Source: a virus. Taken from it: 44,582 nucleotides of DNA. The stretch lies in IMG/VR virus record IMGVR_UViG_3300009509_000036, positions 1 to 44,582 of that record, one strand, 5' to 3'. Made by a program: the position numbers and the translations under genes. Under the pieces are notes generated by a model that worked only from the letters and a program-made list of their open reading frames with translations, made no database searches and was not told where the DNA came from. Positions 1-44,582 of this stretch are shown piece by piece. Position 1 is the first letter of the stretch. Each line of letters opens with the position of its first letter.

Positions 1-233
1 TTAAATGTAACTATGTCGTCTACTTGTACAGACGAGTAACTAGGACTGATGTAAGCCAGTGCGTCTACCTTCTCGTCTTCAGCAATACCACGCACTCGTG
101 TTATGTCATACACGAATCTAGTAGGCACATTGGAATAAAGCGTAGTAGTAGTGTAATCTCCCCATTGGTCACGAGTACTTCTAGAGATTGTAGTTATACT
201 TTGATGAAAGAATATCTCAGCCGTACCTGGCAT
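1..233 (-). CDS. Putative head-closure/head-tail joining protein (partial, C-terminus beyond window)
   Basis: The reading frame starts at an ATG preceded by GTGAGGTAA and runs off the left edge after about 77 residues, so only the N-terminal part is visible. The product begins MPGTAEIFFHQ and continues with a beta-rich sequence ending in VQVDDIVTF. A short beta-barrel with a terminal D-D-I-V pattern is typical of phage head-closure (Hc1/gp16-like) proteins, which seal the portal-adaptor channel after DNA packaging. Its place just downstream of the head-tail adaptor, basic protein and fibre genes fits. The family call is inferred from length, position and the D-D-I-V pattern; no catalytic motif exists to confirm it. 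Confidence 0.5.
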   Translation of the reverse strand, partial: MPGTAEIFFHQSITTISRSTRDQWGDYTTTTLYSNVPTRFVYDITRVRGIAEDEKVDALAYISPSYSSVQVDDIVTF

Positions 234-245
234 TTACCTCACTCC

Positions 246-1040
246 TTAGTCATATTTAGTTAACTCATTGTCACTACCAAACGAATTGATCTGGTAATGG
301 ATATCGAACTCAACTAGTACTGCATCTGCCGCAAAGTCGTCAGCAGCATGGCTAACATCTCTGACTAACTTCCATGATAATATACTTGACATTTCTTTAC
401 CAGTACCATCAATAGAACCTAGAGTTGTAATGAGGTTCTTACTAGCAACTCCAGTTGTCACTCCTGTCGTTGCAATAGAAGCCTTACTAGCATTTATCCA
501 TCTATCATTTGTATTTACCCAAATGTAGTATAACTTCCAACGTACAGCACTGGCAGCGTTAGATGCTTTGCTAGGTGCCCAATGCACATGCGGTCTTACC
601 GTAGAACCTGTTCTCCAACTATGAGGCATCTGTGCATGTCCTGTCACCCACTCACTAGCTGCATTATCAAATCCTAATGCTTGTATATCTCCTACAATAG
701 GAACATAATCTGGTTTAGAGTTAGAAGGGTTCTTCGTCACACGAGAAACAGGGAATCGTAAGTCTTCCCAAGTCTTTGTTTCTCCACGTAGCCGTATACC
801 TATCTCTTTACCAAGATATACATAGTCTCCACCAGATACATCTCCAACACGTACTGATGCAGACACATCTAAGTATTGGCTTACAGATGCGTTAGTCACC
901 TTAAGATTAGTAGCAGTTATGTTACCACCGTGGACACTACCTGTAACGTCACCAGTTAGATTACCTTGGAATGTACTGAAACTAGCAGTTCGTTGTCCAC
1001 CATATTCTCTTAGGTCTGATCTCCAACCTGTATTTCCCAA
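246..1040 (-). CDS. Fibre-like virion protein with shared N-terminal anchor module
   Basis: A 264-residue protein in the late structural region. Residues 1-23 (MGNT-x2-RSD-x-RE-x-G, then RTASFST) nearly duplicate the start of the protein encoded at 6124-6564. Next comes a Gly/Thr/Val-rich stretch (about 24-70) with short repeating GN-TGDVTGS-like segments, as in trimeric fibre shafts. The C-terminal domain (about 85-264) is beta-rich, with a PHVHW motif near residue 150 and alternating aromatic strands. I infer a head, neck or tail fibre or an appended decoration protein, where the N-terminus docks to the virion and the C-terminal domain is exposed. Receptor binding is possible but not shown. 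No enzyme motif is visible. Confidence 0.6.
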   Translation of the reverse strand: MGNTGWRSDLREYGGQRTASFSTFQGNLTGDVTGSVHGGNITATNLKVTNASVSQYLDVSASVRVGDVSGGDYVYLGKEIGIRLRGETKTWEDLRFPVSRVTKNPSNSKPDYVPIVGDIQALGFDNAASEWVTGHAQMPHSWRTGSTVRPHVHWAPSKASNAASAVRWKLYYIWVNTNDRWINASKASIATTGVTTGVASKNLITTLGSIDGTGKEMSSILSWKLVRDVSHAADDFAADAVLVEFDIHYQINSFGSDNELTKYD

Positions 1041-1049
1041 CTACCTCAC

Positions 1050-1238
1050 CTACTTCTTTTTCTTTTTAGCCTTTCTCTTCTTTGCTTTTCTCTTAGCCTT
1101 ACCTGCCTCACTCAAGGCAATTGCAACAGCTTGTTTACGGCTAGTTACTTTTTTGCCTGAGCTAGACTTAAGCTTACCACGTTTAAACTCTCCCATTACT
1201 TTGTGCTCTTTAGTCTTTCTCTTTCTTTTCCTAGCCAT
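1050..1238 (-). CDS. Small highly basic DUF6496-type protein
   Basis: A 62-residue protein with Lys/Arg-rich ends flanking a central block, VMGEFKRGKLKSSSGKK then VTSRKQAVAIALSEAG. That block matches my recollection of the DUF6496 family, which is common in phages and environmental bacteria and has no established function. The charge suggests nucleic-acid binding. The ATG at 1238 follows AGGTGGCCGCA; an in-frame GTG nine bases upstream would add three residues. It sits between the PIG-L-like gene and the fibre-like gene, so it may be a minor virion or DNA-associated protein. Confidence 0.7.
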   Translation of the reverse strand: MARKRKRKTKEHKVMGEFKRGKLKSSSGKKVTSRKQAVAIALSEAGKAKRKAKKRKAKKKKK

Positions 1239-1247
1239 TGCGGCCAC

Positions 1248-1760
1248 CTACCTCTGCACGTATTCTGTGGTAAGGTCGTGAGCTAGCAACTCTCTTCTTA
1301 CAGTCACCATCTTTTCAATCGCATTAAGTTTCGTCTCCATCTCTTCCTCGCTGAGTTTATGCGCCCACTTGTGCTTACCTTTTGGCTTATACGCTCGCTT
1401 CTCCACATCACCCATTACTGCATTAGCAATAGCAATTAAGCGTTGGTCTCCGTTTCTCATGTAGTAGAAATGCGTGAAAGGCTGTGTAGTAATTAGTAGC
1501 TGTAACTTTATTGCAACTAGCTCGTAGTCTATATCGTACCAGTTTTGATTCACGGTGTACATGTTCCGCACACCCATAACCTTAAACGCTTTCTCTAGCT
1601 CAAATCTTCTTTGTACCCTTAGAGCATCTCTGCTGAATGGGTACGGTGTGTATTCTTCCATTCCGTCTGATAACACAACTACAACTGACTTGTTATCTAT
1701 AATGTGTGATGCATGCAGTATCGCAGAATGTCTTTGTGGTGAAACGATTAGTTTATACAT
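1248..1760 (-). CDS. PIG-L/LmbE-fold protein with degenerate metal site
   Basis: A 170-residue protein whose start overlaps the upstream stop as TAATG, which favours this ATG over one 66 bases earlier. The order resembles PIG-L/LmbE N-acetyl-sugar deacetylases: an N-terminal strand (YKLIVSP), a second strand ending VVVVLSDG, then an R-x2-E-x3-A helix and MGVRNMYTV. The family's HPDDE zinc motif is replaced by PQRHSA and the later HPDH region reads NGDQR, so the usual metal ligands are gone. Either it is an inactive or repurposed member or the resemblance is only fold-level. Placement in the late operon near three glycosyltransferase-like genes supports a sugar link. Confidence 0.5.
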   Translation of the reverse strand: MYKLIVSPQRHSAILHASHIIDNKSVVVVLSDGMEEYTPYPFSRDALRVQRRFELEKAFKVMGVRNMYTVNQNWYDIDYELVAIKLQLLITTQPFTHFYYMRNGDQRLIAIANAVMGDVEKRAYKPKGKHKWAHKLSEEEMETKLNAIEKMVTVRRELLAHDLTTEYVQR

Positions 1761-2500
1761 TACGCTCTCCCATATCTCAGAACTTTGCGAGTGTACCTCC
1801 CTAGAAGCTTTCTCGCTTTCATACATACTTTATTCCCAGGAACAGTACTGTCAGGATTCTTGAATGACATACCAAGGTCACCTGTTCTAACGTAACCGAT
1901 TCCTGTAAAGTTATAGTCTCCATATTCGTAGTATCTATTGTTAGCAATATATTTAGCTTGTTCGATCTGTGCCATCTTCACTTCCTGCGGAACAGGAGTG
2001 ACTACAATGTAATGGTCAGACGCAACAACATTGTGTGTGAATGGTGAAGATACTACAACCTCTCCGTACCTGCCTTCAATAGATGCTGTTGAAGAGGAGA
2101 TATATCTGGACTGCCCTCTGTTCAACCCTTGGTCAATACGCACCGTACCATACTTGAAGAAGTTCTCAGGTATTTCGTTGTGCGTAGAGCTAAACAAATT
2201 CAGCCCTCTTAGTGTATACTTAGTAGCAGTATTGATACTAGCATGACCTTCATAAGTCTCTTGGTCATGACGAGGGAACGCCAATGCTTGTGTAGTATAG
2301 TACTTCCTACCCTTATAGTTCAACATCTCTAAATCCCAAGCAGCCTGGACTAGACACTGGCACTGTTGCGTGGCATTCATGTTTGACCAATCAGTCACGT
2401 TTGAGTAGTACCTGTCATAGAACTGGCTAGCTTCTAACCTAGACACGTAACTATTAGCGTACCTATCTCCTGCTTTAGGGTTAACAAAATATTCAGCCAT
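1760..2500 (-). CDS. Head-tail adaptor, DnaT-like (DnaT_2) family
   Basis: The N-terminus (about residues 10-78) carries ANSYVS-x2-EA, a helical segment with W-x11-QAAWDLE, then G-x-KYY-x2-QALAFPRHD. This is the typical pattern of phage DnaT_2-like head-tail connector proteins: NSYV, a W/L-rich helix, then QALxWPR. Despite the name, these are structural neck proteins. A beta-rich insert (about 110-175) follows, then a second helical segment (KMAQIEQAKYIA) and a basic C-terminus. It has 246 residues, slightly longer than simple members because of the insert. It lies between the glycosyltransferase-like trio and the PIG-L-like gene, upstream of the head-closure candidate. Confidence 0.75.
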   Translation of the reverse strand: MAEYFVNPKAGDRYANSYVSRLEASQFYDRYYSNVTDWSNMNATQQCQCLVQAAWDLEMLNYKGRKYYTTQALAFPRHDQETYEGHASINTATKYTLRGLNLFSSTHNEIPENFFKYGTVRIDQGLNRGQSRYISSSTASIEGRYGEVVVSSPFTHNVVASDHYIVVTPVPQEVKMAQIEQAKYIANNRYYEYGDYNFTGIGYVRTGDLGMSFKNPDSTVPGNKVCMKARKLLGRYTRKVLRYGRA

Positions 2501-2513
2501 TCACTTCACTTCC

Positions 2514-3278
2514 TTATACTCTTATTAGTATCTCCAATTCTGTATCATGTAGTGGGATGACCCACTGTGGGGGTGTAGCTAAAAACACCGCCTTTGTTGG
2601 TATTCCAAGCGCACCAGCAGCGTGCATGATGAAAGAGTCCGCACAAAGCACGTTATCACATCTACCCAGAATCTCTAACTCTAACGGTATGTTACCTAGG
2701 GGTAGGTGTAAAGCTGGTATCATATTGCTTCCATACTCAATTACCGATGCAGGGTTGTATGACCCTAGAAGTTCACGTAACAAATCCTCTGATAAGTTCT
2801 TTGGAGGATTACCTGCAATAGCTTGAACAAAAGTTACAGGTCTCTTTACTCTCTCCATGAACGCATCGGCTTCTTTCTTTATCTTCTTCGTGATACGTGG
2901 GTACACCTTAGTTTGGTAGTCCGTCACGGCAACCTGAAGCTCATAGGCTGCTCTGTGTATCTTGTGTAAGATTCCCAAGTTAGGTGATAGAGTCAACTCT
3001 ATTATCTTATCAATCTTATGCTGGTCAGCATAGCTCTTAGCTTCCTTCAGCACTTCCTGTCTGCCAACGTTTATATTTTCAAAATCATTCCACACATCGC
3101 TGATCGTGAAGAAGCCCTTCACATGAGGACACTTAGTAAACAGATCATTCACAGGTAGTCGTGCTAAGTGTGCCAAATAAATCTCTTCTTCTGGATGTGC
3201 CTTTGCATAAGCTTCCAACGCTGGAGTAATTAAAATGTTGTCTCCCAACCCATGCCAACTAACGATCATCGTTTTCAT
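2514..3278 (-). CDS. Glycosyltransferase family 9-like (heptosyltransferase-type)
   Basis: A 254-residue GT-B fold protein. Residues 8-20 (WHGLGDNILITPA) match the N-terminal glycine-rich loop of GT9 ADP-heptose:LPS heptosyltransferases, and CADSFIMHAAGALGIPTKAVF near residues 216-236 matches their donor-binding C-terminal motif. GT9 enzymes move a heptose from a nucleotide carrier to a sugar acceptor. The protein is shorter than typical LPS enzymes (about 320-350), with a trimmed middle. It is the last of three consecutive glycosyltransferase-like genes in the late operon, just upstream of the head-tail adaptor. A heptose-7-phosphate-kinase-like gene at 15.7-16.7 kb makes a heptose donor plausible, though it is not proven. 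Confidence 0.8.
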   Translation of the reverse strand: MKTMIVSWHGLGDNILITPALEAYAKAHPEEEIYLAHLARLPVNDLFTKCPHVKGFFTISDVWNDFENINVGRQEVLKEAKSYADQHKIDKIIELTLSPNLGILHKIHRAAYELQVAVTDYQTKVYPRITKKIKKEADAFMERVKRPVTFVQAIAGNPPKNLSEDLLRELLGSYNPASVIEYGSNMIPALHLPLGNIPLELEILGRCDNVLCADSFIMHAAGALGIPTKAVFLATPPQWVIPLHDTELEILIRV

Positions 3279-3288
3279 TTACTACTCC

Positions 3289-4230
3289 TTATATACCAGC
3301 AAGCTTACAAATCTGAGCCACAACATTATCCCATGTGTGGTTAGCTAGAACCTTCTTGTGTAGGTTCTGTGCTATCATAGCTCGCTCTTGTGCTCTCTTG
3401 TCTTTTACGTATTCAACAGCCGTATCAACCAAGTCACCTAGTCCATTAAAGTACAGTACATCCTGACCAGGAACAAACGCTCTATCCATCCCAGGCGAGA
3501 ACCTATGTAGCACACATGCGCCACACGCTCCATACCTAAAGATACGATCTGAGTAGTATGAGTCTGTGGTATGCTCTGCACTGATAGCCAACATAATCTT
3601 CGCACCAGCACAGGCCATATTAAACTCAACTCCTGTGACCTCTTGGTTAAACCCAGGCCCGTAAGCCTTAACTGCCAAACCAGCTTTAGCTAACGCTTCC
3701 AAGTGTTGCACTCTCTCTGGGTTAGCTGTACCGATAAATGCTACGTCACACACATGATGGTCGTATGCTATAGTAGGACGATAAACCTCTGGGTCTATAC
3801 CTTCCATAATGTGATACATATTCTCACTAGTACCTAACGATCTCTTCACGTGGTTAAGAACTCCTACTCCTGTGAAGGAAGAGTACGTAGCTAAGTTAGC
3901 GTGCTGTATGCACTCAGGCACCATAGACAAAGTTCGTATACCATCCATAAACCAAAACCATGTCTTAACTTCTTTCATTCCAACCTTAGCTATAATTCCA
4001 CTATCCATCCCATTATACTTTGAGAATAGCATCAGTGCAGGTTTTCGATCAGAAAGTCTATCCAACACTTTAACTAGAGTATTAGGACCAGCAGTTTGTA
4101 TTATAGTTCTGTAGTTAACAGGTATTACTCTATACCCTCTCTTCTCGAATGCCTTAGCCATATACAAGTTAGTACTTCCAGGTTGATCTAGTACACCAAC
4201 TATAACTATGTCTTTACTTTGGTCCGCCAT
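3289..4230 (-). CDS. CgeB-like glycosyltransferase (GT-B)
   Basis: A 313-residue protein resembling the CgeB/glycosyl-transferase-1_2 group. It has an N-terminal Rossmann half, then WFWFMDGIR, a central HIMEGIDPEVYRP loop, VAFIGTANPER at the start of the second half, and a C-terminal donor-site segment (YYSDRIFRYGACGA then GQDVLYFNGLGDL). These motifs resemble those of CgeB-type transferases, seen in spore-coat and phage glycosylation loci. Its start overlaps the upstream GT-like gene by 17 bases, so the two are probably co-translated. It probably transfers a sugar to a virion component or to a glycan; donor and acceptor cannot be read from sequence. Confidence 0.8.
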   Translation of the reverse strand: MADQSKDIVIVGVLDQPGSTNLYMAKAFEKRGYRVIPVNYRTIIQTAGPNTLVKVLDRLSDRKPALMLFSKYNGMDSGIIAKVGMKEVKTWFWFMDGIRTLSMVPECIQHANLATYSSFTGVGVLNHVKRSLGTSENMYHIMEGIDPEVYRPTIAYDHHVCDVAFIGTANPERVQHLEALAKAGLAVKAYGPGFNQEVTGVEFNMACAGAKIMLAISAEHTTDSYYSDRIFRYGACGACVLHRFSPGMDRAFVPGQDVLYFNGLGDLVDTAVEYVKDKRAQERAMIAQNLHKKVLANHTWDNVVAQICKLAGI

Positions 4231-5275
4231 AGATAATCTCCTGTCTCATACCTTTAGCATCCATCGCATACAAGTTAATTGGTTCTACCAACAAACTGTG
4301 CATTGTAGTTCTAGCATCAGTATCGCATTGGTGTAGAATCTGGTCAGCCGTTGTGTTCAAATGCATAAGGCTATTGTAAAAATTGTATATGTCTTGCAAC
4401 ATCGTCTCTGGGGTAAGAGCAGCGTACACGTTATTAGGAACTGGTCTGAACATAGCCGCAGCGTTCAGAAAGTTTTCGTGCTTGCTGTGTCTTGCTGGTT
4501 CATGCCCTGTCATATAACTAGGAGTCTCACACAGCAAAGAGATCAATGTAGGTCCAGATTGTGAAGTCACACTCATTACAGCTTTGTGAAGAAATGCTAT
4601 TAGTATATCAAGTCCATCGGTGCCTACATTCGGAATCATATTAATAATATTCCTACCCACTTTATTCACTAGTGCAGAACTATGTTTAGTTCCTGTAATA
4701 ACTATTCTAAAGTCCTTTGCTAGCCTGTCAACTACTGTGTTCCAAACAAACTCAGGTACGTTTCTATTTGCAGCTCTAGCTCTCTTCCTAGCTGACAATA
4801 CGATAACTGGTACTTGGGAATCTCCTAGCACACTCTTAGCGTATGCCTCAGCGTTCGGTGAGGGCATGAGAGGTTTCCACATTTGCTTAGCCCTCTGTTG
4901 TACAATCATGTTGTATCCTCGTGGGGGTCTCACTACCCACGTAGTCTTAGGATTGTACATTGCCCTAAAGTGGTCGTGTAGTGCAAAGTACACATCGTTA
5001 GGTGTAACAGCACCAGCAGGGGCATCTAGTTGTACAGCCTCGTAGCAATCTTGCTCCAACCCTAACCTAGTAAACCACTCTGGAAGAGGTAAAAACTCGT
5101 CAATGAAATCTGCGTACAACGGATATCTCCAATCGTAATCCGCTGCTATCGCTCTGTGGTTGGGGAACTCCATGAACCTTCGGTATCTACACCAAGCGTG
5201 CCAACGTGAACATGCCCAACCTAGTTCTCCGATCATAGGACCAAAGAACACTGTATCTGTCTCCTTGAAATTCAT
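4214..5275 (-). CDS. Putative GT-B-fold glycosyltransferase
   Basis: A 353-residue protein starting with VFFGPMIGELGWACSRWH, a G-x-W/M-x-GE-x-GW pattern I associate with GT-B-like sugar transferases in polysaccharide loci and phages. The C-terminal half contains IVITGTKHSS, DILIAFLHKA, then SVTSQSGPTLISLLCETPSYMTG near residues 235-258. That order (strand, helix, S/T-x-SGP-x4-L) matches the GT9/heptosyltransferase-like donor site. The last 60 residues are helical and unassigned. It is the first of a three-gene glycosyltransferase block in the late region and overlaps the next gene. Confidence in the fold is moderate; specificity is unknown. Confidence 0.6.
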   Translation of the reverse strand: MNFKETDTVFFGPMIGELGWACSRWHAWCRYRRFMEFPNHRAIAADYDWRYPLYADFIDEFLPLPEWFTRLGLEQDCYEAVQLDAPAGAVTPNDVYFALHDHFRAMYNPKTTWVVRPPRGYNMIVQQRAKQMWKPLMPSPNAEAYAKSVLGDSQVPVIVLSARKRARAANRNVPEFVWNTVVDRLAKDFRIVITGTKHSSALVNKVGRNIINMIPNVGTDGLDILIAFLHKAVMSVTSQSGPTLISLLCETPSYMTGHEPARHSKHENFLNAAAMFRPVPNNVYAALTPETMLQDIYNFYNSLMHLNTTADQILHQCDTDARTTMHSLLVEPINLYAMDAKGMRQEIIYGGPK

Positions 5276-5287
5276 TACCGTCTCCTA

Positions 5288-5626
5288 TTAGTCTAAATAC
5301 CCACCTAATATAATTATAATCTTTGCTGTAGCTGAAGCATTACATTTGTTAGTATCGCTAATGTCGTAGTATGGCTTCAGCCTAGCACCACCATAGTACT
5401 TGGTCTCAAAATTACACAAACTAGCATTGTGAAATATAACAGGACCAGTAGCACTTCCATCCTTTAACTGACATATATCTGCCTCGTCAGTCGGAACGAA
5501 CTGGATAGAATGCACACGAATACCTTTTGAGAACGCAGCGAAGTCAGTACTATAGTTGTAATCTGCGTCTAGACTTCCTAGAGTTATCACAGTATTACCA
5601 GTATTAAACGTTCTGGTTACCGCCAT
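5288..5626 (-). CDS. Small beta-rich structural protein
   Basis: A 112-residue protein with alternating hydrophobic strands (VITLGSLDAD, IRVHSIQFVP, PVIFHNASL, TAKIIIILGGY) and no charged helical segments. Small phage beta-sandwich proteins that decorate capsids or necks look like this. It is separated by one base from the zinc-finger gene upstream and lies immediately before the glycosyltransferase block. No enzymatic motif is present. It is a reasonable candidate acceptor for the neighbouring glycosyltransferases because it is small, Ser/Thr/Asn-containing and co-transcribed, but that is only inference from position. Confidence 0.5.
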   Translation of the reverse strand: MAVTRTFNTGNTVITLGSLDADYNYSTDFAAFSKGIRVHSIQFVPTDEADICQLKDGSATGPVIFHNASLCNFETKYYGGARLKPYYDISDTNKCNASATAKIIIILGGYLD

Positions 5627-5627
5627 G

Positions 5628-6068
5628 TTAGTTCACTCTCCTCATTATATATCGTTTAGGAGAACCATCCCAACCACCTTCGGCTCGGAGACACTCCCAT
5701 CCTTCCTTAGTCATTGCTTCAGCTATTTCTACCTTACCAACGACTGCTTCATCTTTCCCATCAAACTCACTCAAATCTAACTGAGTGCCGAAAAACGCTT
5801 CCTTACTTCCTTTTGCGTGTTCCTGAAATCTACGCATAGCTACCAATAAAGATTTAGATTTAGGAAACCAGTAATACATTAGTAACCTGCTTAGATGATA
5901 CTCCTTCTCCACTCTTTCTTCTCGTTCTTCCCTGTGCTTCTTAACATCAGCCATGAACTCAGGGTCTTCAATCATTTGTTTGTACTCATGCCACCCCATA
6001 CCATGTGCACTCTTTACGTGCATCGGTGTAGCCTTTTTCTCATTACATATCTTACATATATCGTACAT
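5628..6068 (-). CDS. MucR-like C2H2 zinc-finger protein
   Basis: The start at 6068 is preceded by AGGAGGATTCCT, a much better ribosome site than any ahead of an in-frame start 15 codons upstream. The 146-residue product opens with C5-x2-C8-x8-H17-x4-H22 followed by GMGWHEYKQ. This recalls the MucR/Ros zinc finger, where a C2H2 site is followed by H-G-hydrophobic-x2-EY. The remainder is charged and helical, with a KHREEREERVEKEYH segment, and ends in a small mixed domain. MucR/Ros proteins bind DNA, so a regulatory or DNA-associated role is possible. It lies directly after a terminator hairpin, and its ribosome site is embedded in the post-terminator sequence. Confidence 0.55.
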   Translation of the reverse strand: MYDICKICNEKKATPMHVKSAHGMGWHEYKQMIEDPEFMADVKKHREEREERVEKEYHLSRLLMYYWFPKSKSLLVAMRRFQEHAKGSKEAFFGTQLDLSEFDGKDEAVVGKVEIAEAMTKEGWECLRAEGGWDGSPKRYIMRRVN

Positions 6069-6084
6069 AGGAATCCTCCTGTTT

Positions 6085-6119
6085 AAAAAGGGGATGGGTA
6101 CATATCGCCCCATCCCCTA
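6085..6119 (-). terminator. Rho-independent terminator after the 6124-6564 gene
   Basis: On the minus strand the sequence folds as GGGGATGGG, a loop of about 10 bases, then CCCATCCCC followed immediately by TTTTT. This is a GC-rich 9-bp stem with a U tract starting four bases past the upstream stop codon. The next gene's AGGAGG site lies just beyond it. It should attenuate transcription between the fibre-like gene and the zinc-finger/glycosyltransferase block. Confidence 0.85.
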
Positions 6120-6123
6120 TAGT

Positions 6124-6564
6124 TTAATCCGTTAATATACTACCGCTAGGACCAAGTCCTGTCCAAGAAGCTAGTCCGACCTTGCCAAGCATTATATTAC
6201 TTGCCACAGCATTCGAGGACGCATTAACAAAAATGGTTCCTCTCGGAATATCACCCTTGGTAGCCACAACACCAGTAAGTGCGGTTGATGCCAACGCATT
6301 AATAGTAGCGTTAGACACGCCAGTTATACTTGCAGCAGCAGCAGTGATTATATATATCGAACCCAACTTTATATACTTAGTAGCTGGAACCGACACACCA
6401 CCGTTAGCTGTGACAAGACCAGTGTTAGTAACAGCACCAGTTTGCGTAAGCGTACCAGTATTGGTTAAACTAGTACACGTTAATGTACCTGCCGCAATAG
6501 TGCTGAAGCTAGCGGTACGAGCACCTTGCTCTCTCACATCACTTCTAAAATGTGTATTTCCCAT
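6124..6564 (-). CDS. Short fibre-like virion protein with shared N-terminal module
   Basis: A 146-residue protein whose first 23 residues (MGNT-x2-RSD-x-RE-x-GA-RTASFST) are nearly the same as those of the 264-residue protein at 246-1040. It continues with a Thr/Gly/Val-rich low-complexity segment of TNTG/TxTG repeats (about residues 30-55), typical of a trimeric shaft. A short beta-rich C-terminal domain (about 60-146) is rich in Ala, Ser and Gly, and there is no enzyme motif. The start has a strong GGGAGGTG site. I infer a virion surface fibre or decoration protein docking through the common N-terminus. Its Ser/Thr content makes it a possible glycosylation acceptor, not proven. Confidence 0.55.
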   Translation of the reverse strand: MGNTHFRSDVREQGARTASFSTIAAGTLTCTSLTNTGTLTQTGAVTNTGLVTANGGVSVPATKYIKLGSIYIITAAAASITGVSNATINALASTALTGVVATKGDIPRGTIFVNASSNAVASNIMLGKVGLASWTGLGPSGSILTD

Positions 6565-6700
6565 TCGTTTACACCTCCCATTGCCGAGGGATTGCTATAA
6601 TTAGGATGGGGTCCAATTATGCATTGCGTATCTGGGAACACACGCATTCCGTTTCTTACGTTTTCGGCCTTTGGTGTTTTGTGTAAGGCACACCTGCCTT
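6565..6700 (-). other. 136-bp intergenic region with small hairpins
   Basis: This gap separates the 153-residue protein gene from the short fibre-like gene. On the minus strand, AAGGCA-GGTG-TGCCTT forms a 6-bp hairpin directly after the upstream stop codon, without a convincing U tract. A second weak hairpin (GGAA...TTCC) lies further along. The ribosome site GGGAGGTG precedes the next ATG. I looked for a sigma70 promoter and found no pair of hexamers with acceptable spacing. It may be a processing or weak termination site. Confidence 0.35.
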
Positions 6701-7162
6701 TTATTCGTCCGCCTCTTCAAGTTGCGAACTGATCTTCTTAAAATTATCTATCCAGCGACCAACCTTTTCGGGGTCTTGCTGTCTTGCCTTTTCTATATCC
6801 GAAATATACTGTTTATAAAACTCAGTACGCCTCGCATGTGTACCCTTGATATCTCTTCGGGTATCAACACGAGGGTCAAACTTGTAGAGGTTATGCATAT
6901 CCGTCCTCGTTCGAGGAATCTTATGCCCATCATACAAGCGAACATTATGAGCTATTGACCCTGTACCTGCCGTACTTGCGGTAAACACTTCATACACATA
7001 GTCTTCGATAACAGTACTCCCATCCGGTAAAATCTCCCCTCCAGAGAAGAACTTACCTGCGGAAGCTGGTGAGGCCATATAGTCGCTCACCCACGCATCA
7101 TACTCTGCATGAAATGAATCCCACGAACTCCAAGTAGGGGTAAGTATCTCAGTCAAAGCCAT
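6701..7162 (-). CDS. Hypothetical structural-region protein
   Basis: A 153-residue protein I do not recognise. It starts MALTEILTPTWSSWDSF and has a Trp/Tyr-rich N-terminus, a central beta-type stretch (GEILPDGSTVIEDYVYEVF) and a charged helical C-terminus (FYKQYISDIEKARQQDPEKV) ending EEADE. It lies two genes downstream of the major capsid protein. This position often holds head-completion, capsid-accessory or head-tail joining proteins, so a structural role is likely from context alone. Three bases separate it from the upstream small gene, implying co-translation. Confidence 0.45.
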   Translation of the reverse strand: MALTEILTPTWSSWDSFHAEYDAWVSDYMASPASAGKFFSGGEILPDGSTVIEDYVYEVFTASTAGTGSIAHNVRLYDGHKIPRTRTDMHNLYKFDPRVDTRRDIKGTHARRTEFYKQYISDIEKARQQDPEKVGRWIDNFKKISSQLEEADE

Positions 7163-7164
7163 TT

Positions 7165-7413
7165 TTATTCATCACCTTTTTCAACAATTATGTTTGGTTT
7201 GATATAAGGTGCACGACCAAATGCGCTCTTTTTAAATTTCAATAGAGCCTCTTCGGTCTTAGCCCTCATAACACATTCCTCACCTTTGATGACATCCACA
7301 TATTCTCGTCCACCAGGGTTGTTCTGAGTACTACCAGAAAACCAAAGAGTGTATTGCACTCCTTCTTTTGGTGTACTCCTCATTTCTCCAGTGTCAACGT
7401 AATAGTATTTCAT
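7165..7413 (-). CDS. Small hypothetical protein downstream of the capsid gene
   Basis: An 82-residue protein, MKYYYVDTGEMR onward, with a two-sheet look (YTLWFSGSTQNN, REYVDVIKGEECVMRA) and a basic C-terminal segment. I recognise no family. It follows the major capsid gene across a long perfect hairpin (7430-7458), and its start is preceded by ATAGGAGTAACAA, a usable ribosome site. Capsid accessory or connector function is only suggested by position. Confidence 0.45.
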   Translation of the reverse strand: MKYYYVDTGEMRSTPKEGVQYTLWFSGSTQNNPGGREYVDVIKGEECVMRAKTEEALLKFKKSAFGRAPYIKPNIIVEKGDE

Positions 7414-7429
7414 TTGTTACTCCTATTGT

Positions 7430-7458
7430 ATGGGTAGCGGAGGTTATCCGCTACCCAT
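7430..7458 (-). repeat. Perfect 12-bp inverted repeat after the major capsid gene
   Basis: ATGGGTAGCGGA, a 5-base loop, then its exact complement TCCGCTACCCAT. It begins about 22 bases past the capsid stop codon. Neither strand has a clear U tract after the stem (minus strand continues ACAATAGG), so it is not a standard intrinsic terminator. A stable hairpin here would protect the 3' end of capsid mRNA or lower read-through into the two small genes. Confidence 0.75.
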
Positions 7459-7480
7459 TTCTATCTCAATCGCCACTACA

Positions 7481-8449
7481 TTATGTAGCGGATACGTTAC
7501 ATGCATACCAGAATCGCCAGTTAGTTACACAGCCACCGAATCTGTAAACGACAGTAGCGTAATAGTCTTTGGAAGTTTCATCTTGATAGAAGTCAAACTC
7601 AGGGGCCATTCTATCAGTACCCATGAGTCCTCTCTTCAGAACACCCAAGAACCAACCGTCAGAGTCGGACAAACGCTGCCATACCATCGGCTGTACAAGG
7701 TTGTACAGAGCGTTGATATCGTTATCAGCACTGTCAGGAATCTGAGTAGACTTAAGGATACGATCAGCCGTGAACTTCAACTGAGGCGGAATCAGAAGGA
7801 TATTGGGCATAAGCTCAATCTCGTTTCCTCTTTCGTCTCTGTTATTAGTAGCGGTAAAAGTTTCCCAAGTAGTTTCAAGGTTGTCATGGGTCAGAGCACG
7901 TGAAGCGGTGTGGTTAGCATAAGTGCCACCAACCTTATCTGGATGTGTGGTATCGAAAAACGGATACCCATCATAGATAAAGTCTCCACTGGTATCATCA
8001 ACAAGACCAGTAATGGTATTGTCAAATATTGAGTGACCAGCAGTTAACGCTCCGTTATTGAAGAACTTAACATACCATCTGTCCTTCGTCCTCACTAATG
8101 ATTCCTTCCAAGAACCTACTACTGTACGCAAGAAGTCGCCAAACTTCTGGTTATCCTGCACGTGTTCCATTGTGAAGCGTACCATACGTCCGTAAGTTCG
8201 ATTCGCACAATAAATGGTATAGCCCTCTAAAGGATTATCAGCCTTCAGGTCTTCACCTTCGGGTTTCTCCAATAGATCGCCAAGACCAATAGCGGAATTG
8301 AACTTCTCGTAGGCAGCAGACGAAGGAACGATGTCAAACACCTGCTCATAAACAGGAGCGACCTCCTGGTAGGTTTCCCAATCCAGGTAATAATCGTACA
8401 TGTCCTTCTTCATCGCTTCGGAAAAGTCTGATCTACGAACACCTGCCAT
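7481..8449 (-). CDS. Major capsid protein, Mu gpT-like
   Basis: A 322-residue protein with features of HK97-fold capsid proteins of the Mu gpT-like type. It has an N-terminal helix (YDYYLDWETYQE), the E-loop region (GLGDLLEKPEGEDL), GYPFFDTTHPDKVGGT near residues 160-175, NRDERGNEIELMPNILLIPPQLKFTADRIL near 203-232, and a C-terminal WFLGVLKRGL segment. The order of HPD, DERG, PN-x-L-x-x-PP and W-F-L matches that family. It forms the icosahedral shell. A very strong GGAGGTGAAATACT site precedes the ATG, as expected for the most abundant virion protein. Scaffold and decoration-like genes lie directly upstream. Confidence 0.88.
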   Translation of the reverse strand: MAGVRRSDFSEAMKKDMYDYYLDWETYQEVAPVYEQVFDIVPSSAAYEKFNSAIGLGDLLEKPEGEDLKADNPLEGYTIYCANRTYGRMVRFTMEHVQDNQKFGDFLRTVVGSWKESLVRTKDRWYVKFFNNGALTAGHSIFDNTITGLVDDTSGDFIYDGYPFFDTTHPDKVGGTYANHTASRALTHDNLETTWETFTATNNRDERGNEIELMPNILLIPPQLKFTADRILKSTQIPDSADNDINALYNLVQPMVWQRLSDSDGWFLGVLKRGLMGTDRMAPEFDFYQDETSKDYYATVVYRFGGCVTNWRFWYACNVSAT

Positions 8450-8471
8450 AGTATTTCACCTCCGAAAAATT

Positions 8472-8487
8472 TATATCATTTGATATA
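8472..8487. promoter_or_regulatory. 16-bp palindrome in the capsid leader
   Basis: TATATCA, two bases, then TGATATA form a perfect inverted repeat 22 bases upstream of the capsid ATG, in the 56-bp gap after the decoration-like gene. It could be an operator half-site pair or a weak A/U leader hairpin. No adjacent promoter hexamers are convincing. Confidence 0.35.
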
Positions 8488-8505
8488 GTTCACACGAGAA
8501 TCAGA

Positions 8506-9009
8506 TTATCCGTTCAAGTGTAGATCGCTTATTCTTACATAAGCACAACGCCCGGTCTTGCTGTCGGTATCAACGCCAACCACGAAGAACATTTGACTGT
8601 TCACAACAGACGTGGCTACGCAGTCCATCAACTGCTTGTAAGTAGAACCAGACCCACTCCAAGTAGCGTTACAGTAACGGCCTACTAGTGAAGCAGACAG
8701 TGATGCACCAGCCTCAGCGACAGGCATTTTAAAGATTGCGGAACGGTCAGTAATAACGAAGACCTTGTCCTTACCTGCGGTACTATCTGACTGCCAGAAA
8801 TCAACAGTGTTAGGAACCGCAGCACGAGGAACCTCAGCCCAACCAACGATCTTCTCAGTGACAGCCGACATAAGCTTCATGTGTCCAGAACCACCAGACG
8901 CACAAACGAATGCACCGCCTAACCTGTTAAAGTATTCGCTGTTGACCAAAGCCATCTCAGAACCTTCGTGACCGCCTCGAATCCAACCATATTTCAAAGT
9001 ATCTGCCAT
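8506..9009 (-). CDS. Putative capsid decoration/stabilisation protein
   Basis: A 167-residue protein, rich in Gly, Ala, Ser and Val with strands such as KVFVITDRSAIFKMPV and SQMFFVVGVD, and without catalytic motifs. It is encoded between the scaffold and the major capsid gene, the usual slot for a head decoration protein (lambda gpD-like position). The GGAGGTGAAAACAA ribosome site is as strong as that of the capsid gene, so high expression is expected. The core reads like a compact beta-barrel: GWAEVPRAAVP, SLVGRYCNATW, YVRISDLHLNG. The call rests on location, composition and length. Confidence 0.6.
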   Translation of the reverse strand: MADTLKYGWIRGGHEGSEMALVNSEYFNRLGGAFVCASGGSGHMKLMSAVTEKIVGWAEVPRAAVPNTVDFWQSDSTAGKDKVFVITDRSAIFKMPVAEAGASLSASLVGRYCNATWSGSGSTYKQLMDCVATSVVNSQMFFVVGVDTDSKTGRCAYVRISDLHLNG

Positions 9010-9039
9010 TTGTTTTCACCTCCGAATATTTTGACTCGG

Positions 9040-9954
9040 TTACTTCTGCTCCTTACTGTGAAGTCTAGTGTAAGTATTGTATAACCAAGTTTTATCATCA
9101 GCCGAAGACTTGCTATTTATATTAATCCCCGATATCTCAGCCCATCTATACATTTTGTCTGTGGGTGTCTGATCGGCTGGCGGAGTGGCATCTCCTCCAC
9201 TTTGTTGCCGATTTCCACGAGGTGTATCAGACCCACGCTTGATATCAGCTTTAAGCAAGTTCTCATTATCTTTATCTGCTAAAAATCCATTCACGTATTC
9301 TTCAACTGTAAGAACCTCAACGAGTTTCCCCTTGTTGTCGTATACATTTTTGTACCATCTGTCATCCTCGGTGTCGAAACTAAACTCTTCACCGATTAGT
9401 TTGACTATCTGCCTAGGATTGTAAGCCTTGGGAGCAGCGATAGACATGATCTCAGTTTCCAGAGTGCTGAGCCTAAACTTATTAAGAATCTCTTCATGTC
9501 GTGCTTTTTCAGCTTGGAATGAATCCAGTTGTGAATTCATCTTCTCTAACTCCGCTTGGTACTTCGCACGCTCTTTCTTAAACTCTTGCTCTAGTTTAAC
9601 ACGCTCTCTCTCTTTCTCGTCTTCGATCTTCTTCAAGTCCTCTTCAGCTTGCCTATCCTTCAACTCTCTGAGTTGCTCCTTAAGTTCAGTGAACTGAGAC
9701 TTAAGTGCTTCATGCTCGTCAGGGTCAGGCAGTTGTTTCAATTTATCTGCGAGTGCCTTAGCCTTTTCTTCAGCCGTTTTAGCTCTCTTGAGAGCCGCCT
9801 GTCGTCTCGCCACGGCCTTGTCTAGTTCGGACTTGGGGTATAGAGGCTCACCATCGCCATCACCATCCCCACCATCTCCACCATCAACATCACCGTCGAG
9901 ATCAGTGTCAGGGTCTTCTTCGTAAAGCCATCGCCATTTAATTGTATCTTTCAT
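9040..9954 (-). CDS. Capsid scaffolding protein
   Basis: The start at 9954 follows AGGAGGAGTTACA; an in-frame upstream ATG would add seven residues. The 304-residue product has an acidic N-terminus with a run of D-G repeats, then about 150 residues of Lys/Glu-rich coiled coil (roughly 40-170), then a mixed segment (TLETEIMSIAAPKAYNPRQI) and a Pro/Gln/Gly linker to the C-terminus. Long coiled coils between portal and capsid genes mark scaffolding proteins, which template shell assembly and then leave. No protease motif (Ser/His/Asp) is visible, so a separate or absent maturation protease is implied. Confidence 0.8.
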   Translation of the reverse strand: MKDTIKWRWLYEEDPDTDLDGDVDGGDGGDGDGDGEPLYPKSELDKAVARRQAALKRAKTAEEKAKALADKLKQLPDPDEHEALKSQFTELKEQLRELKDRQAEEDLKKIEDEKERERVKLEQEFKKERAKYQAELEKMNSQLDSFQAEKARHEEILNKFRLSTLETEIMSIAAPKAYNPRQIVKLIGEEFSFDTEDDRWYKNVYDNKGKLVEVLTVEEYVNGFLADKDNENLLKADIKRGSDTPRGNRQQSGGDATPPADQTPTDKMYRWAEISGININSKSSADDKTWLYNTYTRLHSKEQK

Positions 9955-10006
9955 TGTAACTCCTCCTATATCCATAGGTGTTTAGGTATCCACCTGGTAT
10001 TTTAGT

Positions 10007-11596
10007 TTATGGTCTTTCCATTCCTGTCTCTCCACCTTTGCCTTCTTCTGGCTTACTAGTCTTCTTAGCAGGTGGGGGAGTACCTACTTCAGGATTAATT
10101 CCTCCACCTTGTGCACCAGCACCGAATCCAGGATTCACTCCTTGTGCAAACTTAAGAGCAGCGAAGTTAACTGCTGGATTCATAAGAGTACCAGCGTTGT
10201 CTTCGATCTCGTCGTAGATTTCTTGTAAGACATCTTCAGGCAATATGGGAGCAGCCTTCTTTGCTAGAGCCTGTAATAGCTCTATATTCAGAGTCGTTGA
10301 GAAATTCTGTCCTACTATCTCAAACGTAGACTTCATAGTCTCTTCAAGACTCAGTATATCGAACTGCGTAGGATATTCCACTTCATCCTCAAGTTCCTCC
10401 ACATTCTGCCAGTTCAACACTAACTTCGTTATATCATTCTCAGCCTTCTCAAGCTTCTTAGCTTTTCTAGCCAAGGAACTATTAATGCTAAGGAACTGGT
10501 AAGCTTGTGAAATACCACTTCGCTGAGATAGGAACTTAGACTGTGAGCCTACAGTTCCAAGACCTGCCAACTCATATATTTTATCTATGTGTTGCTGAAT
10601 CATTTTCCATATCGCATCTATCTGCTGTTTGTCGGGTGATATGAATGCAGGTGGGTGACCAGCGTTTGCTGGAAACGTAAATATCTGCGATGTACCTATC
10701 ACTCGTAGAGGGTCACCACCCTCGTCGCTTTCGTGCAGTTCTGCTTGTGGGTCTTCAGGCATCACTAGCTGGCTAAAGGTCTGACGCTCAATCATTTCGT
10801 CAATGTTTGAACACCAGTTATATATGATACGGTTGATACGTGCGACATCTTTGATTAGGGATTCACCTATCACATCTAGGTTCGTATCACTATTGTAGCA
10901 AGTCACCATATAAACTTTCCCAAGTTCATTGTCACCTTGTCTTATTTTGTTTCCCTTAGAATCGTAGATTTCCCACTTATCTCTCGTAATCAAACGATAC
11001 GTAGTATCGTCTCCTCTTGGGTTATAAGGGTCTGCATCTCTGTAGCCCTTGCTTCTTAACAGTACCCAATTGTAATTTCCAAATTCGTCAACAGACCAAT
11101 CTCTCAGGTCTTCAGGTGTGACTATGACTGCATAGGGGTCAAAGCGTTCTTGCTGATTCTTGTACACATGCAGAGGAACGTTAACGTCCTCAACGTATGG
11201 TGAGTCCACCACTACGTGTACCTGACCATACACGCTGGAAAGATAAGACACGTGATTCATAAACGTATCTATGTCAGTACCCCTACCGTCCACATTCAAA
11301 CGCCAACCGTCTAGTTTTTCGATAGGCGGTCTCCTGACGATTTCCTTAAATATATAGTCTGCGTATATAGCACATACTAGGTTGCAGTAGTTCAAATAAT
11401 AGACTCTATTCAGACGGTCTTCGTAATCTCCTGCTTGGTCTTCCAACCTATGCGTAAAGAGATTATCCTCATTACTGTAGTAGTCTTGTCCGCCCTGAGC
11501 CGCTTCATTATAGAAGTTCCACTCCTGTATGTACTTCTTATACAAGGGGTGTGTACGATCTTGCAACCCCTCTTTCTTTTCTTTCTTTTTAGCCAT
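10007..11596 (-). CDS. Portal protein
   Basis: A 529-residue protein. The first 14 residues are Lys-rich, and then come HPLYKKYIQEWNFYNEAAQGG and LNYCNLVCAIYADYIF, the membrane-like helix region common in SPP1/HK97-type portals. The middle is beta-rich: VYGQVHVVVDSPY, AVIVTPEDLRDWSVDEFGNYNWVLLR. The stem helices follow (YNWCSNIDEMIERQTFSQLVMPEDP, IDKIYELAGLG) and the C-terminus ends in a Pro/Gly/Lys-rich tail. It forms the dodecameric ring through which DNA is packaged and to which the adaptor and closure proteins attach. A GGTGAGGTGCT site precedes the ATG. It lies between the terminase and scaffold genes, the classical order. Confidence 0.88.
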   Translation of the reverse strand: MAKKKEKKEGLQDRTHPLYKKYIQEWNFYNEAAQGGQDYYSNEDNLFTHRLEDQAGDYEDRLNRVYYLNYCNLVCAIYADYIFKEIVRRPPIEKLDGWRLNVDGRGTDIDTFMNHVSYLSSVYGQVHVVVDSPYVEDVNVPLHVYKNQQERFDPYAVIVTPEDLRDWSVDEFGNYNWVLLRSKGYRDADPYNPRGDDTTYRLITRDKWEIYDSKGNKIRQGDNELGKVYMVTCYNSDTNLDVIGESLIKDVARINRIIYNWCSNIDEMIERQTFSQLVMPEDPQAELHESDEGGDPLRVIGTSQIFTFPANAGHPPAFISPDKQQIDAIWKMIQQHIDKIYELAGLGTVGSQSKFLSQRSGISQAYQFLSINSSLARKAKKLEKAENDITKLVLNWQNVEELEDEVEYPTQFDILSLEETMKSTFEIVGQNFSTTLNIELLQALAKKAAPILPEDVLQEIYDEIEDNAGTLMNPAVNFAALKFAQGVNPGFGAGAQGGGINPEVGTPPPAKKTSKPEEGKGGETGMERP

Positions 11597-11608
11597 AGCA
11601 CCTCACCT

Positions 11609-11785
11609 TTATTCTTCCAAATCTAGGTTAATATCCATCTCCATGCCTTCATCTTCATCGCCCATATATACGTTATCAACATACGTACATTGATCTTCGT
11701 GAACTACGTGTAGCTCTTCAATGTTAATGTTAACCGTAATATAAACGTTACCTTTGTCTTCACATGCACCTTGGCAATTATCCAT
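11609..11785 (-). CDS. Small acidic protein between terminase and portal
   Basis: A 58-residue gene with an AAGGAGAGACTT ribosome site. The product (MDNCQGACEDKGNVYITVNINIEELH, then an acidic tail with DEDEGMEMD) contains three cysteines and two short strands. No family is recognised. It fills the gap between the large terminase and portal genes, where small accessory proteins are common. Its net negative charge suggests a protein partner rather than DNA. Confidence 0.6.
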   Translation of the reverse strand: MDNCQGACEDKGNVYITVNINIEELHVVHEDQCTYVDNVYMGDEDEGMEMDINLDLEE

Positions 11786-11796
11786 AAGTCTCTCCT

Positions 11797-13509
11797 TTAT
11801 CTTCCGACAACCACCGTCCTACCGTCAACCAAAGCCTTCCTTCTAAACACACCGTGCTTCACTATCTCGAATGCCATTGCCAAAGCATCTGGCGCATCGT
11901 CATACTTGGCACCTGCGTTAAATCCGACTAGCTGGTTAATCCCTTCCCTGTAATCCATAGTCCACTGTGAGTGATGTAGAAATCGTAGTGTTCCGTCTGC
12001 AATGTAAGGAACGAGACCTTCGATTCTCAGTTGCTTGTCGGTTTGTCCTGTGTCTTCCCGAATTTTGTATCGCAGGTCACTATCCAGTGCACGTGCTCTC
12101 TTTATTAAAGAGTCTCTCACAAAATATTGAAACGCAGCAGTTTCGACGACGAACAATCTGTAGTTAAACTTCTGATGAAGTCTAAGGATATCATCCATCC
12201 TCTGTTCTACTGGTCTACGTTTCAGGTCAAACTCTATTACATATATCATACCCTCTTTGTCTTTACCTAGTGTAACAATAGCAGAGTAGTCACCGCTTCG
12301 TGCCTTCTTCCCCTTAGACGGGTCCCAAGCACCGTAGTACACTAAGTCATCCATCGTAATCAAAGTACTAGCAGGTTCCTTCTCTTCCTCTTCAAGTCGT
12401 ATTAGAATCTCGGTAGTTCCTCTACCTTTGTATCTCTCCAACTTAAAAGTACTTAGGTCTTCCTTCGTAACAATCATACGAGTGACATCTATTGGGTTGT
12501 TTTGCTTCTCTGATTGAAATGCGCTCATACCGTCAGGAGTCAAACACATGACCATAAGGTCGTAGTAGGTTTCCCCTTCGGGCCATAGGACTTTCGCCCC
12601 ACGCATCATTTGTTTTTCATTTCTCTTGAAGAAATCCCAAGCTTCTTCAGCAGCCTTATCGTCGTCGTCGTACATCATGTAGATGTGTCGCCACTCTTCC
12701 CATAAGTCCTGACGATCAGCGAATTTCATTACAGCCCTGAATCTTTTCCTCTGCCAATCTGGGGCTTGGTTCCTATCAAGCAACTTGCTTAACAGACTGT
12801 CCTCATGCAGGATAGTTCCTAACACTATGATGTCAGTAGAACCGTCTGTCTTGCCGGCCTTAACAACTTCTTTGTTAAGCCATTGGTGCCACAGCTTATC
12901 ACGTGTGGTTTCTGACTCAACAGAATCTCTAGACTCAACATCGTCCAATAAGATAAGGTCGGGGCGTTTTGATCTATGCTTACGTCCACGAGTCTTACCC
13001 CCACAACCTAGTGCGTACAGCCTGACACCATTACGTAGAATGACATCATCGTTACGCCACCTTTGTTCTCCCTTCCCACATGCTTCCGGGAAGTCTTCTC
13101 GTAGGCGGTCATTGTTGAGTAGCTCTGATTTGATATCGTCAAGGAAGTCTTCTGCCTGTCCTACGGTTTCAGATATCAAGAGTATAAACTCTTTATACTG
13201 CATCGTAGCACACCACATAGGTAGTACGAAGGATAGCAGAGTAGACTTAGCGTAGCCACGAGGTGCGGCCACAGCAAGCTTAATACCCTTGTCCAAGGGT
13301 CTCCTTAAAAAGTCTGAAGTCTTACTATAAATCCATTTGTGAAACGGATTGTTCTTGTTAGTTATTACATGAGGAAAATAGTAGTAACCGAACAACTCCA
13401 TGCTGATTGACCATAGCAGTTTCCTATGCTGCGAGTCCATAGGCATGCCCATAGTCATAAGAGTTTTCTCAATTACCCGATATGATTCCTCGTGAAGATC
13501 GTTAGCCAT
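11797..13509 (-). CDS. terL: Terminase large subunit (TerL)
   Basis: DNA-packaging motor with an N-terminal ATPase and a C-terminal nuclease. With the start at 13509, Walker A lies at residues 81-90 (AAPRGYAKST) and Walker B at 184-190 (DLILLDD) followed by E192. The coupling-type segment VLGTILHEDSLL follows. The RNase H-like nuclease domain begins at GAWDPSKGKKARSGDYSAIV with its first Asp, and ends with YDDAPDALAMAFE carrying the later acidic ligands. The chosen ATG overlaps the small-terminase stop by 8 bases (ATGGCTAA); an in-frame ATG 42 bases earlier is less likely. At 570 residues the length is normal for the family. Confidence 0.92.
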   Translation of the reverse strand: MANDLHEESYRVIEKTLMTMGMPMDSQHRKLLWSISMELFGYYYFPHVITNKNNPFHKWIYSKTSDFLRRPLDKGIKLAVAAPRGYAKSTLLSFVLPMWCATMQYKEFILLISETVGQAEDFLDDIKSELLNNDRLREDFPEACGKGEQRWRNDDVILRNGVRLYALGCGGKTRGRKHRSKRPDLILLDDVESRDSVESETTRDKLWHQWLNKEVVKAGKTDGSTDIIVLGTILHEDSLLSKLLDRNQAPDWQRKRFRAVMKFADRQDLWEEWRHIYMMYDDDDKAAEEAWDFFKRNEKQMMRGAKVLWPEGETYYDLMVMCLTPDGMSAFQSEKQNNPIDVTRMIVTKEDLSTFKLERYKGRGTTEILIRLEEEEKEPASTLITMDDLVYYGAWDPSKGKKARSGDYSAIVTLGKDKEGMIYVIEFDLKRRPVEQRMDDILRLHQKFNYRLFVVETAAFQYFVRDSLIKRARALDSDLRYKIREDTGQTDKQLRIEGLVPYIADGTLRFLHHSQWTMDYREGINQLVGFNAGAKYDDAPDALAMAFEIVKHGVFRRKALVDGRTVVVGR

Positions 13510-14026
13510 CACGTGCCTCGTCCAATTCTCTAGTAGCTTGTTTCGCAGCATCGTGTAGCTTCTGATAGTCTATACTTGCAAAGTTAACTTGTACTTTGTC
13601 ACCTGAGATTGATGATGGACCTTTACCACCGCCAGCTATACTTTCGGTTATTGACCACAGGTTCCCGATGTTCTTGTAGATGTCGTTCTTAAGCCTATAA
13701 AGCTTTTCTAGCATTTTAGCGTTTGCGTTCGGATTGTCCGACAGTTTCCCAATTAATACATCTAAACCTTCTAAATCATCTAACGCCATGTCTGTGATAT
13801 CTAACAACTTTTCTTTCTGCTCTTCAGCAGAAACTATTTGTGCTGGTGAGTAATTACCTTCTTTTAAGTTGTCAAGTATCCGCTTTATGTTTTGCGGTCT
13901 ACAACTTCCTGGGTATTCCTCTCCTTCGAGTATCACAGCAATCTCGTGATGATTACGCCCTTCATCCGAAAGTTCTTTTATTCTATATCTCCACCGTGCT
14001 TCTTCTTCTTTTGGCAGTCTCGGCAT
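13502..14026 (-). CDS. terS: Putative terminase small subunit
   Basis: A 174-residue helical protein starting MPRLPKEEE after a GAGAGGTGGATACCT ribosome site; an in-frame ATG 21 codons earlier lacks one. Residues 5-60 form a helix-turn-helix-like segment (RYRIKELSDEGRNHHEIAVILE, then CRPQNIKRILDNL). That segment looks like the DNA-binding region small terminases use to recognise the packaging site. A long central helix (LLDITDMALDDLEGLDVLIGKL and onward) would support oligomerisation. It is adjacent to and overlapping TerL. Family identity is inferred from position and architecture. Confidence 0.7.
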   Translation of the reverse strand: MPRLPKEEEARWRYRIKELSDEGRNHHEIAVILEGEEYPGSCRPQNIKRILDNLKEGNYSPAQIVSAEEQKEKLLDITDMALDDLEGLDVLIGKLSDNPNANAKMLEKLYRLKNDIYKNIGNLWSITESIAGGGKGPSSISGDKVQVNFASIDYQKLHDAAKQATRELDEARDG

Positions 14027-14088
14027 AGGTATCCACCTCTCAAGCATATATGGGAACCCTTCCAAGTTCCTCTCGTATCTACTATACA

Positions 14089-14118
14089 AGTATAAAAAAA
14101 ATAGGGAAATCGTGTGAA
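14089..14118 (-). promoter_or_regulatory. Candidate late promoter overlapping the terminator
   Basis: Reading the minus strand, TTCACA (14118-14113, five of six matches to TTGACA) is followed after 18 bases by TATACT (14094-14089, five of six to TATAAT). The -35 sits in the terminator's second stem arm and the -10 straddles the end of its U tract. Transcription from it would start about 60 bases before the terS ATG and drive the packaging and structural genes. The hexamers may be chance in A/T-rich DNA. Confidence 0.35.
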
Positions 14119-14137
14119 TATCACACGACTCCCCTAT
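14093..14137 (-). terminator. Strong rho-independent terminator between island and packaging genes
   Basis: On the minus strand, ATAGGGGAGTCGTGTGA, a 3-base loop, and TCACACGATTTCCCTAT form a 17-bp arm pair with two internal mismatches. The stem is followed by a run of T residues ending TTTTTTTAT. It lies after the wHTH gene (stop at 14163) and before terS. This is the clearest transcription boundary in the window; on the plus strand no U tract follows, so it acts only on leftward transcription. Confidence 0.9.
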
Positions 14138-14162
14138 AAAATGATAACAATAACTTAAGTTT

Positions 14163-14465
14163 TTATGATATGAAATATGTAAAGTCTACATACTCACATT
14201 TATACCTATACATATGTTCTGCTTTGATAACTCCTAACTCACGTAATCTAGTAAACATCCTGCTAACTTGTGCACGGTCTACTCCCATAATGTAAGCGTA
14301 TAACTGTATAGTCCTACCTCTGGAATGACACCCCTGCTTATTAGAGATAAGATTGTACCTAGTGTCATCTGTACTTACAGACCAGCACCACAACAAAAAC
14401 GTTTTGTCTGTAGGAGTCAAGTCAGAACATCCTACTATGTTATAAGGTATGTTAACGTTTCTCAT
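14163..14465 (-). CDS. Winged-helix DNA-binding protein
   Basis: A 100-residue protein with LTPTDKTFLLWCWS near residues 16-29, then QLYAYIMGVDRAQVSRMFTRLRELGVI at 55-81, the helix-turn-helix and recognition helix of a winged-helix fold. This resembles the replication-initiator or MarR-type pattern, where L-T-x-x-E/D-K precedes L-A-x2-x-GVS-x2-x-V-x-R. It most likely binds DNA and could regulate the late promoter region just downstream, or act in replication. It overlaps the small Cys protein gene by 14 bases and ends at the strong terminator. A regulator as last gene before the late operon is a sensible place for a switch, but that is inferred. Confidence 0.6.
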   Translation of the reverse strand: MRNVNIPYNIVGCSDLTPTDKTFLLWCWSVSTDDTRYNLISNKQGCHSRGRTIQLYAYIMGVDRAQVSRMFTRLRELGVIKAEHMYRYKCEYVDFTYFIS

Positions 14466-14622
14466 AGTCTTCGCAATATGCTATCGCTGCCACCTTTCCT
14501 TTCCAACAATCTTTTATCTGTTTGCACTTTACTTTTTTACAAAACTTGTTTGTATTCTTATATCTTCCATCTGGAACTTTTATGTCTGTCTCGTATATCA
14601 TTGTTTTCTTAGAAGAACTCAT
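14452..14622 (-). CDS. Small four-cysteine protein next to a radical SAM gene
   Basis: A 56-residue gene. The product begins MSSSKKTMIYETDIKVP and continues with FCKKVKCKQIKDCWKGKVAAIAYCEDY. That is four cysteines in a C-x4-C-x5-C-x10-C arrangement with a final Y-C-E-D-Y, which would bind zinc or an iron-sulfur cluster. It overlaps the radical SAM gene upstream by 14 bases (ATGAGTTCTTCTAA) and the wHTH gene by 14. The tight coupling suggests it works with that radical SAM enzyme, as partner or substrate, or is a general zinc-binding accessory. Confidence 0.6.
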   Translation of the reverse strand: MSSSKKTMIYETDIKVPDGRYKNTNKFCKKVKCKQIKDCWKGKVAAIAYCEDYEKR

Positions 14623-15748
14623 AGGTTACTCCATCTTCTAGTATCTGGTCTGCAAGATACACTACGTTGTCAAATGGTAGTTCAAGTATTGACGGATAAT
14701 CTACATAGCCAAGGGAAGACATAGGCGATACTCCACGATAGAACTTTGTGTCATTAGAACAGTCATTTATAATCACAGGCCAATCTTCCTTCTCTGCTAG
14801 TTCTATAACATCATATGCATAGTGTCTGCTAGAGATAGGTGAGACATAACCCCTTCTGTGTTTGTATACTGGTCCTTCTGTCTTCACAAACTCTTGTAAC
14901 GTCTCTATATAACATATCTGTAGTTCTGGCATGTTGATTTGGTTTAGACCAGTGTAGTAGATAACATCCTTACACTTCTCAGCAAACCACTTAAACGATT
15001 TGCTAAAGATAGGAGTTTCTATCAACACCCACGGTATAGTAGTTTTTGCGTATGCCATACTATCAATAACAAGGTCTGAGAAGTCAGATGCAAATAAGTT
15101 ATATCTAATTTCTGTTAGTCCACATCTAGCCAATCTATCAACAACATCTCTAGTAGCCTTCACTCCGTTCGTGTACAAGTATTGATGTACGCCTCGCTTG
15201 CTGATATGTTCCATTAATGGGTAAATGCTCTCAGCTTCCTCTAAGGGTTCACGCTGTAACCATCCTACTGCTCCATAGGGAAACACACCCTCACGTGCTA
15301 CCTGTTTATCCACCAACAGCTTAGCCTCGTCTAGAGTAAACGACATCTTATGACCAGAGAATTGATACAGTCCTTTCCCTATTGTAGATAACGCTTTATA
15401 TCTGTGGTAGCAAAAGGAACAGTTCTGCGTACACTTAGTCGAGTGTCTTACATGTGTTATAGGTGAGGTTAGACAAGCGTTGCACCCTGGAGATATCAAC
15501 TCAAACATATCTCTATACAGTGCCTCGTCTTTATACTTACCACCAAACCAAAAGGACACGAATCTATTGTCATCTTGGTACAAATGCTCAAGCTTATCCT
15601 GTCGTTTACGTATGTCGTCAATGTGCTTATTATAAAACAAACGTTCAACATACATAACTAACTCAATTAAGTCTTGAGATATCCCATGTGATTTACTCGC
15701 CCTTACTAACTCAGCTACAACTTCCTCTTTAGTCCAATGCGTCTTCAT
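14609..15748 (-). CDS. Radical SAM protein
   Basis: A 379-residue radical SAM enzyme. Residues near 105-112 contain C-T-Q-N-C-S-F-C, the C-x3-C-x2-C motif holding the [4Fe-4S] cluster that cleaves S-adenosylmethionine. It is followed by HQYLYTNGVKATRDVV and LTEIRYNLFASDF, strands of the partial TIM barrel. The N-terminal 90 residues form an unassigned helical domain. Downstream cysteines (ELQICYIETL, VIINDCSNDT) do not form an obvious SPASM pattern. The reaction cannot be read from sequence. It abuts the heptose-kinase-like gene (1-base overlap), so a role in sugar or glycan tailoring is plausible; a peptide substrate is the alternative. Confidence 0.8.
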   Translation of the reverse strand: MKTHWTKEEVVAELVRASKSHGISQDLIELVMYVERLFYNKHIDDIRKRQDKLEHLYQDDNRFVSFWFGGKYKDEALYRDMFELISPGCNACLTSPITHVRHSTKCTQNCSFCYHRYKALSTIGKGLYQFSGHKMSFTLDEAKLLVDKQVAREGVFPYGAVGWLQREPLEEAESIYPLMEHISKRGVHQYLYTNGVKATRDVVDRLARCGLTEIRYNLFASDFSDLVIDSMAYAKTTIPWVLIETPIFSKSFKWFAEKCKDVIYYTGLNQINMPELQICYIETLQEFVKTEGPVYKHRRGYVSPISSRHYAYDVIELAEKEDWPVIINDCSNDTKFYRGVSPMSSLGYVDYPSILELPFDNVVYLADQILEDGVTYEFF

Positions 15749-16713
15749 TATACCTCCACGTCATGCATATTGACCGCAACCGTACCCAACTTAGACACAG
15801 CAACACCAGCAGCCTCGTTAGCGAACTCAGCCGCTATCAGCATGTTAAAGTCTTCCTCAAAGTAGTCAGGTTCGATACCAGCAGCGTCAACAGCCAGAGC
15901 TGCAATCACAGTGTCACCAGCACCAGATACATCAGCTACTTCTACCTTTACTGCATCCACTATCGTAGACTTCTTATTCGCTTCTGCCACAAGTATCCCA
16001 TCACCGCCTAGTGTCACCACTAAGTAATTCCAACCATACTGTCCTGCTACCTCTGGTGCTACCTTAGCTACTTCACTAATCGTACTGATAAAGGAATTGT
16101 AGTAGTGGTTGTAAAACGCTATGAACTCTTTTAGGTTAGGAGTCACACAAAACGCATCAACATACTTAGACCAATCCAATCCCTTCGGGTCTACGAACAC
16201 AGGCACATTATTGCTTCTAGCGTAGTGTATGGTATCTACAGCAATCGCATTACTAATCATACCCTTCGCATAGTCAGAGATAATAACAGCACCTACATCC
16301 TTCATAAGCTGTTTCATTCGACTACGAGTACTATTACCGCTATTAATGTACAAGGGTGCTGTACTCTCGCAGTCAATACGTAGCATATGCTGACCACCAG
16401 CTACAACCCTTGTCTTGGTTGTAGTAGGACGATCTTTCTCTGCGACTAGATAGTCTGTCACACCTAGCTCACGCAGTAGTCCTCTAAGGATGTCAGCCTC
16501 TCGGTCTTTACCTACCAACCCCATAAGAATAGCTGTATCCCAACGCTCACTAAGACTAGCTACGTTAGCCGCTACGTTGGCCGCCCCACCAAGTACGTAG
16601 GTAACCTCGTCCAACTCAAATACTGGCACTGGTGCCTCTGGAGAAATCCTTGTGGTTCTCCCCCAATAGTAACAGTCCAGCATTACATCGCCTACAACTA
16701 ATATATTACTCAC
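15748..16713 (-). CDS. HldE N-terminal-like carbohydrate kinase (PfkB; heptose-7-phosphate kinase type)
   Basis: A PfkB-family sugar kinase. The N-terminus ILVVGDVMLDCYYWGRTTRIS followed by PEAPVPVF is the hallmark of HldE/RfaE domain I, the D-glycero-beta-D-manno-heptose-7-phosphate kinase. GGAANVAANVA (substrate loop), KTRVVAGGQHMLRID and VSGAGDTVIAAL (anion hole and catalytic Asp) are intact. The adenylyltransferase domain II of full HldE is absent, so it corresponds to the separate HldA form. I chose GTG at 16713 because AAAGGA sits about 8 bases upstream; ATG at 16722 would leave no room for that site. With the GT9 gene in the late region it could supply heptose, though no isomerase or adenylyltransferase lies in the window. 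Confidence 0.82.
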   Translation of the reverse strand: MSNILVVGDVMLDCYYWGRTTRISPEAPVPVFELDEVTYVLGGAANVAANVASLSERWDTAILMGLVGKDREADILRGLLRELGVTDYLVAEKDRPTTTKTRVVAGGQHMLRIDCESTAPLYINSGNSTRSRMKQLMKDVGAVIISDYAKGMISNAIAVDTIHYARSNNVPVFVDPKGLDWSKYVDAFCVTPNLKEFIAFYNHYYNSFISTISEVAKVAPEVAGQYGWNYLVVTLGGDGILVAEANKKSTIVDAVKVEVADVSGAGDTVIAALAVDAAGIEPDYFEEDFNMLIAAEFANEAAGVAVSKLGTVAVNMHDVEV

Positions 16714-16981
16714 AGTCCACATCCTTTCTGTGCATCTTCTTACATTTATCGCACATCCATTCTATTTCGTCATAATGCTTACCAAACTTAGGCGTGGTGT
16801 ATTTATGTGAACCTACTAACAAGTTCTTTGCTCCCTTCGGCACTGACATGTACCCTTGGTCTGCAAAGTCTACTCCCATAGGTTTATCTATTGCATCTAT
16901 CCTCTTACCCTTTAATGAGTCATCGAACACTACAGTTGCTTGTTCTTTATGTTCTTCAATTACACTCTTATCCGTTGGCAT
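16706..16981 (-). CDS. Small protein with C-terminal zinc-binding cysteines
   Basis: A 91-residue protein starting at ATG 16981 behind GGAGGTTGAAG; a TTG six bases earlier is less likely. The C-terminus reads WMCDKCKKMHRKDVDCE, a C-x2-C with H and C ligands that could form a treble-clef or ribbon site. A central KGAKNLLVGSHKYTTPKFG segment is basic. No family is recognised. It overlaps both neighbours (the 58-residue gene upstream and the kinase downstream), which implies co-translation. Confidence 0.55.
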   Translation of the reverse strand: MPTDKSVIEEHKEQATVVFDDSLKGKRIDAIDKPMGVDFADQGYMSVPKGAKNLLVGSHKYTTPKFGKHYDEIEWMCDKCKKMHRKDVDCE

Positions 16982-17144
16982 CTTCAACCTCCACGTATAA
17001 AGTTTTAGCTAATGCTTTCATATAAGGACATGTGAACTCGTCAAATGTCTTTATGTTGTACTTGTTAATCACAAACTCCATGAGGTCAACAGAAGCCTCA
17101 ATGATTTCCCATACATCCGTATTTCCATCAATTAGTTCTAACAT
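16968..17144 (-). CDS. Small acidic helical protein
   Basis: A 58-residue gene starting in a TAATG overlap with the MazG stop codon. The product starts MLELIDGNTDVWEIIEASV and continues with YNIKTFDEFTCPYMKALAK: two predicted helices, acidic N-terminus, one cysteine. I recognise no family. The TAATG coupling to MazG and the 14-base overlap into the next gene support it as real. Confidence 0.55.
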   Translation of the reverse strand: MLELIDGNTDVWEIIEASVDLMEFVINKYNIKTFDEFTCPYMKALAKTLYVEVEDANG

Positions 17145-17461
17145 TATCTGTTGTCTCCTTCTCCGCTTATAGCACCCCTATCTGCTCTATCTCCTAACTT
17201 AATAAGATTACCCTCAGCTATCTGTCCAAGGTCTAACCCTAGTTCTGTAGCTAAAGCAGCGCAGTACCACAACACGTCTCCTAGCTCGTTAGCTATGTCA
17301 TCGAAGTTGAGTGCACCATCTCTAATATGTTTCTTAACTTTATTCGCAATCTCTCCTGCCTCTCCAGCTAATCCCATTGTAGCGTAGTAAACACCATTCC
17401 AAGTATCCCTAGGATAGATAGCTGTCTTAATTGATTTCTCTTGGTACTCTCTAAACTTCAT
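17144..17461 (-). CDS. MazG-like nucleotide pyrophosphohydrolase
   Basis: A 105-residue all-alpha NTP pyrophosphatase. Residues 33-37 (GEAGE) and 59-62 (ELGD) supply the paired acidic metal ligands of the MazG fold (E-x2-E then E-x2-D), with KKHIRDG between them. MazG-type enzymes hydrolyse (d)NTPs to monophosphate and diphosphate; phage versions alter host nucleotide or (p)ppGpp pools. The start at 17461 follows GGAGGAAGAAG; an earlier in-frame start eight codons upstream is less supported. It overlaps the upstream small gene by 11 bases. Confidence 0.85.
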   Translation of the reverse strand: MKFREYQEKSIKTAIYPRDTWNGVYYATMGLAGEAGEIANKVKKHIRDGALNFDDIANELGDVLWYCAALATELGLDLGQIAEGNLIKLGDRADRGAISGEGDNR

Positions 17462-17648
17462 CTTCTTCCTCCAATCCACAAACACAATTCATGCGTAGGC
17501 ATGTACATTCCTGTTCTATAATCTCCTGAGTTTCAAGCTTAAACTCTTGACGATCATACACTGTCTTAGGTGTGTGTTCCATCGTCGGCCTATGAAACTT
17601 CTTCCTTACCTTCGTCATCAATCTCCTAGGCTGTTCGCCACGTTTCAT
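17451..17648 (-). CDS. Small basic/acidic protein with Cys cluster
   Basis: A 65-residue protein with a basic N-terminus (MKRGEQPRRLMTKVRKKF), a short helix and C-terminal CTCLRMNCVCGLEEEDEV, four cysteines in a dense C-x-C-x4-C-x-C arrangement. It could chelate zinc or bind an iron-sulfur cluster. No family is recognised. The ATG follows AAGGAGTGGTATC, a good ribosome site, and the stop overlaps MazG. Confidence 0.5.
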   Translation of the reverse strand: MKRGEQPRRLMTKVRKKFHRPTMEHTPKTVYDRQEFKLETQEIIEQECTCLRMNCVCGLEEEDEV

Positions 17649-17659
17649 GATACCACTCC

Positions 17660-17884
17660 TTACTTAGGTTGTTCTAGTCTTTCCTTAATGATCGTTACAA
17701 TCTTTATTGCATCCTCGCTTGGAGCCTCTTCCAGCACCTCGTACAGCGCAGTCATCTTCGTGATCTTCCTGTCCGCATCCACAATGTCCGCCCTGAACGT
17801 GTCCTGCTTCCTTACAGTTGCAAACTTCTCCAACCACAACAACTCGTCCTCTATCATCGTCTTTATCTTCTTCTCCGATAACAT
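17660..17884 (-). CDS. Small helical protein overlapping a metallopeptidase-like gene
   Basis: A 74-residue protein starting MLSEKKIKTMIEDELLWLEK after GGAGGTGGGAAG, a strong site. It is helical and charged throughout, ending RLEQPK, and reads like a real protein in this frame. An alternate frame of the same DNA (17685-17884) is the C-terminal third of the metallopeptidase-like reading frame, and that translation is low-complexity. I therefore consider this the coding frame for most of the region. Function unknown. Confidence 0.6.
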   Translation of the reverse strand: MLSEKKIKTMIEDELLWLEKFATVRKQDTFRADIVDADRKITKMTALYEVLEEAPSEDAIKIVTIIKERLEQPK

Positions 17885-18239
17885 CTTCCCACCTCCTACG
17901 AAATTCTTTTCTAAGATATGATCTCCACAACTCATACATAGTAAAGTCGTGGTCTTGCTGAGACAGCACATGAGCATACTCATGTATTAACACAGTGGCA
18001 GCCTCAATTAAATCTAGTGCGTCATCTATATAAATGACATGCCATTGGTAGTTTCCTGTAGCGCACACCTGTCCTTGTCCATACCCACCTCTGGCTTTTG
18101 TTCCATCTCGTTTGCTTAAGTTAGGTACAAACTGTACCCATACCTCTTGCTCTATATTATAGATATCCTCTAATATATTCAGTTCTCTAACAAACCTAAA
18201 GTCTCTTTCCTCACCAGCCCTACTAATCAGAATAAACAT
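17685..18239 (-). CDS. Metallopeptidase-like protein (HExxH) with doubtful C-terminal extension
   Basis: The frame starts MFILISRAGEERDFRF, with a 17-base overlap with the GT2-fusion gene. Around residues 82-89 it carries TVLIHEYAHVLS, a zinc-metallopeptidase HEYAH motif within a helix, followed by D-H-D-F and a helical stretch (ELWRSYLRKEFRRRWEDV). This resembles small phage zinc peptidase-like proteins that act on proteins or cell wall. After about residue 118 the translation turns into Asp/Gly/Val/Cys-rich low complexity where another gene's frame is well formed. The true product is therefore probably about 120 residues, and the open frame beyond may be shared or lack a stop. Confidence 0.55.
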   Translation of the reverse strand: MFILISRAGEERDFRFVRELNILEDIYNIEQEVWVQFVPNLSKRDGTKARGGYGQGQVCATGNYQWHVIYIDDALDLIEAATVLIHEYAHVLSQQDHDFTMYELWRSYLRKEFRRRWEDVIGEEDKDDDRGRVVVVGEVCNCKEAGHVQGGHCGCGQEDHEDDCAVRGAGRGSKRGCNKDCNDH

Positions 18240-19560
18240 TGTCTCTCCTCATAATCTGTTCTGCCAACCAAAACTCATAAGCACTATTAATCTTAACACT
18301 ATCCTCTGGCGACATAACCACATAACCAATCTTACCGCCTACCATATGCCCCTTCTCTAACAAATCCTTTGTTGCTACGTATACAGCACCATTCTCTCGC
18401 AACAGACTTTCCCTCTCAATCTTAATCTGTCTGTTGTGTCGCCCTACTGGTACAAGACTGTTCTTTCCTCGTCTGTAGTAGAACGCAAAGTCCTCGGTGA
18501 CTGAAACAACAGAGTCGAAGTGAAATAGGTATTTCTGGTAGATAGCTTCATCTATGTGGTACTGCTTGCGTAACGGAACGTTAGCGAATAGCACACACGC
18601 TACATCGTATTGTGGATACTTACGCAAAGCTGTTAGTGCCACAAAGCTAGGGTTCAAAAAGTAACTATTCGTCTTTGGCCTCATAACTACAGGAAGTCCA
18701 TGTGCTCTCTGTACGTAGTCTTCTACATGTATGTCTGGTGTGGATACCACTATCTCAGACAGGGAGGACTTCTTAGCTACGTCTATCGTGTAGTCTATCA
18801 ACCTCTTTCCATTCAACATCTCTAAGGAACCGCTTCTAGGGTAGATAGACTTCTGCGTTGCCATTATCACTCCCAACGCCTCATGCTCTTCTACGTTCAT
18901 ACCTTTGATCTTGGTGCGTTCCATTCCTACTTTACAATGATCGTAGCTTAACGTATGGAACCCATACTTCCTGTAGTAGAACAATGGCATGTTAATATTA
19001 TGGGGCTTGTACTTCTCAACAAACCTCAACCATATATCCATTCCATCTTGGCACGACAACTGCTCATTGTAACCTTCTAACTGTCGCATGATGTCAGTTC
19101 TAAACATTGTGCATGCACCATGAGGAGCCTTGTCATACACCAACCACTCGTCGTCTATCTTATCTCTCCGAACTATCTCCCCTACATTACTGTCTTCGTC
19201 CATCTTGTAGTAGTCTGGGTACACCAGCCCTACCTCTGGTCTTACATCCAAAGCGTTAGACATAACTAACAACGCCATTGGTTCTAGCTTGTCGTCAGCA
19301 TCTAACCTCATGATGTACTTGCCCTCAGCCAACTGTAGTGCTTTGTTGGCACAATGAGGTAGCCCCTTACTCTCTTCAAAGTTAATGATACGTATACGCT
19401 TATCCCACTCATACTCTTTCATTATGTTCAAGGTTCCGTCTGTGGAACCATCGTTGATTAGGATAAGTTCAAAGTCTTGCACAGACTGAGATAGCACGCT
19501 ATCTATAGCTTCTCTAAGGTAACGAGCTGCGTTCTTAGCTGGAATATAAATCGTTATCAT
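18223..19560 (-). CDS. GT2 glycosyltransferase fused to NeuA-like cytidylyltransferase domain
   Basis: A 445-residue two-domain protein. Residues 1-225 are a family-2 (GT-A) glycosyltransferase: ITIYIPAKNAARYL, INDGSTD at 35-41, RLDADD at 85-90 (the DxD metal site), and the acceptor-side motif CQDGMDIWLRF near 170-180. Residues 229-445 resemble CMP-nonulosonate (NeuA-type) synthetases: VIMATQKSIYPRSGS, NGKRLIDYTIDVAKKSSLSEIVVSTPD, then VACVLFANVPLRKQYHIDEAI. The usual R-x-GSK-x-x-x-KN signature is degenerate, so catalytic competence is unsure. A single chain that activates and transfers a sugar is the attractive reading. It overlaps the methyltransferase upstream and the peptidase-like gene downstream. 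Confidence 0.75.
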   Translation of the reverse strand: MITIYIPAKNAARYLREAIDSVLSQSVQDFELILINDGSTDGTLNIMKEYEWDKRIRIINFEESKGLPHCANKALQLAEGKYIMRLDADDKLEPMALLVMSNALDVRPEVGLVYPDYYKMDEDSNVGEIVRRDKIDDEWLVYDKAPHGACTMFRTDIMRQLEGYNEQLSCQDGMDIWLRFVEKYKPHNINMPLFYYRKYGFHTLSYDHCKVGMERTKIKGMNVEEHEALGVIMATQKSIYPRSGSLEMLNGKRLIDYTIDVAKKSSLSEIVVSTPDIHVEDYVQRAHGLPVVMRPKTNSYFLNPSFVALTALRKYPQYDVACVLFANVPLRKQYHIDEAIYQKYLFHFDSVVSVTEDFAFYYRRGKNSLVPVGRHNRQIKIERESLLRENGAVYVATKDLLEKGHMVGGKIGYVVMSPEDSVKINSAYEFWLAEQIMRRDNVYSD

Positions 19561-20452
19561 GTTGCATCCATTCGGGGTATTTACTAGCTACGATAGCATC
19601 CGTAGACTTCAGGCATGGTATCCCACCAACTATCGGATACACCGCCAAAGCTTCTGGACTGTAATACGCCTCTCCTATCTTGTACATCTCCGTTTTGTAT
19701 TTAGGACATACATAGTGTAACTCTGTAAGAACATTAGAGTTCTTTTCTATAATAGTAATTGCTGCTGGATTCATGTTGTTCTTCTGTACATCCATCAGCC
19801 TATGCTCCACCACCTTATACCCTAACAGTTTTATCTGCTCGTATAAAGAGATACAGTAACCATGCTCAACCATACGCTGACGAGCGTCAGCATGTGCTAA
19901 GTCAAAAGCAGGTTCCGCAAGAACTAGATACTGCTTAGCTACTCGGTATAGCTCTTGAAGTATCGGACGTTCGTTACTACCATTAGGTTCGATAGCATGT
20001 GCTGTGTACACAACGTCCACACAGGATGAAGGAAATGGTAGATTAAACATACTCGCAGTATGTAAGTGAACGTTCTCAAACTTGTGCTTCCACAACCATT
20101 GGTCAGCATACGCAACTCTAGACCAAGAGATGTCTGACGCAAAAACATTCATATCATCCCCTGTAACTTCCAGCACACCAGCCATCGTAGTTGCTTCGCC
20201 TACCCCTACTTCCATCAAGGAAGTAATCTCTCCTAGCTGTTGTATGTATCCTCCCAACTCAGCATTGAACTCCCCCCACAGCTTAGCCACCAGTGGGATA
20301 TCCATCAAGTCTGTATACTGCCCTGTAAGGATATCGTATGTGACTTCAATTATCTCTTCGTCGTTATGCAGGGAGTCTTTAGCCTCACGAAGTATCTTAC
20401 TAACATTCTTCCCCTGCTTATACATCTTTTGTAAATCACGTGGAGTCACCAT
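19535..20452 (-). CDS. SAM methyltransferase with Trm112p-like C-terminus
   Basis: A 305-residue class I methyltransferase. Residues 78-112 hold the AdoMet-binding strand and loop (SLMEVGVGEATTMAGVLEV then NVFASDISWSRV). Later come FENVHLHTASMFNLPFP and VDVVYTAHAIEPNGSNE, the acidic loop and motif IV positions. Near residues 245-290 is YVCPKYKTEMYKIGEAYYSPE then YPIVGGIPCLKSTDAI, similar to Trm112p-like zinc ribbons (CPxC...YPI...GIP), though the second cysteine of CPxC is a Tyr here. Zinc binding is therefore doubtful. In a sugar island it could O- or N-methylate a sugar. The ATG follows GTGAGGAATTTAT. It overlaps the B12-type radical SAM gene upstream by 17 bases. Confidence 0.75.
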   Translation of the reverse strand: MVTPRDLQKMYKQGKNVSKILREAKDSLHNDEEIIEVTYDILTGQYTDLMDIPLVAKLWGEFNAELGGYIQQLGEITSLMEVGVGEATTMAGVLEVTGDDMNVFASDISWSRVAYADQWLWKHKFENVHLHTASMFNLPFPSSCVDVVYTAHAIEPNGSNERPILQELYRVAKQYLVLAEPAFDLAHADARQRMVEHGYCISLYEQIKLLGYKVVEHRLMDVQKNNMNPAAITIIEKNSNVLTELHYVCPKYKTEMYKIGEAYYSPEALAVYPIVGGIPCLKSTDAIVASKYPEWMQHDNDLYSS

Positions 20453-21752
20453 ATAAATTCCTCACATATTGTACTTTAGGGTCATTGTATCCATACAGTG
20501 CTGTAGCCCTCTCAAGGTAGCCGTGTGGGAAGATAAACCCATACTTGTCTTTATATTCATGATGTCCTTCTTGGTCTAACCACAAGTACATGTCACTAAT
20601 GGGTATACCAATAAATATGAACTGGTCTGCGCTAGTAGGTTTCAACTCGTCTATCAACCTCTGCGTCATTACCATGTCCTCAGTGCGCTCCCCAGGAAAC
20701 CCATACATCCATGTAGTGTATGTGTTGATACCGTTGTCACGCAATAGAGGAAATACTCTACGATAATCCTCTGTAGTCTCCTGCTTATTCATCAGATGCA
20801 ACACTCTGTTACTTCCACTCTCACATCCTATATACAACCCTGCACATCCAGACCTTGCCATTCGTTCCGCACGCTCTGGGGTTATACCTCTAGCTCTACT
20901 CTCACACACCCATTTAAAACCATAACCTTCTAACAGCCGACAGTACTCGTCTACCCTATCCCAATTAGCTGTGAAGTTATCCTCTCTAAAGTAGAAGTTC
21001 TTAATCCCATACTTGTCAGACAGTTTCAGCATATGCTCAACTACGTTGATCGCTGGTATGTAGCTGTACTTGGGATGCACGTAGATACCAGCACAGAACT
21101 TACAGCTATACGGACACCCTCTCGACGTATTCAGTATGATCGCATCTTCGTTAATACCAAACTCTCCAAGTGAAAAGTTATACGGCATATTTATAAACTT
21201 GTCGTAGTCAGGCCATTCAAGTCTGTGCATATACGCTTGTGGCATACACCTTCCGTCAGAGATGAATACACCGTTGTCGTTGTAGTAACCTGCCATTGGT
21301 TGCTCATTAACGATGTAGAGCATTTGGTACTCACCAGCACCCTTCACCGCTTGGTCAAAAGAGCTAGGTACACTCTCTGGAAACAATGTAGGATGTGGAC
21401 CACCACACACCTGCTTGATATGTGGATAGCGTAACTTCAACTTGTACGACAACTCATAAGCGTTTAAGTGCGTTAGTGTAGAGATATGCATACCGATGTA
21501 GTCAGGCTCAAAGTCTTTGATCTCGTCGTCAATACATATGTTAAATTGCTCTGGCATATTCTGTATCTTGGTAGAGTCAAGTAAGAGATGCTCACCAGCA
21601 AAAGTATACAAGTCCACTATCCTTGTCTCATGCCCAAACTCTTCTAAGTTCGCAGCAATAAACCCTAATCCTTGGGGAGGTCTACCACATCCAAAATGCA
21701 GAGGAGAATCCCCTTGCCTTGGCCTAGGTGTTGTCATCAATAATACTTTCAT
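20436..21752 (-). CDS. B12-binding-type radical SAM protein
   Basis: A 438-residue protein starting MKVLLMTTPRPRQGD after GGAGATAAA. Residues 1-140 look like a cobalamin-binding-type (Rossmann) domain: PPQGLGFIAANLEEFGHETRIVDL, then KDFEPDYIGMHISTLTHL and GGPHPTLFPE. Around residues 205-212 the radical SAM site reads C-P-Y-S-C-K-F-C (C-x3-C-x2-C). The barrel continues with NFYFREDNFTANWDRV, GLYIGCESGSNRVL and WMYGFPGERTEDM. This is the B12-rSAM (class B methyltransferase-like/BchE-like) arrangement. Such enzymes methylate unactivated carbons or rearrange sugar and other substrates; the specific reaction is unknown. It lies between two methyltransferase genes, matching a tailoring role. Confidence 0.85.
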   Translation of the reverse strand: MKVLLMTTPRPRQGDSPLHFGCGRPPQGLGFIAANLEEFGHETRIVDLYTFAGEHLLLDSTKIQNMPEQFNICIDDEIKDFEPDYIGMHISTLTHLNAYELSYKLKLRYPHIKQVCGGPHPTLFPESVPSSFDQAVKGAGEYQMLYIVNEQPMAGYYNDNGVFISDGRCMPQAYMHRLEWPDYDKFINMPYNFSLGEFGINEDAIILNTSRGCPYSCKFCAGIYVHPKYSYIPAINVVEHMLKLSDKYGIKNFYFREDNFTANWDRVDEYCRLLEGYGFKWVCESRARGITPERAERMARSGCAGLYIGCESGSNRVLHLMNKQETTEDYRRVFPLLRDNGINTYTTWMYGFPGERTEDMVMTQRLIDELKPTSADQFIFIGIPISDMYLWLDQEGHHEYKDKYGFIFPHGYLERATALYGYNDPKVQYVRNLYGDST

Positions 21753-21760
21753 TTTATCTC

Positions 21761-22642
21761 CTACATTACTGTAAATATATATGAGGTCTTCCACAACTGG
21801 TCAATGTGTGGTAAGCAGTCAGGTACAGCCAAAGCCTGAGCTACTGTTTTAAGAGATAGATATAAGTCAGAATGTTCACCCAAAATCTCGTTTAGTGATG
21901 GTCTGTACTTAAATGCAGCAATAGCTGTTTGCGGTTCTTGCCCTGGTATTCCTTCTGACTCAAATGTATGAGTTGCCCACAGACATAAATCATTGGCGAA
22001 CATCGTACCCATCACATCTCTACCAGCAGCGTTCTCATTAATATGTAAAGGATGGCTAGTGCTAAAGAACAACGCTGAGGATATAAGCCATGCACCATCT
22101 TTCATCCTATCACACAACGAATGCATTAAGTCCATTGGGTTCTCTACATGTTCGTAGACATCCTGCATGGATACTATATCAAACTTTTCATCTGGTAACT
22201 CTGTGCACATCTTGATAGGTGCGTTGTATCGTTCTATACGATGTTTTGCGTAATCGAAGGTTACCCCAGGTACGTCATAGTGAGTAACATCGAAACGGTC
22301 AGATAGTAACAAAGATAACTCTCCACCTCCACCGCCTACCTCTAGTAATGTAGGCTTACCTTCGTATGTCTGGTAGTCACGCATTTCAGCACCATCAAAA
22401 ATCATGTAGTCAAATACACTACTTAAAAACTCTAGTCTCCACACACTATTAAATTTAGCTAAGTCAAATGGATAATTCTTCACGGTCTCATAAAAGTTAA
22501 GGATAGACCCACTGAAGTTAGTCCACTCTTCTAGTACTAGCTTAGGTCCTATCTGTATCCGTTCACGAGCTGCATCCTCAGACATACCATAAAACTCTGA
22601 TAAGAACTTAGGTGCTTCTTCTACTATCTGTTTAGCTTCCAT
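21761..22642 (-). CDS. SAM-dependent methyltransferase
   Basis: A 293-residue class I methyltransferase. TLLEVGGGGGELSLLL near residues 98-113 is motif I, followed by VTHYDVPGVTFDYAK (acidic end of strand 2), PDEKFDIVSMQDVYEHVENPMDL (motif IV with the D-V-x-E-H-V pattern) and DGAWLISSALF. The N-terminal 90 residues form a helical lid. The start at 22642 follows GGAGGAAAC and overlaps the propeller gene upstream by 11 bases. D-V-x-E-H-V methyltransferases act on small molecules and sugars. It is one of several methyltransferase domains in the island. Confidence 0.8.
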   Translation of the reverse strand: MEAKQIVEEAPKFLSEFYGMSEDAARERIQIGPKLVLEEWTNFSGSILNFYETVKNYPFDLAKFNSVWRLEFLSSVFDYMIFDGAEMRDYQTYEGKPTLLEVGGGGGELSLLLSDRFDVTHYDVPGVTFDYAKHRIERYNAPIKMCTELPDEKFDIVSMQDVYEHVENPMDLMHSLCDRMKDGAWLISSALFFSTSHPLHINENAAGRDVMGTMFANDLCLWATHTFESEGIPGQEPQTAIAAFKYRPSLNEILGEHSDLYLSLKTVAQALAVPDCLPHIDQLWKTSYIFTVM

Positions 22643-23594
22643 GTTTCCTCCAAGTGTTAGACAAGCCATAGTCCAAGCCTGTGAATCGTACCTCAAAGAT
22701 TTGTCCTACCGCAGGAATACACATAGTTCCTTTTAGTACAGAGGTCTTTGAGTCTAGTATAAATAAATAACCGTCTGCGGTAGCGTTCTTACCTCCACCC
22801 CTCTGAGAACCGCCCATTACTATCGTGTCGTCGTTCACAGCCAATCCTCGTGTAAATGTATCAAAACGTGTATCCTTAAATATAGATGACATCTTCTCAC
22901 CATCAAACGCTAGCAAGCTACTGTCAGTAGAGTCACATGAATACATACGTTGGTTAAAGTCCACAACTATGTTGTGGGCACATGACCCAAGATCAGATAT
23001 GATAGCTTTTAACTTCCAGTGATCGTCAAACAAAAAGAGTTGACTTCTTTCCTTTGTCTTGTGTGTTTCGTTATGAGCAATCACATAGTGAGTCTTACCA
23101 ACATCGTACCTATACACAGAGTTAAAGTGTTTGTACTTTGGGTTTCTACTCCTAGAGTCTGTGAGGTTGTGCCACCCTACAGGGTATATAACCTTCATTA
23201 TAATCAAGTAGTCAGTTGTGTACATACCGCACAGTATTCTGTTATTGTATGTATCGCAAATATATAACTCGTCATTTATAAAATCAATCTGATGAAACCC
23301 ACTGTGTTCTGCTACTCCTGCCATTCTAAGATCAGCTACAAGTTCAAAGTCTGTGGGAGTCATATCATCATCAAACATAATCCTATTTATAAAGTTACCA
23401 CCTCTTTGTGCTAACCACCATTCGTTGTCTTTTCGTCTTGTTATACCATACACAAACTCTTCAGTAGTTAAACGGTACATAGCCGAACCGCTACAGTACA
23501 GCAATCCAGTAGATGTACCTATAAGCATTTTGGGTATATCAGTAGTACCTTCTAGTTGTACAGCTATTGGTTCTGGTTCGCTTCTGAGGAACAT
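22632..23594 (-). CDS. Beta-propeller protein (DUF4915/TIGR03032-like)
   Basis: A 320-residue protein with repeated beta-blade sequences: LLYCSGSAMYRL, HQIDFINDELYICDTYNNRIL, FNSVYRYDVGKTHYVIAHNE, HNIVVDFNQRMYSCDSTDSSLLAFDGE and TRGLAVNDDTIVMGGSQRGG. Five to six NHL-like blades are visible. This pattern, with the H-N-I-V-V-D and GGSQRG blocks, resembles the six-bladed DUF4915-type propellers of unknown function that occur in glycan loci. It lacks a signal peptide, so it is cytoplasmic. In this operon it may bind a sugar intermediate or act as an epimerase/lyase. It overlaps the NeuB gene upstream by 31 bases. The function is inferred only from context. Confidence 0.6.
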   Translation of the reverse strand: MFLRSEPEPIAVQLEGTTDIPKMLIGTSTGLLYCSGSAMYRLTTEEFVYGITRRKDNEWWLAQRGGNFINRIMFDDDMTPTDFELVADLRMAGVAEHSGFHQIDFINDELYICDTYNNRILCGMYTTDYLIIMKVIYPVGWHNLTDSRSRNPKYKHFNSVYRYDVGKTHYVIAHNETHKTKERSQLFLFDDHWKLKAIISDLGSCAHNIVVDFNQRMYSCDSTDSSLLAFDGEKMSSIFKDTRFDTFTRGLAVNDDTIVMGGSQRGGGKNATADGYLFILDSKTSVLKGTMCIPAVGQIFEVRFTGLDYGLSNTWRKHGS

Positions 23595-24634
23595 TCGTAA
23601 TCACCTTTCTCCAGCATCTCGTCTTCTTCGATATCTCGTGTTGCAGTACCACCGATTATTAACCTTGCTTCGTTAAACTGAAGACCTGTGCCAGGTCTAA
23701 TATACTTTACATGTTGTTCTGTAAATGTTTCACCTTTCTTTATAGGAAGTCGCATGTGCCAGCTTCTAGTAGCAGCGTCAAACGCTTTAGCCTCAGCCTC
23801 AGACCTCTCAAACGACCAACTACCAAGAAGTACCTCAGCCCTACGTATAGCTTGCACCATGTGAGCAAACTCTAGAGGGTCAGCCGCAAAGAAGTGGTTC
23901 GATACCTTCATGGTCTTGTCAATCGTAAAATGTTTCTCGTACACCCTAGCACCAGCAGCAACCGCCAGCATAGGAACGTCAAGTTGATCTGGTGGTGTGT
24001 GGTCTGAATAACCAACTACTATATCTCCAAACGATTCGTGAAGAACATGTATCCTGTTTAGCCTCGGTAGTGGAGCAGGGTTTTGTAACACACATCCCAT
24101 AAGAACACAAGGAACATTCATGTGTCTGATTACTGCTAATCCATTAGCTACAGATGCCACAGTACCGCCACCAGTGGACGCTATCACAGGCAACCCGAAA
24201 CTACATACATGGTATAACAACCCCAAGTTAGTCATGTCACAAGAGGCTACCTTCATAACAGGCACACCTAGTTCTGCTAGCATAGATGCACTCTGTAAGT
24301 CGAACGGTGTAGAGAACGCTATGATTCCCTGTTCCTTCGCAAACTCAAATAGCTCAGCGTAATGTTCCTTGCCAAACTTGTCGAGTTGTTTGTAGTAATC
24401 TATCTGTAACATATCCTCGTCTTTCCAGTATGCCTTAGCCTTACCAGATACGAGTAACTCAGCTTTGTAGGTCTGAAACTTGATAGCGTCAGCACCAGCT
24501 TTCTTTGCCTTAACTATCATCTCCTTCGCTATATCCATATCGCATTCGTGGTTACATGCCGCTTCTGCAATAATAAACACAGGGTAGTCTCTCCCTACCA
24601 TTCGGTCTCCTATTTGAACCATTGGGTTAAACAT
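23564..24634 (-). CDS. neuB-like: NeuB-family nonulosonic (sialic acid-like) synthase
   Basis: A 356-residue protein with the NeuB barrel and SAF domain. VFIIAEAACNHECDMDIA (N-terminal active-site loop), K52 in IKFQTY, K128 in MKVASCD, H212 in GYSDHT, and E233/H235 in YEKHFT match N. meningitidis NeuB catalytic positions (K53, K129, H215, E234, H236). The next conserved Asp (D247 in that enzyme) is Asn246 in SNHFFAADP. SAF-like IKKGETFTEQHVKYIRPGTG closes the chain. NeuB condenses phosphoenolpyruvate with an N-acyl mannosamine-type sugar to give sialic, legionaminic or pseudaminic acid. Which product is unknown. It lies next to a CMP-sugar-synthetase-like gene, a formyltransferase and GTs, and overlaps the peptidase-like gene upstream by 8 bases. 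Confidence 0.85.
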   Translation of the reverse strand: MFNPMVQIGDRMVGRDYPVFIIAEAACNHECDMDIAKEMIVKAKKAGADAIKFQTYKAELLVSGKAKAYWKDEDMLQIDYYKQLDKFGKEHYAELFEFAKEQGIIAFSTPFDLQSASMLAELGVPVMKVASCDMTNLGLLYHVCSFGLPVIASTGGGTVASVANGLAVIRHMNVPCVLMGCVLQNPAPLPRLNRIHVLHESFGDIVVGYSDHTPPDQLDVPMLAVAAGARVYEKHFTIDKTMKVSNHFFAADPLEFAHMVQAIRRAEVLLGSWSFERSEAEAKAFDAATRSWHMRLPIKKGETFTEQHVKYIRPGTGLQFNEARLIIGGTATRDIEEDEMLEKGDYECSSEANQNQ

Positions 24635-25955
24635 GAATAACTCTCCCTGTCTTTATCTTACGTCTTGTCTTTACTAATCCTGCTTGCTCAAGTTGTGCTA
24701 TGAACCTAGCCGCTACTGTATACCTAACACCAGTAGCCGTAGCAATATCAAGTACTGTAACGTCATAGTCTCTCAGCATATCCAAAATATCTTTTATCTT
24801 TGCGTTCAGTACAGGGTCTTGCTGTCTGGGAACCCACAGCCCATGAGACGATAAATGCGGTGTTGCCGTATACTTACGCTTTACCACCATGTTAGTTTCC
24901 ATGATGTTCACAGCATAGATAAGCGCACCCATAGCCTCGTACATATTCTCCCAACTAATGTTGGTAATGTCGTCTGCTGAGGAATGGTATCCCTTGAAGT
25001 GCGACGATTGAATGATATTTCTACTAGCCGACCTAGTAAGTACAACCGTAGGAATATCTATCCCAGGTGCGTTAAACACACCATCGTCATTCACCACAAC
25101 ACTACGATAAGGTTGTCGTGCGTCTTCCCTACCAGTAATATCTCTAACTGCTGTAGTCATAGCTTCTGAAAACTCTGTGCCGGGGATGTAAGCCTCTTGC
25201 ACAACTAAGGGCTGGTTAGGTACTCCAACCATCTCCAGACACGCAGCAAACTTAACATCGTCTATCCTCTTAGGAAACATAGAGAAATAGGCCAAGCTAC
25301 CTAGCGTCTCTGGAAAGAATAGAATACGCCATGTGTAGTAATTGTCTTTCATAGTATCAAGTATCTTATCCGCAAACTCCACTAGAAGTGCACATCCACT
25401 CAGTCCATCCTGAACCTGCCCTGGATGATCTAGGTGAGCAAACAACGCAATACTATCTGGGGATTCACCACGCTTCACAAACTCAGCGATCTCCATCTCA
25501 CCATCAGTATGCTCAGCATCTATAACAACACGCACCTGCTTACCACGTAGTGCCCTAAGCATCTGGTCAACCTCATGAGAAGATATACAAAATCCCCAAC
25601 GTCCGTCTTCGTTGTAATGCTCATACATATAAGGAATTGATAAAGGGTTCTGGTTATCTATAAAAACAAACTGTAGTAGCTCTTCAAAGGGCATGGTAGC
25701 ATCAACCGAACCTGAACCTACTAGTACAGATAAAGGATGTTGCATAGCATCAAATATCTTCTCTCCGTCTAGCTCAATGTATGCATCCTTCAAAGTCCAC
25801 TTCTTAGGAACAGTCCAATCAAAAATCTTCTCGCCACTCTTAACCTTATACCGATTAATAGCAACCCTAGTATTGATGTAGTCTAGGCTCTCTTTGTATT
25901 CGTCTGAAACAACAGACCGTCTCTTACTCCATAGTTTATTGATTGTGTCTCTCAT
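24627..25955 (-). CDS. DUF4910/DUF2172 M28-like aminopeptidase-fold protein with C-terminal wHTH
   Basis: A 442-residue protein. FDWTVPKKWTLKDAYIELDGE (about 45-65), SIPYMYEHYNEDGRWGFCIS (about 106-125) and GEMEIAEFVKRGE (152-164) match the DUF4910/2172 modules. Residues 172-187 (FAHLDHPGQVQDGLSG) hold the His/Asp zinc ligands of M28-like sites, with E216 in PETLGS and an HSSAD near residue 333. About residues 385-442 form a winged helix with ILDMLRDYDVTVLDIATATGVRYTVAARF. Such proteins recur in polysaccharide and nonulosonate clusters; their substrate is not settled. A sugar or amino-sugar N-acyl bond is the reasonable guess. It overlaps the CMP-sugar-synthetase-like gene upstream by 20 bases. 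Confidence 0.75.
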   Translation of the reverse strand: MRDTINKLWSKRRSVVSDEYKESLDYINTRVAINRYKVKSGEKIFDWTVPKKWTLKDAYIELDGEKIFDAMQHPLSVLVGSGSVDATMPFEELLQFVFIDNQNPLSIPYMYEHYNEDGRWGFCISSHEVDQMLRALRGKQVRVVIDAEHTDGEMEIAEFVKRGESPDSIALFAHLDHPGQVQDGLSGCALLVEFADKILDTMKDNYYTWRILFFPETLGSLAYFSMFPKRIDDVKFAACLEMVGVPNQPLVVQEAYIPGTEFSEAMTTAVRDITGREDARQPYRSVVVNDDGVFNAPGIDIPTVVLTRSASRNIIQSSHFKGYHSSADDITNISWENMYEAMGALIYAVNIMETNMVVKRKYTATPHLSSHGLWVPRQQDPVLNAKIKDILDMLRDYDVTVLDIATATGVRYTVAARFIAQLEQAGLVKTRRKIKTGRVIHV

Positions 25956-26514
25956 ACCACCAAGTCCTCCGTAACCTTTCTTCTACTCTTTCTATGTCTT
26001 CCATATAGTGAACGTTGGTACAGTCATCAATCATAACTCCTAAGTAATACGGCCTTCCACAGGTTAGTATGTACTTGGAGTATATCTTTGCTGCTCCGTT
26101 TGGCTCTCCATCTGGAGATATAGAAAACATAAGGTTGTATCCCTTATCGTCCATCTTCTTTATCTCGTCATCTAGTCGCAGGTTCCTATCTGGGTTATCT
26201 ACCTGCAATCCTATAATCTTGTCCACCTGCATGCTCATAGTTGTAGTCATGTAGTAGTAAGCATGAGTGTACACATCTAGTAAAGGTTGCTCGCCACATA
26301 ACTCTAGTGGTCGAGGTATTACCTTACAATTACAATCTCTAGCTACCTTAGCTATATACTCGTCTTCTGTAGACACAAGCACTTGGTGTATACGGTGGTT
26401 GCATCTAGCATAGAAGATAGTCCAGTACAGCAAAGGTTTGTCATATACTAAATATGTGTTCTTCTTGTTCAGCCTAGTCGAGTGACCTTTAGCTGGAATT
26501 ATCGCAACATTCAT
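25936..26514 (-). CDS. neuA-like: CMP-sugar synthetase-like (NeuA-type) cytidylyltransferase
   Basis: A 192-residue nucleotidyltransferase. NVAIIPAKGHSTRLNKKNTYLVYDKPL is the N-terminal A-x-x-P-A-x-G-S-x-R-x-x-x-KN motif in slightly altered form. LYWTIFYARCNHRIHQVLVSTEDEYIAK follows, then VIPRPLELCGEQPLLDVYTHAYYYM. GLQVDNPDRNLRLDDEI matches the acceptor-binding part. NeuA activates nonulosonic acids with CTP as CMP-sugars ready for transfer. Length is slightly short of the bacterial norm (about 220-230). It sits beside the formyltransferase gene (26-base overlap) and one gene away from NeuB, in a classical nonulosonate order. Confidence 0.8.
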   Translation of the reverse strand: MNVAIIPAKGHSTRLNKKNTYLVYDKPLLYWTIFYARCNHRIHQVLVSTEDEYIAKVARDCNCKVIPRPLELCGEQPLLDVYTHAYYYMTTTMSMQVDKIIGLQVDNPDRNLRLDDEIKKMDDKGYNLMFSISPDGEPNGAAKIYSKYILTCGRPYYLGVMIDDCTNVHYMEDIERVEERLRRTWWYERHNQ

Positions 26515-27346
26515 ATTTAACTCCTGGTTGTTCTGCTATTGTTACTTGTCGCATTGGAGAGTCTTTAGTATCCAAGTACTCCCTCAGCATTCCATTGTCA
26601 AGCAAGTACTTCAACACTCGTAGATGGTAGGGTCTGAAATCCCATTTAGACCACACCTTCTCACCCTTAATGTTCTCGTGTTGAAACATGTGTAACGCAC
26701 CTTCGTCCTGTAACTTATACAGTAGGTGCTTGACACACCATACTGTTTCGACGATAGCCCTACACCCTATATCGTGTTGGGTATCATTATGGTAAATAGT
26801 TGGTCTGTGCTGATGTAGTATAGCTCCATCGTCAACCTTCTCATTTATCAAGTGCACAGTAGTACCTAACTTCTCTGGCTGTTGCATATACAAAGGCCAG
26901 AACAAAGTCGCAGCACCACGATACCAAGGAGATAGACCAGCATGCAAGTTGATCGTTAAAGGTGGGCATGCCGACAACAACTTGGTCTTGATAAGCGGAC
27001 CTCCGTATACCAGCACTACGTCAGGGCGTAGGCCGTGTACGAAGCTACACGCCATGTCTGTGTTTAACTCTTTACGCTCTATTTCCATGAAAGCAGGTGG
27101 GTGTCTCAGCAATTGAAAGCACTCACCAAAGTATTCCTTCTCCTTGTTTTCCCGAAGCTGGAAATGCCAATCCATCAGCTTCTTGTCTTCACCCTCATAC
27201 TCTAGCGGAATATCCCCAGAGACTTTCGCTTCCATGTAGTAGTCTCGGTGTGTGACTATGACACCAGATACATCAAAATCTTCCATGATCTTATTTGCGT
27301 AGTATAAGTGTCTGAGACTACTGTTGATAACCATTACGATCTTCAT
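26489..27346 (-). CDS. Sugar N-formyltransferase-like protein
   Basis: A 285-residue formyltransferase-fold protein. INLHAGLSPWYRGAATLFWPLY (about 132-153) with N133 and H135, and KVDDGAILHQH (170-180) with D172, give the N-H-D catalytic triad of Fmt-like and sugar N-formyltransferases that use N10-formyltetrahydrofolate. GTTVHLINEKVDDG is the expected spacing. The N-terminal 60 residues (MKIVMVINSS, then HRDYYMEAKVSGD) form the nucleotide-fold half. Sugar versions formylate the amino group of 3- or 4-amino-sugars on nucleotide carriers; the acceptor here is unknown. It overlaps the CMP-sugar-synthetase-like gene downstream by 26 bases. Confidence 0.78.
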   Translation of the reverse strand: MKIVMVINSSLRHLYYANKIMEDFDVSGVIVTHRDYYMEAKVSGDIPLEYEGEDKKLMDWHFQLRENKEKEYFGECFQLLRHPPAFMEIERKELNTDMACSFVHGLRPDVVLVYGGPLIKTKLLSACPPLTINLHAGLSPWYRGAATLFWPLYMQQPEKLGTTVHLINEKVDDGAILHQHRPTIYHNDTQHDIGCRAIVETVWCVKHLLYKLQDEGALHMFQHENIKGEKVWSKWDFRPYHLRVLKYLLDNGMLREYLDTKDSPMRQVTIAEQPGVKYECCDNSS

Positions 27347-27349
27347 TGT

Positions 27350-28567
27350 TTATCCTTCGATAGTTTGTAATATATATCCTACTGATCTTTCAGAAGCTTT
27401 GCCATCATCCATAAAGTTATAGTAGTAAGCCTTCTCATTGCATGCTTCTATCAAATCAGCTTTGTTATTCGTTATAATCTCTAACCCTTGTACGACTGAT
27501 TCCTCATGCATGGTTGCCTCAATGTAGCAATCTCTACCTTTAAAGAAATCGTCAGTTCCTATCTCCCTACCACAGAGGAACAAGGTAGGAGTCCTAGTAA
27601 TTATAGCCTCTTGTATCGTGGATGAAATGCCACTAATGAAAAACTCACATTCTTGAATTAACTCACGAAATGGTCTTTCATCGCTAGTATACAACACAGG
27701 GTCTTTAACGCCTGACTGCTCAGCCATAAACGCTTGAGCCGAACCAGCAAAGCTATAAGGTCTAGTAGTTATAATTAGCTTAGCTTCTGGATTAGCCTTT
27801 TGGAATTTGGCGAATGCATCGTAGAACACATAGTCGCATCCCACTGGTCTAAGCATATATGTCCAAGGATGTAGAGCAGTCGCAACCGCCATCTCCACAT
27901 TCTTGTATCTAGTGATGTCGTAGTTTGTAGTTGGATTGTATAGATATGTGTTAGGCTCACGAGTAGCCTCTCTACGATAGTAGTGGTCCCAAGCTGCACA
28001 GCCAGTAAGCACACCTTTGAAGTTACGTGATACTCTCTTCTGTACATACTCAACTACCATCTCTCCATTCAAACAATAGTGGTGACCAAATCTGTAATCA
28101 TTCATACCGTTTACAATAGGAGTGAGACAAGAGCTAAAACCATTATACAAACAAAACGTTGGTATACCTTTGTTTCTAGCGTAAGCAGCCAACGCTCCGT
28201 ACTGAGGGTCATGGTCGTTATGTACTACCACAGCATCCACAGGTAGACACTTATCAAATTCCTCACATATAAACTTTCCCTTAAAGAATGCGTGCATAAG
28301 CCAGTTAGCTATAAAGTTACTTGTGTAGTCATGGTTTGATAAAGTAGCCCCACCTACTGTTAAGTTACCAGCCACAGTATGCATAAACTTCTCTCGTTTG
28401 AGAGAATCCTCAGACTCTAAATCAATCTGTCTGTCAAATCTTACCGTCTCTTGATTTTCGTAGTCTGTGTCATAGGTAGTGCACAATGTAAATCCTTCGT
28501 CATTGTGCAAGATATCGTTTACACCCTTTAGTGAAAAGTACCCACTTGTATATATCCTCTTATGCAT
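27350..28567 (-). CDS. GT-B glycosyltransferase/epimerase-fold protein (capsule-type)
   Basis: A 405-residue protein starting MHKRIYTSGYFSL after GGGAGAAAAAG. Residues about 110-145 (DAVVVHNDHDPQYGALAAYARNKGIPTFCLYNG) and about 310-345 (CEFFISGISSTIQEAIITRTPTLFLCG) match the acceptor-half and donor-half strands of GT-B proteins like KpsC/KpsS or CDP-glycerol glycerophosphotransferase-like enzymes. The S-S-T-I-Q-E-A motif corresponds to their nucleotide-binding helix. It lies between the methyltransferase-radical SAM fusion and the formyltransferase. It could use a CMP- or UDP-activated sugar; alternatively it could be an epimerase-fold member. Confidence 0.65.
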   Translation of the reverse strand: MHKRIYTSGYFSLKGVNDILHNDEGFTLCTTYDTDYENQETVRFDRQIDLESEDSLKREKFMHTVAGNLTVGGATLSNHDYTSNFIANWLMHAFFKGKFICEEFDKCLPVDAVVVHNDHDPQYGALAAYARNKGIPTFCLYNGFSSCLTPIVNGMNDYRFGHHYCLNGEMVVEYVQKRVSRNFKGVLTGCAAWDHYYRREATREPNTYLYNPTTNYDITRYKNVEMAVATALHPWTYMLRPVGCDYVFYDAFAKFQKANPEAKLIITTRPYSFAGSAQAFMAEQSGVKDPVLYTSDERPFRELIQECEFFISGISSTIQEAIITRTPTLFLCGREIGTDDFFKGRDCYIEATMHEESVVQGLEIITNNKADLIEACNEKAYYYNFMDDGKASERSVGYILQTIEG

Positions 28568-30644
28568 CTTTTTCTCCCTCGTCATGTACACTCATATAAA
28601 TATGTCGGTATGGTTGCATAGTTCCAAATGTAGACATAATCTTTGAGATAACAGGCATCAGCAACTCAGGCTCCATAGGAAAGAACTCTTCAACTTCCTT
28701 AAAACTTTGTGTGAGAAGCTTGCTCTGGTACACACCTTCATACGATAGGTATTTAGCCAAGGCCATATCATCAAATATTCTATAGATGTTCACAGGCATG
28801 TTAAGTGCCTTTGGTATACTATTCATGTAAGCACACAATAACTCTAGGTGCTTATTCATTTCCAAACCGCCCTTGTTTACAAATTCGTTTACTACTTTCT
28901 TTAGTTCCTTGTTGTTATACAACTCCCACATAGGGTCTATACTAGCATACAACACGTTAAACAATGTGTTGAATAGTTTCTGGTGGTCTTGATCTTTCTG
29001 CGAACAATCAGCCAACAATGCCGCACACATATCAACCAAGTCTGGTTTTCCTCGTGCGATGATATGAGCTATCTGCTCTATAGGTATAGTAACACCTTTA
29101 AACTGTACATGAGGAAAGTCGCAGGGGTTACAGAATCCAAAGTCGTTACACAGCCTGTAGTCTTGATCTATAGGAAATGTACGCTCACGTATACCACCCT
29201 GCTTATCTCTACCAGAATACAACTGATAGTGACATCTATAGATACCACCGTCAGGAGCCATCAAAAACCTAGTGGAGTAACACAACGCTTGCTGTTTCTG
29301 CTTGCATTGAAATCCTGCCTCGTACTTAGCTCTGTCGTTAATACCTGTCTCACCGTAGTCTTTAGCGGCAGTAGAGTCTGGGTTAGGATACCACTCACCC
29401 TCACACTCTCCTAAAAAGGTCTGGGGTGTAATGTGTATACCTCTCTTCAAGAACTTCTGGTGATATCCACCAAAGTTCGTGGAGGGAGTGTCAACCATAG
29501 CTATCTGGTCAATGAAAAACCCTTGCCCTCTAAGTAGGTGTATCTTATCAGCAAACTCGTCCACTGAGATCAACTTAGGATGAAACGAAGTGTTTATCCG
29601 TAAGTTATCCCTACTTTGGATTTCAGTACCAAACTTTAATATATTGTCAGAGGTAAGGTTAGTTGTGATAGTTTTATAGTACCCCTTAACATTATTAACG
29701 ATGTCAAAGAAGTCAGGGTGTAGTGTAGGCTCTCCGCCTATCAATCCCAACCTCATGTTATTCCATCGCTGTAACCTGTTAAGGTACTCTACCCATTCCT
29801 CACCACTCAGTAGGTTCTTCTCATACTCTACCCTAGCCTTCATGAACTCGTCTTTACATACATGCTGGATACAGTAGCTACAGTTGCCAGTACACTTAAA
29901 AGTTAAGAACGCAGCCCAATAGTTATTTCCAAGTAAGTAGTGTGCAGGAACCTTAATAACATCCTTTTTCTTTACACCACATACTAACGCAACAGCGTCA
30001 CCGAAAGGACGTTCCTTCCCAAAAAGCTGTGAGTGATTAAAGATTCTAAACTCAACGTCAGTAAACCCAACGTCAAACATCCTACGCATAACACCACTGA
30101 GCGTAGCCTTCCATAAGTGTGATTCATTCCCAAAGTTAAACGAAGGATGTACTATCACATCATCAAAACCTTGAGGCTCTCCGTCTAGTGGAATAAGTGC
30201 GTAGAAGTAACCACCGTCAGCCAGCACTCTGTATGTATCTCTCAAAGTTTGTAATGGCTTTGGTAAATGCTCTATCACATCTTTAGCCACTACCATAGAG
30301 AACTGCTCGTCTCCAAACTCTAGGTATGTAGCATCCATTACCATACACTTATCGTACACATACTGAGAGTGTTTAATCAAACGAGTGTTGGAATCTATCC
30401 CAACTGCGTCATCATAAATCTCAGCCAACAGCTTAGTGTCATACCCTGTGTTACACCCTAACTCTAGTACACGTACCTCTCCCTGTACTTTAGGTAGCTT
30501 TTCTTTATTGGGTATGTTAGTGTAAAAGACGTTATGCCATACCTTAGCTTCGTCATCGTAGTCGTTCACACTAAGTTTAATCCCTGTCTCAACTGCGTCT
30601 TGTATCAAACTATTTACAGTAAGGTACTTAGTCGTCTTTGACAT
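28560..30644 (-). CDS. Methyltransferase-radical SAM fusion protein
   Basis: A 694-residue fusion. Residues 1-230 are a class I SAM methyltransferase: VRVLELGCNTGYDTKLLAE (motif I, about 58-76), YVYDKCMVMDAT, SMVVAKDVIEHLPKP (motif IV). After a linker, C-T-G-N-C-S-Y-C around residue 255 gives the C-x3-C-x2-C radical SAM cluster, followed by GLIGGEPTLHPDFFDI. A SPASM-like Cys-rich region is seen at roughly 430-500 (FQCKQKQQALCYSTRFLMAPDGGIYRC, then CNDFGFCNPCDFP). About 190 C-terminal helical residues are unassigned. Both halves have intact core motifs. A fused methyltransferase and radical SAM is unusual and points to multi-step modification of one substrate. It heads the island in transcription order. 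Confidence 0.85.
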   Translation of the reverse strand: MSKTTKYLTVNSLIQDAVETGIKLSVNDYDDEAKVWHNVFYTNIPNKEKLPKVQGEVRVLELGCNTGYDTKLLAEIYDDAVGIDSNTRLIKHSQYVYDKCMVMDATYLEFGDEQFSMVVAKDVIEHLPKPLQTLRDTYRVLADGGYFYALIPLDGEPQGFDDVIVHPSFNFGNESHLWKATLSGVMRRMFDVGFTDVEFRIFNHSQLFGKERPFGDAVALVCGVKKKDVIKVPAHYLLGNNYWAAFLTFKCTGNCSYCIQHVCKDEFMKARVEYEKNLLSGEEWVEYLNRLQRWNNMRLGLIGGEPTLHPDFFDIVNNVKGYYKTITTNLTSDNILKFGTEIQSRDNLRINTSFHPKLISVDEFADKIHLLRGQGFFIDQIAMVDTPSTNFGGYHQKFLKRGIHITPQTFLGECEGEWYPNPDSTAAKDYGETGINDRAKYEAGFQCKQKQQALCYSTRFLMAPDGGIYRCHYQLYSGRDKQGGIRERTFPIDQDYRLCNDFGFCNPCDFPHVQFKGVTIPIEQIAHIIARGKPDLVDMCAALLADCSQKDQDHQKLFNTLFNVLYASIDPMWELYNNKELKKVVNEFVNKGGLEMNKHLELLCAYMNSIPKALNMPVNIYRIFDDMALAKYLSYEGVYQSKLLTQSFKEVEEFFPMEPELLMPVISKIMSTFGTMQPYRHIYMSVHDEGEKDA

Positions 30645-30837
30645 CTTCTGTCTCCTCTACAACAAACAAATGCTCTGCGCCTTCAAGTTGTCCTATGTGC
30701 TGACACAACTGCACAATAAACGCACGGTAAAACTCAACCATAGTATCACTAGTTATCTTCGGTAGTTGATACTTAATCTTTATTCCTTCTTCTTCAGCGT
30801 ACCCTTCAATAAGTAGTACCCTATTCTCCGTCTCCAT
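30628..30837 (-). CDS. Small hypothetical protein
   Basis: A 69-residue protein starting METENRVLLIEG after AGGAGGATATTG; an in-frame alternative eight codons upstream is less likely. It has one hydrophobic strand, IEGYAEEEGIKIKYQLP, then an amphipathic helix, and ends in acidic residues (VEETEDVKDD). No family recognised. It overlaps the 229-residue protein gene upstream and the fusion gene downstream by 17 bases each, so it is co-translated. Confidence 0.5.
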   Translation of the reverse strand: METENRVLLIEGYAEEEGIKIKYQLPKITSDTMVEFYRAFIVQLCQHIGQLEGAEHLFVVEETEDVKDD

Positions 30838-31510
30838 CAATATCCTCCTTAACAATCGCACGGCTAGAAATCAATTCCATAGTCTTGCTACCACACAACG
30901 AACACTCCTGCTCGTATAATGCATCAAAGAAATCAGATGATATGTGAGGCTCTTGGTCTAGTTGACAGCTAGGGTTACCGCACCGCAACTGTATCTCAAA
31001 CAAATGCACCTTTTCCTTTTTAACCTTACGTACAGCAGTTAGGTCCGATCGGCCCGGCATCTCAGAACCAGCAGTAGGAACTGTAATTTCAAACTTGCCT
31101 AGTTCTTCCTCTAACTTCTGTTCCTCTGACTTCTCCCACTCTTCGACATGTGTAAATGCATACTCGTAAGTTACTCGTGGGTTTGTACCAGATATCTCAG
31201 TATCAAGTACGACTTTAGGCATCTTACACCTATAGTAATAAAAGTCCACGTCAAAGCCTTGACTTTCAATACCTGTGTAAGCTGGTAGATACCGCATGCC
31301 CAAAACCACTGATTTGTCAAGAGTGCTTTCTTCCTCAACCTCTTCGTACTCTAACCATGTTCCGCCTTCTGCGATATGCTCTCTAATATAGTGTCTTGGC
31401 ACTCTGAAAAGATAATACTTGAATTCTTCGTCTTCTTCGATAAACTCAGGAGTACCATAGGAAGGAAATAGTCCTACCCTCTCCAGATACTCTTCAAATG
31501 TCTTACCCAT
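30821..31510 (-). CDS. Hypothetical protein with C-terminal zinc ribbon
   Basis: A 229-residue protein. The N-terminal 180 residues are acidic and beta/alpha mixed with no recognised domain (FEEYLERVGLFPSYG, FYYYRCKMPKVVLDTE). The C-terminus has LRCGNPSCQLDQEPH then YEQECSLCGSKTMELI, pairs of cysteines (C-x4-C and C-x2-C) that form a zinc-ribbon or treble-clef site. Such ribbons bind nucleic acid or proteins. It lies between the 108-residue helical protein and a small gene, downstream of replication genes, so a replication or DNA-associated accessory role is conceivable. Confidence 0.5.
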   Translation of the reverse strand: MGKTFEEYLERVGLFPSYGTPEFIEEDEEFKYYLFRVPRHYIREHIAEGGTWLEYEEVEEESTLDKSVVLGMRYLPAYTGIESQGFDVDFYYYRCKMPKVVLDTEISGTNPRVTYEYAFTHVEEWEKSEEQKLEEELGKFEITVPTAGSEMPGRSDLTAVRKVKKEKVHLFEIQLRCGNPSCQLDQEPHISSDFFDALYEQECSLCGSKTMELISSRAIVKEDIDGDGE

Positions 31511-31829
31511 CAGATTTCACCTCCAGTGCATATAAAGCCTGTAGTGCCAAGGTCATCATGTGATAAGCCCACTCATTAAAATCATAGGCTTCTTCTTTAG
31601 TTATATGTTCGGTCTTCCATAGTCTCTCTACGTATGGATACATCCATGTCTCAAACTTCTCTTTCCAATCTAACAACATGAAGTCGAACTCTGTGTCTTC
31701 CTTAACTCCACCTTGCTCAACTATAATCCTCGCCGCCCAATCACAGTCTGATTTGAGCCATCTTTGCCACATCATCCGTAGAGTCGCCATCTCGTCTTTG
31801 CCTAACTTTATCTTATCTTCTGGAGTCAT
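31503..31829 (-). CDS. Helical hypothetical protein
   Basis: A 108-residue protein, predominantly helical with many Trp, Met and Glu residues (DEMATLRMMWQRWLKSDCDWAARIIVEQG, then FNEWAYHMMTLALQALYAL). No motif or transmembrane segment is convincing. Start and stop overlap the AAA+ ATPase and the zinc-ribbon gene by 4 and 8 bases. It could be a small partner of the ATPase, inferred only from adjacency. Confidence 0.5.
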   Translation of the reverse strand: MTPEDKIKLGKDEMATLRMMWQRWLKSDCDWAARIIVEQGGVKEDTEFDFMLLDWKEKFETWMYPYVERLWKTEHITKEEAYDFNEWAYHMMTLALQALYALEVKSDG

Positions 31830-33121
31830 ACGAACTCTACCTTTCCTTCGTTTACTGTTGCCGCTAGGGTTGCCCCTTCTTCCACTTCACCTATAAGTAC
31901 CTTATAGGCAAGAGGGTTGGCAAAGTCTTTGCGGATACACCTACGCAGAGGTCTTGCTCCAAACTCTGAGTCAAAGCCTCTTTTGTGCATGAAGTCTACC
32001 ACGCTGTCATCGTAAACTACTTCTATATTTTTATTCTTCTTTAGGAACACAAGAAGCTTCTCAAGTTCCAACACCACGATATGTCTACTATCTTCAAAGG
32101 ACAATCCCATAAAGTGTGAGATCGCATCCAGCCTATTGATGAACTCTGGTCTAAACTTCTTCCTTACCGCTACTTCCATAGCTTCAATACGATCATTAGC
32201 AGACAATTCCCTTTTCGCCCCAAACCCTAGACCAGACACAGCTTTACCAGCTTCGTCCACACCTAGGTTTGAAGTCATAAGGATAACCGCCTGACTGAAA
32301 GAATGCTTAGAACCGATGTTGGCTGTCAACACGCCTTCGTCCATGATTTGAAGCAGTAGGTTAAACACAGTGTCATGTGCCTTCTCAATCTCGTCAAACA
32401 ACACGATTGAGAATGGTCGGGCGTTGATTGCGTTAGTTAATACACCGCCCTGCTCGAAACCCACGTAGCCATGAGGTGCACCAATAAGCTTGCTGACCTC
32501 ATGCCTTGCTTGATACTCAGAACAGTCTACTCTAATAAGGTTCGCTTCCTTACCAGTTAACTCCTTCGCTAGTATCTTAGCGAAGTATGTTTTTCCTACG
32601 CCTGTAGGCCCCGTTAGTAGGAATGAACCAATAGGCTGCTCAGGGTCACGCAATCCTGCACTAGCTCGCTGGATGGCAAGCACTACCTTCTCTATAGGCT
32701 TGCTCTGCCCAACAACCTGCTTCGTTATTCTGTTTCCTAAACTAAGTATCTCTTCCTTAGTTATCTTCTCAAATGTTTCCTCTTGCTTCTCTTCCGTTAT
32801 TGCACAAGGTTGGGCGCATCCTTGTGATGTAGTTTTACCTTGTATATTTGCACCCTTGGTAGTCAACAAAGGATTCACTGAAATAACAAGCTTGTACAAG
32901 TCGTCCAGTAGTTCCGTCTGCTTCACACCATAACTAGAAGAGTATAATCGTACATGTTGTACAACGGTTGGAAACTTAGCAATAGCTCTAGACACCACAA
33001 AGAACTTGTAGTCTTTCTCGCTCCTATAAGTTTTGTTGTGGAGAATCTCTCGGCATTCATCTTCGCTAAGTTCCTTTACATTAATATCAATGCCTAGTCT
33101 CTCCCAAGGTATTACTTTCAT
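31826..33121 (-). CDS. Single-ring ClpA/ClpB-type AAA+ ATPase
   Basis: A 431-residue Hsp100-like unfoldase. Walker A at residues 171-178 (GPTGVGKT), pore loop GYVG at 218-221, Walker B at 238-244 (SIVLFDE), sensor 1 (MTSN near 282-285), arginine finger R330 in FRPEFINRLD, and C-terminal GARPLRR (sensor 2) are all present in D2-type order. Only one AAA+ module exists; the N-terminal 130 residues replace the N-domain and D1 module and are unassigned. No clear IGF/IGL ClpP-docking loop is seen, so it may act as an unfoldase or disaggregase without protease. The gene follows the primase-helicase with an ATGA-type overlap, suggesting a role tied to replication. Confidence 0.85.
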   Translation of the reverse strand: MKVIPWERLGIDINVKELSEDECREILHNKTYRSEKDYKFFVVSRAIAKFPTVVQHVRLYSSSYGVKQTELLDDLYKLVISVNPLLTTKGANIQGKTTSQGCAQPCAITEEKQEETFEKITKEEILSLGNRITKQVVGQSKPIEKVVLAIQRASAGLRDPEQPIGSFLLTGPTGVGKTYFAKILAKELTGKEANLIRVDCSEYQARHEVSKLIGAPHGYVGFEQGGVLTNAINARPFSIVLFDEIEKAHDTVFNLLLQIMDEGVLTANIGSKHSFSQAVILMTSNLGVDEAGKAVSGLGFGAKRELSANDRIEAMEVAVRKKFRPEFINRLDAISHFMGLSFEDSRHIVVLELEKLLVFLKKNKNIEVVYDDSVVDFMHKRGFDSEFGARPLRRCIRKDFANPLAYKVLIGEVEEGATLAATVNEGKVEFV

Positions 33122-34869
33122 AAACTCACATCCTCTGAATAAAACTGCCGTAGGTTTGAATCAAAGTGTAATCTACACTCACCTCCAGCACTCTCCCTTG
33201 ACTTATCCACAATAAATCTCGTTTCAGATTCAAATGTCGCACTTCGCCAACCAGACTTTACAGGCTCTCCGCCTTCTACTTCTATTAGCTCAGTCTCTTT
33301 CGTTCTGTTCCTATGAAGTAGAATAACGATGTCGGAGTCCGCAGGAATATCACTGGAACCTTTGATGCTGTAGTAATACATAGCCTCGTCTTGTTCCATC
33401 TTCCTTGGTTGTGCGATTAGTAGTATAGGTACTCGCATTTCCATAGCCAAATCTTTGAACATTTTAGATGCAGCACCTATGCGCTCAGTCACCTTGTCAT
33501 GTTCTCGGATAAGTGTATGTAAGTTATCAAAAACAAAGAACTCAATACCAAACCTGTCTCTGGTTTCCAAGAAGGTATGCTGAAGCTGTGTAGGCGTAAT
33601 CCTAGGCGAATACCCAAAGTAGATTGGAGTATCCGCAAACTTCATAGCTTCAAACTCTGCGTCTTCAACCTTGAAGCTGTAGAACTGCATATCAAGGCTG
33701 TGACACACAAACAATCTTGCCAGCTTTTCGTAGGTCATTTCCTGACAAAAGAATAGAACAGGTCTCTTCATGTGGTAAGCAAACTTCGCTGACATCTGTA
33801 GAGCCATCGTAGTCTTGCCTACTCCAGGTGGTGCGGATAGTGTGATTAACTCACCCTTCCTAAACCCACCATCTATTAGCCTATTAACTGATTCCCAAGG
33901 TGTAGGAAGTACAGGCTCAGCTTCTTTCTGCCTAGCCATGTCCTTCAAGATAGTAAGCAGAGGTCTGATGCCGGGAACGTCGAATTGCTCTGCGTCCGCT
34001 ATAAGTACATCGAACTCAGGCTTCAAATTGCCGGCCATGAAAAACTCTGTCACATCTTTGTGTTCCTCTGGAATCTGAATGTTAAAGCATTTACTGAAAC
34101 CTAGTCTACTCGCCCATGATTCTCTGGCACCCTTTTGTCCTGCCTCGTCAGAGTCAAAGGCTAGATATATCTTGTTCTTCTCCTTCAGTACGTCATACCA
34201 TTCTGACTTTAATGTCTGTGCACCTCCAGTAGTGCCAACGACATTATCGTAGCCATGCATAAGTAAACTGATAGCATCTCGTTCTCCTTCTGTCACGATG
34301 ATATCATCGAATTGGTCTAAGGCATCTTGGTTAAACAAAATACTTGGTGCCCCAGGTTCCCTCTTAAACTTAGTTAGCCCACGCTCTTTTTCAGTCTCCG
34401 TAAGCGTCTTTTCAAACGGCAGGAGTCTGTACTTTATATACGAAGGAGTTCCTTTCATAAATGAAGGGTATACAAGCCAAAAGTTCTTGGCGTTCTTGTA
34501 TAATCCTAACTTGAATCTGTTGATGGCATCTAGTGTTATACCGTGATCGTCTAGATACCGAATCCATTGTTCACTTTCTAATAGTTTAAAGTGGCAGTTC
34601 TGCGTATGCTCTGAAAAGTCAACCTTCTTCTCTTCCTCAAACTCTAAGCCTTGGATTTCAATAACATCTCCAACGTGCTTCTTAAGAGTAGAGATATGAC
34701 CTTTCACACCACATGACGCTCTGAAGCATTGGTACAGTCTGTTCTTGCGGTTAATGTAAAGCTTCCAAGTTTCCCTACCACAAAACACACATCTCTTTAG
34801 TATTACTTCGTCGCCTTGGAGTTGGTAATCCCAACCCTTCTCTTGGACGTAATCTAATACAGGGTCCAT
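33118..34869 (-). CDS. Primase-helicase (T7 gp4-like)
   Basis: A 583-residue protein. Zinc-finger cysteines C27, C30, C48 and C53 open it (C-V-F-C, then C-F-R-A-S-C). The TOPRIM core has E194 in IVTEGERDA and DSD at 239-241 in YLAFDSDEAGQKGA. The RecA-like helicase domain shows Walker A at 346-353 (APPGVGKT), ETR/FFVFDN around 422-432 for Walker B, SSDIPADSDIVILLHR near the H4 region, and an arginine-rich C-terminus. It would synthesise primers and unwind DNA at the fork. A 99-residue Cys-rich gene precedes it and the AAA+ gene follows. Length and order match the T7-type family. Confidence 0.9.
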   Translation of the reverse strand: MDPVLDYVQEKGWDYQLQGDEVILKRCVFCGRETWKLYINRKNRLYQCFRASCGVKGHISTLKKHVGDVIEIQGLEFEEEKKVDFSEHTQNCHFKLLESEQWIRYLDDHGITLDAINRFKLGLYKNAKNFWLVYPSFMKGTPSYIKYRLLPFEKTLTETEKERGLTKFKREPGAPSILFNQDALDQFDDIIVTEGERDAISLLMHGYDNVVGTTGGAQTLKSEWYDVLKEKNKIYLAFDSDEAGQKGARESWASRLGFSKCFNIQIPEEHKDVTEFFMAGNLKPEFDVLIADAEQFDVPGIRPLLTILKDMARQKEAEPVLPTPWESVNRLIDGGFRKGELITLSAPPGVGKTTMALQMSAKFAYHMKRPVLFFCQEMTYEKLARLFVCHSLDMQFYSFKVEDAEFEAMKFADTPIYFGYSPRITPTQLQHTFLETRDRFGIEFFVFDNLHTLIREHDKVTERIGAASKMFKDLAMEMRVPILLIAQPRKMEQDEAMYYYSIKGSSDIPADSDIVILLHRNRTKETELIEVEGGEPVKSGWRSATFESETRFIVDKSRESAGGECRLHFDSNLRQFYSEDVSL

Positions 34870-35168
34870 TACTTTATGTCAAACCCCCACTTGTTGTTAG
34901 AGCCTACAACTCTAAGCCCCATACTGGATAAAAGTTGATTAACCGTATCTGGCTGCGTATCCATCAGATACTCAAACATAGTCTGCTGTCCTAGGAAGTC
35001 TTGACAGTCTTTTTGAGGATGGGCGTGTGTCACCTTCTGGTACGAACAGTGATACTTTGTTATTACGTCAAATACATCCTCACCAAATCTATTCGTTCCC
35101 TTCTTTACCTTCTGGAACTTAAATGAACAAAATCTACAGTCTGTCGAACACGTTTTCGTCGTCTTCAA
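34869..35168 (-). CDS. Cysteine-rich small protein with TTG start
   Basis: A 99-residue protein with TCSTDCRFCSFKFQ at residues 6-19 (C-x3-C-x2-C), and further cysteines at HCSYQK and DCQDF. It could be zinc- or iron-sulfur-binding. The first codon is TTG, preceded by GGAGAAAGATA with normal spacing; no in-frame ATG lies before residue 64, so TTG is the likely start. It overlaps the membrane-protein gene upstream by 35 bases and shares an end with the primase-helicase start. The C-x3-C-x2-C spacing is radical SAM-like, but the protein is far too short for that barrel. Confidence 0.55.
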   Translation of the reverse strand: MKTTKTCSTDCRFCSFKFQKVKKGTNRFGEDVFDVITKYHCSYQKVTHAHPQKDCQDFLGQQTMFEYLMDTQPDTVNQLLSSMGLRVVGSNNKWGFDIK

Positions 35169-35409
35169 TATCTTTCTCCAATTCTTTCTGCATCGCCTTA
35201 TCCATCTCCACAGTTATTTTATCAGTAATACGCTCTATGATTTTGTCAAAGGCTTCTGCCATAGATTGCGCTCTCCATAGTACCACAAAGATTATAGGTG
35301 TGGCAATGAACGCCATAATCAATGCCGTGACTAGAACTAGTGCTAGTGCAACTAGCCACCCTACCCACCGCAGACTTCCTAGTAACGATCTTCCTAGTTT
35401 CTTAATCAT
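35134..35409 (-). CDS. Small membrane protein
   Basis: A 91-residue protein starting MIKKLGRSLLG after GGAGGAAGAGG; earlier in-frame ATGs are not supported. It has a basic N-terminus, a hydrophobic stretch about residues 14-43 (WVGWLVALALVLVTALIM, AFIATPIIFVVLW), which is one long or two short transmembrane helices, then a charged C-terminal helix with DKIIERITDKITVEMDKAM. A holin or membrane-associated role is possible; nothing is diagnostic. It overlaps both neighbours. Confidence 0.6.
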   Translation of the reverse strand: MIKKLGRSLLGSLRWVGWLVALALVLVTALIMAFIATPIIFVVLWRAQSMAEAFDKIIERITDKITVEMDKAMQKELEKDIEDDENVFDRL

Positions 35410-35782
35410 CCTCTTCCTCCAGTATTTTGTCAAGCCATCCAGTGTCATCCTTAATCTCTTCATACTTATTTCTAAGGACGATGATGTAACCATGAAGCAA
35501 CATATCCTTGGTGATGGCATCTGCCGTAGCAACTACATCCATCTCTCCGTCTTCACCAAGTACCTCAATAAACTCATTAATCTCGATGTCGTCACAGGTA
35601 TGTCCTTCCTCTTCTACTCGGTTACTTCCATCTGGTGCTATAACACTAACATAATACACACCGCTATTAAGACCATCAACTATAGCGTCACGAAGATCAC
35701 GTACCGTCATTTGGTCTATCCCTTCAAAGTTCTTAAGTTCTATTAAATAGAACTCCATGTCCTTCGTCTTATCCTTAGTCAT
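35402..35782 (-). CDS. Hypothetical acidic protein
   Basis: A 126-residue protein with hydrophobic strands (DMEFYLIELKNFEG, GVYYVSVIAPDGSN, YIIVLRNKYEEI) and an acidic C-terminus, compact alpha/beta in appearance. I do not recognise a family. It overlaps the membrane protein downstream by 8 bases and is 3 bases from the Cys-rich gene upstream. Confidence 0.5.
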   Translation of the reverse strand: MTKDKTKDMEFYLIELKNFEGIDQMTVRDLRDAIVDGLNSGVYYVSVIAPDGSNRVEEEGHTCDDIEINEFIEVLGEDGEMDVVATADAITKDMLLHGYIIVLRNKYEEIKDDTGWLDKILEEEDD

Positions 35783-35785
35783 TAT

Positions 35786-36064
35786 TTAGCCATCTCCTTC
35801 ACAGTCGCATATACCATATTTATAAAAGCCTTCACACGTACATCCTTCCTTTACTTTCTTCTTACGTTTAGCCTTCTTCTTTGGCTTTTCCTCTTCTGCT
35901 GTCCACTCCATAGGAAACACCACTTCAGGTGCAGTATAGTGTGGGCAGTCAACTACCGCTAAAGTAAAGCCATACCGTTTCTCTAGGTTCGCCCAACTCT
36001 GTGCCATATTACAGTTACCAACAGCCCTTGGGTGATACCTCACACAGTCTTTACATTTATGCAT
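35786..36064 (-). CDS. Cysteine-rich basic protein
   Basis: A 92-residue protein with MHKCKDCVRYHPRAVGNCNM at the start (C-x2-C, H, C ligands), VDCPHYTAPE in the middle, a Lys-rich stretch KPKKKAKRKKKVKEG and a terminal CTCEGFYKYGICDCEGDG. The N-terminal C-x2-C...H...C...C-x-H-Y looks like a small zinc module seen in phage and archaeal proteins with C-D-C-x-x-Y/H. Nucleic acid binding through the Lys run is conceivable. It overlaps the dCMP deaminase end by 8 bases. Confidence 0.55.
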   Translation of the reverse strand: MHKCKDCVRYHPRAVGNCNMAQSWANLEKRYGFTLAVVDCPHYTAPEVVFPMEWTAEEEKPKKKAKRKKKVKEGCTCEGFYKYGICDCEGDG

Positions 36065-36602
36065 CTATCTTCACTCCTCTTATTATTATTCCAGATTGTT
36101 GACAGAGGTATTCTGATAACTCGTCGTACCATATACCAAAGTTACCTGTGGTTCCTCTATCCCAATAAACAATCTCTACTATACCTGCATTGATAATCTC
36201 TATCATACAGTCTTTACAAGGTGGTCCACAGTAACATACTAAAGACGCACCCCTTGTAGGAATACCCAATCTAGCAGCACCAATCAGTGCGTTCCTCTCT
36301 GCGTGTCCTGCGATACAGTGTTCAAGTCCTTGTCCAGACTTAAACCCCATAACCTGCCTAGGACACTTCCTTTCGTAATTAGGATTCCTTTTCCAACACT
36401 CGTCTACCCCACGTGGGGGTCCGTTGTATCCAGTGCCTATAATCTGTTTGTCTCTAACTAAAACAGCACCTATAGCACGAGATAAACACTTACTATTCTG
36501 CGCTACCTCTCTGGCAATACGCATGAAATATTTATCCCATCTGGCGTTAGGATGCCAAGGGATATTATCACTCAATCTCTCAATGAATTGTGTACTTCCC
36601 AT
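36057..36602 (-). CDS. Deoxycytidylate deaminase family protein
   Basis: A 181-residue deaminase starting MGSTQFIERL in a TAATG overlap with the upstream stop. H100-A-E102 (HAERNA) and P128-C129-K-D-C132 (PPCKDC) give the zinc ligands and the catalytic Glu of the cytidine/dCMP deaminase fold. SRAIGAVLVRDKQIIGTGYNGPPRG is the substrate-side N-terminal block with the N-G-P-P-R signature of dCMP deaminases, and a Cys-containing insert (CWKRNPNYERKC) may bind a second zinc as in T4-type enzymes. It converts dCMP to dUMP for thymidylate synthesis. No thymidylate synthase lies in the window. Confidence 0.88.
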   Translation of the reverse strand: MGSTQFIERLSDNIPWHPNARWDKYFMRIAREVAQNSKCLSRAIGAVLVRDKQIIGTGYNGPPRGVDECWKRNPNYERKCPRQVMGFKSGQGLEHCIAGHAERNALIGAARLGIPTRGASLVCYCGPPCKDCMIEIINAGIVEIVYWDRGTTGNFGIWYDELSEYLCQQSGIIIRGVKIDA

Positions 36603-37054
36603 TACGCTTCCCTCAACTGAGTATGCCAACACCTAATGTCAATCTTCTTTGCACTAGGAGCATTAGGGTCATACTTACCTTCTCTGTATTCCTCTCCTGC
36701 TCGTTGTGTAGCCTTCTTAGTGTCTGGGTCCCAGAAGAACGATTCTACTAACATAGCGTAGTACTCACCTTCTTTAACGTACAGCTTAGCTTTCTGCCCA
36801 GGTTCAATCCACTCACCGAAATAAAGTATCATTTCCTTTAGAGTTCCGTCTTTCTTAAACTCTAGCTTCATCACGGTTACAGCTACTAACAAACAGTCTG
36901 TATTGTTCTCTACGGAAACCTCTGTCATTTCAGGACTATTTACGTTGCCGGGTAGAGGCGTGCCTTTAGTCATAGGAGATGCGAGGCACAAAGTCGTCGC
37001 CATCGCTATCCCTACTATCATCCACGCTAATCTTCTTAAGCTTTTCCTTATCAT
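36602..37054 (-). CDS. Secreted/lipid-exposed hypothetical protein with signal peptide
   Basis: A 150-residue protein starting MIRKSLRRLAWMIVGIAMATT after GGGGGTGTGAAG. Residues 1-28 are a basic, then hydrophobic signal peptide ending near LCLASP; a lipobox is not convincing. The mature part (TEVSVENNTDCLLVAVTVMKLEF, then GEWIEPGQKAKLYVKEG) reads as a beta-sandwich. It is likely exported, perhaps acting at the cell envelope such as in superinfection exclusion. Its signal peptide is encoded in an 89-base overlap with the DUF5664 gene upstream in another frame, which is unusual. Confidence 0.55.
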   Translation of the reverse strand: MIRKSLRRLAWMIVGIAMATTLCLASPMTKGTPLPGNVNSPEMTEVSVENNTDCLLVAVTVMKLEFKKDGTLKEMILYFGEWIEPGQKAKLYVKEGEYYAMLVESFFWDPDTKKATQRAGEEYREGKYDPNAPSAKKIDIRCWHTQLREA

Positions 37055-37448
37055 CTTCACACCCCCTTGGTACATAGCTTGGTATGTCATTAAACTTGGG
37101 GTCCATTAATCCACGCTCTATCATCTCTTCATAGTGTACGATACCGAACAGATTCCATATAGCCTGAATGACATGGTCCTCATCTCGCCATCCTTCACGG
37201 TAGTCATTCATATGTCTCAGTCCTGAATCCATGAACCGTGACATTGAACCACCCTTCTCCCAATTCCTTGCATCGTACTTAACTGCACCCTCTTCATATA
37301 GCCGAGCGAGTCTTCGTAGAACGGTAGGAGGAATAAGGTCAAACCTGCCTTTGCCGTGCCTTGTATCCCTCTGCATGCCAGTATCTTCATTTACTTCTCG
37401 CTCACCAGAGTCCTTCAAATAAGCTTCGTCTTTCTTCTGGAAACTCAT
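36966..37448 (-). CDS. DUF5664 dATP/dGTP diphosphohydrolase-like protein
   Basis: A 160-residue protein whose core DTGMQRDTRHGKGRFDLIPP then RLARLYEEGAVKYDARNWEKGG, SRFMDSGLRHMNDYREGWRDEDHVIQAIWNL matches the DUF5664 (dGTP/dATP diphosphohydrolase N-like) pattern: GKGRFDLIP, EGA-x-KY, NWEKG, S-x-RH and DEDH-x-x-A. MazG-fold enzymes of this group hydrolyse dATP and dGTP to monophosphates and occur beside PurZ in phages with 2-aminoadenine DNA. PurZ is not in this window, so that role is not claimed. The last 29 residues overlap the signal-peptide gene. Confidence 0.8.
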   Translation of the reverse strand: MSFQKKDEAYLKDSGEREVNEDTGMQRDTRHGKGRFDLIPPTVLRRLARLYEEGAVKYDARNWEKGGSMSRFMDSGLRHMNDYREGWRDEDHVIQAIWNLFGIVHYEEMIERGLMDPKFNDIPSYVPRGCEDDKEKLKKISVDDSRDSDGDDFVPRISYD

Positions 37449-37787
37449 TTATACCTCCCAATCAATGTCGCCATCTTCGTAGCGTTCTATCAACGTGACC
37501 GTTTCTTCTGCTTCCGCTAAGGTATCACGTTGTTCGATCAGACTATCTAGAATCTGCGGTGCTAAGTGATCTGCAAGCATGTAAGCTAATCCTGCTAGCT
37601 GTTCTTCACCAAGTTCGTAGAAATTAATTTCCTCGTCGAACTCGTACATAATACCTTGTAGATCGTCTGATAACACTACCTCTACAGTTTCGTCTGTTAC
37701 GCCTTCGTCATAATCGTAGTCTTCTAAACCTACTGTGTTCAATTGTACTCTTAGATGAATTCCATCAACCAAAGTGTTTTCTGGCAT
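37449..37787 (-). CDS. Acidic hypothetical protein
   Basis: A 112-residue protein rich in Glu/Asp (LEDYDYDEGVTDETVEVV, EQLAGLAYMLADHLAP, EDGDIDWEV). No motif is recognised. One strand-rich N-terminal half and a helical C-terminal half are suggested. It directly abuts the DUF5664 gene and follows the 49-residue helical gene by one base, so it belongs to the same transcript. Confidence 0.5.
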   Translation of the reverse strand: MPENTLVDGIHLRVQLNTVGLEDYDYDEGVTDETVEVVLSDDLQGIMYEFDEEINFYELGEEQLAGLAYMLADHLAPQILDSLIEQRDTLAEAEETVTLIERYEDGDIDWEV

Positions 37788-37788
37788 A

Positions 37789-37938
37789 TTAAATCCCCAT
37801 TGCCCATTCCATCTGGGCTACTCGTTCTTGTAACTCAAGATTCTCTATTTTTAATCTGTCTATCTCTTCTAGTGCTTCCATTAACTGATCGCACACTTCG
37901 TCGTAGTGTCTTTGCAATGCTGTATATGGGTCACTCAT
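37789..37938 (-). CDS. Small coiled-coil protein
   Basis: A 49-residue gene starting in a TAATG overlap with the cupin stop codon. The product MSDPYTALQRHYDEVCDQL then LEEIDRLKIENLELQERVAQ is a single heptad-like helix ending EWAMGI. Short phage coiled coils often act as adaptors or inhibitors; nothing specific can be said. Overlap coupling supports it as a real gene. Confidence 0.6.
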   Translation of the reverse strand: MSDPYTALQRHYDEVCDQLMEALEEIDRLKIENLELQERVAQMEWAMGI

Positions 37939-38345
37939 TATTTACTCCTTAGATGCTTGAGTACTTTCTTGAGAAGTATTCTGTCTTTAAAACCTAGCTT
38001 CTTACTCTGAGTCAGTCTGTAAGAATCATTCTCGAAATGCTGAGTACTCACCTCTAGGATAGTAGCGTCAGTGATTCCTGTAAAGCTATGATATACTTCT
38101 TGTGGAACCTCTACTGCATCTCCTTCTTCCATGATAAACTCGTCGTCACCTAGTTGCATGAGAATCATACCCTTTATTATAATAAAGGTCTCATGCTTCT
38201 TCTTGTGACAATGAAAGCTTACCTTATGGTTCTTATGCACAAACAGAAGTTTACCACAATACTCTTCCCTATTCACTAACCAACGCTCACCGCCCCAAAC
38301 CTTAGCATGGTTGTACTCAGGGTCTTTTATATTCCATCTGTTCAT
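37938..38345 (-). CDS. Cupin-domain protein (sugar isomerase-like)
   Basis: A 135-residue protein starting MNRWNIKDPEYNHAKVWGGE after GAGGTTTGGAAT. Cupin motif 1 is visible as SFHCHKKKHETFIIIKGMILMQ (H, H, E ligands) and motif 2 as GDAVEVPQEVYHSFTGITDATILEVS (with H in YHSF). WGGERWLVN-x-EEYCGKLL, with YCGK before the first motif, is the pattern of sugar-phosphate cupins in polysaccharide gene clusters, such as phosphomannose-isomerase-type or lyxose-isomerase-like proteins. It may isomerise or bind a sugar. It sits in the early region, about 8 kb away from the sugar island. Confidence 0.65.
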   Translation of the reverse strand: MNRWNIKDPEYNHAKVWGGERWLVNREEYCGKLLFVHKNHKVSFHCHKKKHETFIIIKGMILMQLGDDEFIMEEGDAVEVPQEVYHSFTGITDATILEVSTQHFENDSYRLTQSKKLGFKDRILLKKVLKHLRSK

Positions 38346-38530
38346 ATTCCAAACCTCTCTGGACAGGTACATTTACCACAGCCGAAACACTTACCGCATT
38401 CCCTACACCACCAGTGGTTGTCGTACCATTCTTTGAACTCACACTCTATTCCGTCACACCCTACAATCAAACCTCCACGCTCTCCGCAGGACACAACGCA
38501 ACCGCAGTCTAAGTATTTACAGTCCTTCAT
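38342..38530 (-). CDS. Cysteine-rich (twelve-Cys) small protein
   Basis: A 62-residue protein starting MKDCKYLDCGCVVSCGERGG, preceded by GAAGGAAGAAATC. About twelve cysteines occur in C-x4-C-x-C, C-D-G-I-E-C, and C-R-E-C-G-K-C-F-G-C-G-K-C-T-C groups, enough for two or three zinc or metal sites. It begins in an ATGA overlap with the membrane-protein stop. It looks like a zinc finger cluster or metallothionein-type protein; no family is recognised. In-frame codons upstream to 38626 are not used. Confidence 0.6.
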   Translation of the reverse strand: MKDCKYLDCGCVVSCGERGGLIVGCDGIECEFKEWYDNHWWCRECGKCFGCGKCTCPERFGI

Positions 38531-38754
38531 GATTTCTTCCTTCGTTTGATAAACACCATTGCGGTCTTTATCGCCACAGCTAGCCCTGCAAGGCCACCAG
38601 CCGTATAGTAAAATATCTGTGCCCACGTAAGACCGTCTTCGATAGGCATCATGGTATCTTGTGGGGGAGCGTATTGCTCAGGACCCAAAGGCATCCCTGC
38701 CCATGTGATACCCACCATAGCGAAGAACAATATCAACCATAAATATCTTTTCAC
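38527..38754 (-). CDS. Small membrane protein, holin-like candidate
   Basis: A 75-residue protein with an N-terminal hydrophobic segment (LWLILFFAMVGITWAG, residues 4-20), a polar region and a second hydrophobic segment (WAQIFYYTAGGLAGLAVAIKTAMVFI, about 44-70) followed by a KRRKKS tail. Two transmembrane helices with a positive C-terminus are compatible with a holin, but the N-terminal segment could equally be a signal peptide. No endolysin gene is adjacent, so I do not assign it firmly. Confidence 0.55.
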   Translation of the reverse strand: MKRYLWLILFFAMVGITWAGMPLGPEQYAPPQDTMMPIEDGLTWAQIFYYTAGGLAGLAVAIKTAMVFIKRRKKS

Positions 38755-38766
38755 TTCTATTCCTCC

Positions 38767-38931
38767 TTAAGGCCATCTCGTGTGTGGGTGGCATTCATAC
38801 TGTAGCTCAGTCAAACAGTCTTTACACAGTATCATCTCCAACCACACTATCTGTAGCAAAAACGTGCGCTTATGTACTCTACCACAAGCTGCACAATTCT
38901 CAGGTTCTTTAATCCTTTTTATCCTTATCAT
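38767..38931 (-). CDS. Small zinc-ribbon-type protein
   Basis: A 54-residue protein starting MIRIKRIKEPENCAACGRVH after GGTGGAAC. NCAACG and LCKDCL give two C-x2-C pairs, a classic zinc ribbon. A basic N-terminus (RIKRIK) may bind nucleic acid. It overlaps the upstream 50-residue gene by 23 bases, so starts were chosen by ribosome-site and cysteine arrangement. No specific function is recognised. Confidence 0.6.
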   Translation of the reverse strand: MIRIKRIKEPENCAACGRVHKRTFLLQIVWLEMILCKDCLTELQYECHPHTRWP

Positions 38932-39061
38932 GTTCCACCGTCCACATGTTCCCACACCCCATACACATTCGGGTGTGTTCGTTTAAAGTGTATTCTAACG
39001 ACACTGACATTGTACCACAGCTTAAACAGATGCGTTTGTCTCTATCGTCTTCTTTATACAT
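38909..39061 (-). CDS. Small zinc-ribbon-type protein
   Basis: A 50-residue gene with product MYKEDDRDKRICLSCGTMSV followed by CMGCGNMWTVEHDKD. Two C-x2-C pairs (ICLSCG and MCMGCG) form a zinc ribbon of the kind found in small phage regulators. Codons run without interruption from an ATG that overlaps the preceding gene's TAA. It overlaps the next ribbon protein gene, so the two are probably co-translated and may form a pair. Confidence 0.55.
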   Translation of the reverse strand: MYKEDDRDKRICLSCGTMSVSLEYTLNEHTRMCMGCGNMWTVEHDKDKKD

Positions 39062-39191
39062 GAGTTGTAATCTCTCCGTAGTAATCGTAGTACCCTACGT
39101 ATGGTCGGTAGCCAACTAGCATGCCATCAATCATAAACAATAGGAATCTGTAATTACGTGGCGGAACCAAACCGTTAAACAAAATCTGCAT
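39054..39191 (-). CDS. Small hypothetical protein
   Basis: A 45-residue gene with ribosome site GGAGAGCTAAGC. The product MQILFNGLVPPRNYRFLLFM then a Tyr-rich segment (YRPYVGYYDYYGE) has aromatic and hydrophobic character but no transmembrane-length helix. It sits between the 229-residue Rossmann-like gene and the ribbon pair. I can say nothing further about function. Confidence 0.5.
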   Translation of the reverse strand: MQILFNGLVPPRNYRFLLFMIDGMLVGYRPYVGYYDYYGEITTHV

Positions 39192-39193
39192 GC

Positions 39194-39883
39194 TTAGCTC
39201 TCCTTCCATACTTCTGCTTTATATATAATCTCGTTTATATGGTCTATGTAACCATCTATACACTTAATCCCTCGTTCCCTCTGAGGAATACCATACCCAT
39301 ATAGTTTTCCATTATGGGTTCTCAATGGTCTTCCTGCCTCTCCTGTGATTGCTGTGAACATCCCTCTACCTTTAGCAATGCCCATCCAATGTGATACTGA
39401 GGCTCTTTGATACGCCCACTCTTCTTGGTACACGCACCCTACCCCGAATAGCTCAACAGAGTCGTAGTCCTTGTATATCGCATAGGCTATAGCGTAGGTC
39501 ACAGTAGATGTAAAGTAATCACAGTCAAATCTATTTATAATCTTCTGCAACGGATAGCTCACAGAGGATGGTATGTCAGGATATTTCCTCACCGACATGT
39601 AGGGCTTGTTAGTCCTGAGACAATACTTACGCAAGTCACCAAACGCTCTCTGCTTTAACTTAATCCGTCTCTCTATCTCTTCTTCGTCAATGATATCTTT
39701 AAGGTGATCGTAGTGCTGTCTGATTTCTTCTTCTGTCCACTCAATGTCATGCATATCCCAGATAGCGTCTACATATCGGTCTGCGTAGACATTGTTGATA
39801 CCCCAGATGCGACTACCCTTAATCTTCTCAAATGGAGCGAGTCCACACCCAGGTCCTTTGCCTACAATTATCGCTCGTCTCAT
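39194..39883 (-). CDS. Rossmann-like protein, possible DUF115/sugar-related
   Basis: A 229-residue protein. It starts MRRAIIVGKGPGCGLAPFEKI, with a G-x-GPG glycine-rich loop, then SRIWGINNVYADRYVDAIWDMHD, and a C-terminal strand-helix pair around VELFGVGCVYQEEWAYQR. The GxGP loop, W-G-I-N-x and D-M-H-D are reminiscent of DUF115/MptE-like or sugar-transfer-related Rossmann proteins in phages. A nucleotide or SAM binding role is likely from the loop, but the family assignment is weak. It overlaps the DUF6899 gene upstream by 4 bases. Confidence 0.45.
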   Translation of the reverse strand: MRRAIIVGKGPGCGLAPFEKIKGSRIWGINNVYADRYVDAIWDMHDIEWTEEEIRQHYDHLKDIIDEEEIERRIKLKQRAFGDLRKYCLRTNKPYMSVRKYPDIPSSVSYPLQKIINRFDCDYFTSTVTYAIAYAIYKDYDSVELFGVGCVYQEEWAYQRASVSHWMGIAKGRGMFTAITGEAGRPLRTHNGKLYGYGIPQRERGIKCIDGYIDHINEIIYKAEVWKES

Positions 39884-40161
39884 GACATTGAATCCATCTC
39901 TGCTTGTGTCAGGACATCTCCGTTCTCAGCAATCTTCACGTTCTCATAGAAACAGAATAGTCTGCGGTAGAACTCATGTCCAACTGCACTTAATACTCCA
40001 AGGATATCATTGATCTTCTGGTACTTAAATCCATTATTCTTAATGTAATTGAGACAGGTACGAGTAATAAAATAGTTTAACTCGCCAACTGTTTCGATCT
40101 TACCCATTGCCTCTTCTGCCGATTCAAACTTCGGCCTATCTTCTTTAGGTATATAAGGCAT
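39880..40161 (-). CDS. DUF6899-like protein
   Basis: A 93-residue protein starting MPYIPKEDRPKFESAEEAM after GGAGGGAATA, in a TAATG overlap. GELNYFITRTCLNYIKNNGFKYQKINDILGVL then EFYRRLFCFYENVKIAENGDV matches the DUF6899 consensus of MPYI, LNY, YRR-x3-YE-x2-K and NGDV, an all-helical protein widespread in phages. Function unknown, though its conserved surface (YRR, NGDV) hints at partner binding. It overlaps the Rossmann-like gene downstream. Confidence 0.7.
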   Translation of the reverse strand: MPYIPKEDRPKFESAEEAMGKIETVGELNYFITRTCLNYIKNNGFKYQKINDILGVLSAVGHEFYRRLFCFYENVKIAENGDVLTQAEMDSMS

Positions 40162-40367
40162 TATTCCCTCCACGGTATATCTAAGTCATCGCCAAAGAAT
40201 CCTATTGGAATCAGCATTGCGATAACTGAGTTAACAAATATTAACCCGAACGCCTTTACTAGCTCACCCATATCGTAAAACGCTGCAATCGTTAATGCTG
40301 AGCAAGACGCTAGAAAGATACCAGCAAACGTCCACGTCAATACTTTCATTACTTGATGTCTTTTCAT
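40161..40367 (-). CDS. Two-helix membrane protein
   Basis: A 68-residue protein. VLTWTFAGIFLASCSALTIAAF (about 9-30) and KAFGLIFVNSVIAMLIPIGFFG (about 38-59) are two transmembrane helices with short loops. A short acidic C-terminus DDLDIPWRE follows. It may be an accessory inner-membrane protein or holin. Start overlaps the sulfotransferase stop by 4 bases. Confidence 0.6.
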   Translation of the reverse strand: MKRHQVMKVLTWTFAGIFLASCSALTIAAFYDMGELVKAFGLIFVNSVIAMLIPIGFFGDDLDIPWRE

Positions 40368-41176
40368 AGCTTCACCTCATAGTTAAGTAGGTTAGCCATG
40401 TCAGTTATACCTTCGGCTATGGTGTACACGTAGTCTTTCTTGTCCGCAAAGAAACCATTGTATGCGGTCTTCCATCTCTTGTACACATCTACTTGACTTG
40501 TGTCTAGCTCTCCTTGGTATCTTTGGTTTTGGCCTCTGTGTATATTCCACTTCCAAGGTTCAGCCATTGCCCTTTTGTACCCTACACCTAGGAAGTTACT
40601 AACTTCCTTAGCCACCTTTTGTGTCTGTAGGACTATATCTTCCATCTTAAACATTAAAGCCCTGCCAGCTTGCCCATAGGTGTGTATCATAGATAACAGC
40701 ATAGGTACATAATTCATCTTCCACAAACGAAGCGTTTCCTCTGCTTCAACCTTGTCATACACTATTGGAGCAGTACGTTCTGAGTCGCCACCCATTGTAG
40801 TAGGTAGCCCTCTATAAGCACCAGACAGTATAGCATCAAATGGATGCCTCACTACCAACAAAGTCTTTAAGCCTGTAAACTTCTGCATGTTGTTGTAATA
40901 CGTAGTTAAATTGAAATGCGTGCTATCACATGCTAGCTTAGCCATATATCTAAAGTTTAGTAGTAGCGTCAACCCTGCTCCAAAGTGCCTATCCTCTGGT
41001 ATTATAGTAAGGTTGTACTGTTCGGTTGCTCGCACCATTCCCAAAAGCAAGTTAGTACCTGAGTGCCCCACTCCTGTAATAAATGCTTTTGGTTCATCCC
41101 AATGCGTGACAACAGTGTTTCCCTTAACAGTAATTACTGCATTTCCATCTGTGTTTACATCAATGCTTTCAATCAT
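40364..41176 (-). CDS. Sulfotransferase-like protein
   Basis: A 270-residue protein of the P-loop sulfotransferase type. FITGVGHSGTNLLLGMV (residues 32-48) is the 5'-phosphosulfate-binding loop and LLVVRHPFDAILSGAYR (106-122) is the 3'-phosphate-binding block (R-x7-S) that bind PAPS. MFKMEDIVLQ and FLGVG are the expected C-terminal features. Sulfotransferases move sulfate from PAPS to sugar or protein hydroxyls or amines. A sulfotransferase in the early region suggests the phage glycan or surface is sulfated. The N-terminal 30 residues form an extra beta hairpin. Start is shared with the stop of a zinc-ribbon gene. Confidence 0.75.
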   Translation of the reverse strand: MIESIDVNTDGNAVITVKGNTVVTHWDEPKAFITGVGHSGTNLLLGMVRATEQYNLTIIPEDRHFGAGLTLLLNFRYMAKLACDSTHFNLTTYYNNMQKFTGLKTLLVVRHPFDAILSGAYRGLPTTMGGDSERTAPIVYDKVEAEETLRLWKMNYVPMLLSMIHTYGQAGRALMFKMEDIVLQTQKVAKEVSNFLGVGYKRAMAEPWKWNIHRGQNQRYQGELDTSQVDVYKRWKTAYNGFFADKKDYVYTIAEGITDMANLLNYEVKL

Positions 41177-41433
41177 TATCTCCGCCCTCGTCTAGCCTCT
41201 CTCGGTTCACCTTTTCTATCTTCTCTTGGTCTCTTTCCTTTAGACTTCGGTCCTCGGATTATCTGTCCTTTAATCCTTCTCGAAATAAAGCCCAACTTCT
41301 GTGCTTGACGATACGCCCACATATAACAGCGTTCGCACATTCCCTCTCCCTTATAAGGAATAAGGTTGGTGCCACACACCTGACATACGTCATACCACAA
41401 AGACCATTTTGCTTTAGGTACATCTTTCGCCAT
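41176..41433 (-). CDS. Zinc-ribbon protein with basic tail
   Basis: An 85-residue protein with CQVCG and CERCY pairs forming a C-x2-C...C-x2-C zinc site about residues 17-37, then a helix and a long Lys/Arg tail (GPKSKGKRPREDRKGEPREA). It would bind nucleic acid. It sits 13 bases downstream of a radical SAM gene and starts with MAKDVPKAKW. The family is not specific. Confidence 0.6.
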   Translation of the reverse strand: MAKDVPKAKWSLWYDVCQVCGTNLIPYKGEGMCERCYMWAYRQAQKLGFISRRIKGQIIRGPKSKGKRPREDRKGEPREARRGRR

Positions 41434-41446
41434 ATTCTTTCACCTC

Positions 41447-42385
41447 TTACTGTGTGTACCCTTGCTCGCCTTTAGCTACGCCCTTCGGTCTGCCTTTCCT
41501 TGGTTCATAAGTTTCCCAAGTAGTTGACTTGAACACCGCAGGGTGATTCACCCACCGTGCAAAATCCTTCTGCAACTGTGTGGGTTCGTTACCATCGTAA
41601 TCTCTATACGGTTGAGCAAATGGTTCTAAGTTCATTCCTTTCAAAAATCGTACTCGTTCCAACGCTTCGTCCACGTCCTGAACAAGAACGTATACAAAGT
41701 AGTTTCTAGGCGTGACGTTATACCATCGCAACAACTCCACGGCTTTTCTGATATGATCTATATCTTCAGCCCTGTCACACGCTAGTCTCACCTTTTTTAT
41801 AAATTTAACCTTCGCCAATACCTTCGCAACACTATGGTCAATCAGCCTCGCATCCAAGCCTTGATTGAAGTCCACCTTCACTCCACGTGAGGCGACGACT
41901 TCTATCTGCCGTATGCCGTGGCTATGACCAAGTATGTTGTTATCCATGAGGACAAGCTTGTCATGCCGTAGGAATTCGTCCACGGTAGCATGCGGTTTTA
42001 TCGTACCTTCCTTCTTACGCACGATACACCAAGGACATGACCTGAAACATCCTCTGGTAACAAAGCCATAAGATCGGTCTATCCCATCATAGATGTCGTA
42101 GTCTGGACAGGTATGTTCGATCTCGTCGTCTAGCGTTACAGCTAAGTCTACTCCTGACCCTCCATACGTCACTTGCTTAGCCCTGAAATCTATGACACCG
42201 TTCTCGTCTAGTAAATGGTCTGGGGAATAAGTAAAGACCTTGGAGCCAAATACTCTCTCGTACTCTCCACCGTCTTGCACCCACTCCACCTTATACCCAC
42301 TAGACTTGTAGTAGTGTGATAGTTTCATCAAGGCTAAGTTTGGATAGCCTGTGTTATCAAAGTCATGTATTCCTATTGTCTTCAT
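41447..42385 (-). CDS. Radical SAM protein (short form)
   Basis: A 312-residue radical SAM protein starting MKTIGIHDFDNTGYPNLALMK in a TAATG overlap with a 31-residue peptide gene. The cluster C-F-R-S-C-P-W-C lies near residues 112-119 with the surrounding YGFVTRGCF strand; VLMDNNILGH and LDARLIDHS follow in the barrel. No SPASM or B12 domain is evident, though the first 100 residues resemble a short Rossmann-like N-domain (HDFDNTGYPNLAL). The substrate is unknown; the neighbouring small peptide and zinc-ribbon genes are candidates for partners. Confidence 0.78.
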   Translation of the reverse strand: MKTIGIHDFDNTGYPNLALMKLSHYYKSSGYKVEWVQDGGEYERVFGSKVFTYSPDHLLDENGVIDFRAKQVTYGGSGVDLAVTLDDEIEHTCPDYDIYDGIDRSYGFVTRGCFRSCPWCIVRKKEGTIKPHATVDEFLRHDKLVLMDNNILGHSHGIRQIEVVASRGVKVDFNQGLDARLIDHSVAKVLAKVKFIKKVRLACDRAEDIDHIRKAVELLRWYNVTPRNYFVYVLVQDVDEALERVRFLKGMNLEPFAQPYRDYDGNEPTQLQKDFARWVNHPAVFKSTTWETYEPRKGRPKGVAKGEQGYTQ

Positions 42386-42480
42386 TATTTACTTCCGCCT
42401 TTAGTCTTCAGTCCTTTTTCTTTGGTTCCTGTCTTCACCTTTTCTAGTCCTTTTCCTTTTGTGAATCTGTATGTTCCCAT
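42385..42480 (-). CDS. 31-residue basic peptide between two radical SAM genes
   Basis: ATG at 42480 follows GAGGAAGCAGAG; the stop codon TAA overlaps the next gene's ATG as TAATG. The product MGTYRFTKGKGLEKVKTGTK then EKGLKTKGGSK is Lys/Gly-rich, with a repeated KGKGLEK/KEKGLKTK pattern and no cysteine. It overlaps the 67-residue Cys gene in another frame by 37 bases, so it may be a coincidental open frame. The TAATG coupling with the radical SAM gene is the main support. Confidence 0.4.
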   Translation of the reverse strand: MGTYRFTKGKGLEKVKTGTKEKGLKTKGGSK

Positions 42481-42647
42481 CTCTGCTTCCTCTCTTCTAT
42501 TTGTTTTTCCCAATTCTCTTTTGTCATGATAATACAGATTGTCATCTTCTCACATGCACGGCATCTGTAGTACCCCATGTCTCCAGTGTAAATGTTGGGT
42601 TCCTTACAGTGGAAACATTGTTTCACATAGTATTTACTATCTTCCAT
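42444..42647 (-). CDS. Small zinc-binding protein
   Basis: A 67-residue protein starting MEDSKYYVKQCFHCKEP after GGAGAGTAGAA. CFHC and CRAC supply a C-x2-C...C-x2-C site, followed by a charged helix ending QRWEHTDSQKEKD. Earlier in-frame codons are less likely because they are not behind a ribosome site. The 31-residue peptide gene begins inside its end in another frame. The upstream radical SAM stop lies within its first 11 bases. Confidence 0.6.
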   Translation of the reverse strand: MEDSKYYVKQCFHCKEPNIYTGDMGYYRCRACEKMTICIIMTKENWEKQIEERKQRWEHTDSQKEKD

Positions 42648-43551
42648 TTCTACTCTCCAACACGTTGTAGTAACACCCTGCCTTACACAAGGGCAGTACA
42701 GTACAGTATTCTCCACATTTCTTACTAAGCCCTTCAACCGCCAAGGTCTTCATCGCTGGAGCCGTTCTAATTATATCCTCGATTTCCCCTATGTACTTAG
42801 GTGTTCCATCTTCATTAAGGATTGACCCTAGCTTTATCCTCGTCTGGTTACAAAAGTATAAATCAAAGTTAGTAGCTATCAGCCCTAGATATCCTTCGCT
42901 ACAACAAAAAGTATTCTGGACAAAGATTTCACCTAGCCCATACTGCTGTAACTCGTTTATCATCTCCTGAGTGTAAAAGCACATAGGCAGACAATGATCT
43001 AGGTGCCACCGTAACCCTCGTCTTTTCATGATAGGTACTAAGGTCTTTAAAGCATCTACCCACATCTCTCTGTATCCCCACAGGCTATCATACTCCCACA
43101 GGTCTACTTGTGTGTCTGGGGATAATACGAAGGTAGCTTCAGGAACCGCTTTAAAGCTTTCTGTGATCTTGCTGTAGTCATAGTCTCGGATTACAAAATG
43201 TAAGGTCATGTTTGGGAGTTTATCCCCTACCTTATAGGTATGACCATTTACTACATGCCTAACTTCCTCGTCTCCAAGTTGGTCATTGTTTGACCCATTA
43301 GTAAATACCACAACTAAATCGTAGTAAAGCTTCCCCTTCTCTATTACTTCGTGCAGTCTGGGATGTAGAGTAGGTTCCCCACCCATGATCTTCAACGACT
43401 GCTTGTTTATCTTTATAGCGTTCTTTCCCCAAAACTCAAAGAGAGTGTCTACATCCATTTCCTTCTGTGTTCTCACATCAGCGTTAAAGCAATGGCTACA
43501 TGCCCTGTTACATTGTTCGGTCAGTATAATTCTATGCGCTAGGCGAACCAT
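42637..43551 (-). CDS. Radical SAM protein with SPASM-like C-terminus
   Basis: A 304-residue protein starting MVRLAHRIILTEQCNRACSH after GGAGGGCTAAGG; in-frame codons further upstream are weaker. C-N-R-A-C-S-H-C near residues 14-21 is the radical SAM cluster site, and SLKIMGGEPTLHP the conserved GGEP. Late cysteines (FCCSEGYL, YFCNQTR and KKCGEYCTVLPLCKAGCYYN) form a SPASM/Twitch-like auxiliary-cluster region. SPASM enzymes often modify peptides or sugar-linked substrates. It follows the 111-residue Cys-rich gene with a 20-base overlap. That arrangement, with a small Cys-rich product just upstream, is reminiscent of RiPP loci, though no precursor leader is proven. Confidence 0.85.
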   Translation of the reverse strand: MVRLAHRIILTEQCNRACSHCFNADVRTQKEMDVDTLFEFWGKNAIKINKQSLKIMGGEPTLHPRLHEVIEKGKLYYDLVVVFTNGSNNDQLGDEEVRHVVNGHTYKVGDKLPNMTLHFVIRDYDYSKITESFKAVPEATFVLSPDTQVDLWEYDSLWGYREMWVDALKTLVPIMKRRGLRWHLDHCLPMCFYTQEMINELQQYGLGEIFVQNTFCCSEGYLGLIATNFDLYFCNQTRIKLGSILNEDGTPKYIGEIEDIIRTAPAMKTLAVEGLSKKCGEYCTVLPLCKAGCYYNVLESRNGR

Positions 43552-43867
43552 CCTTAGCCCTCCAACAATTGTTACACCACCATTGCCCATGCTCGTCGTA
43601 TATCGCTATGTTCTGACATCCACACTGAACACATCCTTTATTACAATGTCCGCTTGGGTTGCATACCCGACAGCTACAACCAGTGTTGTCCTTACACGTC
43701 CACACAATCTTAGGTTGTTCGTCGGTGCACACTTGGTCTGGAGACCATGTGCCTGAGTCAGTGTCACAGGGCGGCCACGTCCATATCGTAGGGATGCTCA
43801 CCACAGGGCGTGTGTTCTCTTCTATCTTCTCAAGAAGCTCTATGATCTTATTCAGTTTTTCTTCCAT
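43532..43867 (-). CDS. Coiled-coil and cysteine-rich protein
   Basis: A 111-residue protein. Residues 1-20 (MEEKLNKIIELLEKIEENTR) form a coiled coil; then a Pro/Trp-rich linker (PTIWTWPPCDTD), and a Cys-rich part with CKDNTGCSCRVCNPSGHC, CVQCGC and CNNCW (about ten cysteines) for one or two zinc or iron-sulfur sites. It sits immediately upstream of a SPASM-like radical SAM gene and overlaps it by 20 bases. Whether it is a substrate, a partner or an independent zinc protein is unknown. Confidence 0.6.
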   Translation of the reverse strand: MEEKLNKIIELLEKIEENTRPVVSIPTIWTWPPCDTDSGTWSPDQVCTDEQPKIVWTCKDNTGCSCRVCNPSGHCNKGCVQCGCQNIAIYDEHGQWWCNNCWRAKDGSPSA

Positions 43868-44099
43868 CGTCTACCTCCACTACCTTGAACCAGTGATGTG
43901 TTTCCTCGGCTGTGGTAAGTAGTTCCTCCAGCCGTGCTTTCCTCTTCAACGCATCCCCTATTCTCCGCCCAACACTTTCCAGTACAGAGTTAGGACAGGT
44001 CTTCAATTCAGCATTGAGTCCTTGCAGCTCTTTAACAAGGTCGCTATACTCGTTAAGAAGCTTGAATTGCATTTGAGTTCCTAAACTATGTCTTTCCAT
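43848..44099 (-). CDS. Coiled-coil small protein
   Basis: An 83-residue protein, MERHSLGTQMQFKLLNEYSD onward, mostly helical with Leu/Lys/Glu heptads (LVKELQGLNAELKTCPN, RIGDALKRKARLEELLTTAEE). No motif is recognised. It overlaps both neighbours by 14 to 20 bases and belongs to the same early transcript. Confidence 0.5.
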   Translation of the reverse strand: MERHSLGTQMQFKLLNEYSDLVKELQGLNAELKTCPNSVLESVGRRIGDALKRKARLEELLTTAEETHHWFKVVEVDDGRKTE

Positions 44100-44229
44100 G
44101 ATTACACTCCTTGCATGGATGTACTCTTATACTCCATACCTTTATAGTATCTATAACCACCTCGAAGTGAAGATACGCACCGCAGAAGTGGCACGAGATC
44201 AGCACTTGTGGGTTAATTACTTTCTTCAT
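44086..44229 (-). CDS. Small zinc-ribbon-type protein
   Basis: A 47-residue gene starting at ATG 44229 after CTGGAGGATACGG. Product MKKVINPQVLISCHFCGAY, then HPCKECNHGKT, with paired C-x2-C motifs (CHFC, CKEC) of a zinc ribbon. It overlaps the adjacent genes by 14 to 17 bases. It matches the many small ribbon genes of this region. Confidence 0.6.
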   Translation of the reverse strand: MKKVINPQVLISCHFCGAYLHFEVVIDTIKVWSIRVHPCKECNHGKT

Positions 44230-44425
44230 CCGTATCCTCCAGTAATGAGATGCCAGCCCTAGTGTTAATCGTATCCCTTACTGAAACAACACACTTATGA
44301 CTACGCTGTATCTCCTTCATCTGCTGAACATAAGGGTCTGAATCATCCAACGCTCCTAGATATCCTTTATCAACCCCTGCTTGAATCTCTGCGGAGACTC
44401 TCCCCAATTTCTTTTTTTCAGCCAT
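44213..44425 (-). CDS. First early-region gene: hypothetical protein
   Basis: A 70-residue protein, MAEKKKLGRVSAEIQAGVDK with an alpha-helical N-terminus and an acidic C-terminus (LEDTDEESN). Its ATG follows AAGGAAGGTTTCCT. No family recognised. It is the first gene downstream (on the minus strand) of the A/T-rich edge region holding the candidate promoter, so it is likely an early gene. Confidence 0.5.
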   Translation of the reverse strand: MAEKKKLGRVSAEIQAGVDKGYLGALDDSDPYVQQMKEIQRSHKCVVSVRDTINTRAGISLLEDTDEESN

Positions 44426-44582
44426 AGGAAACCTTCCTTTTTTCTTTTTTCTTCCTTCCTATACTATTAGACAAAATAAAAGCGTTTTTGTCCACTTTTT
44501 TTTTCAATGGGGGTTGATTTTATTAACTTTTTTTTATTTCACCCCCGGTAGCTTTTAGTTTCACCCCAGAATCCACAATGGG
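44426..44582 (-). promoter_or_regulatory. A/T-rich non-coding edge with candidate early promoter and two direct repeats
   Basis: No gene is seen here. On the minus strand, TGGACA (44494-44489, five of six to TTGACA) is 17 bases from TCTAAT (44471-44466) and 19 from TAATAG (44469-44464). One of these pairs may be a promoter for the early genes. Upstream, GGGGTGAAA occurs twice, 22 bp apart (44567-44559 and 44545-44537), near two helical turns, as paired operator or activator sites would be. Runs of A on the minus strand surround both, and the sequence continues beyond the right edge. Confidence 0.4.

Follow-up and report, generated by a model that had tools for sequence, protein, structure and literature searches.

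One of the closest described systems is the CA_C2187-2199 gene group of Clostridium acetobutylicum, for which an association of DUF4910, NeuB, a nucleotidyltransferase and a methyltransferase has been published (PMC4000134). Among viruses, pelagimyophages and cyanomyophages carry hypervariable host-recognition islands, in which glycosyltransferases are clustered with LPS-type sugar genes, including rfaE (PMC7029224). NeuB and sialic acid terms are absent from the pelagimyophage paper (PMC7029224), and no paper on phage-encoded nonulosonate synthesis was found in the open-access literature. Phages with such sugar genes are already known to be common. NeuB was found in 450 stretches of IMG/VR, a terminase or T4-type capsid match was obtained for 10 of the 26 contigs tested, and several carriers are confirmed T4-like phages; Kyanoviridae virus AG-345-L05 also encodes a NeuB. 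Most viral NeuB proteins belong to clades other than the one described here, and DUF4910 lies beside NeuB in one of 14 viral contigs tested (L005).

The window, which is the whole 44,582-nucleotide stretch analysed here, is a single contig from a genuine tailed phage. Profile searches identified genes for TerL (1.1e-100; closest to that of Mu-like D3112, with 34% identity), portal (2.2e-67), scaffold, capsid, head-tail adaptor and primase-helicase. The GC content stays at 0.40-0.44 along the entire 44.6-kb contig, and in codon usage the sugar island and the phage's own replication genes are about equally near the phage core (distances of 0.52 and 0.51), whereas the island's distance to the Scalindua locus is 1.24; chimerism is not indicated. 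The phage also encodes a dCMP deaminase, MazG and a dGTP-diphosphohydrolase-like domain. A terminase scan across bacterial genomes returned no prophage or host, and no Rfam RNA was found. Relatives were detected only with alignment queries, single proteins being insufficient: viral scans with NeuB, DUF4910 and primase-helicase as single queries returned none. A wider phage family uniformly rich in glycan genes was considered and rejected, because Pfam counts for 93 extra ORFs of that family were dominated by domains of homing-endonuclease and regulatory types, with few sugar genes.

The original prediction placed a glycan and sugar-tailoring island at 14609-30644. This region does hold 16 same-strand ORFs with Pfam matches far beyond chance, but the island proper is confined to 17685-30644, where 12 overlapping genes form an operon of 13.0 kb, or 29% of the contig, with a gap on either side (199 and 176 bp). 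The ORFs overlap at 10 of the 11 internal junctions and are 3 bp apart at the other, and all are intact on the (-) strand:

28560-30644, (-): first operon gene, class I methyltransferase and radical SAM fusion of 694 aa
27350-28591, (-): probable glycosyltransferase, BFO_1060-like (NF046086 4.9e-7, below cut-off)
26489-27346, (-): candidate sugar N-formyltransferase (Formyl_trans_N 2.1e-14, 54.1 bits, cut-off 26.1)
25936-26514, (-): short NeuA-like cytidylyltransferase of 192 aa with a non-canonical C-terminus (CTP_transf_3 1.5e-9)
24627-25955, (-): DUF4910/DUF2172 M28-like zinc protein (PF16254 1.7e-46, PF09940 6e-18)
23564-24634, (-): NeuB-type nonulosonate synthase (NeuB 1.8e-61 plus SAF)
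22632-23594, (-): uncharacterised protein, possibly all-beta (AlphaFold2 model mostly strands, pLDDT 41)
21761-22696, (-): SAM-dependent methyltransferase (Methyltransf_23 1.3e-11)
20436-21794, (-): B12-binding radical SAM enzyme (Radical_SAM 4.6e-22, B12-binding 3.3e-9)
19535-20452, (-): SAM-dependent methyltransferase (Methyltransf_25 1.1e-8)
18223-19560, (-): fusion of a GT2 glycosyltransferase and a NeuA-like domain (Glycos_transf_2 9.7e-28, CTP_transf_3 7.6e-6)
17685-18239, (-): last operon gene, with a HEYAH motif read in its translation and no Pfam, PHROG or NCBIfam match

The remaining part, 14609-17485, is assigned to the phage backbone because it is kept beside TerL in sister phages. 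The sister contigs L085 and L086 stop just short of the island, and when the radical SAM protein of the backbone was used as a query for a sister spanning it, only these two were returned. The backbone genes and the hairpin beyond them are as follows:

17144-17485, (-): MazG-type pyrophosphohydrolase (PF03819 8.9e-9; 60% identical in L086)
15748-16722, (-): PfkB kinase, heptose-7-phosphate-kinase-like (PF00294 2.2e-34; identity 64% in L086, 34% in L132)
14609-15748, (-): radical SAM protein (PF04055 1.2e-7; 57% identical in L085 and L086)
14101-14137, (-): strong terminator-like hairpin (17-pair stem followed by a T run; fold z-score -6.15), separating the TerL operon from the island/backbone genes

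By far the best model for the PfkB protein is TIGR02198, representing HldE domain I, at 299.4 bits against an equivalog cut-off of 345, followed by full-length HldE (248.6) and ribokinase (68.8); its best PDB match is the heptose 7-phosphate kinase 4e84 (2e-42). The predicted heptose-kinase-like protein is therefore present and nearest to heptose-7-phosphate kinase, but it is a backbone gene outside the island.

The synthase at 23564-24634 is assigned by its sequence to the NeuB / nonulosonate synthase superfamily, as predicted. PF03102 and SAF score 208 bits (cut-off 22.1) and 23.7 bits (cut-off 21), respectively, and the residues for catalysis and for the PEP and metal sites, E24, K52, Q54, K128, H212, E233, H235 and R313, are kept, with E25, K53, Q55, K129, H215, E234, H236 and R314 of meningococcal SiaC as the reference. 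Leu183 aligns with Asn184 of the meningococcal enzyme, in place of the N-acetylneuraminate synthase residue, which argues against plain sialic acid. Scores for the NCBIfam equivalogs NeuB_NnaB (269 of 399.65) and PseI (236 of 340.25) also stay below their cut-offs. The phage protein clusters with bacterial and viral NeuB proteins (support 100/99) in an uncharacterised clade from surface loci of Scalindua, Anammoxibacter, Nitrospinota, Omnitrophota and SAR11, outside which the proven sialic or pseudaminic acid synthases fall. Within it, the phage NeuB forms a long separate branch, with at most 49% identity to the nearest relative found.

Two CMP-sugar-synthetase-like domains had been predicted, and CTP_transf_3 indeed matches two ORFs, but the canonical metal-binding DxD is absent from both, which makes CMP activation uncertain. 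The short NeuA-like protein (38.4 bits, cut-off 22.6) retains the N-terminal CTP-binding signature IPAKxxSTRLxxKN, IPAKGHSTRLNKKN, and its C-terminal DxD metal site is replaced by TNVH. Its homologues in L005, L006, L090 and L091 keep TNxH, that in L089 has VNIH, and all five are fused to NeuB. In the GT2-linked domain, both the N-terminal signature and DxD are replaced. Because bacterial homologues are altered likewise, decay of a phage copy was rejected as the explanation; the same fusion is found in Nitrospinota, Omnitrophota and Anammoxibacter, and the two parts are separate adjacent genes in Scalindua.

As for the enzymes that could tailor the sugar, the predicted formyltransferase is borne out by a family score over the cut-off and by a retained Asn133-His135-Asp173 triad, and GDP-perosamine formyltransferase, ArnA and PseJ are among its relatives in the PDB. 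The DUF4910 M28-like protein is likewise present (158.5 bits, cut-off 26.6; PDB 3k9t, 4.6e-42). It keeps the single-zinc ligands His177, Asp183 and His324, with the peptidase residues replaced by Pro215 and Gly179, a pattern described for CA_C2195 (PMC4000134), and could possibly be an amino-sugar deacylase or transacylase. The B12-binding radical SAM protein (79.4 and 37 bits, over the cut-offs) combines CxxxCxxC at C227 with the B12-binding domain, as in class B radical SAM enzymes, and DxHxxG is absent. Homologues with 39-45% identity adjoin or lie near NeuB in L005, L006, L088 and L091, being its immediate neighbour in L088 and L091, and the protein appears from these sequences to be a cassette partner of NeuB. 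The first operon gene product matches Methyltransf_11 at aa 60-148 (1e-14) and Radical_SAM at aa 248-331 (7.3e-8), with CxxxCxxC at aa 251, and the fusion had no tblastn match among 50,697 phage records. The predicted glycan set is thus upheld for three methyltransferase ORFs, the radical SAM enzyme with B12-binding domain and GT2, but is weak for the GT-B transferase at 27350-28591, to which only the BFO_1060 model (below its cut-off) and Epimerase_2 (0.0038, also below cut-off) point. A beta-propeller at 22632-23594 is unsupported, as neither Pfam nor NCBIfam gave a match and the all-beta model is of low confidence.

Three glycosyltransferase-like genes at 2514-5275, in the head module, were missed by the original prediction:

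4214-5275, (-): GT-B/GT9-fold protein (AlphaFold2 pLDDT 80, Foldseek)
3289-4230, (-): glycosyltransferase, Glyco_trans_1_2 (PF13524 3.5e-18)
2514-3278, (-): weak GT9 heptosyltransferase-like protein (Glyco_transf_9 3.2e-4, below cut-off)

The top Foldseek matches of the 4214-5275 model, 3tov, 1psw and 2h1h, indicate the GT9 type of GT-B fold (GT9 3tov 8e-9, WaaF 1psw 2e-8, WaaC 4e-8, TibC 1e-4). The fold is like that of the heptosyltransferases WaaF, WaaC and TibC, but sequence identity is only 11-14%, and Pfam Glyco_transf_9 gave no match. The 2514-3278 protein reaches 20.5 of 22 bits for Glyco_transf_9, with 1psw at 0.0045 and TIGR02195 at 4.3e-4. At least two of the three transferases are conserved in the phage family as a whole, and two of the three resemble heptosyltransferases: the 4214-5275 protein aligns with its family in a 13-member alignment, the PF13524 family is over its cut-off in most related phage contigs, and homologues of the head-module glycosyltransferases occur in nearly all family contigs reaching beyond the capsid gene.

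We consider it an even call that the 12-gene operon carries out the later stages in the synthesis of a tailored sugar of the nonulosonic acid type and its attachment, most likely to a virion protein, by a route whose substrate, step order, activity and acceptor are proposed here. NeuB would condense PEP with a host-supplied amino-sugar aldose, and the short NeuA-like enzyme would convert the product to a CMP-sugar. DUF4910 would strip or swap an acyl group, the formyltransferase would formylate the amine so freed, and the methyltransferases and B12-type radical SAM enzyme would add O-linked and possibly also C-linked methyl groups. The soluble GT2 and GT-B-like enzymes would then transfer the sugar in the cytoplasm to an acceptor that is most likely a virion protein pre-glycosylated by the head-module glycosyltransferases, perhaps with heptose, as suggested by the heptose-kinase-like PfkB and the GT9-type folds.

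Synthesis of a NulO-type glycan in the cytoplasm during infection, as originally predicted, can be inferred with good support; the glycan can hardly be called self-coded. PF01370, PF01041 and PF02350 (dehydratase/epimerase, aminotransferase and hydrolysing 2-epimerase) gave no match in the 44.6-kb record, which is possibly incomplete, and all three were detected in control genomes. With the steps before NeuB not detected in the record, the amino-sugar substrate must be host-supplied, unless missing contig ends encode these enzymes. This, the NeuB and PseI scores below the equivalog cut-offs and the lack of DxHxxG in the B12 protein count against the proposed route.

The original prediction left open whether virions or the host surface receive the sugar. 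No membrane segment was found in any island protein, nor a flippase, polymerase or ligase in the island, which favours a cytoplasmic acceptor; together with the head-module glycosyltransferases, this strengthens the virion side, and we favour cytoplasmic glycosylation of virion proteins. The main rival, host-surface remodelling, is somewhat less probable than the virion reading and still a serious contender. Host nonulosonate precursors would be diverted to an altered surface sugar that the host exports, which would keep out competing phages or aid the infected cell. The strong terminator parts the island from the virion genes, and the nearest bacterial cassettes (L088 and L091) lie in surface-polysaccharide-type loci with exporters, both of which count against virion glycosylation. 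Viral L006 and SAR11 L091 share NeuA-NeuB and the B12-radical SAM protein at 72% and 79% identity, respectively, and the pelagimyophage authors interpreted islands rich in glycosyltransferases as serving to modify the O-chain and so to avoid coinfection (PMC7029224). Against surface remodelling, the island has neither a membrane protein nor a flippase or lipid-linked transferase, and the conserved head-module glycosyltransferases are left unexplained.

That the island is a host sugar locus, carried along as a passenger or captured recently, which does little for the phage, or that it is a chimeric assembly, is improbable: although the ancestry of the cassette is clearly bacterial and both sister contigs end just short of it, every ORF is intact and overlapping, codon usage and GC fit the phage, and NeuB has diverged along its own long branch. 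We know of no DNA role for NeuB, NeuA, DUF4910 or sugar formyltransferase, whose bacterial homologues lie in sugar loci. Decoration of phage DNA by the transferases and methylases against restriction is therefore very improbable, although DNA can be a substrate of phage glycosyltransferases (PMC7029224) and this phage has dCMP deaminase, MazG and the dGTP-diphosphohydrolase-like domain, as no hydroxymethylase or similar base-modifying enzyme was found among the families scanned.

A more specific form of the virion reading is unlikely as a whole, namely that an undescribed N-formylated, C-methylated nonulosonic acid is placed on the capsid via a heptose-type stem from the conserved head-module GT9 enzymes, so that virion glycosylation would be inherited and the terminal-sugar island interchangeable. 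The locus offers a concrete, testable phage family with sugar transferases among its head genes and exotic sugar-finishing genes as an island. If its virions do carry nonulosonates, this would be relevant to phage mimicry and to the evasion of recognition, both by hosts and by animal immunity. The locus also exposes an uncharacterised cassette of NeuB, short NeuA and B12-radical SAM common to anammox bacteria, Nitrospinota, Omnitrophota and SAR11.

Compared with known systems, the NeuB clade of the phage is that of the bacterial loci L088, Nitrospinota L089, Omnitrophota L090, Anammoxibacter L096 and SAR11 L091. Candidatus Scalindua rubra (L088) has NeuB, B12-radical SAM and GT2 plus NeuA-like genes in the same order as the phage, and SAR11 L091 and viral L005 and L006 share NeuA-NeuB plus B12-radical SAM with the phage. 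Hallmark searches gave no confirmation that L005 and L006 are phages: Gp23, Terminase_6N and tail sheath were all missing, and the only phage-type genes found were an exonuclease and a glycosyltransferase. The bacterial loci have longer neighbourhoods with precursor-type and export-type genes where read, and NeuA is usually fused to NeuB, whereas the phage operon brings together DUF4910, formyltransferase, several methyltransferases and the methyltransferase-radical SAM fusion. The C. acetobutylicum operon (CA_C2186-2199; PMC4000134) resembles it in NeuB-type, nucleotidyltransferase, DUF4910, methyltransferase and glycosyltransferase genes, but is chromosomal and has acetyltransferases, ACP, an ATP-grasp ligase and a sugar epimerase, with B12-radical SAM not listed. 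Pelagimyophages and cyanomyophages are T4-like, with large genomes in which the islands have an average length of 44.6 kb, whereas the window comes from a different, smaller phage. The original view of the combination and size as unusual therefore holds in part: NeuB is not rare, but three things are distinctive, namely how much of a small genome the island occupies, its range of tailoring functions (N-formylation, DUF4910, methylases and B12-type radical SAM) and the three head-module glycosyltransferase-like genes. What is new is this set of genes together with its connection to sugar transferases that are conserved within the head module.

The window, 44,582 bases long, is a single linear virus record from IMG/VR, with almost every gene on the minus strand. 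Its tailed-phage genes encode a terminase, portal, scaffold, major capsid protein, head-tail adaptor, and primase-helicase. The region 14609-30644, originally predicted to be one large glycan island, contains 16 ORFs, and a 12-gene operon runs from 28560-30644 (first gene) down to 17685-18239 (last gene). Neighbouring genes overlap by 8 to 65 bases at ten of its 11 junctions and stand 3 bases apart at the other, and gaps of 176 and 199 bases flank the operon. The island proper covers 12,960 bases, 29% of the record. Three features in and around it are:

14101-14137, minus strand: very stable terminator-like hairpin (stem of 17 pairs, z -6.15), a short way upstream of the TerL operon
14609-17485: MazG, a small ORF, PfkB, and a radical SAM gene, the four genes next after the island operon
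18223-19560: GT2 transferase fused to a second NeuA-like domain

The four-gene block shows 55-64% identity to a block adjoining TerL in the sister phage contig L086, and its radical SAM gene is also present in the sister contig L085; these genes therefore belong to the phage backbone. Thus, a run of glycan genes on phage DNA is confirmed, but with true limits of 17685-30644. Both sister contigs end short of the island position and so show nothing on its presence, and an added scan for sister phages found none beyond these two. Nothing in the sequence suggests a chimeric assembly: GC is flat along the window, the codon usage of the island is as close to that of the structural genes as is that of the replication genes, it differs strongly from the usage seen in the cassette's bacterial and marine viral relatives, and all island reading frames are open.

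A Pfam profile search identified a NeuB domain (1.8e-61) together with a SAF domain, and all eight active-site residues checked are kept. The protein scores below the NCBIfam cut-offs for both N-acetylneuraminate synthase and pseudaminate synthase, leucine occupies the position of meningococcal Asn184, and the tree groups it, at 100/99 support, with bacterial and viral sequences that are separate from the reference enzymes SiaC, PseI, and SpsE. The short NeuA-like protein (192 aa) retains the N-terminal CTP signature, with TNVH in place of the NeuA DxD, and its type occurs as a NeuB fusion in two viral contigs (L005 and L006), Nitrospinota, Omnitrophota, and a SAR11 single-cell contig (L091). 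The GT2-linked domain has lost both canonical motifs. Phage decay was rejected as the cause, because homologues in Nitrospinota, Omnitrophota, Anammoxibacter, and, as adjacent genes, Scalindua carry identical replacements; the domain represents an established bacterial family. Since it may not be a cytidylyltransferase, CMP-sugar activation would likely be performed by the short protein.

The DUF4910/DUF2172 match (1.7e-46) retains the single-zinc pattern of Clostridium acetobutylicum CA_C2195, for which a sugar-acting role, perhaps acyl transfer or deacylation, was proposed from gene neighbourhood (PMC4000134). The formyltransferase keeps its triad, and sugar formyltransferases, PseJ among them, are found among its relatives in the PDB. 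As a natural reading of the pair, we infer that the former would deacylate and the latter would then formylate. The last island gene (17685-18239) encodes an orphan protein with a HEYAH motif and a Cys/His/Gly-rich tail. Outside the island, radical SAM-type proteins are also encoded at 41447-42385 and 42637-43590, one matching phrog_9298 at 7.5e-82; the window total of five in a small phage suggests an anaerobic host. A sulfotransferase-like protein (40364-41176) falls under the Pfam cut-off, and its weak homologue adjoins a 2514-type gene in the related contig L135. The cupin at 37938-38372, akin to the C-terminal domain of mannose-6-phosphate isomerase, has a homologue in L006 about 9 kb upstream of NeuB.

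Neither a UDP-sugar dehydratase/epimerase, an aminotransferase, nor a 2-epimerase was detected in the 44,582-base record, which leaves the proposal of a "self-coded" glycan unsupported. The substrate is therefore host-supplied, unless these genes sit on missing contig ends; in the former case the host would itself produce a nonulosonate or some related amino-sugar. A hydropathy scan predicted no membrane segments in any island protein, no flippase, polymerase, or ligase families were found, and the enzymes are predicted to be soluble. The island is likely an operon for tailoring and transferring a nonulosonate-type sugar.

Its product had been assigned to either the virion or the host surface, and the virion is tentatively favoured as acceptor. 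Three consecutive glycosyltransferase-like genes (2514-5275) lie within the head/connector module, outside the region first proposed. Among 33 related-phage loci recovered by an MCP scan, a homologue of 4214-5275 follows the capsid gene in contigs reaching that far, and nearly all of these contigs also have a homologue of 3289-4230, a glycosyltransferase of family PF13524. The predicted structure of the 4214-5275 protein is a GT-B fold nearest to the GT9 heptosyltransferases WaaF and WaaC, with the protein heptosyltransferase TibC further down the matches; 2514-3278 gives weak GT9 signals and has homologues in L118, L119, L135, and L142. The closest likeness of the backbone PfkB is heptose-7-phosphate kinase. 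In the related phage G022 (L114), the stretch from the head glycosyltransferase gene to the adaptor gene holds a DegT aminotransferase, a radical SAM gene, a hexapeptide-methyltransferase fusion, and genes of GT8 and GT-B type. The head-module enzymes are most simply explained by virion-protein glycosylation, which supports the virion as target of the island. Host-surface remodelling is still a serious rival, because a strong terminator parts the island from the virion operon and bacterial homologues of the cassette serve surface-type loci.

Candidatus Scalindua rubra (L088) carries NeuB, B12-radical SAM, GT2, and NeuA-like genes ordered as in the window (49, 45, 54, and 32% identity, respectively). 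In the SAR11 contig, with genes named from translations without a profile test, a NeuA-NeuB fusion and B12-radical SAM adjoin a GT2-type gene, and this surface-type locus also encodes an ABC transporter and a formyltransferase-like protein. Its NeuA-NeuB and B12-radical SAM are 72 and 79% identical to those of L006, which suggests recent exchange; the cassette thus moves between the surface loci of bacteria and contigs from viruses. Hallmark phage genes were sought in L005 and L006, viral according to IMG/VR, and none was found.

Phage NeuB is already known, as NeuB matches 450 IMG/VR stretches, and 10 of the 26 NeuB-bearing contigs tested also match a terminase or T4-type capsid. Only two records match in the curated phage collection, one being a Moritella bacterial contig; FPLJ01000048.1 (L002), a Moritella viscosa capsule/sialic acid locus filed under phages, appears bacterial. 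Of the combination and size first singled out, what is unusual among the contigs examined is the set of tailoring genes and how much of a small genome it takes up, but NeuB itself is common. The island is an instance of phage-borne glycan islands, a class already known, which includes those of pelagimyophages, for which host-surface remodelling was proposed (PMC7029224), as in the rival reading here.
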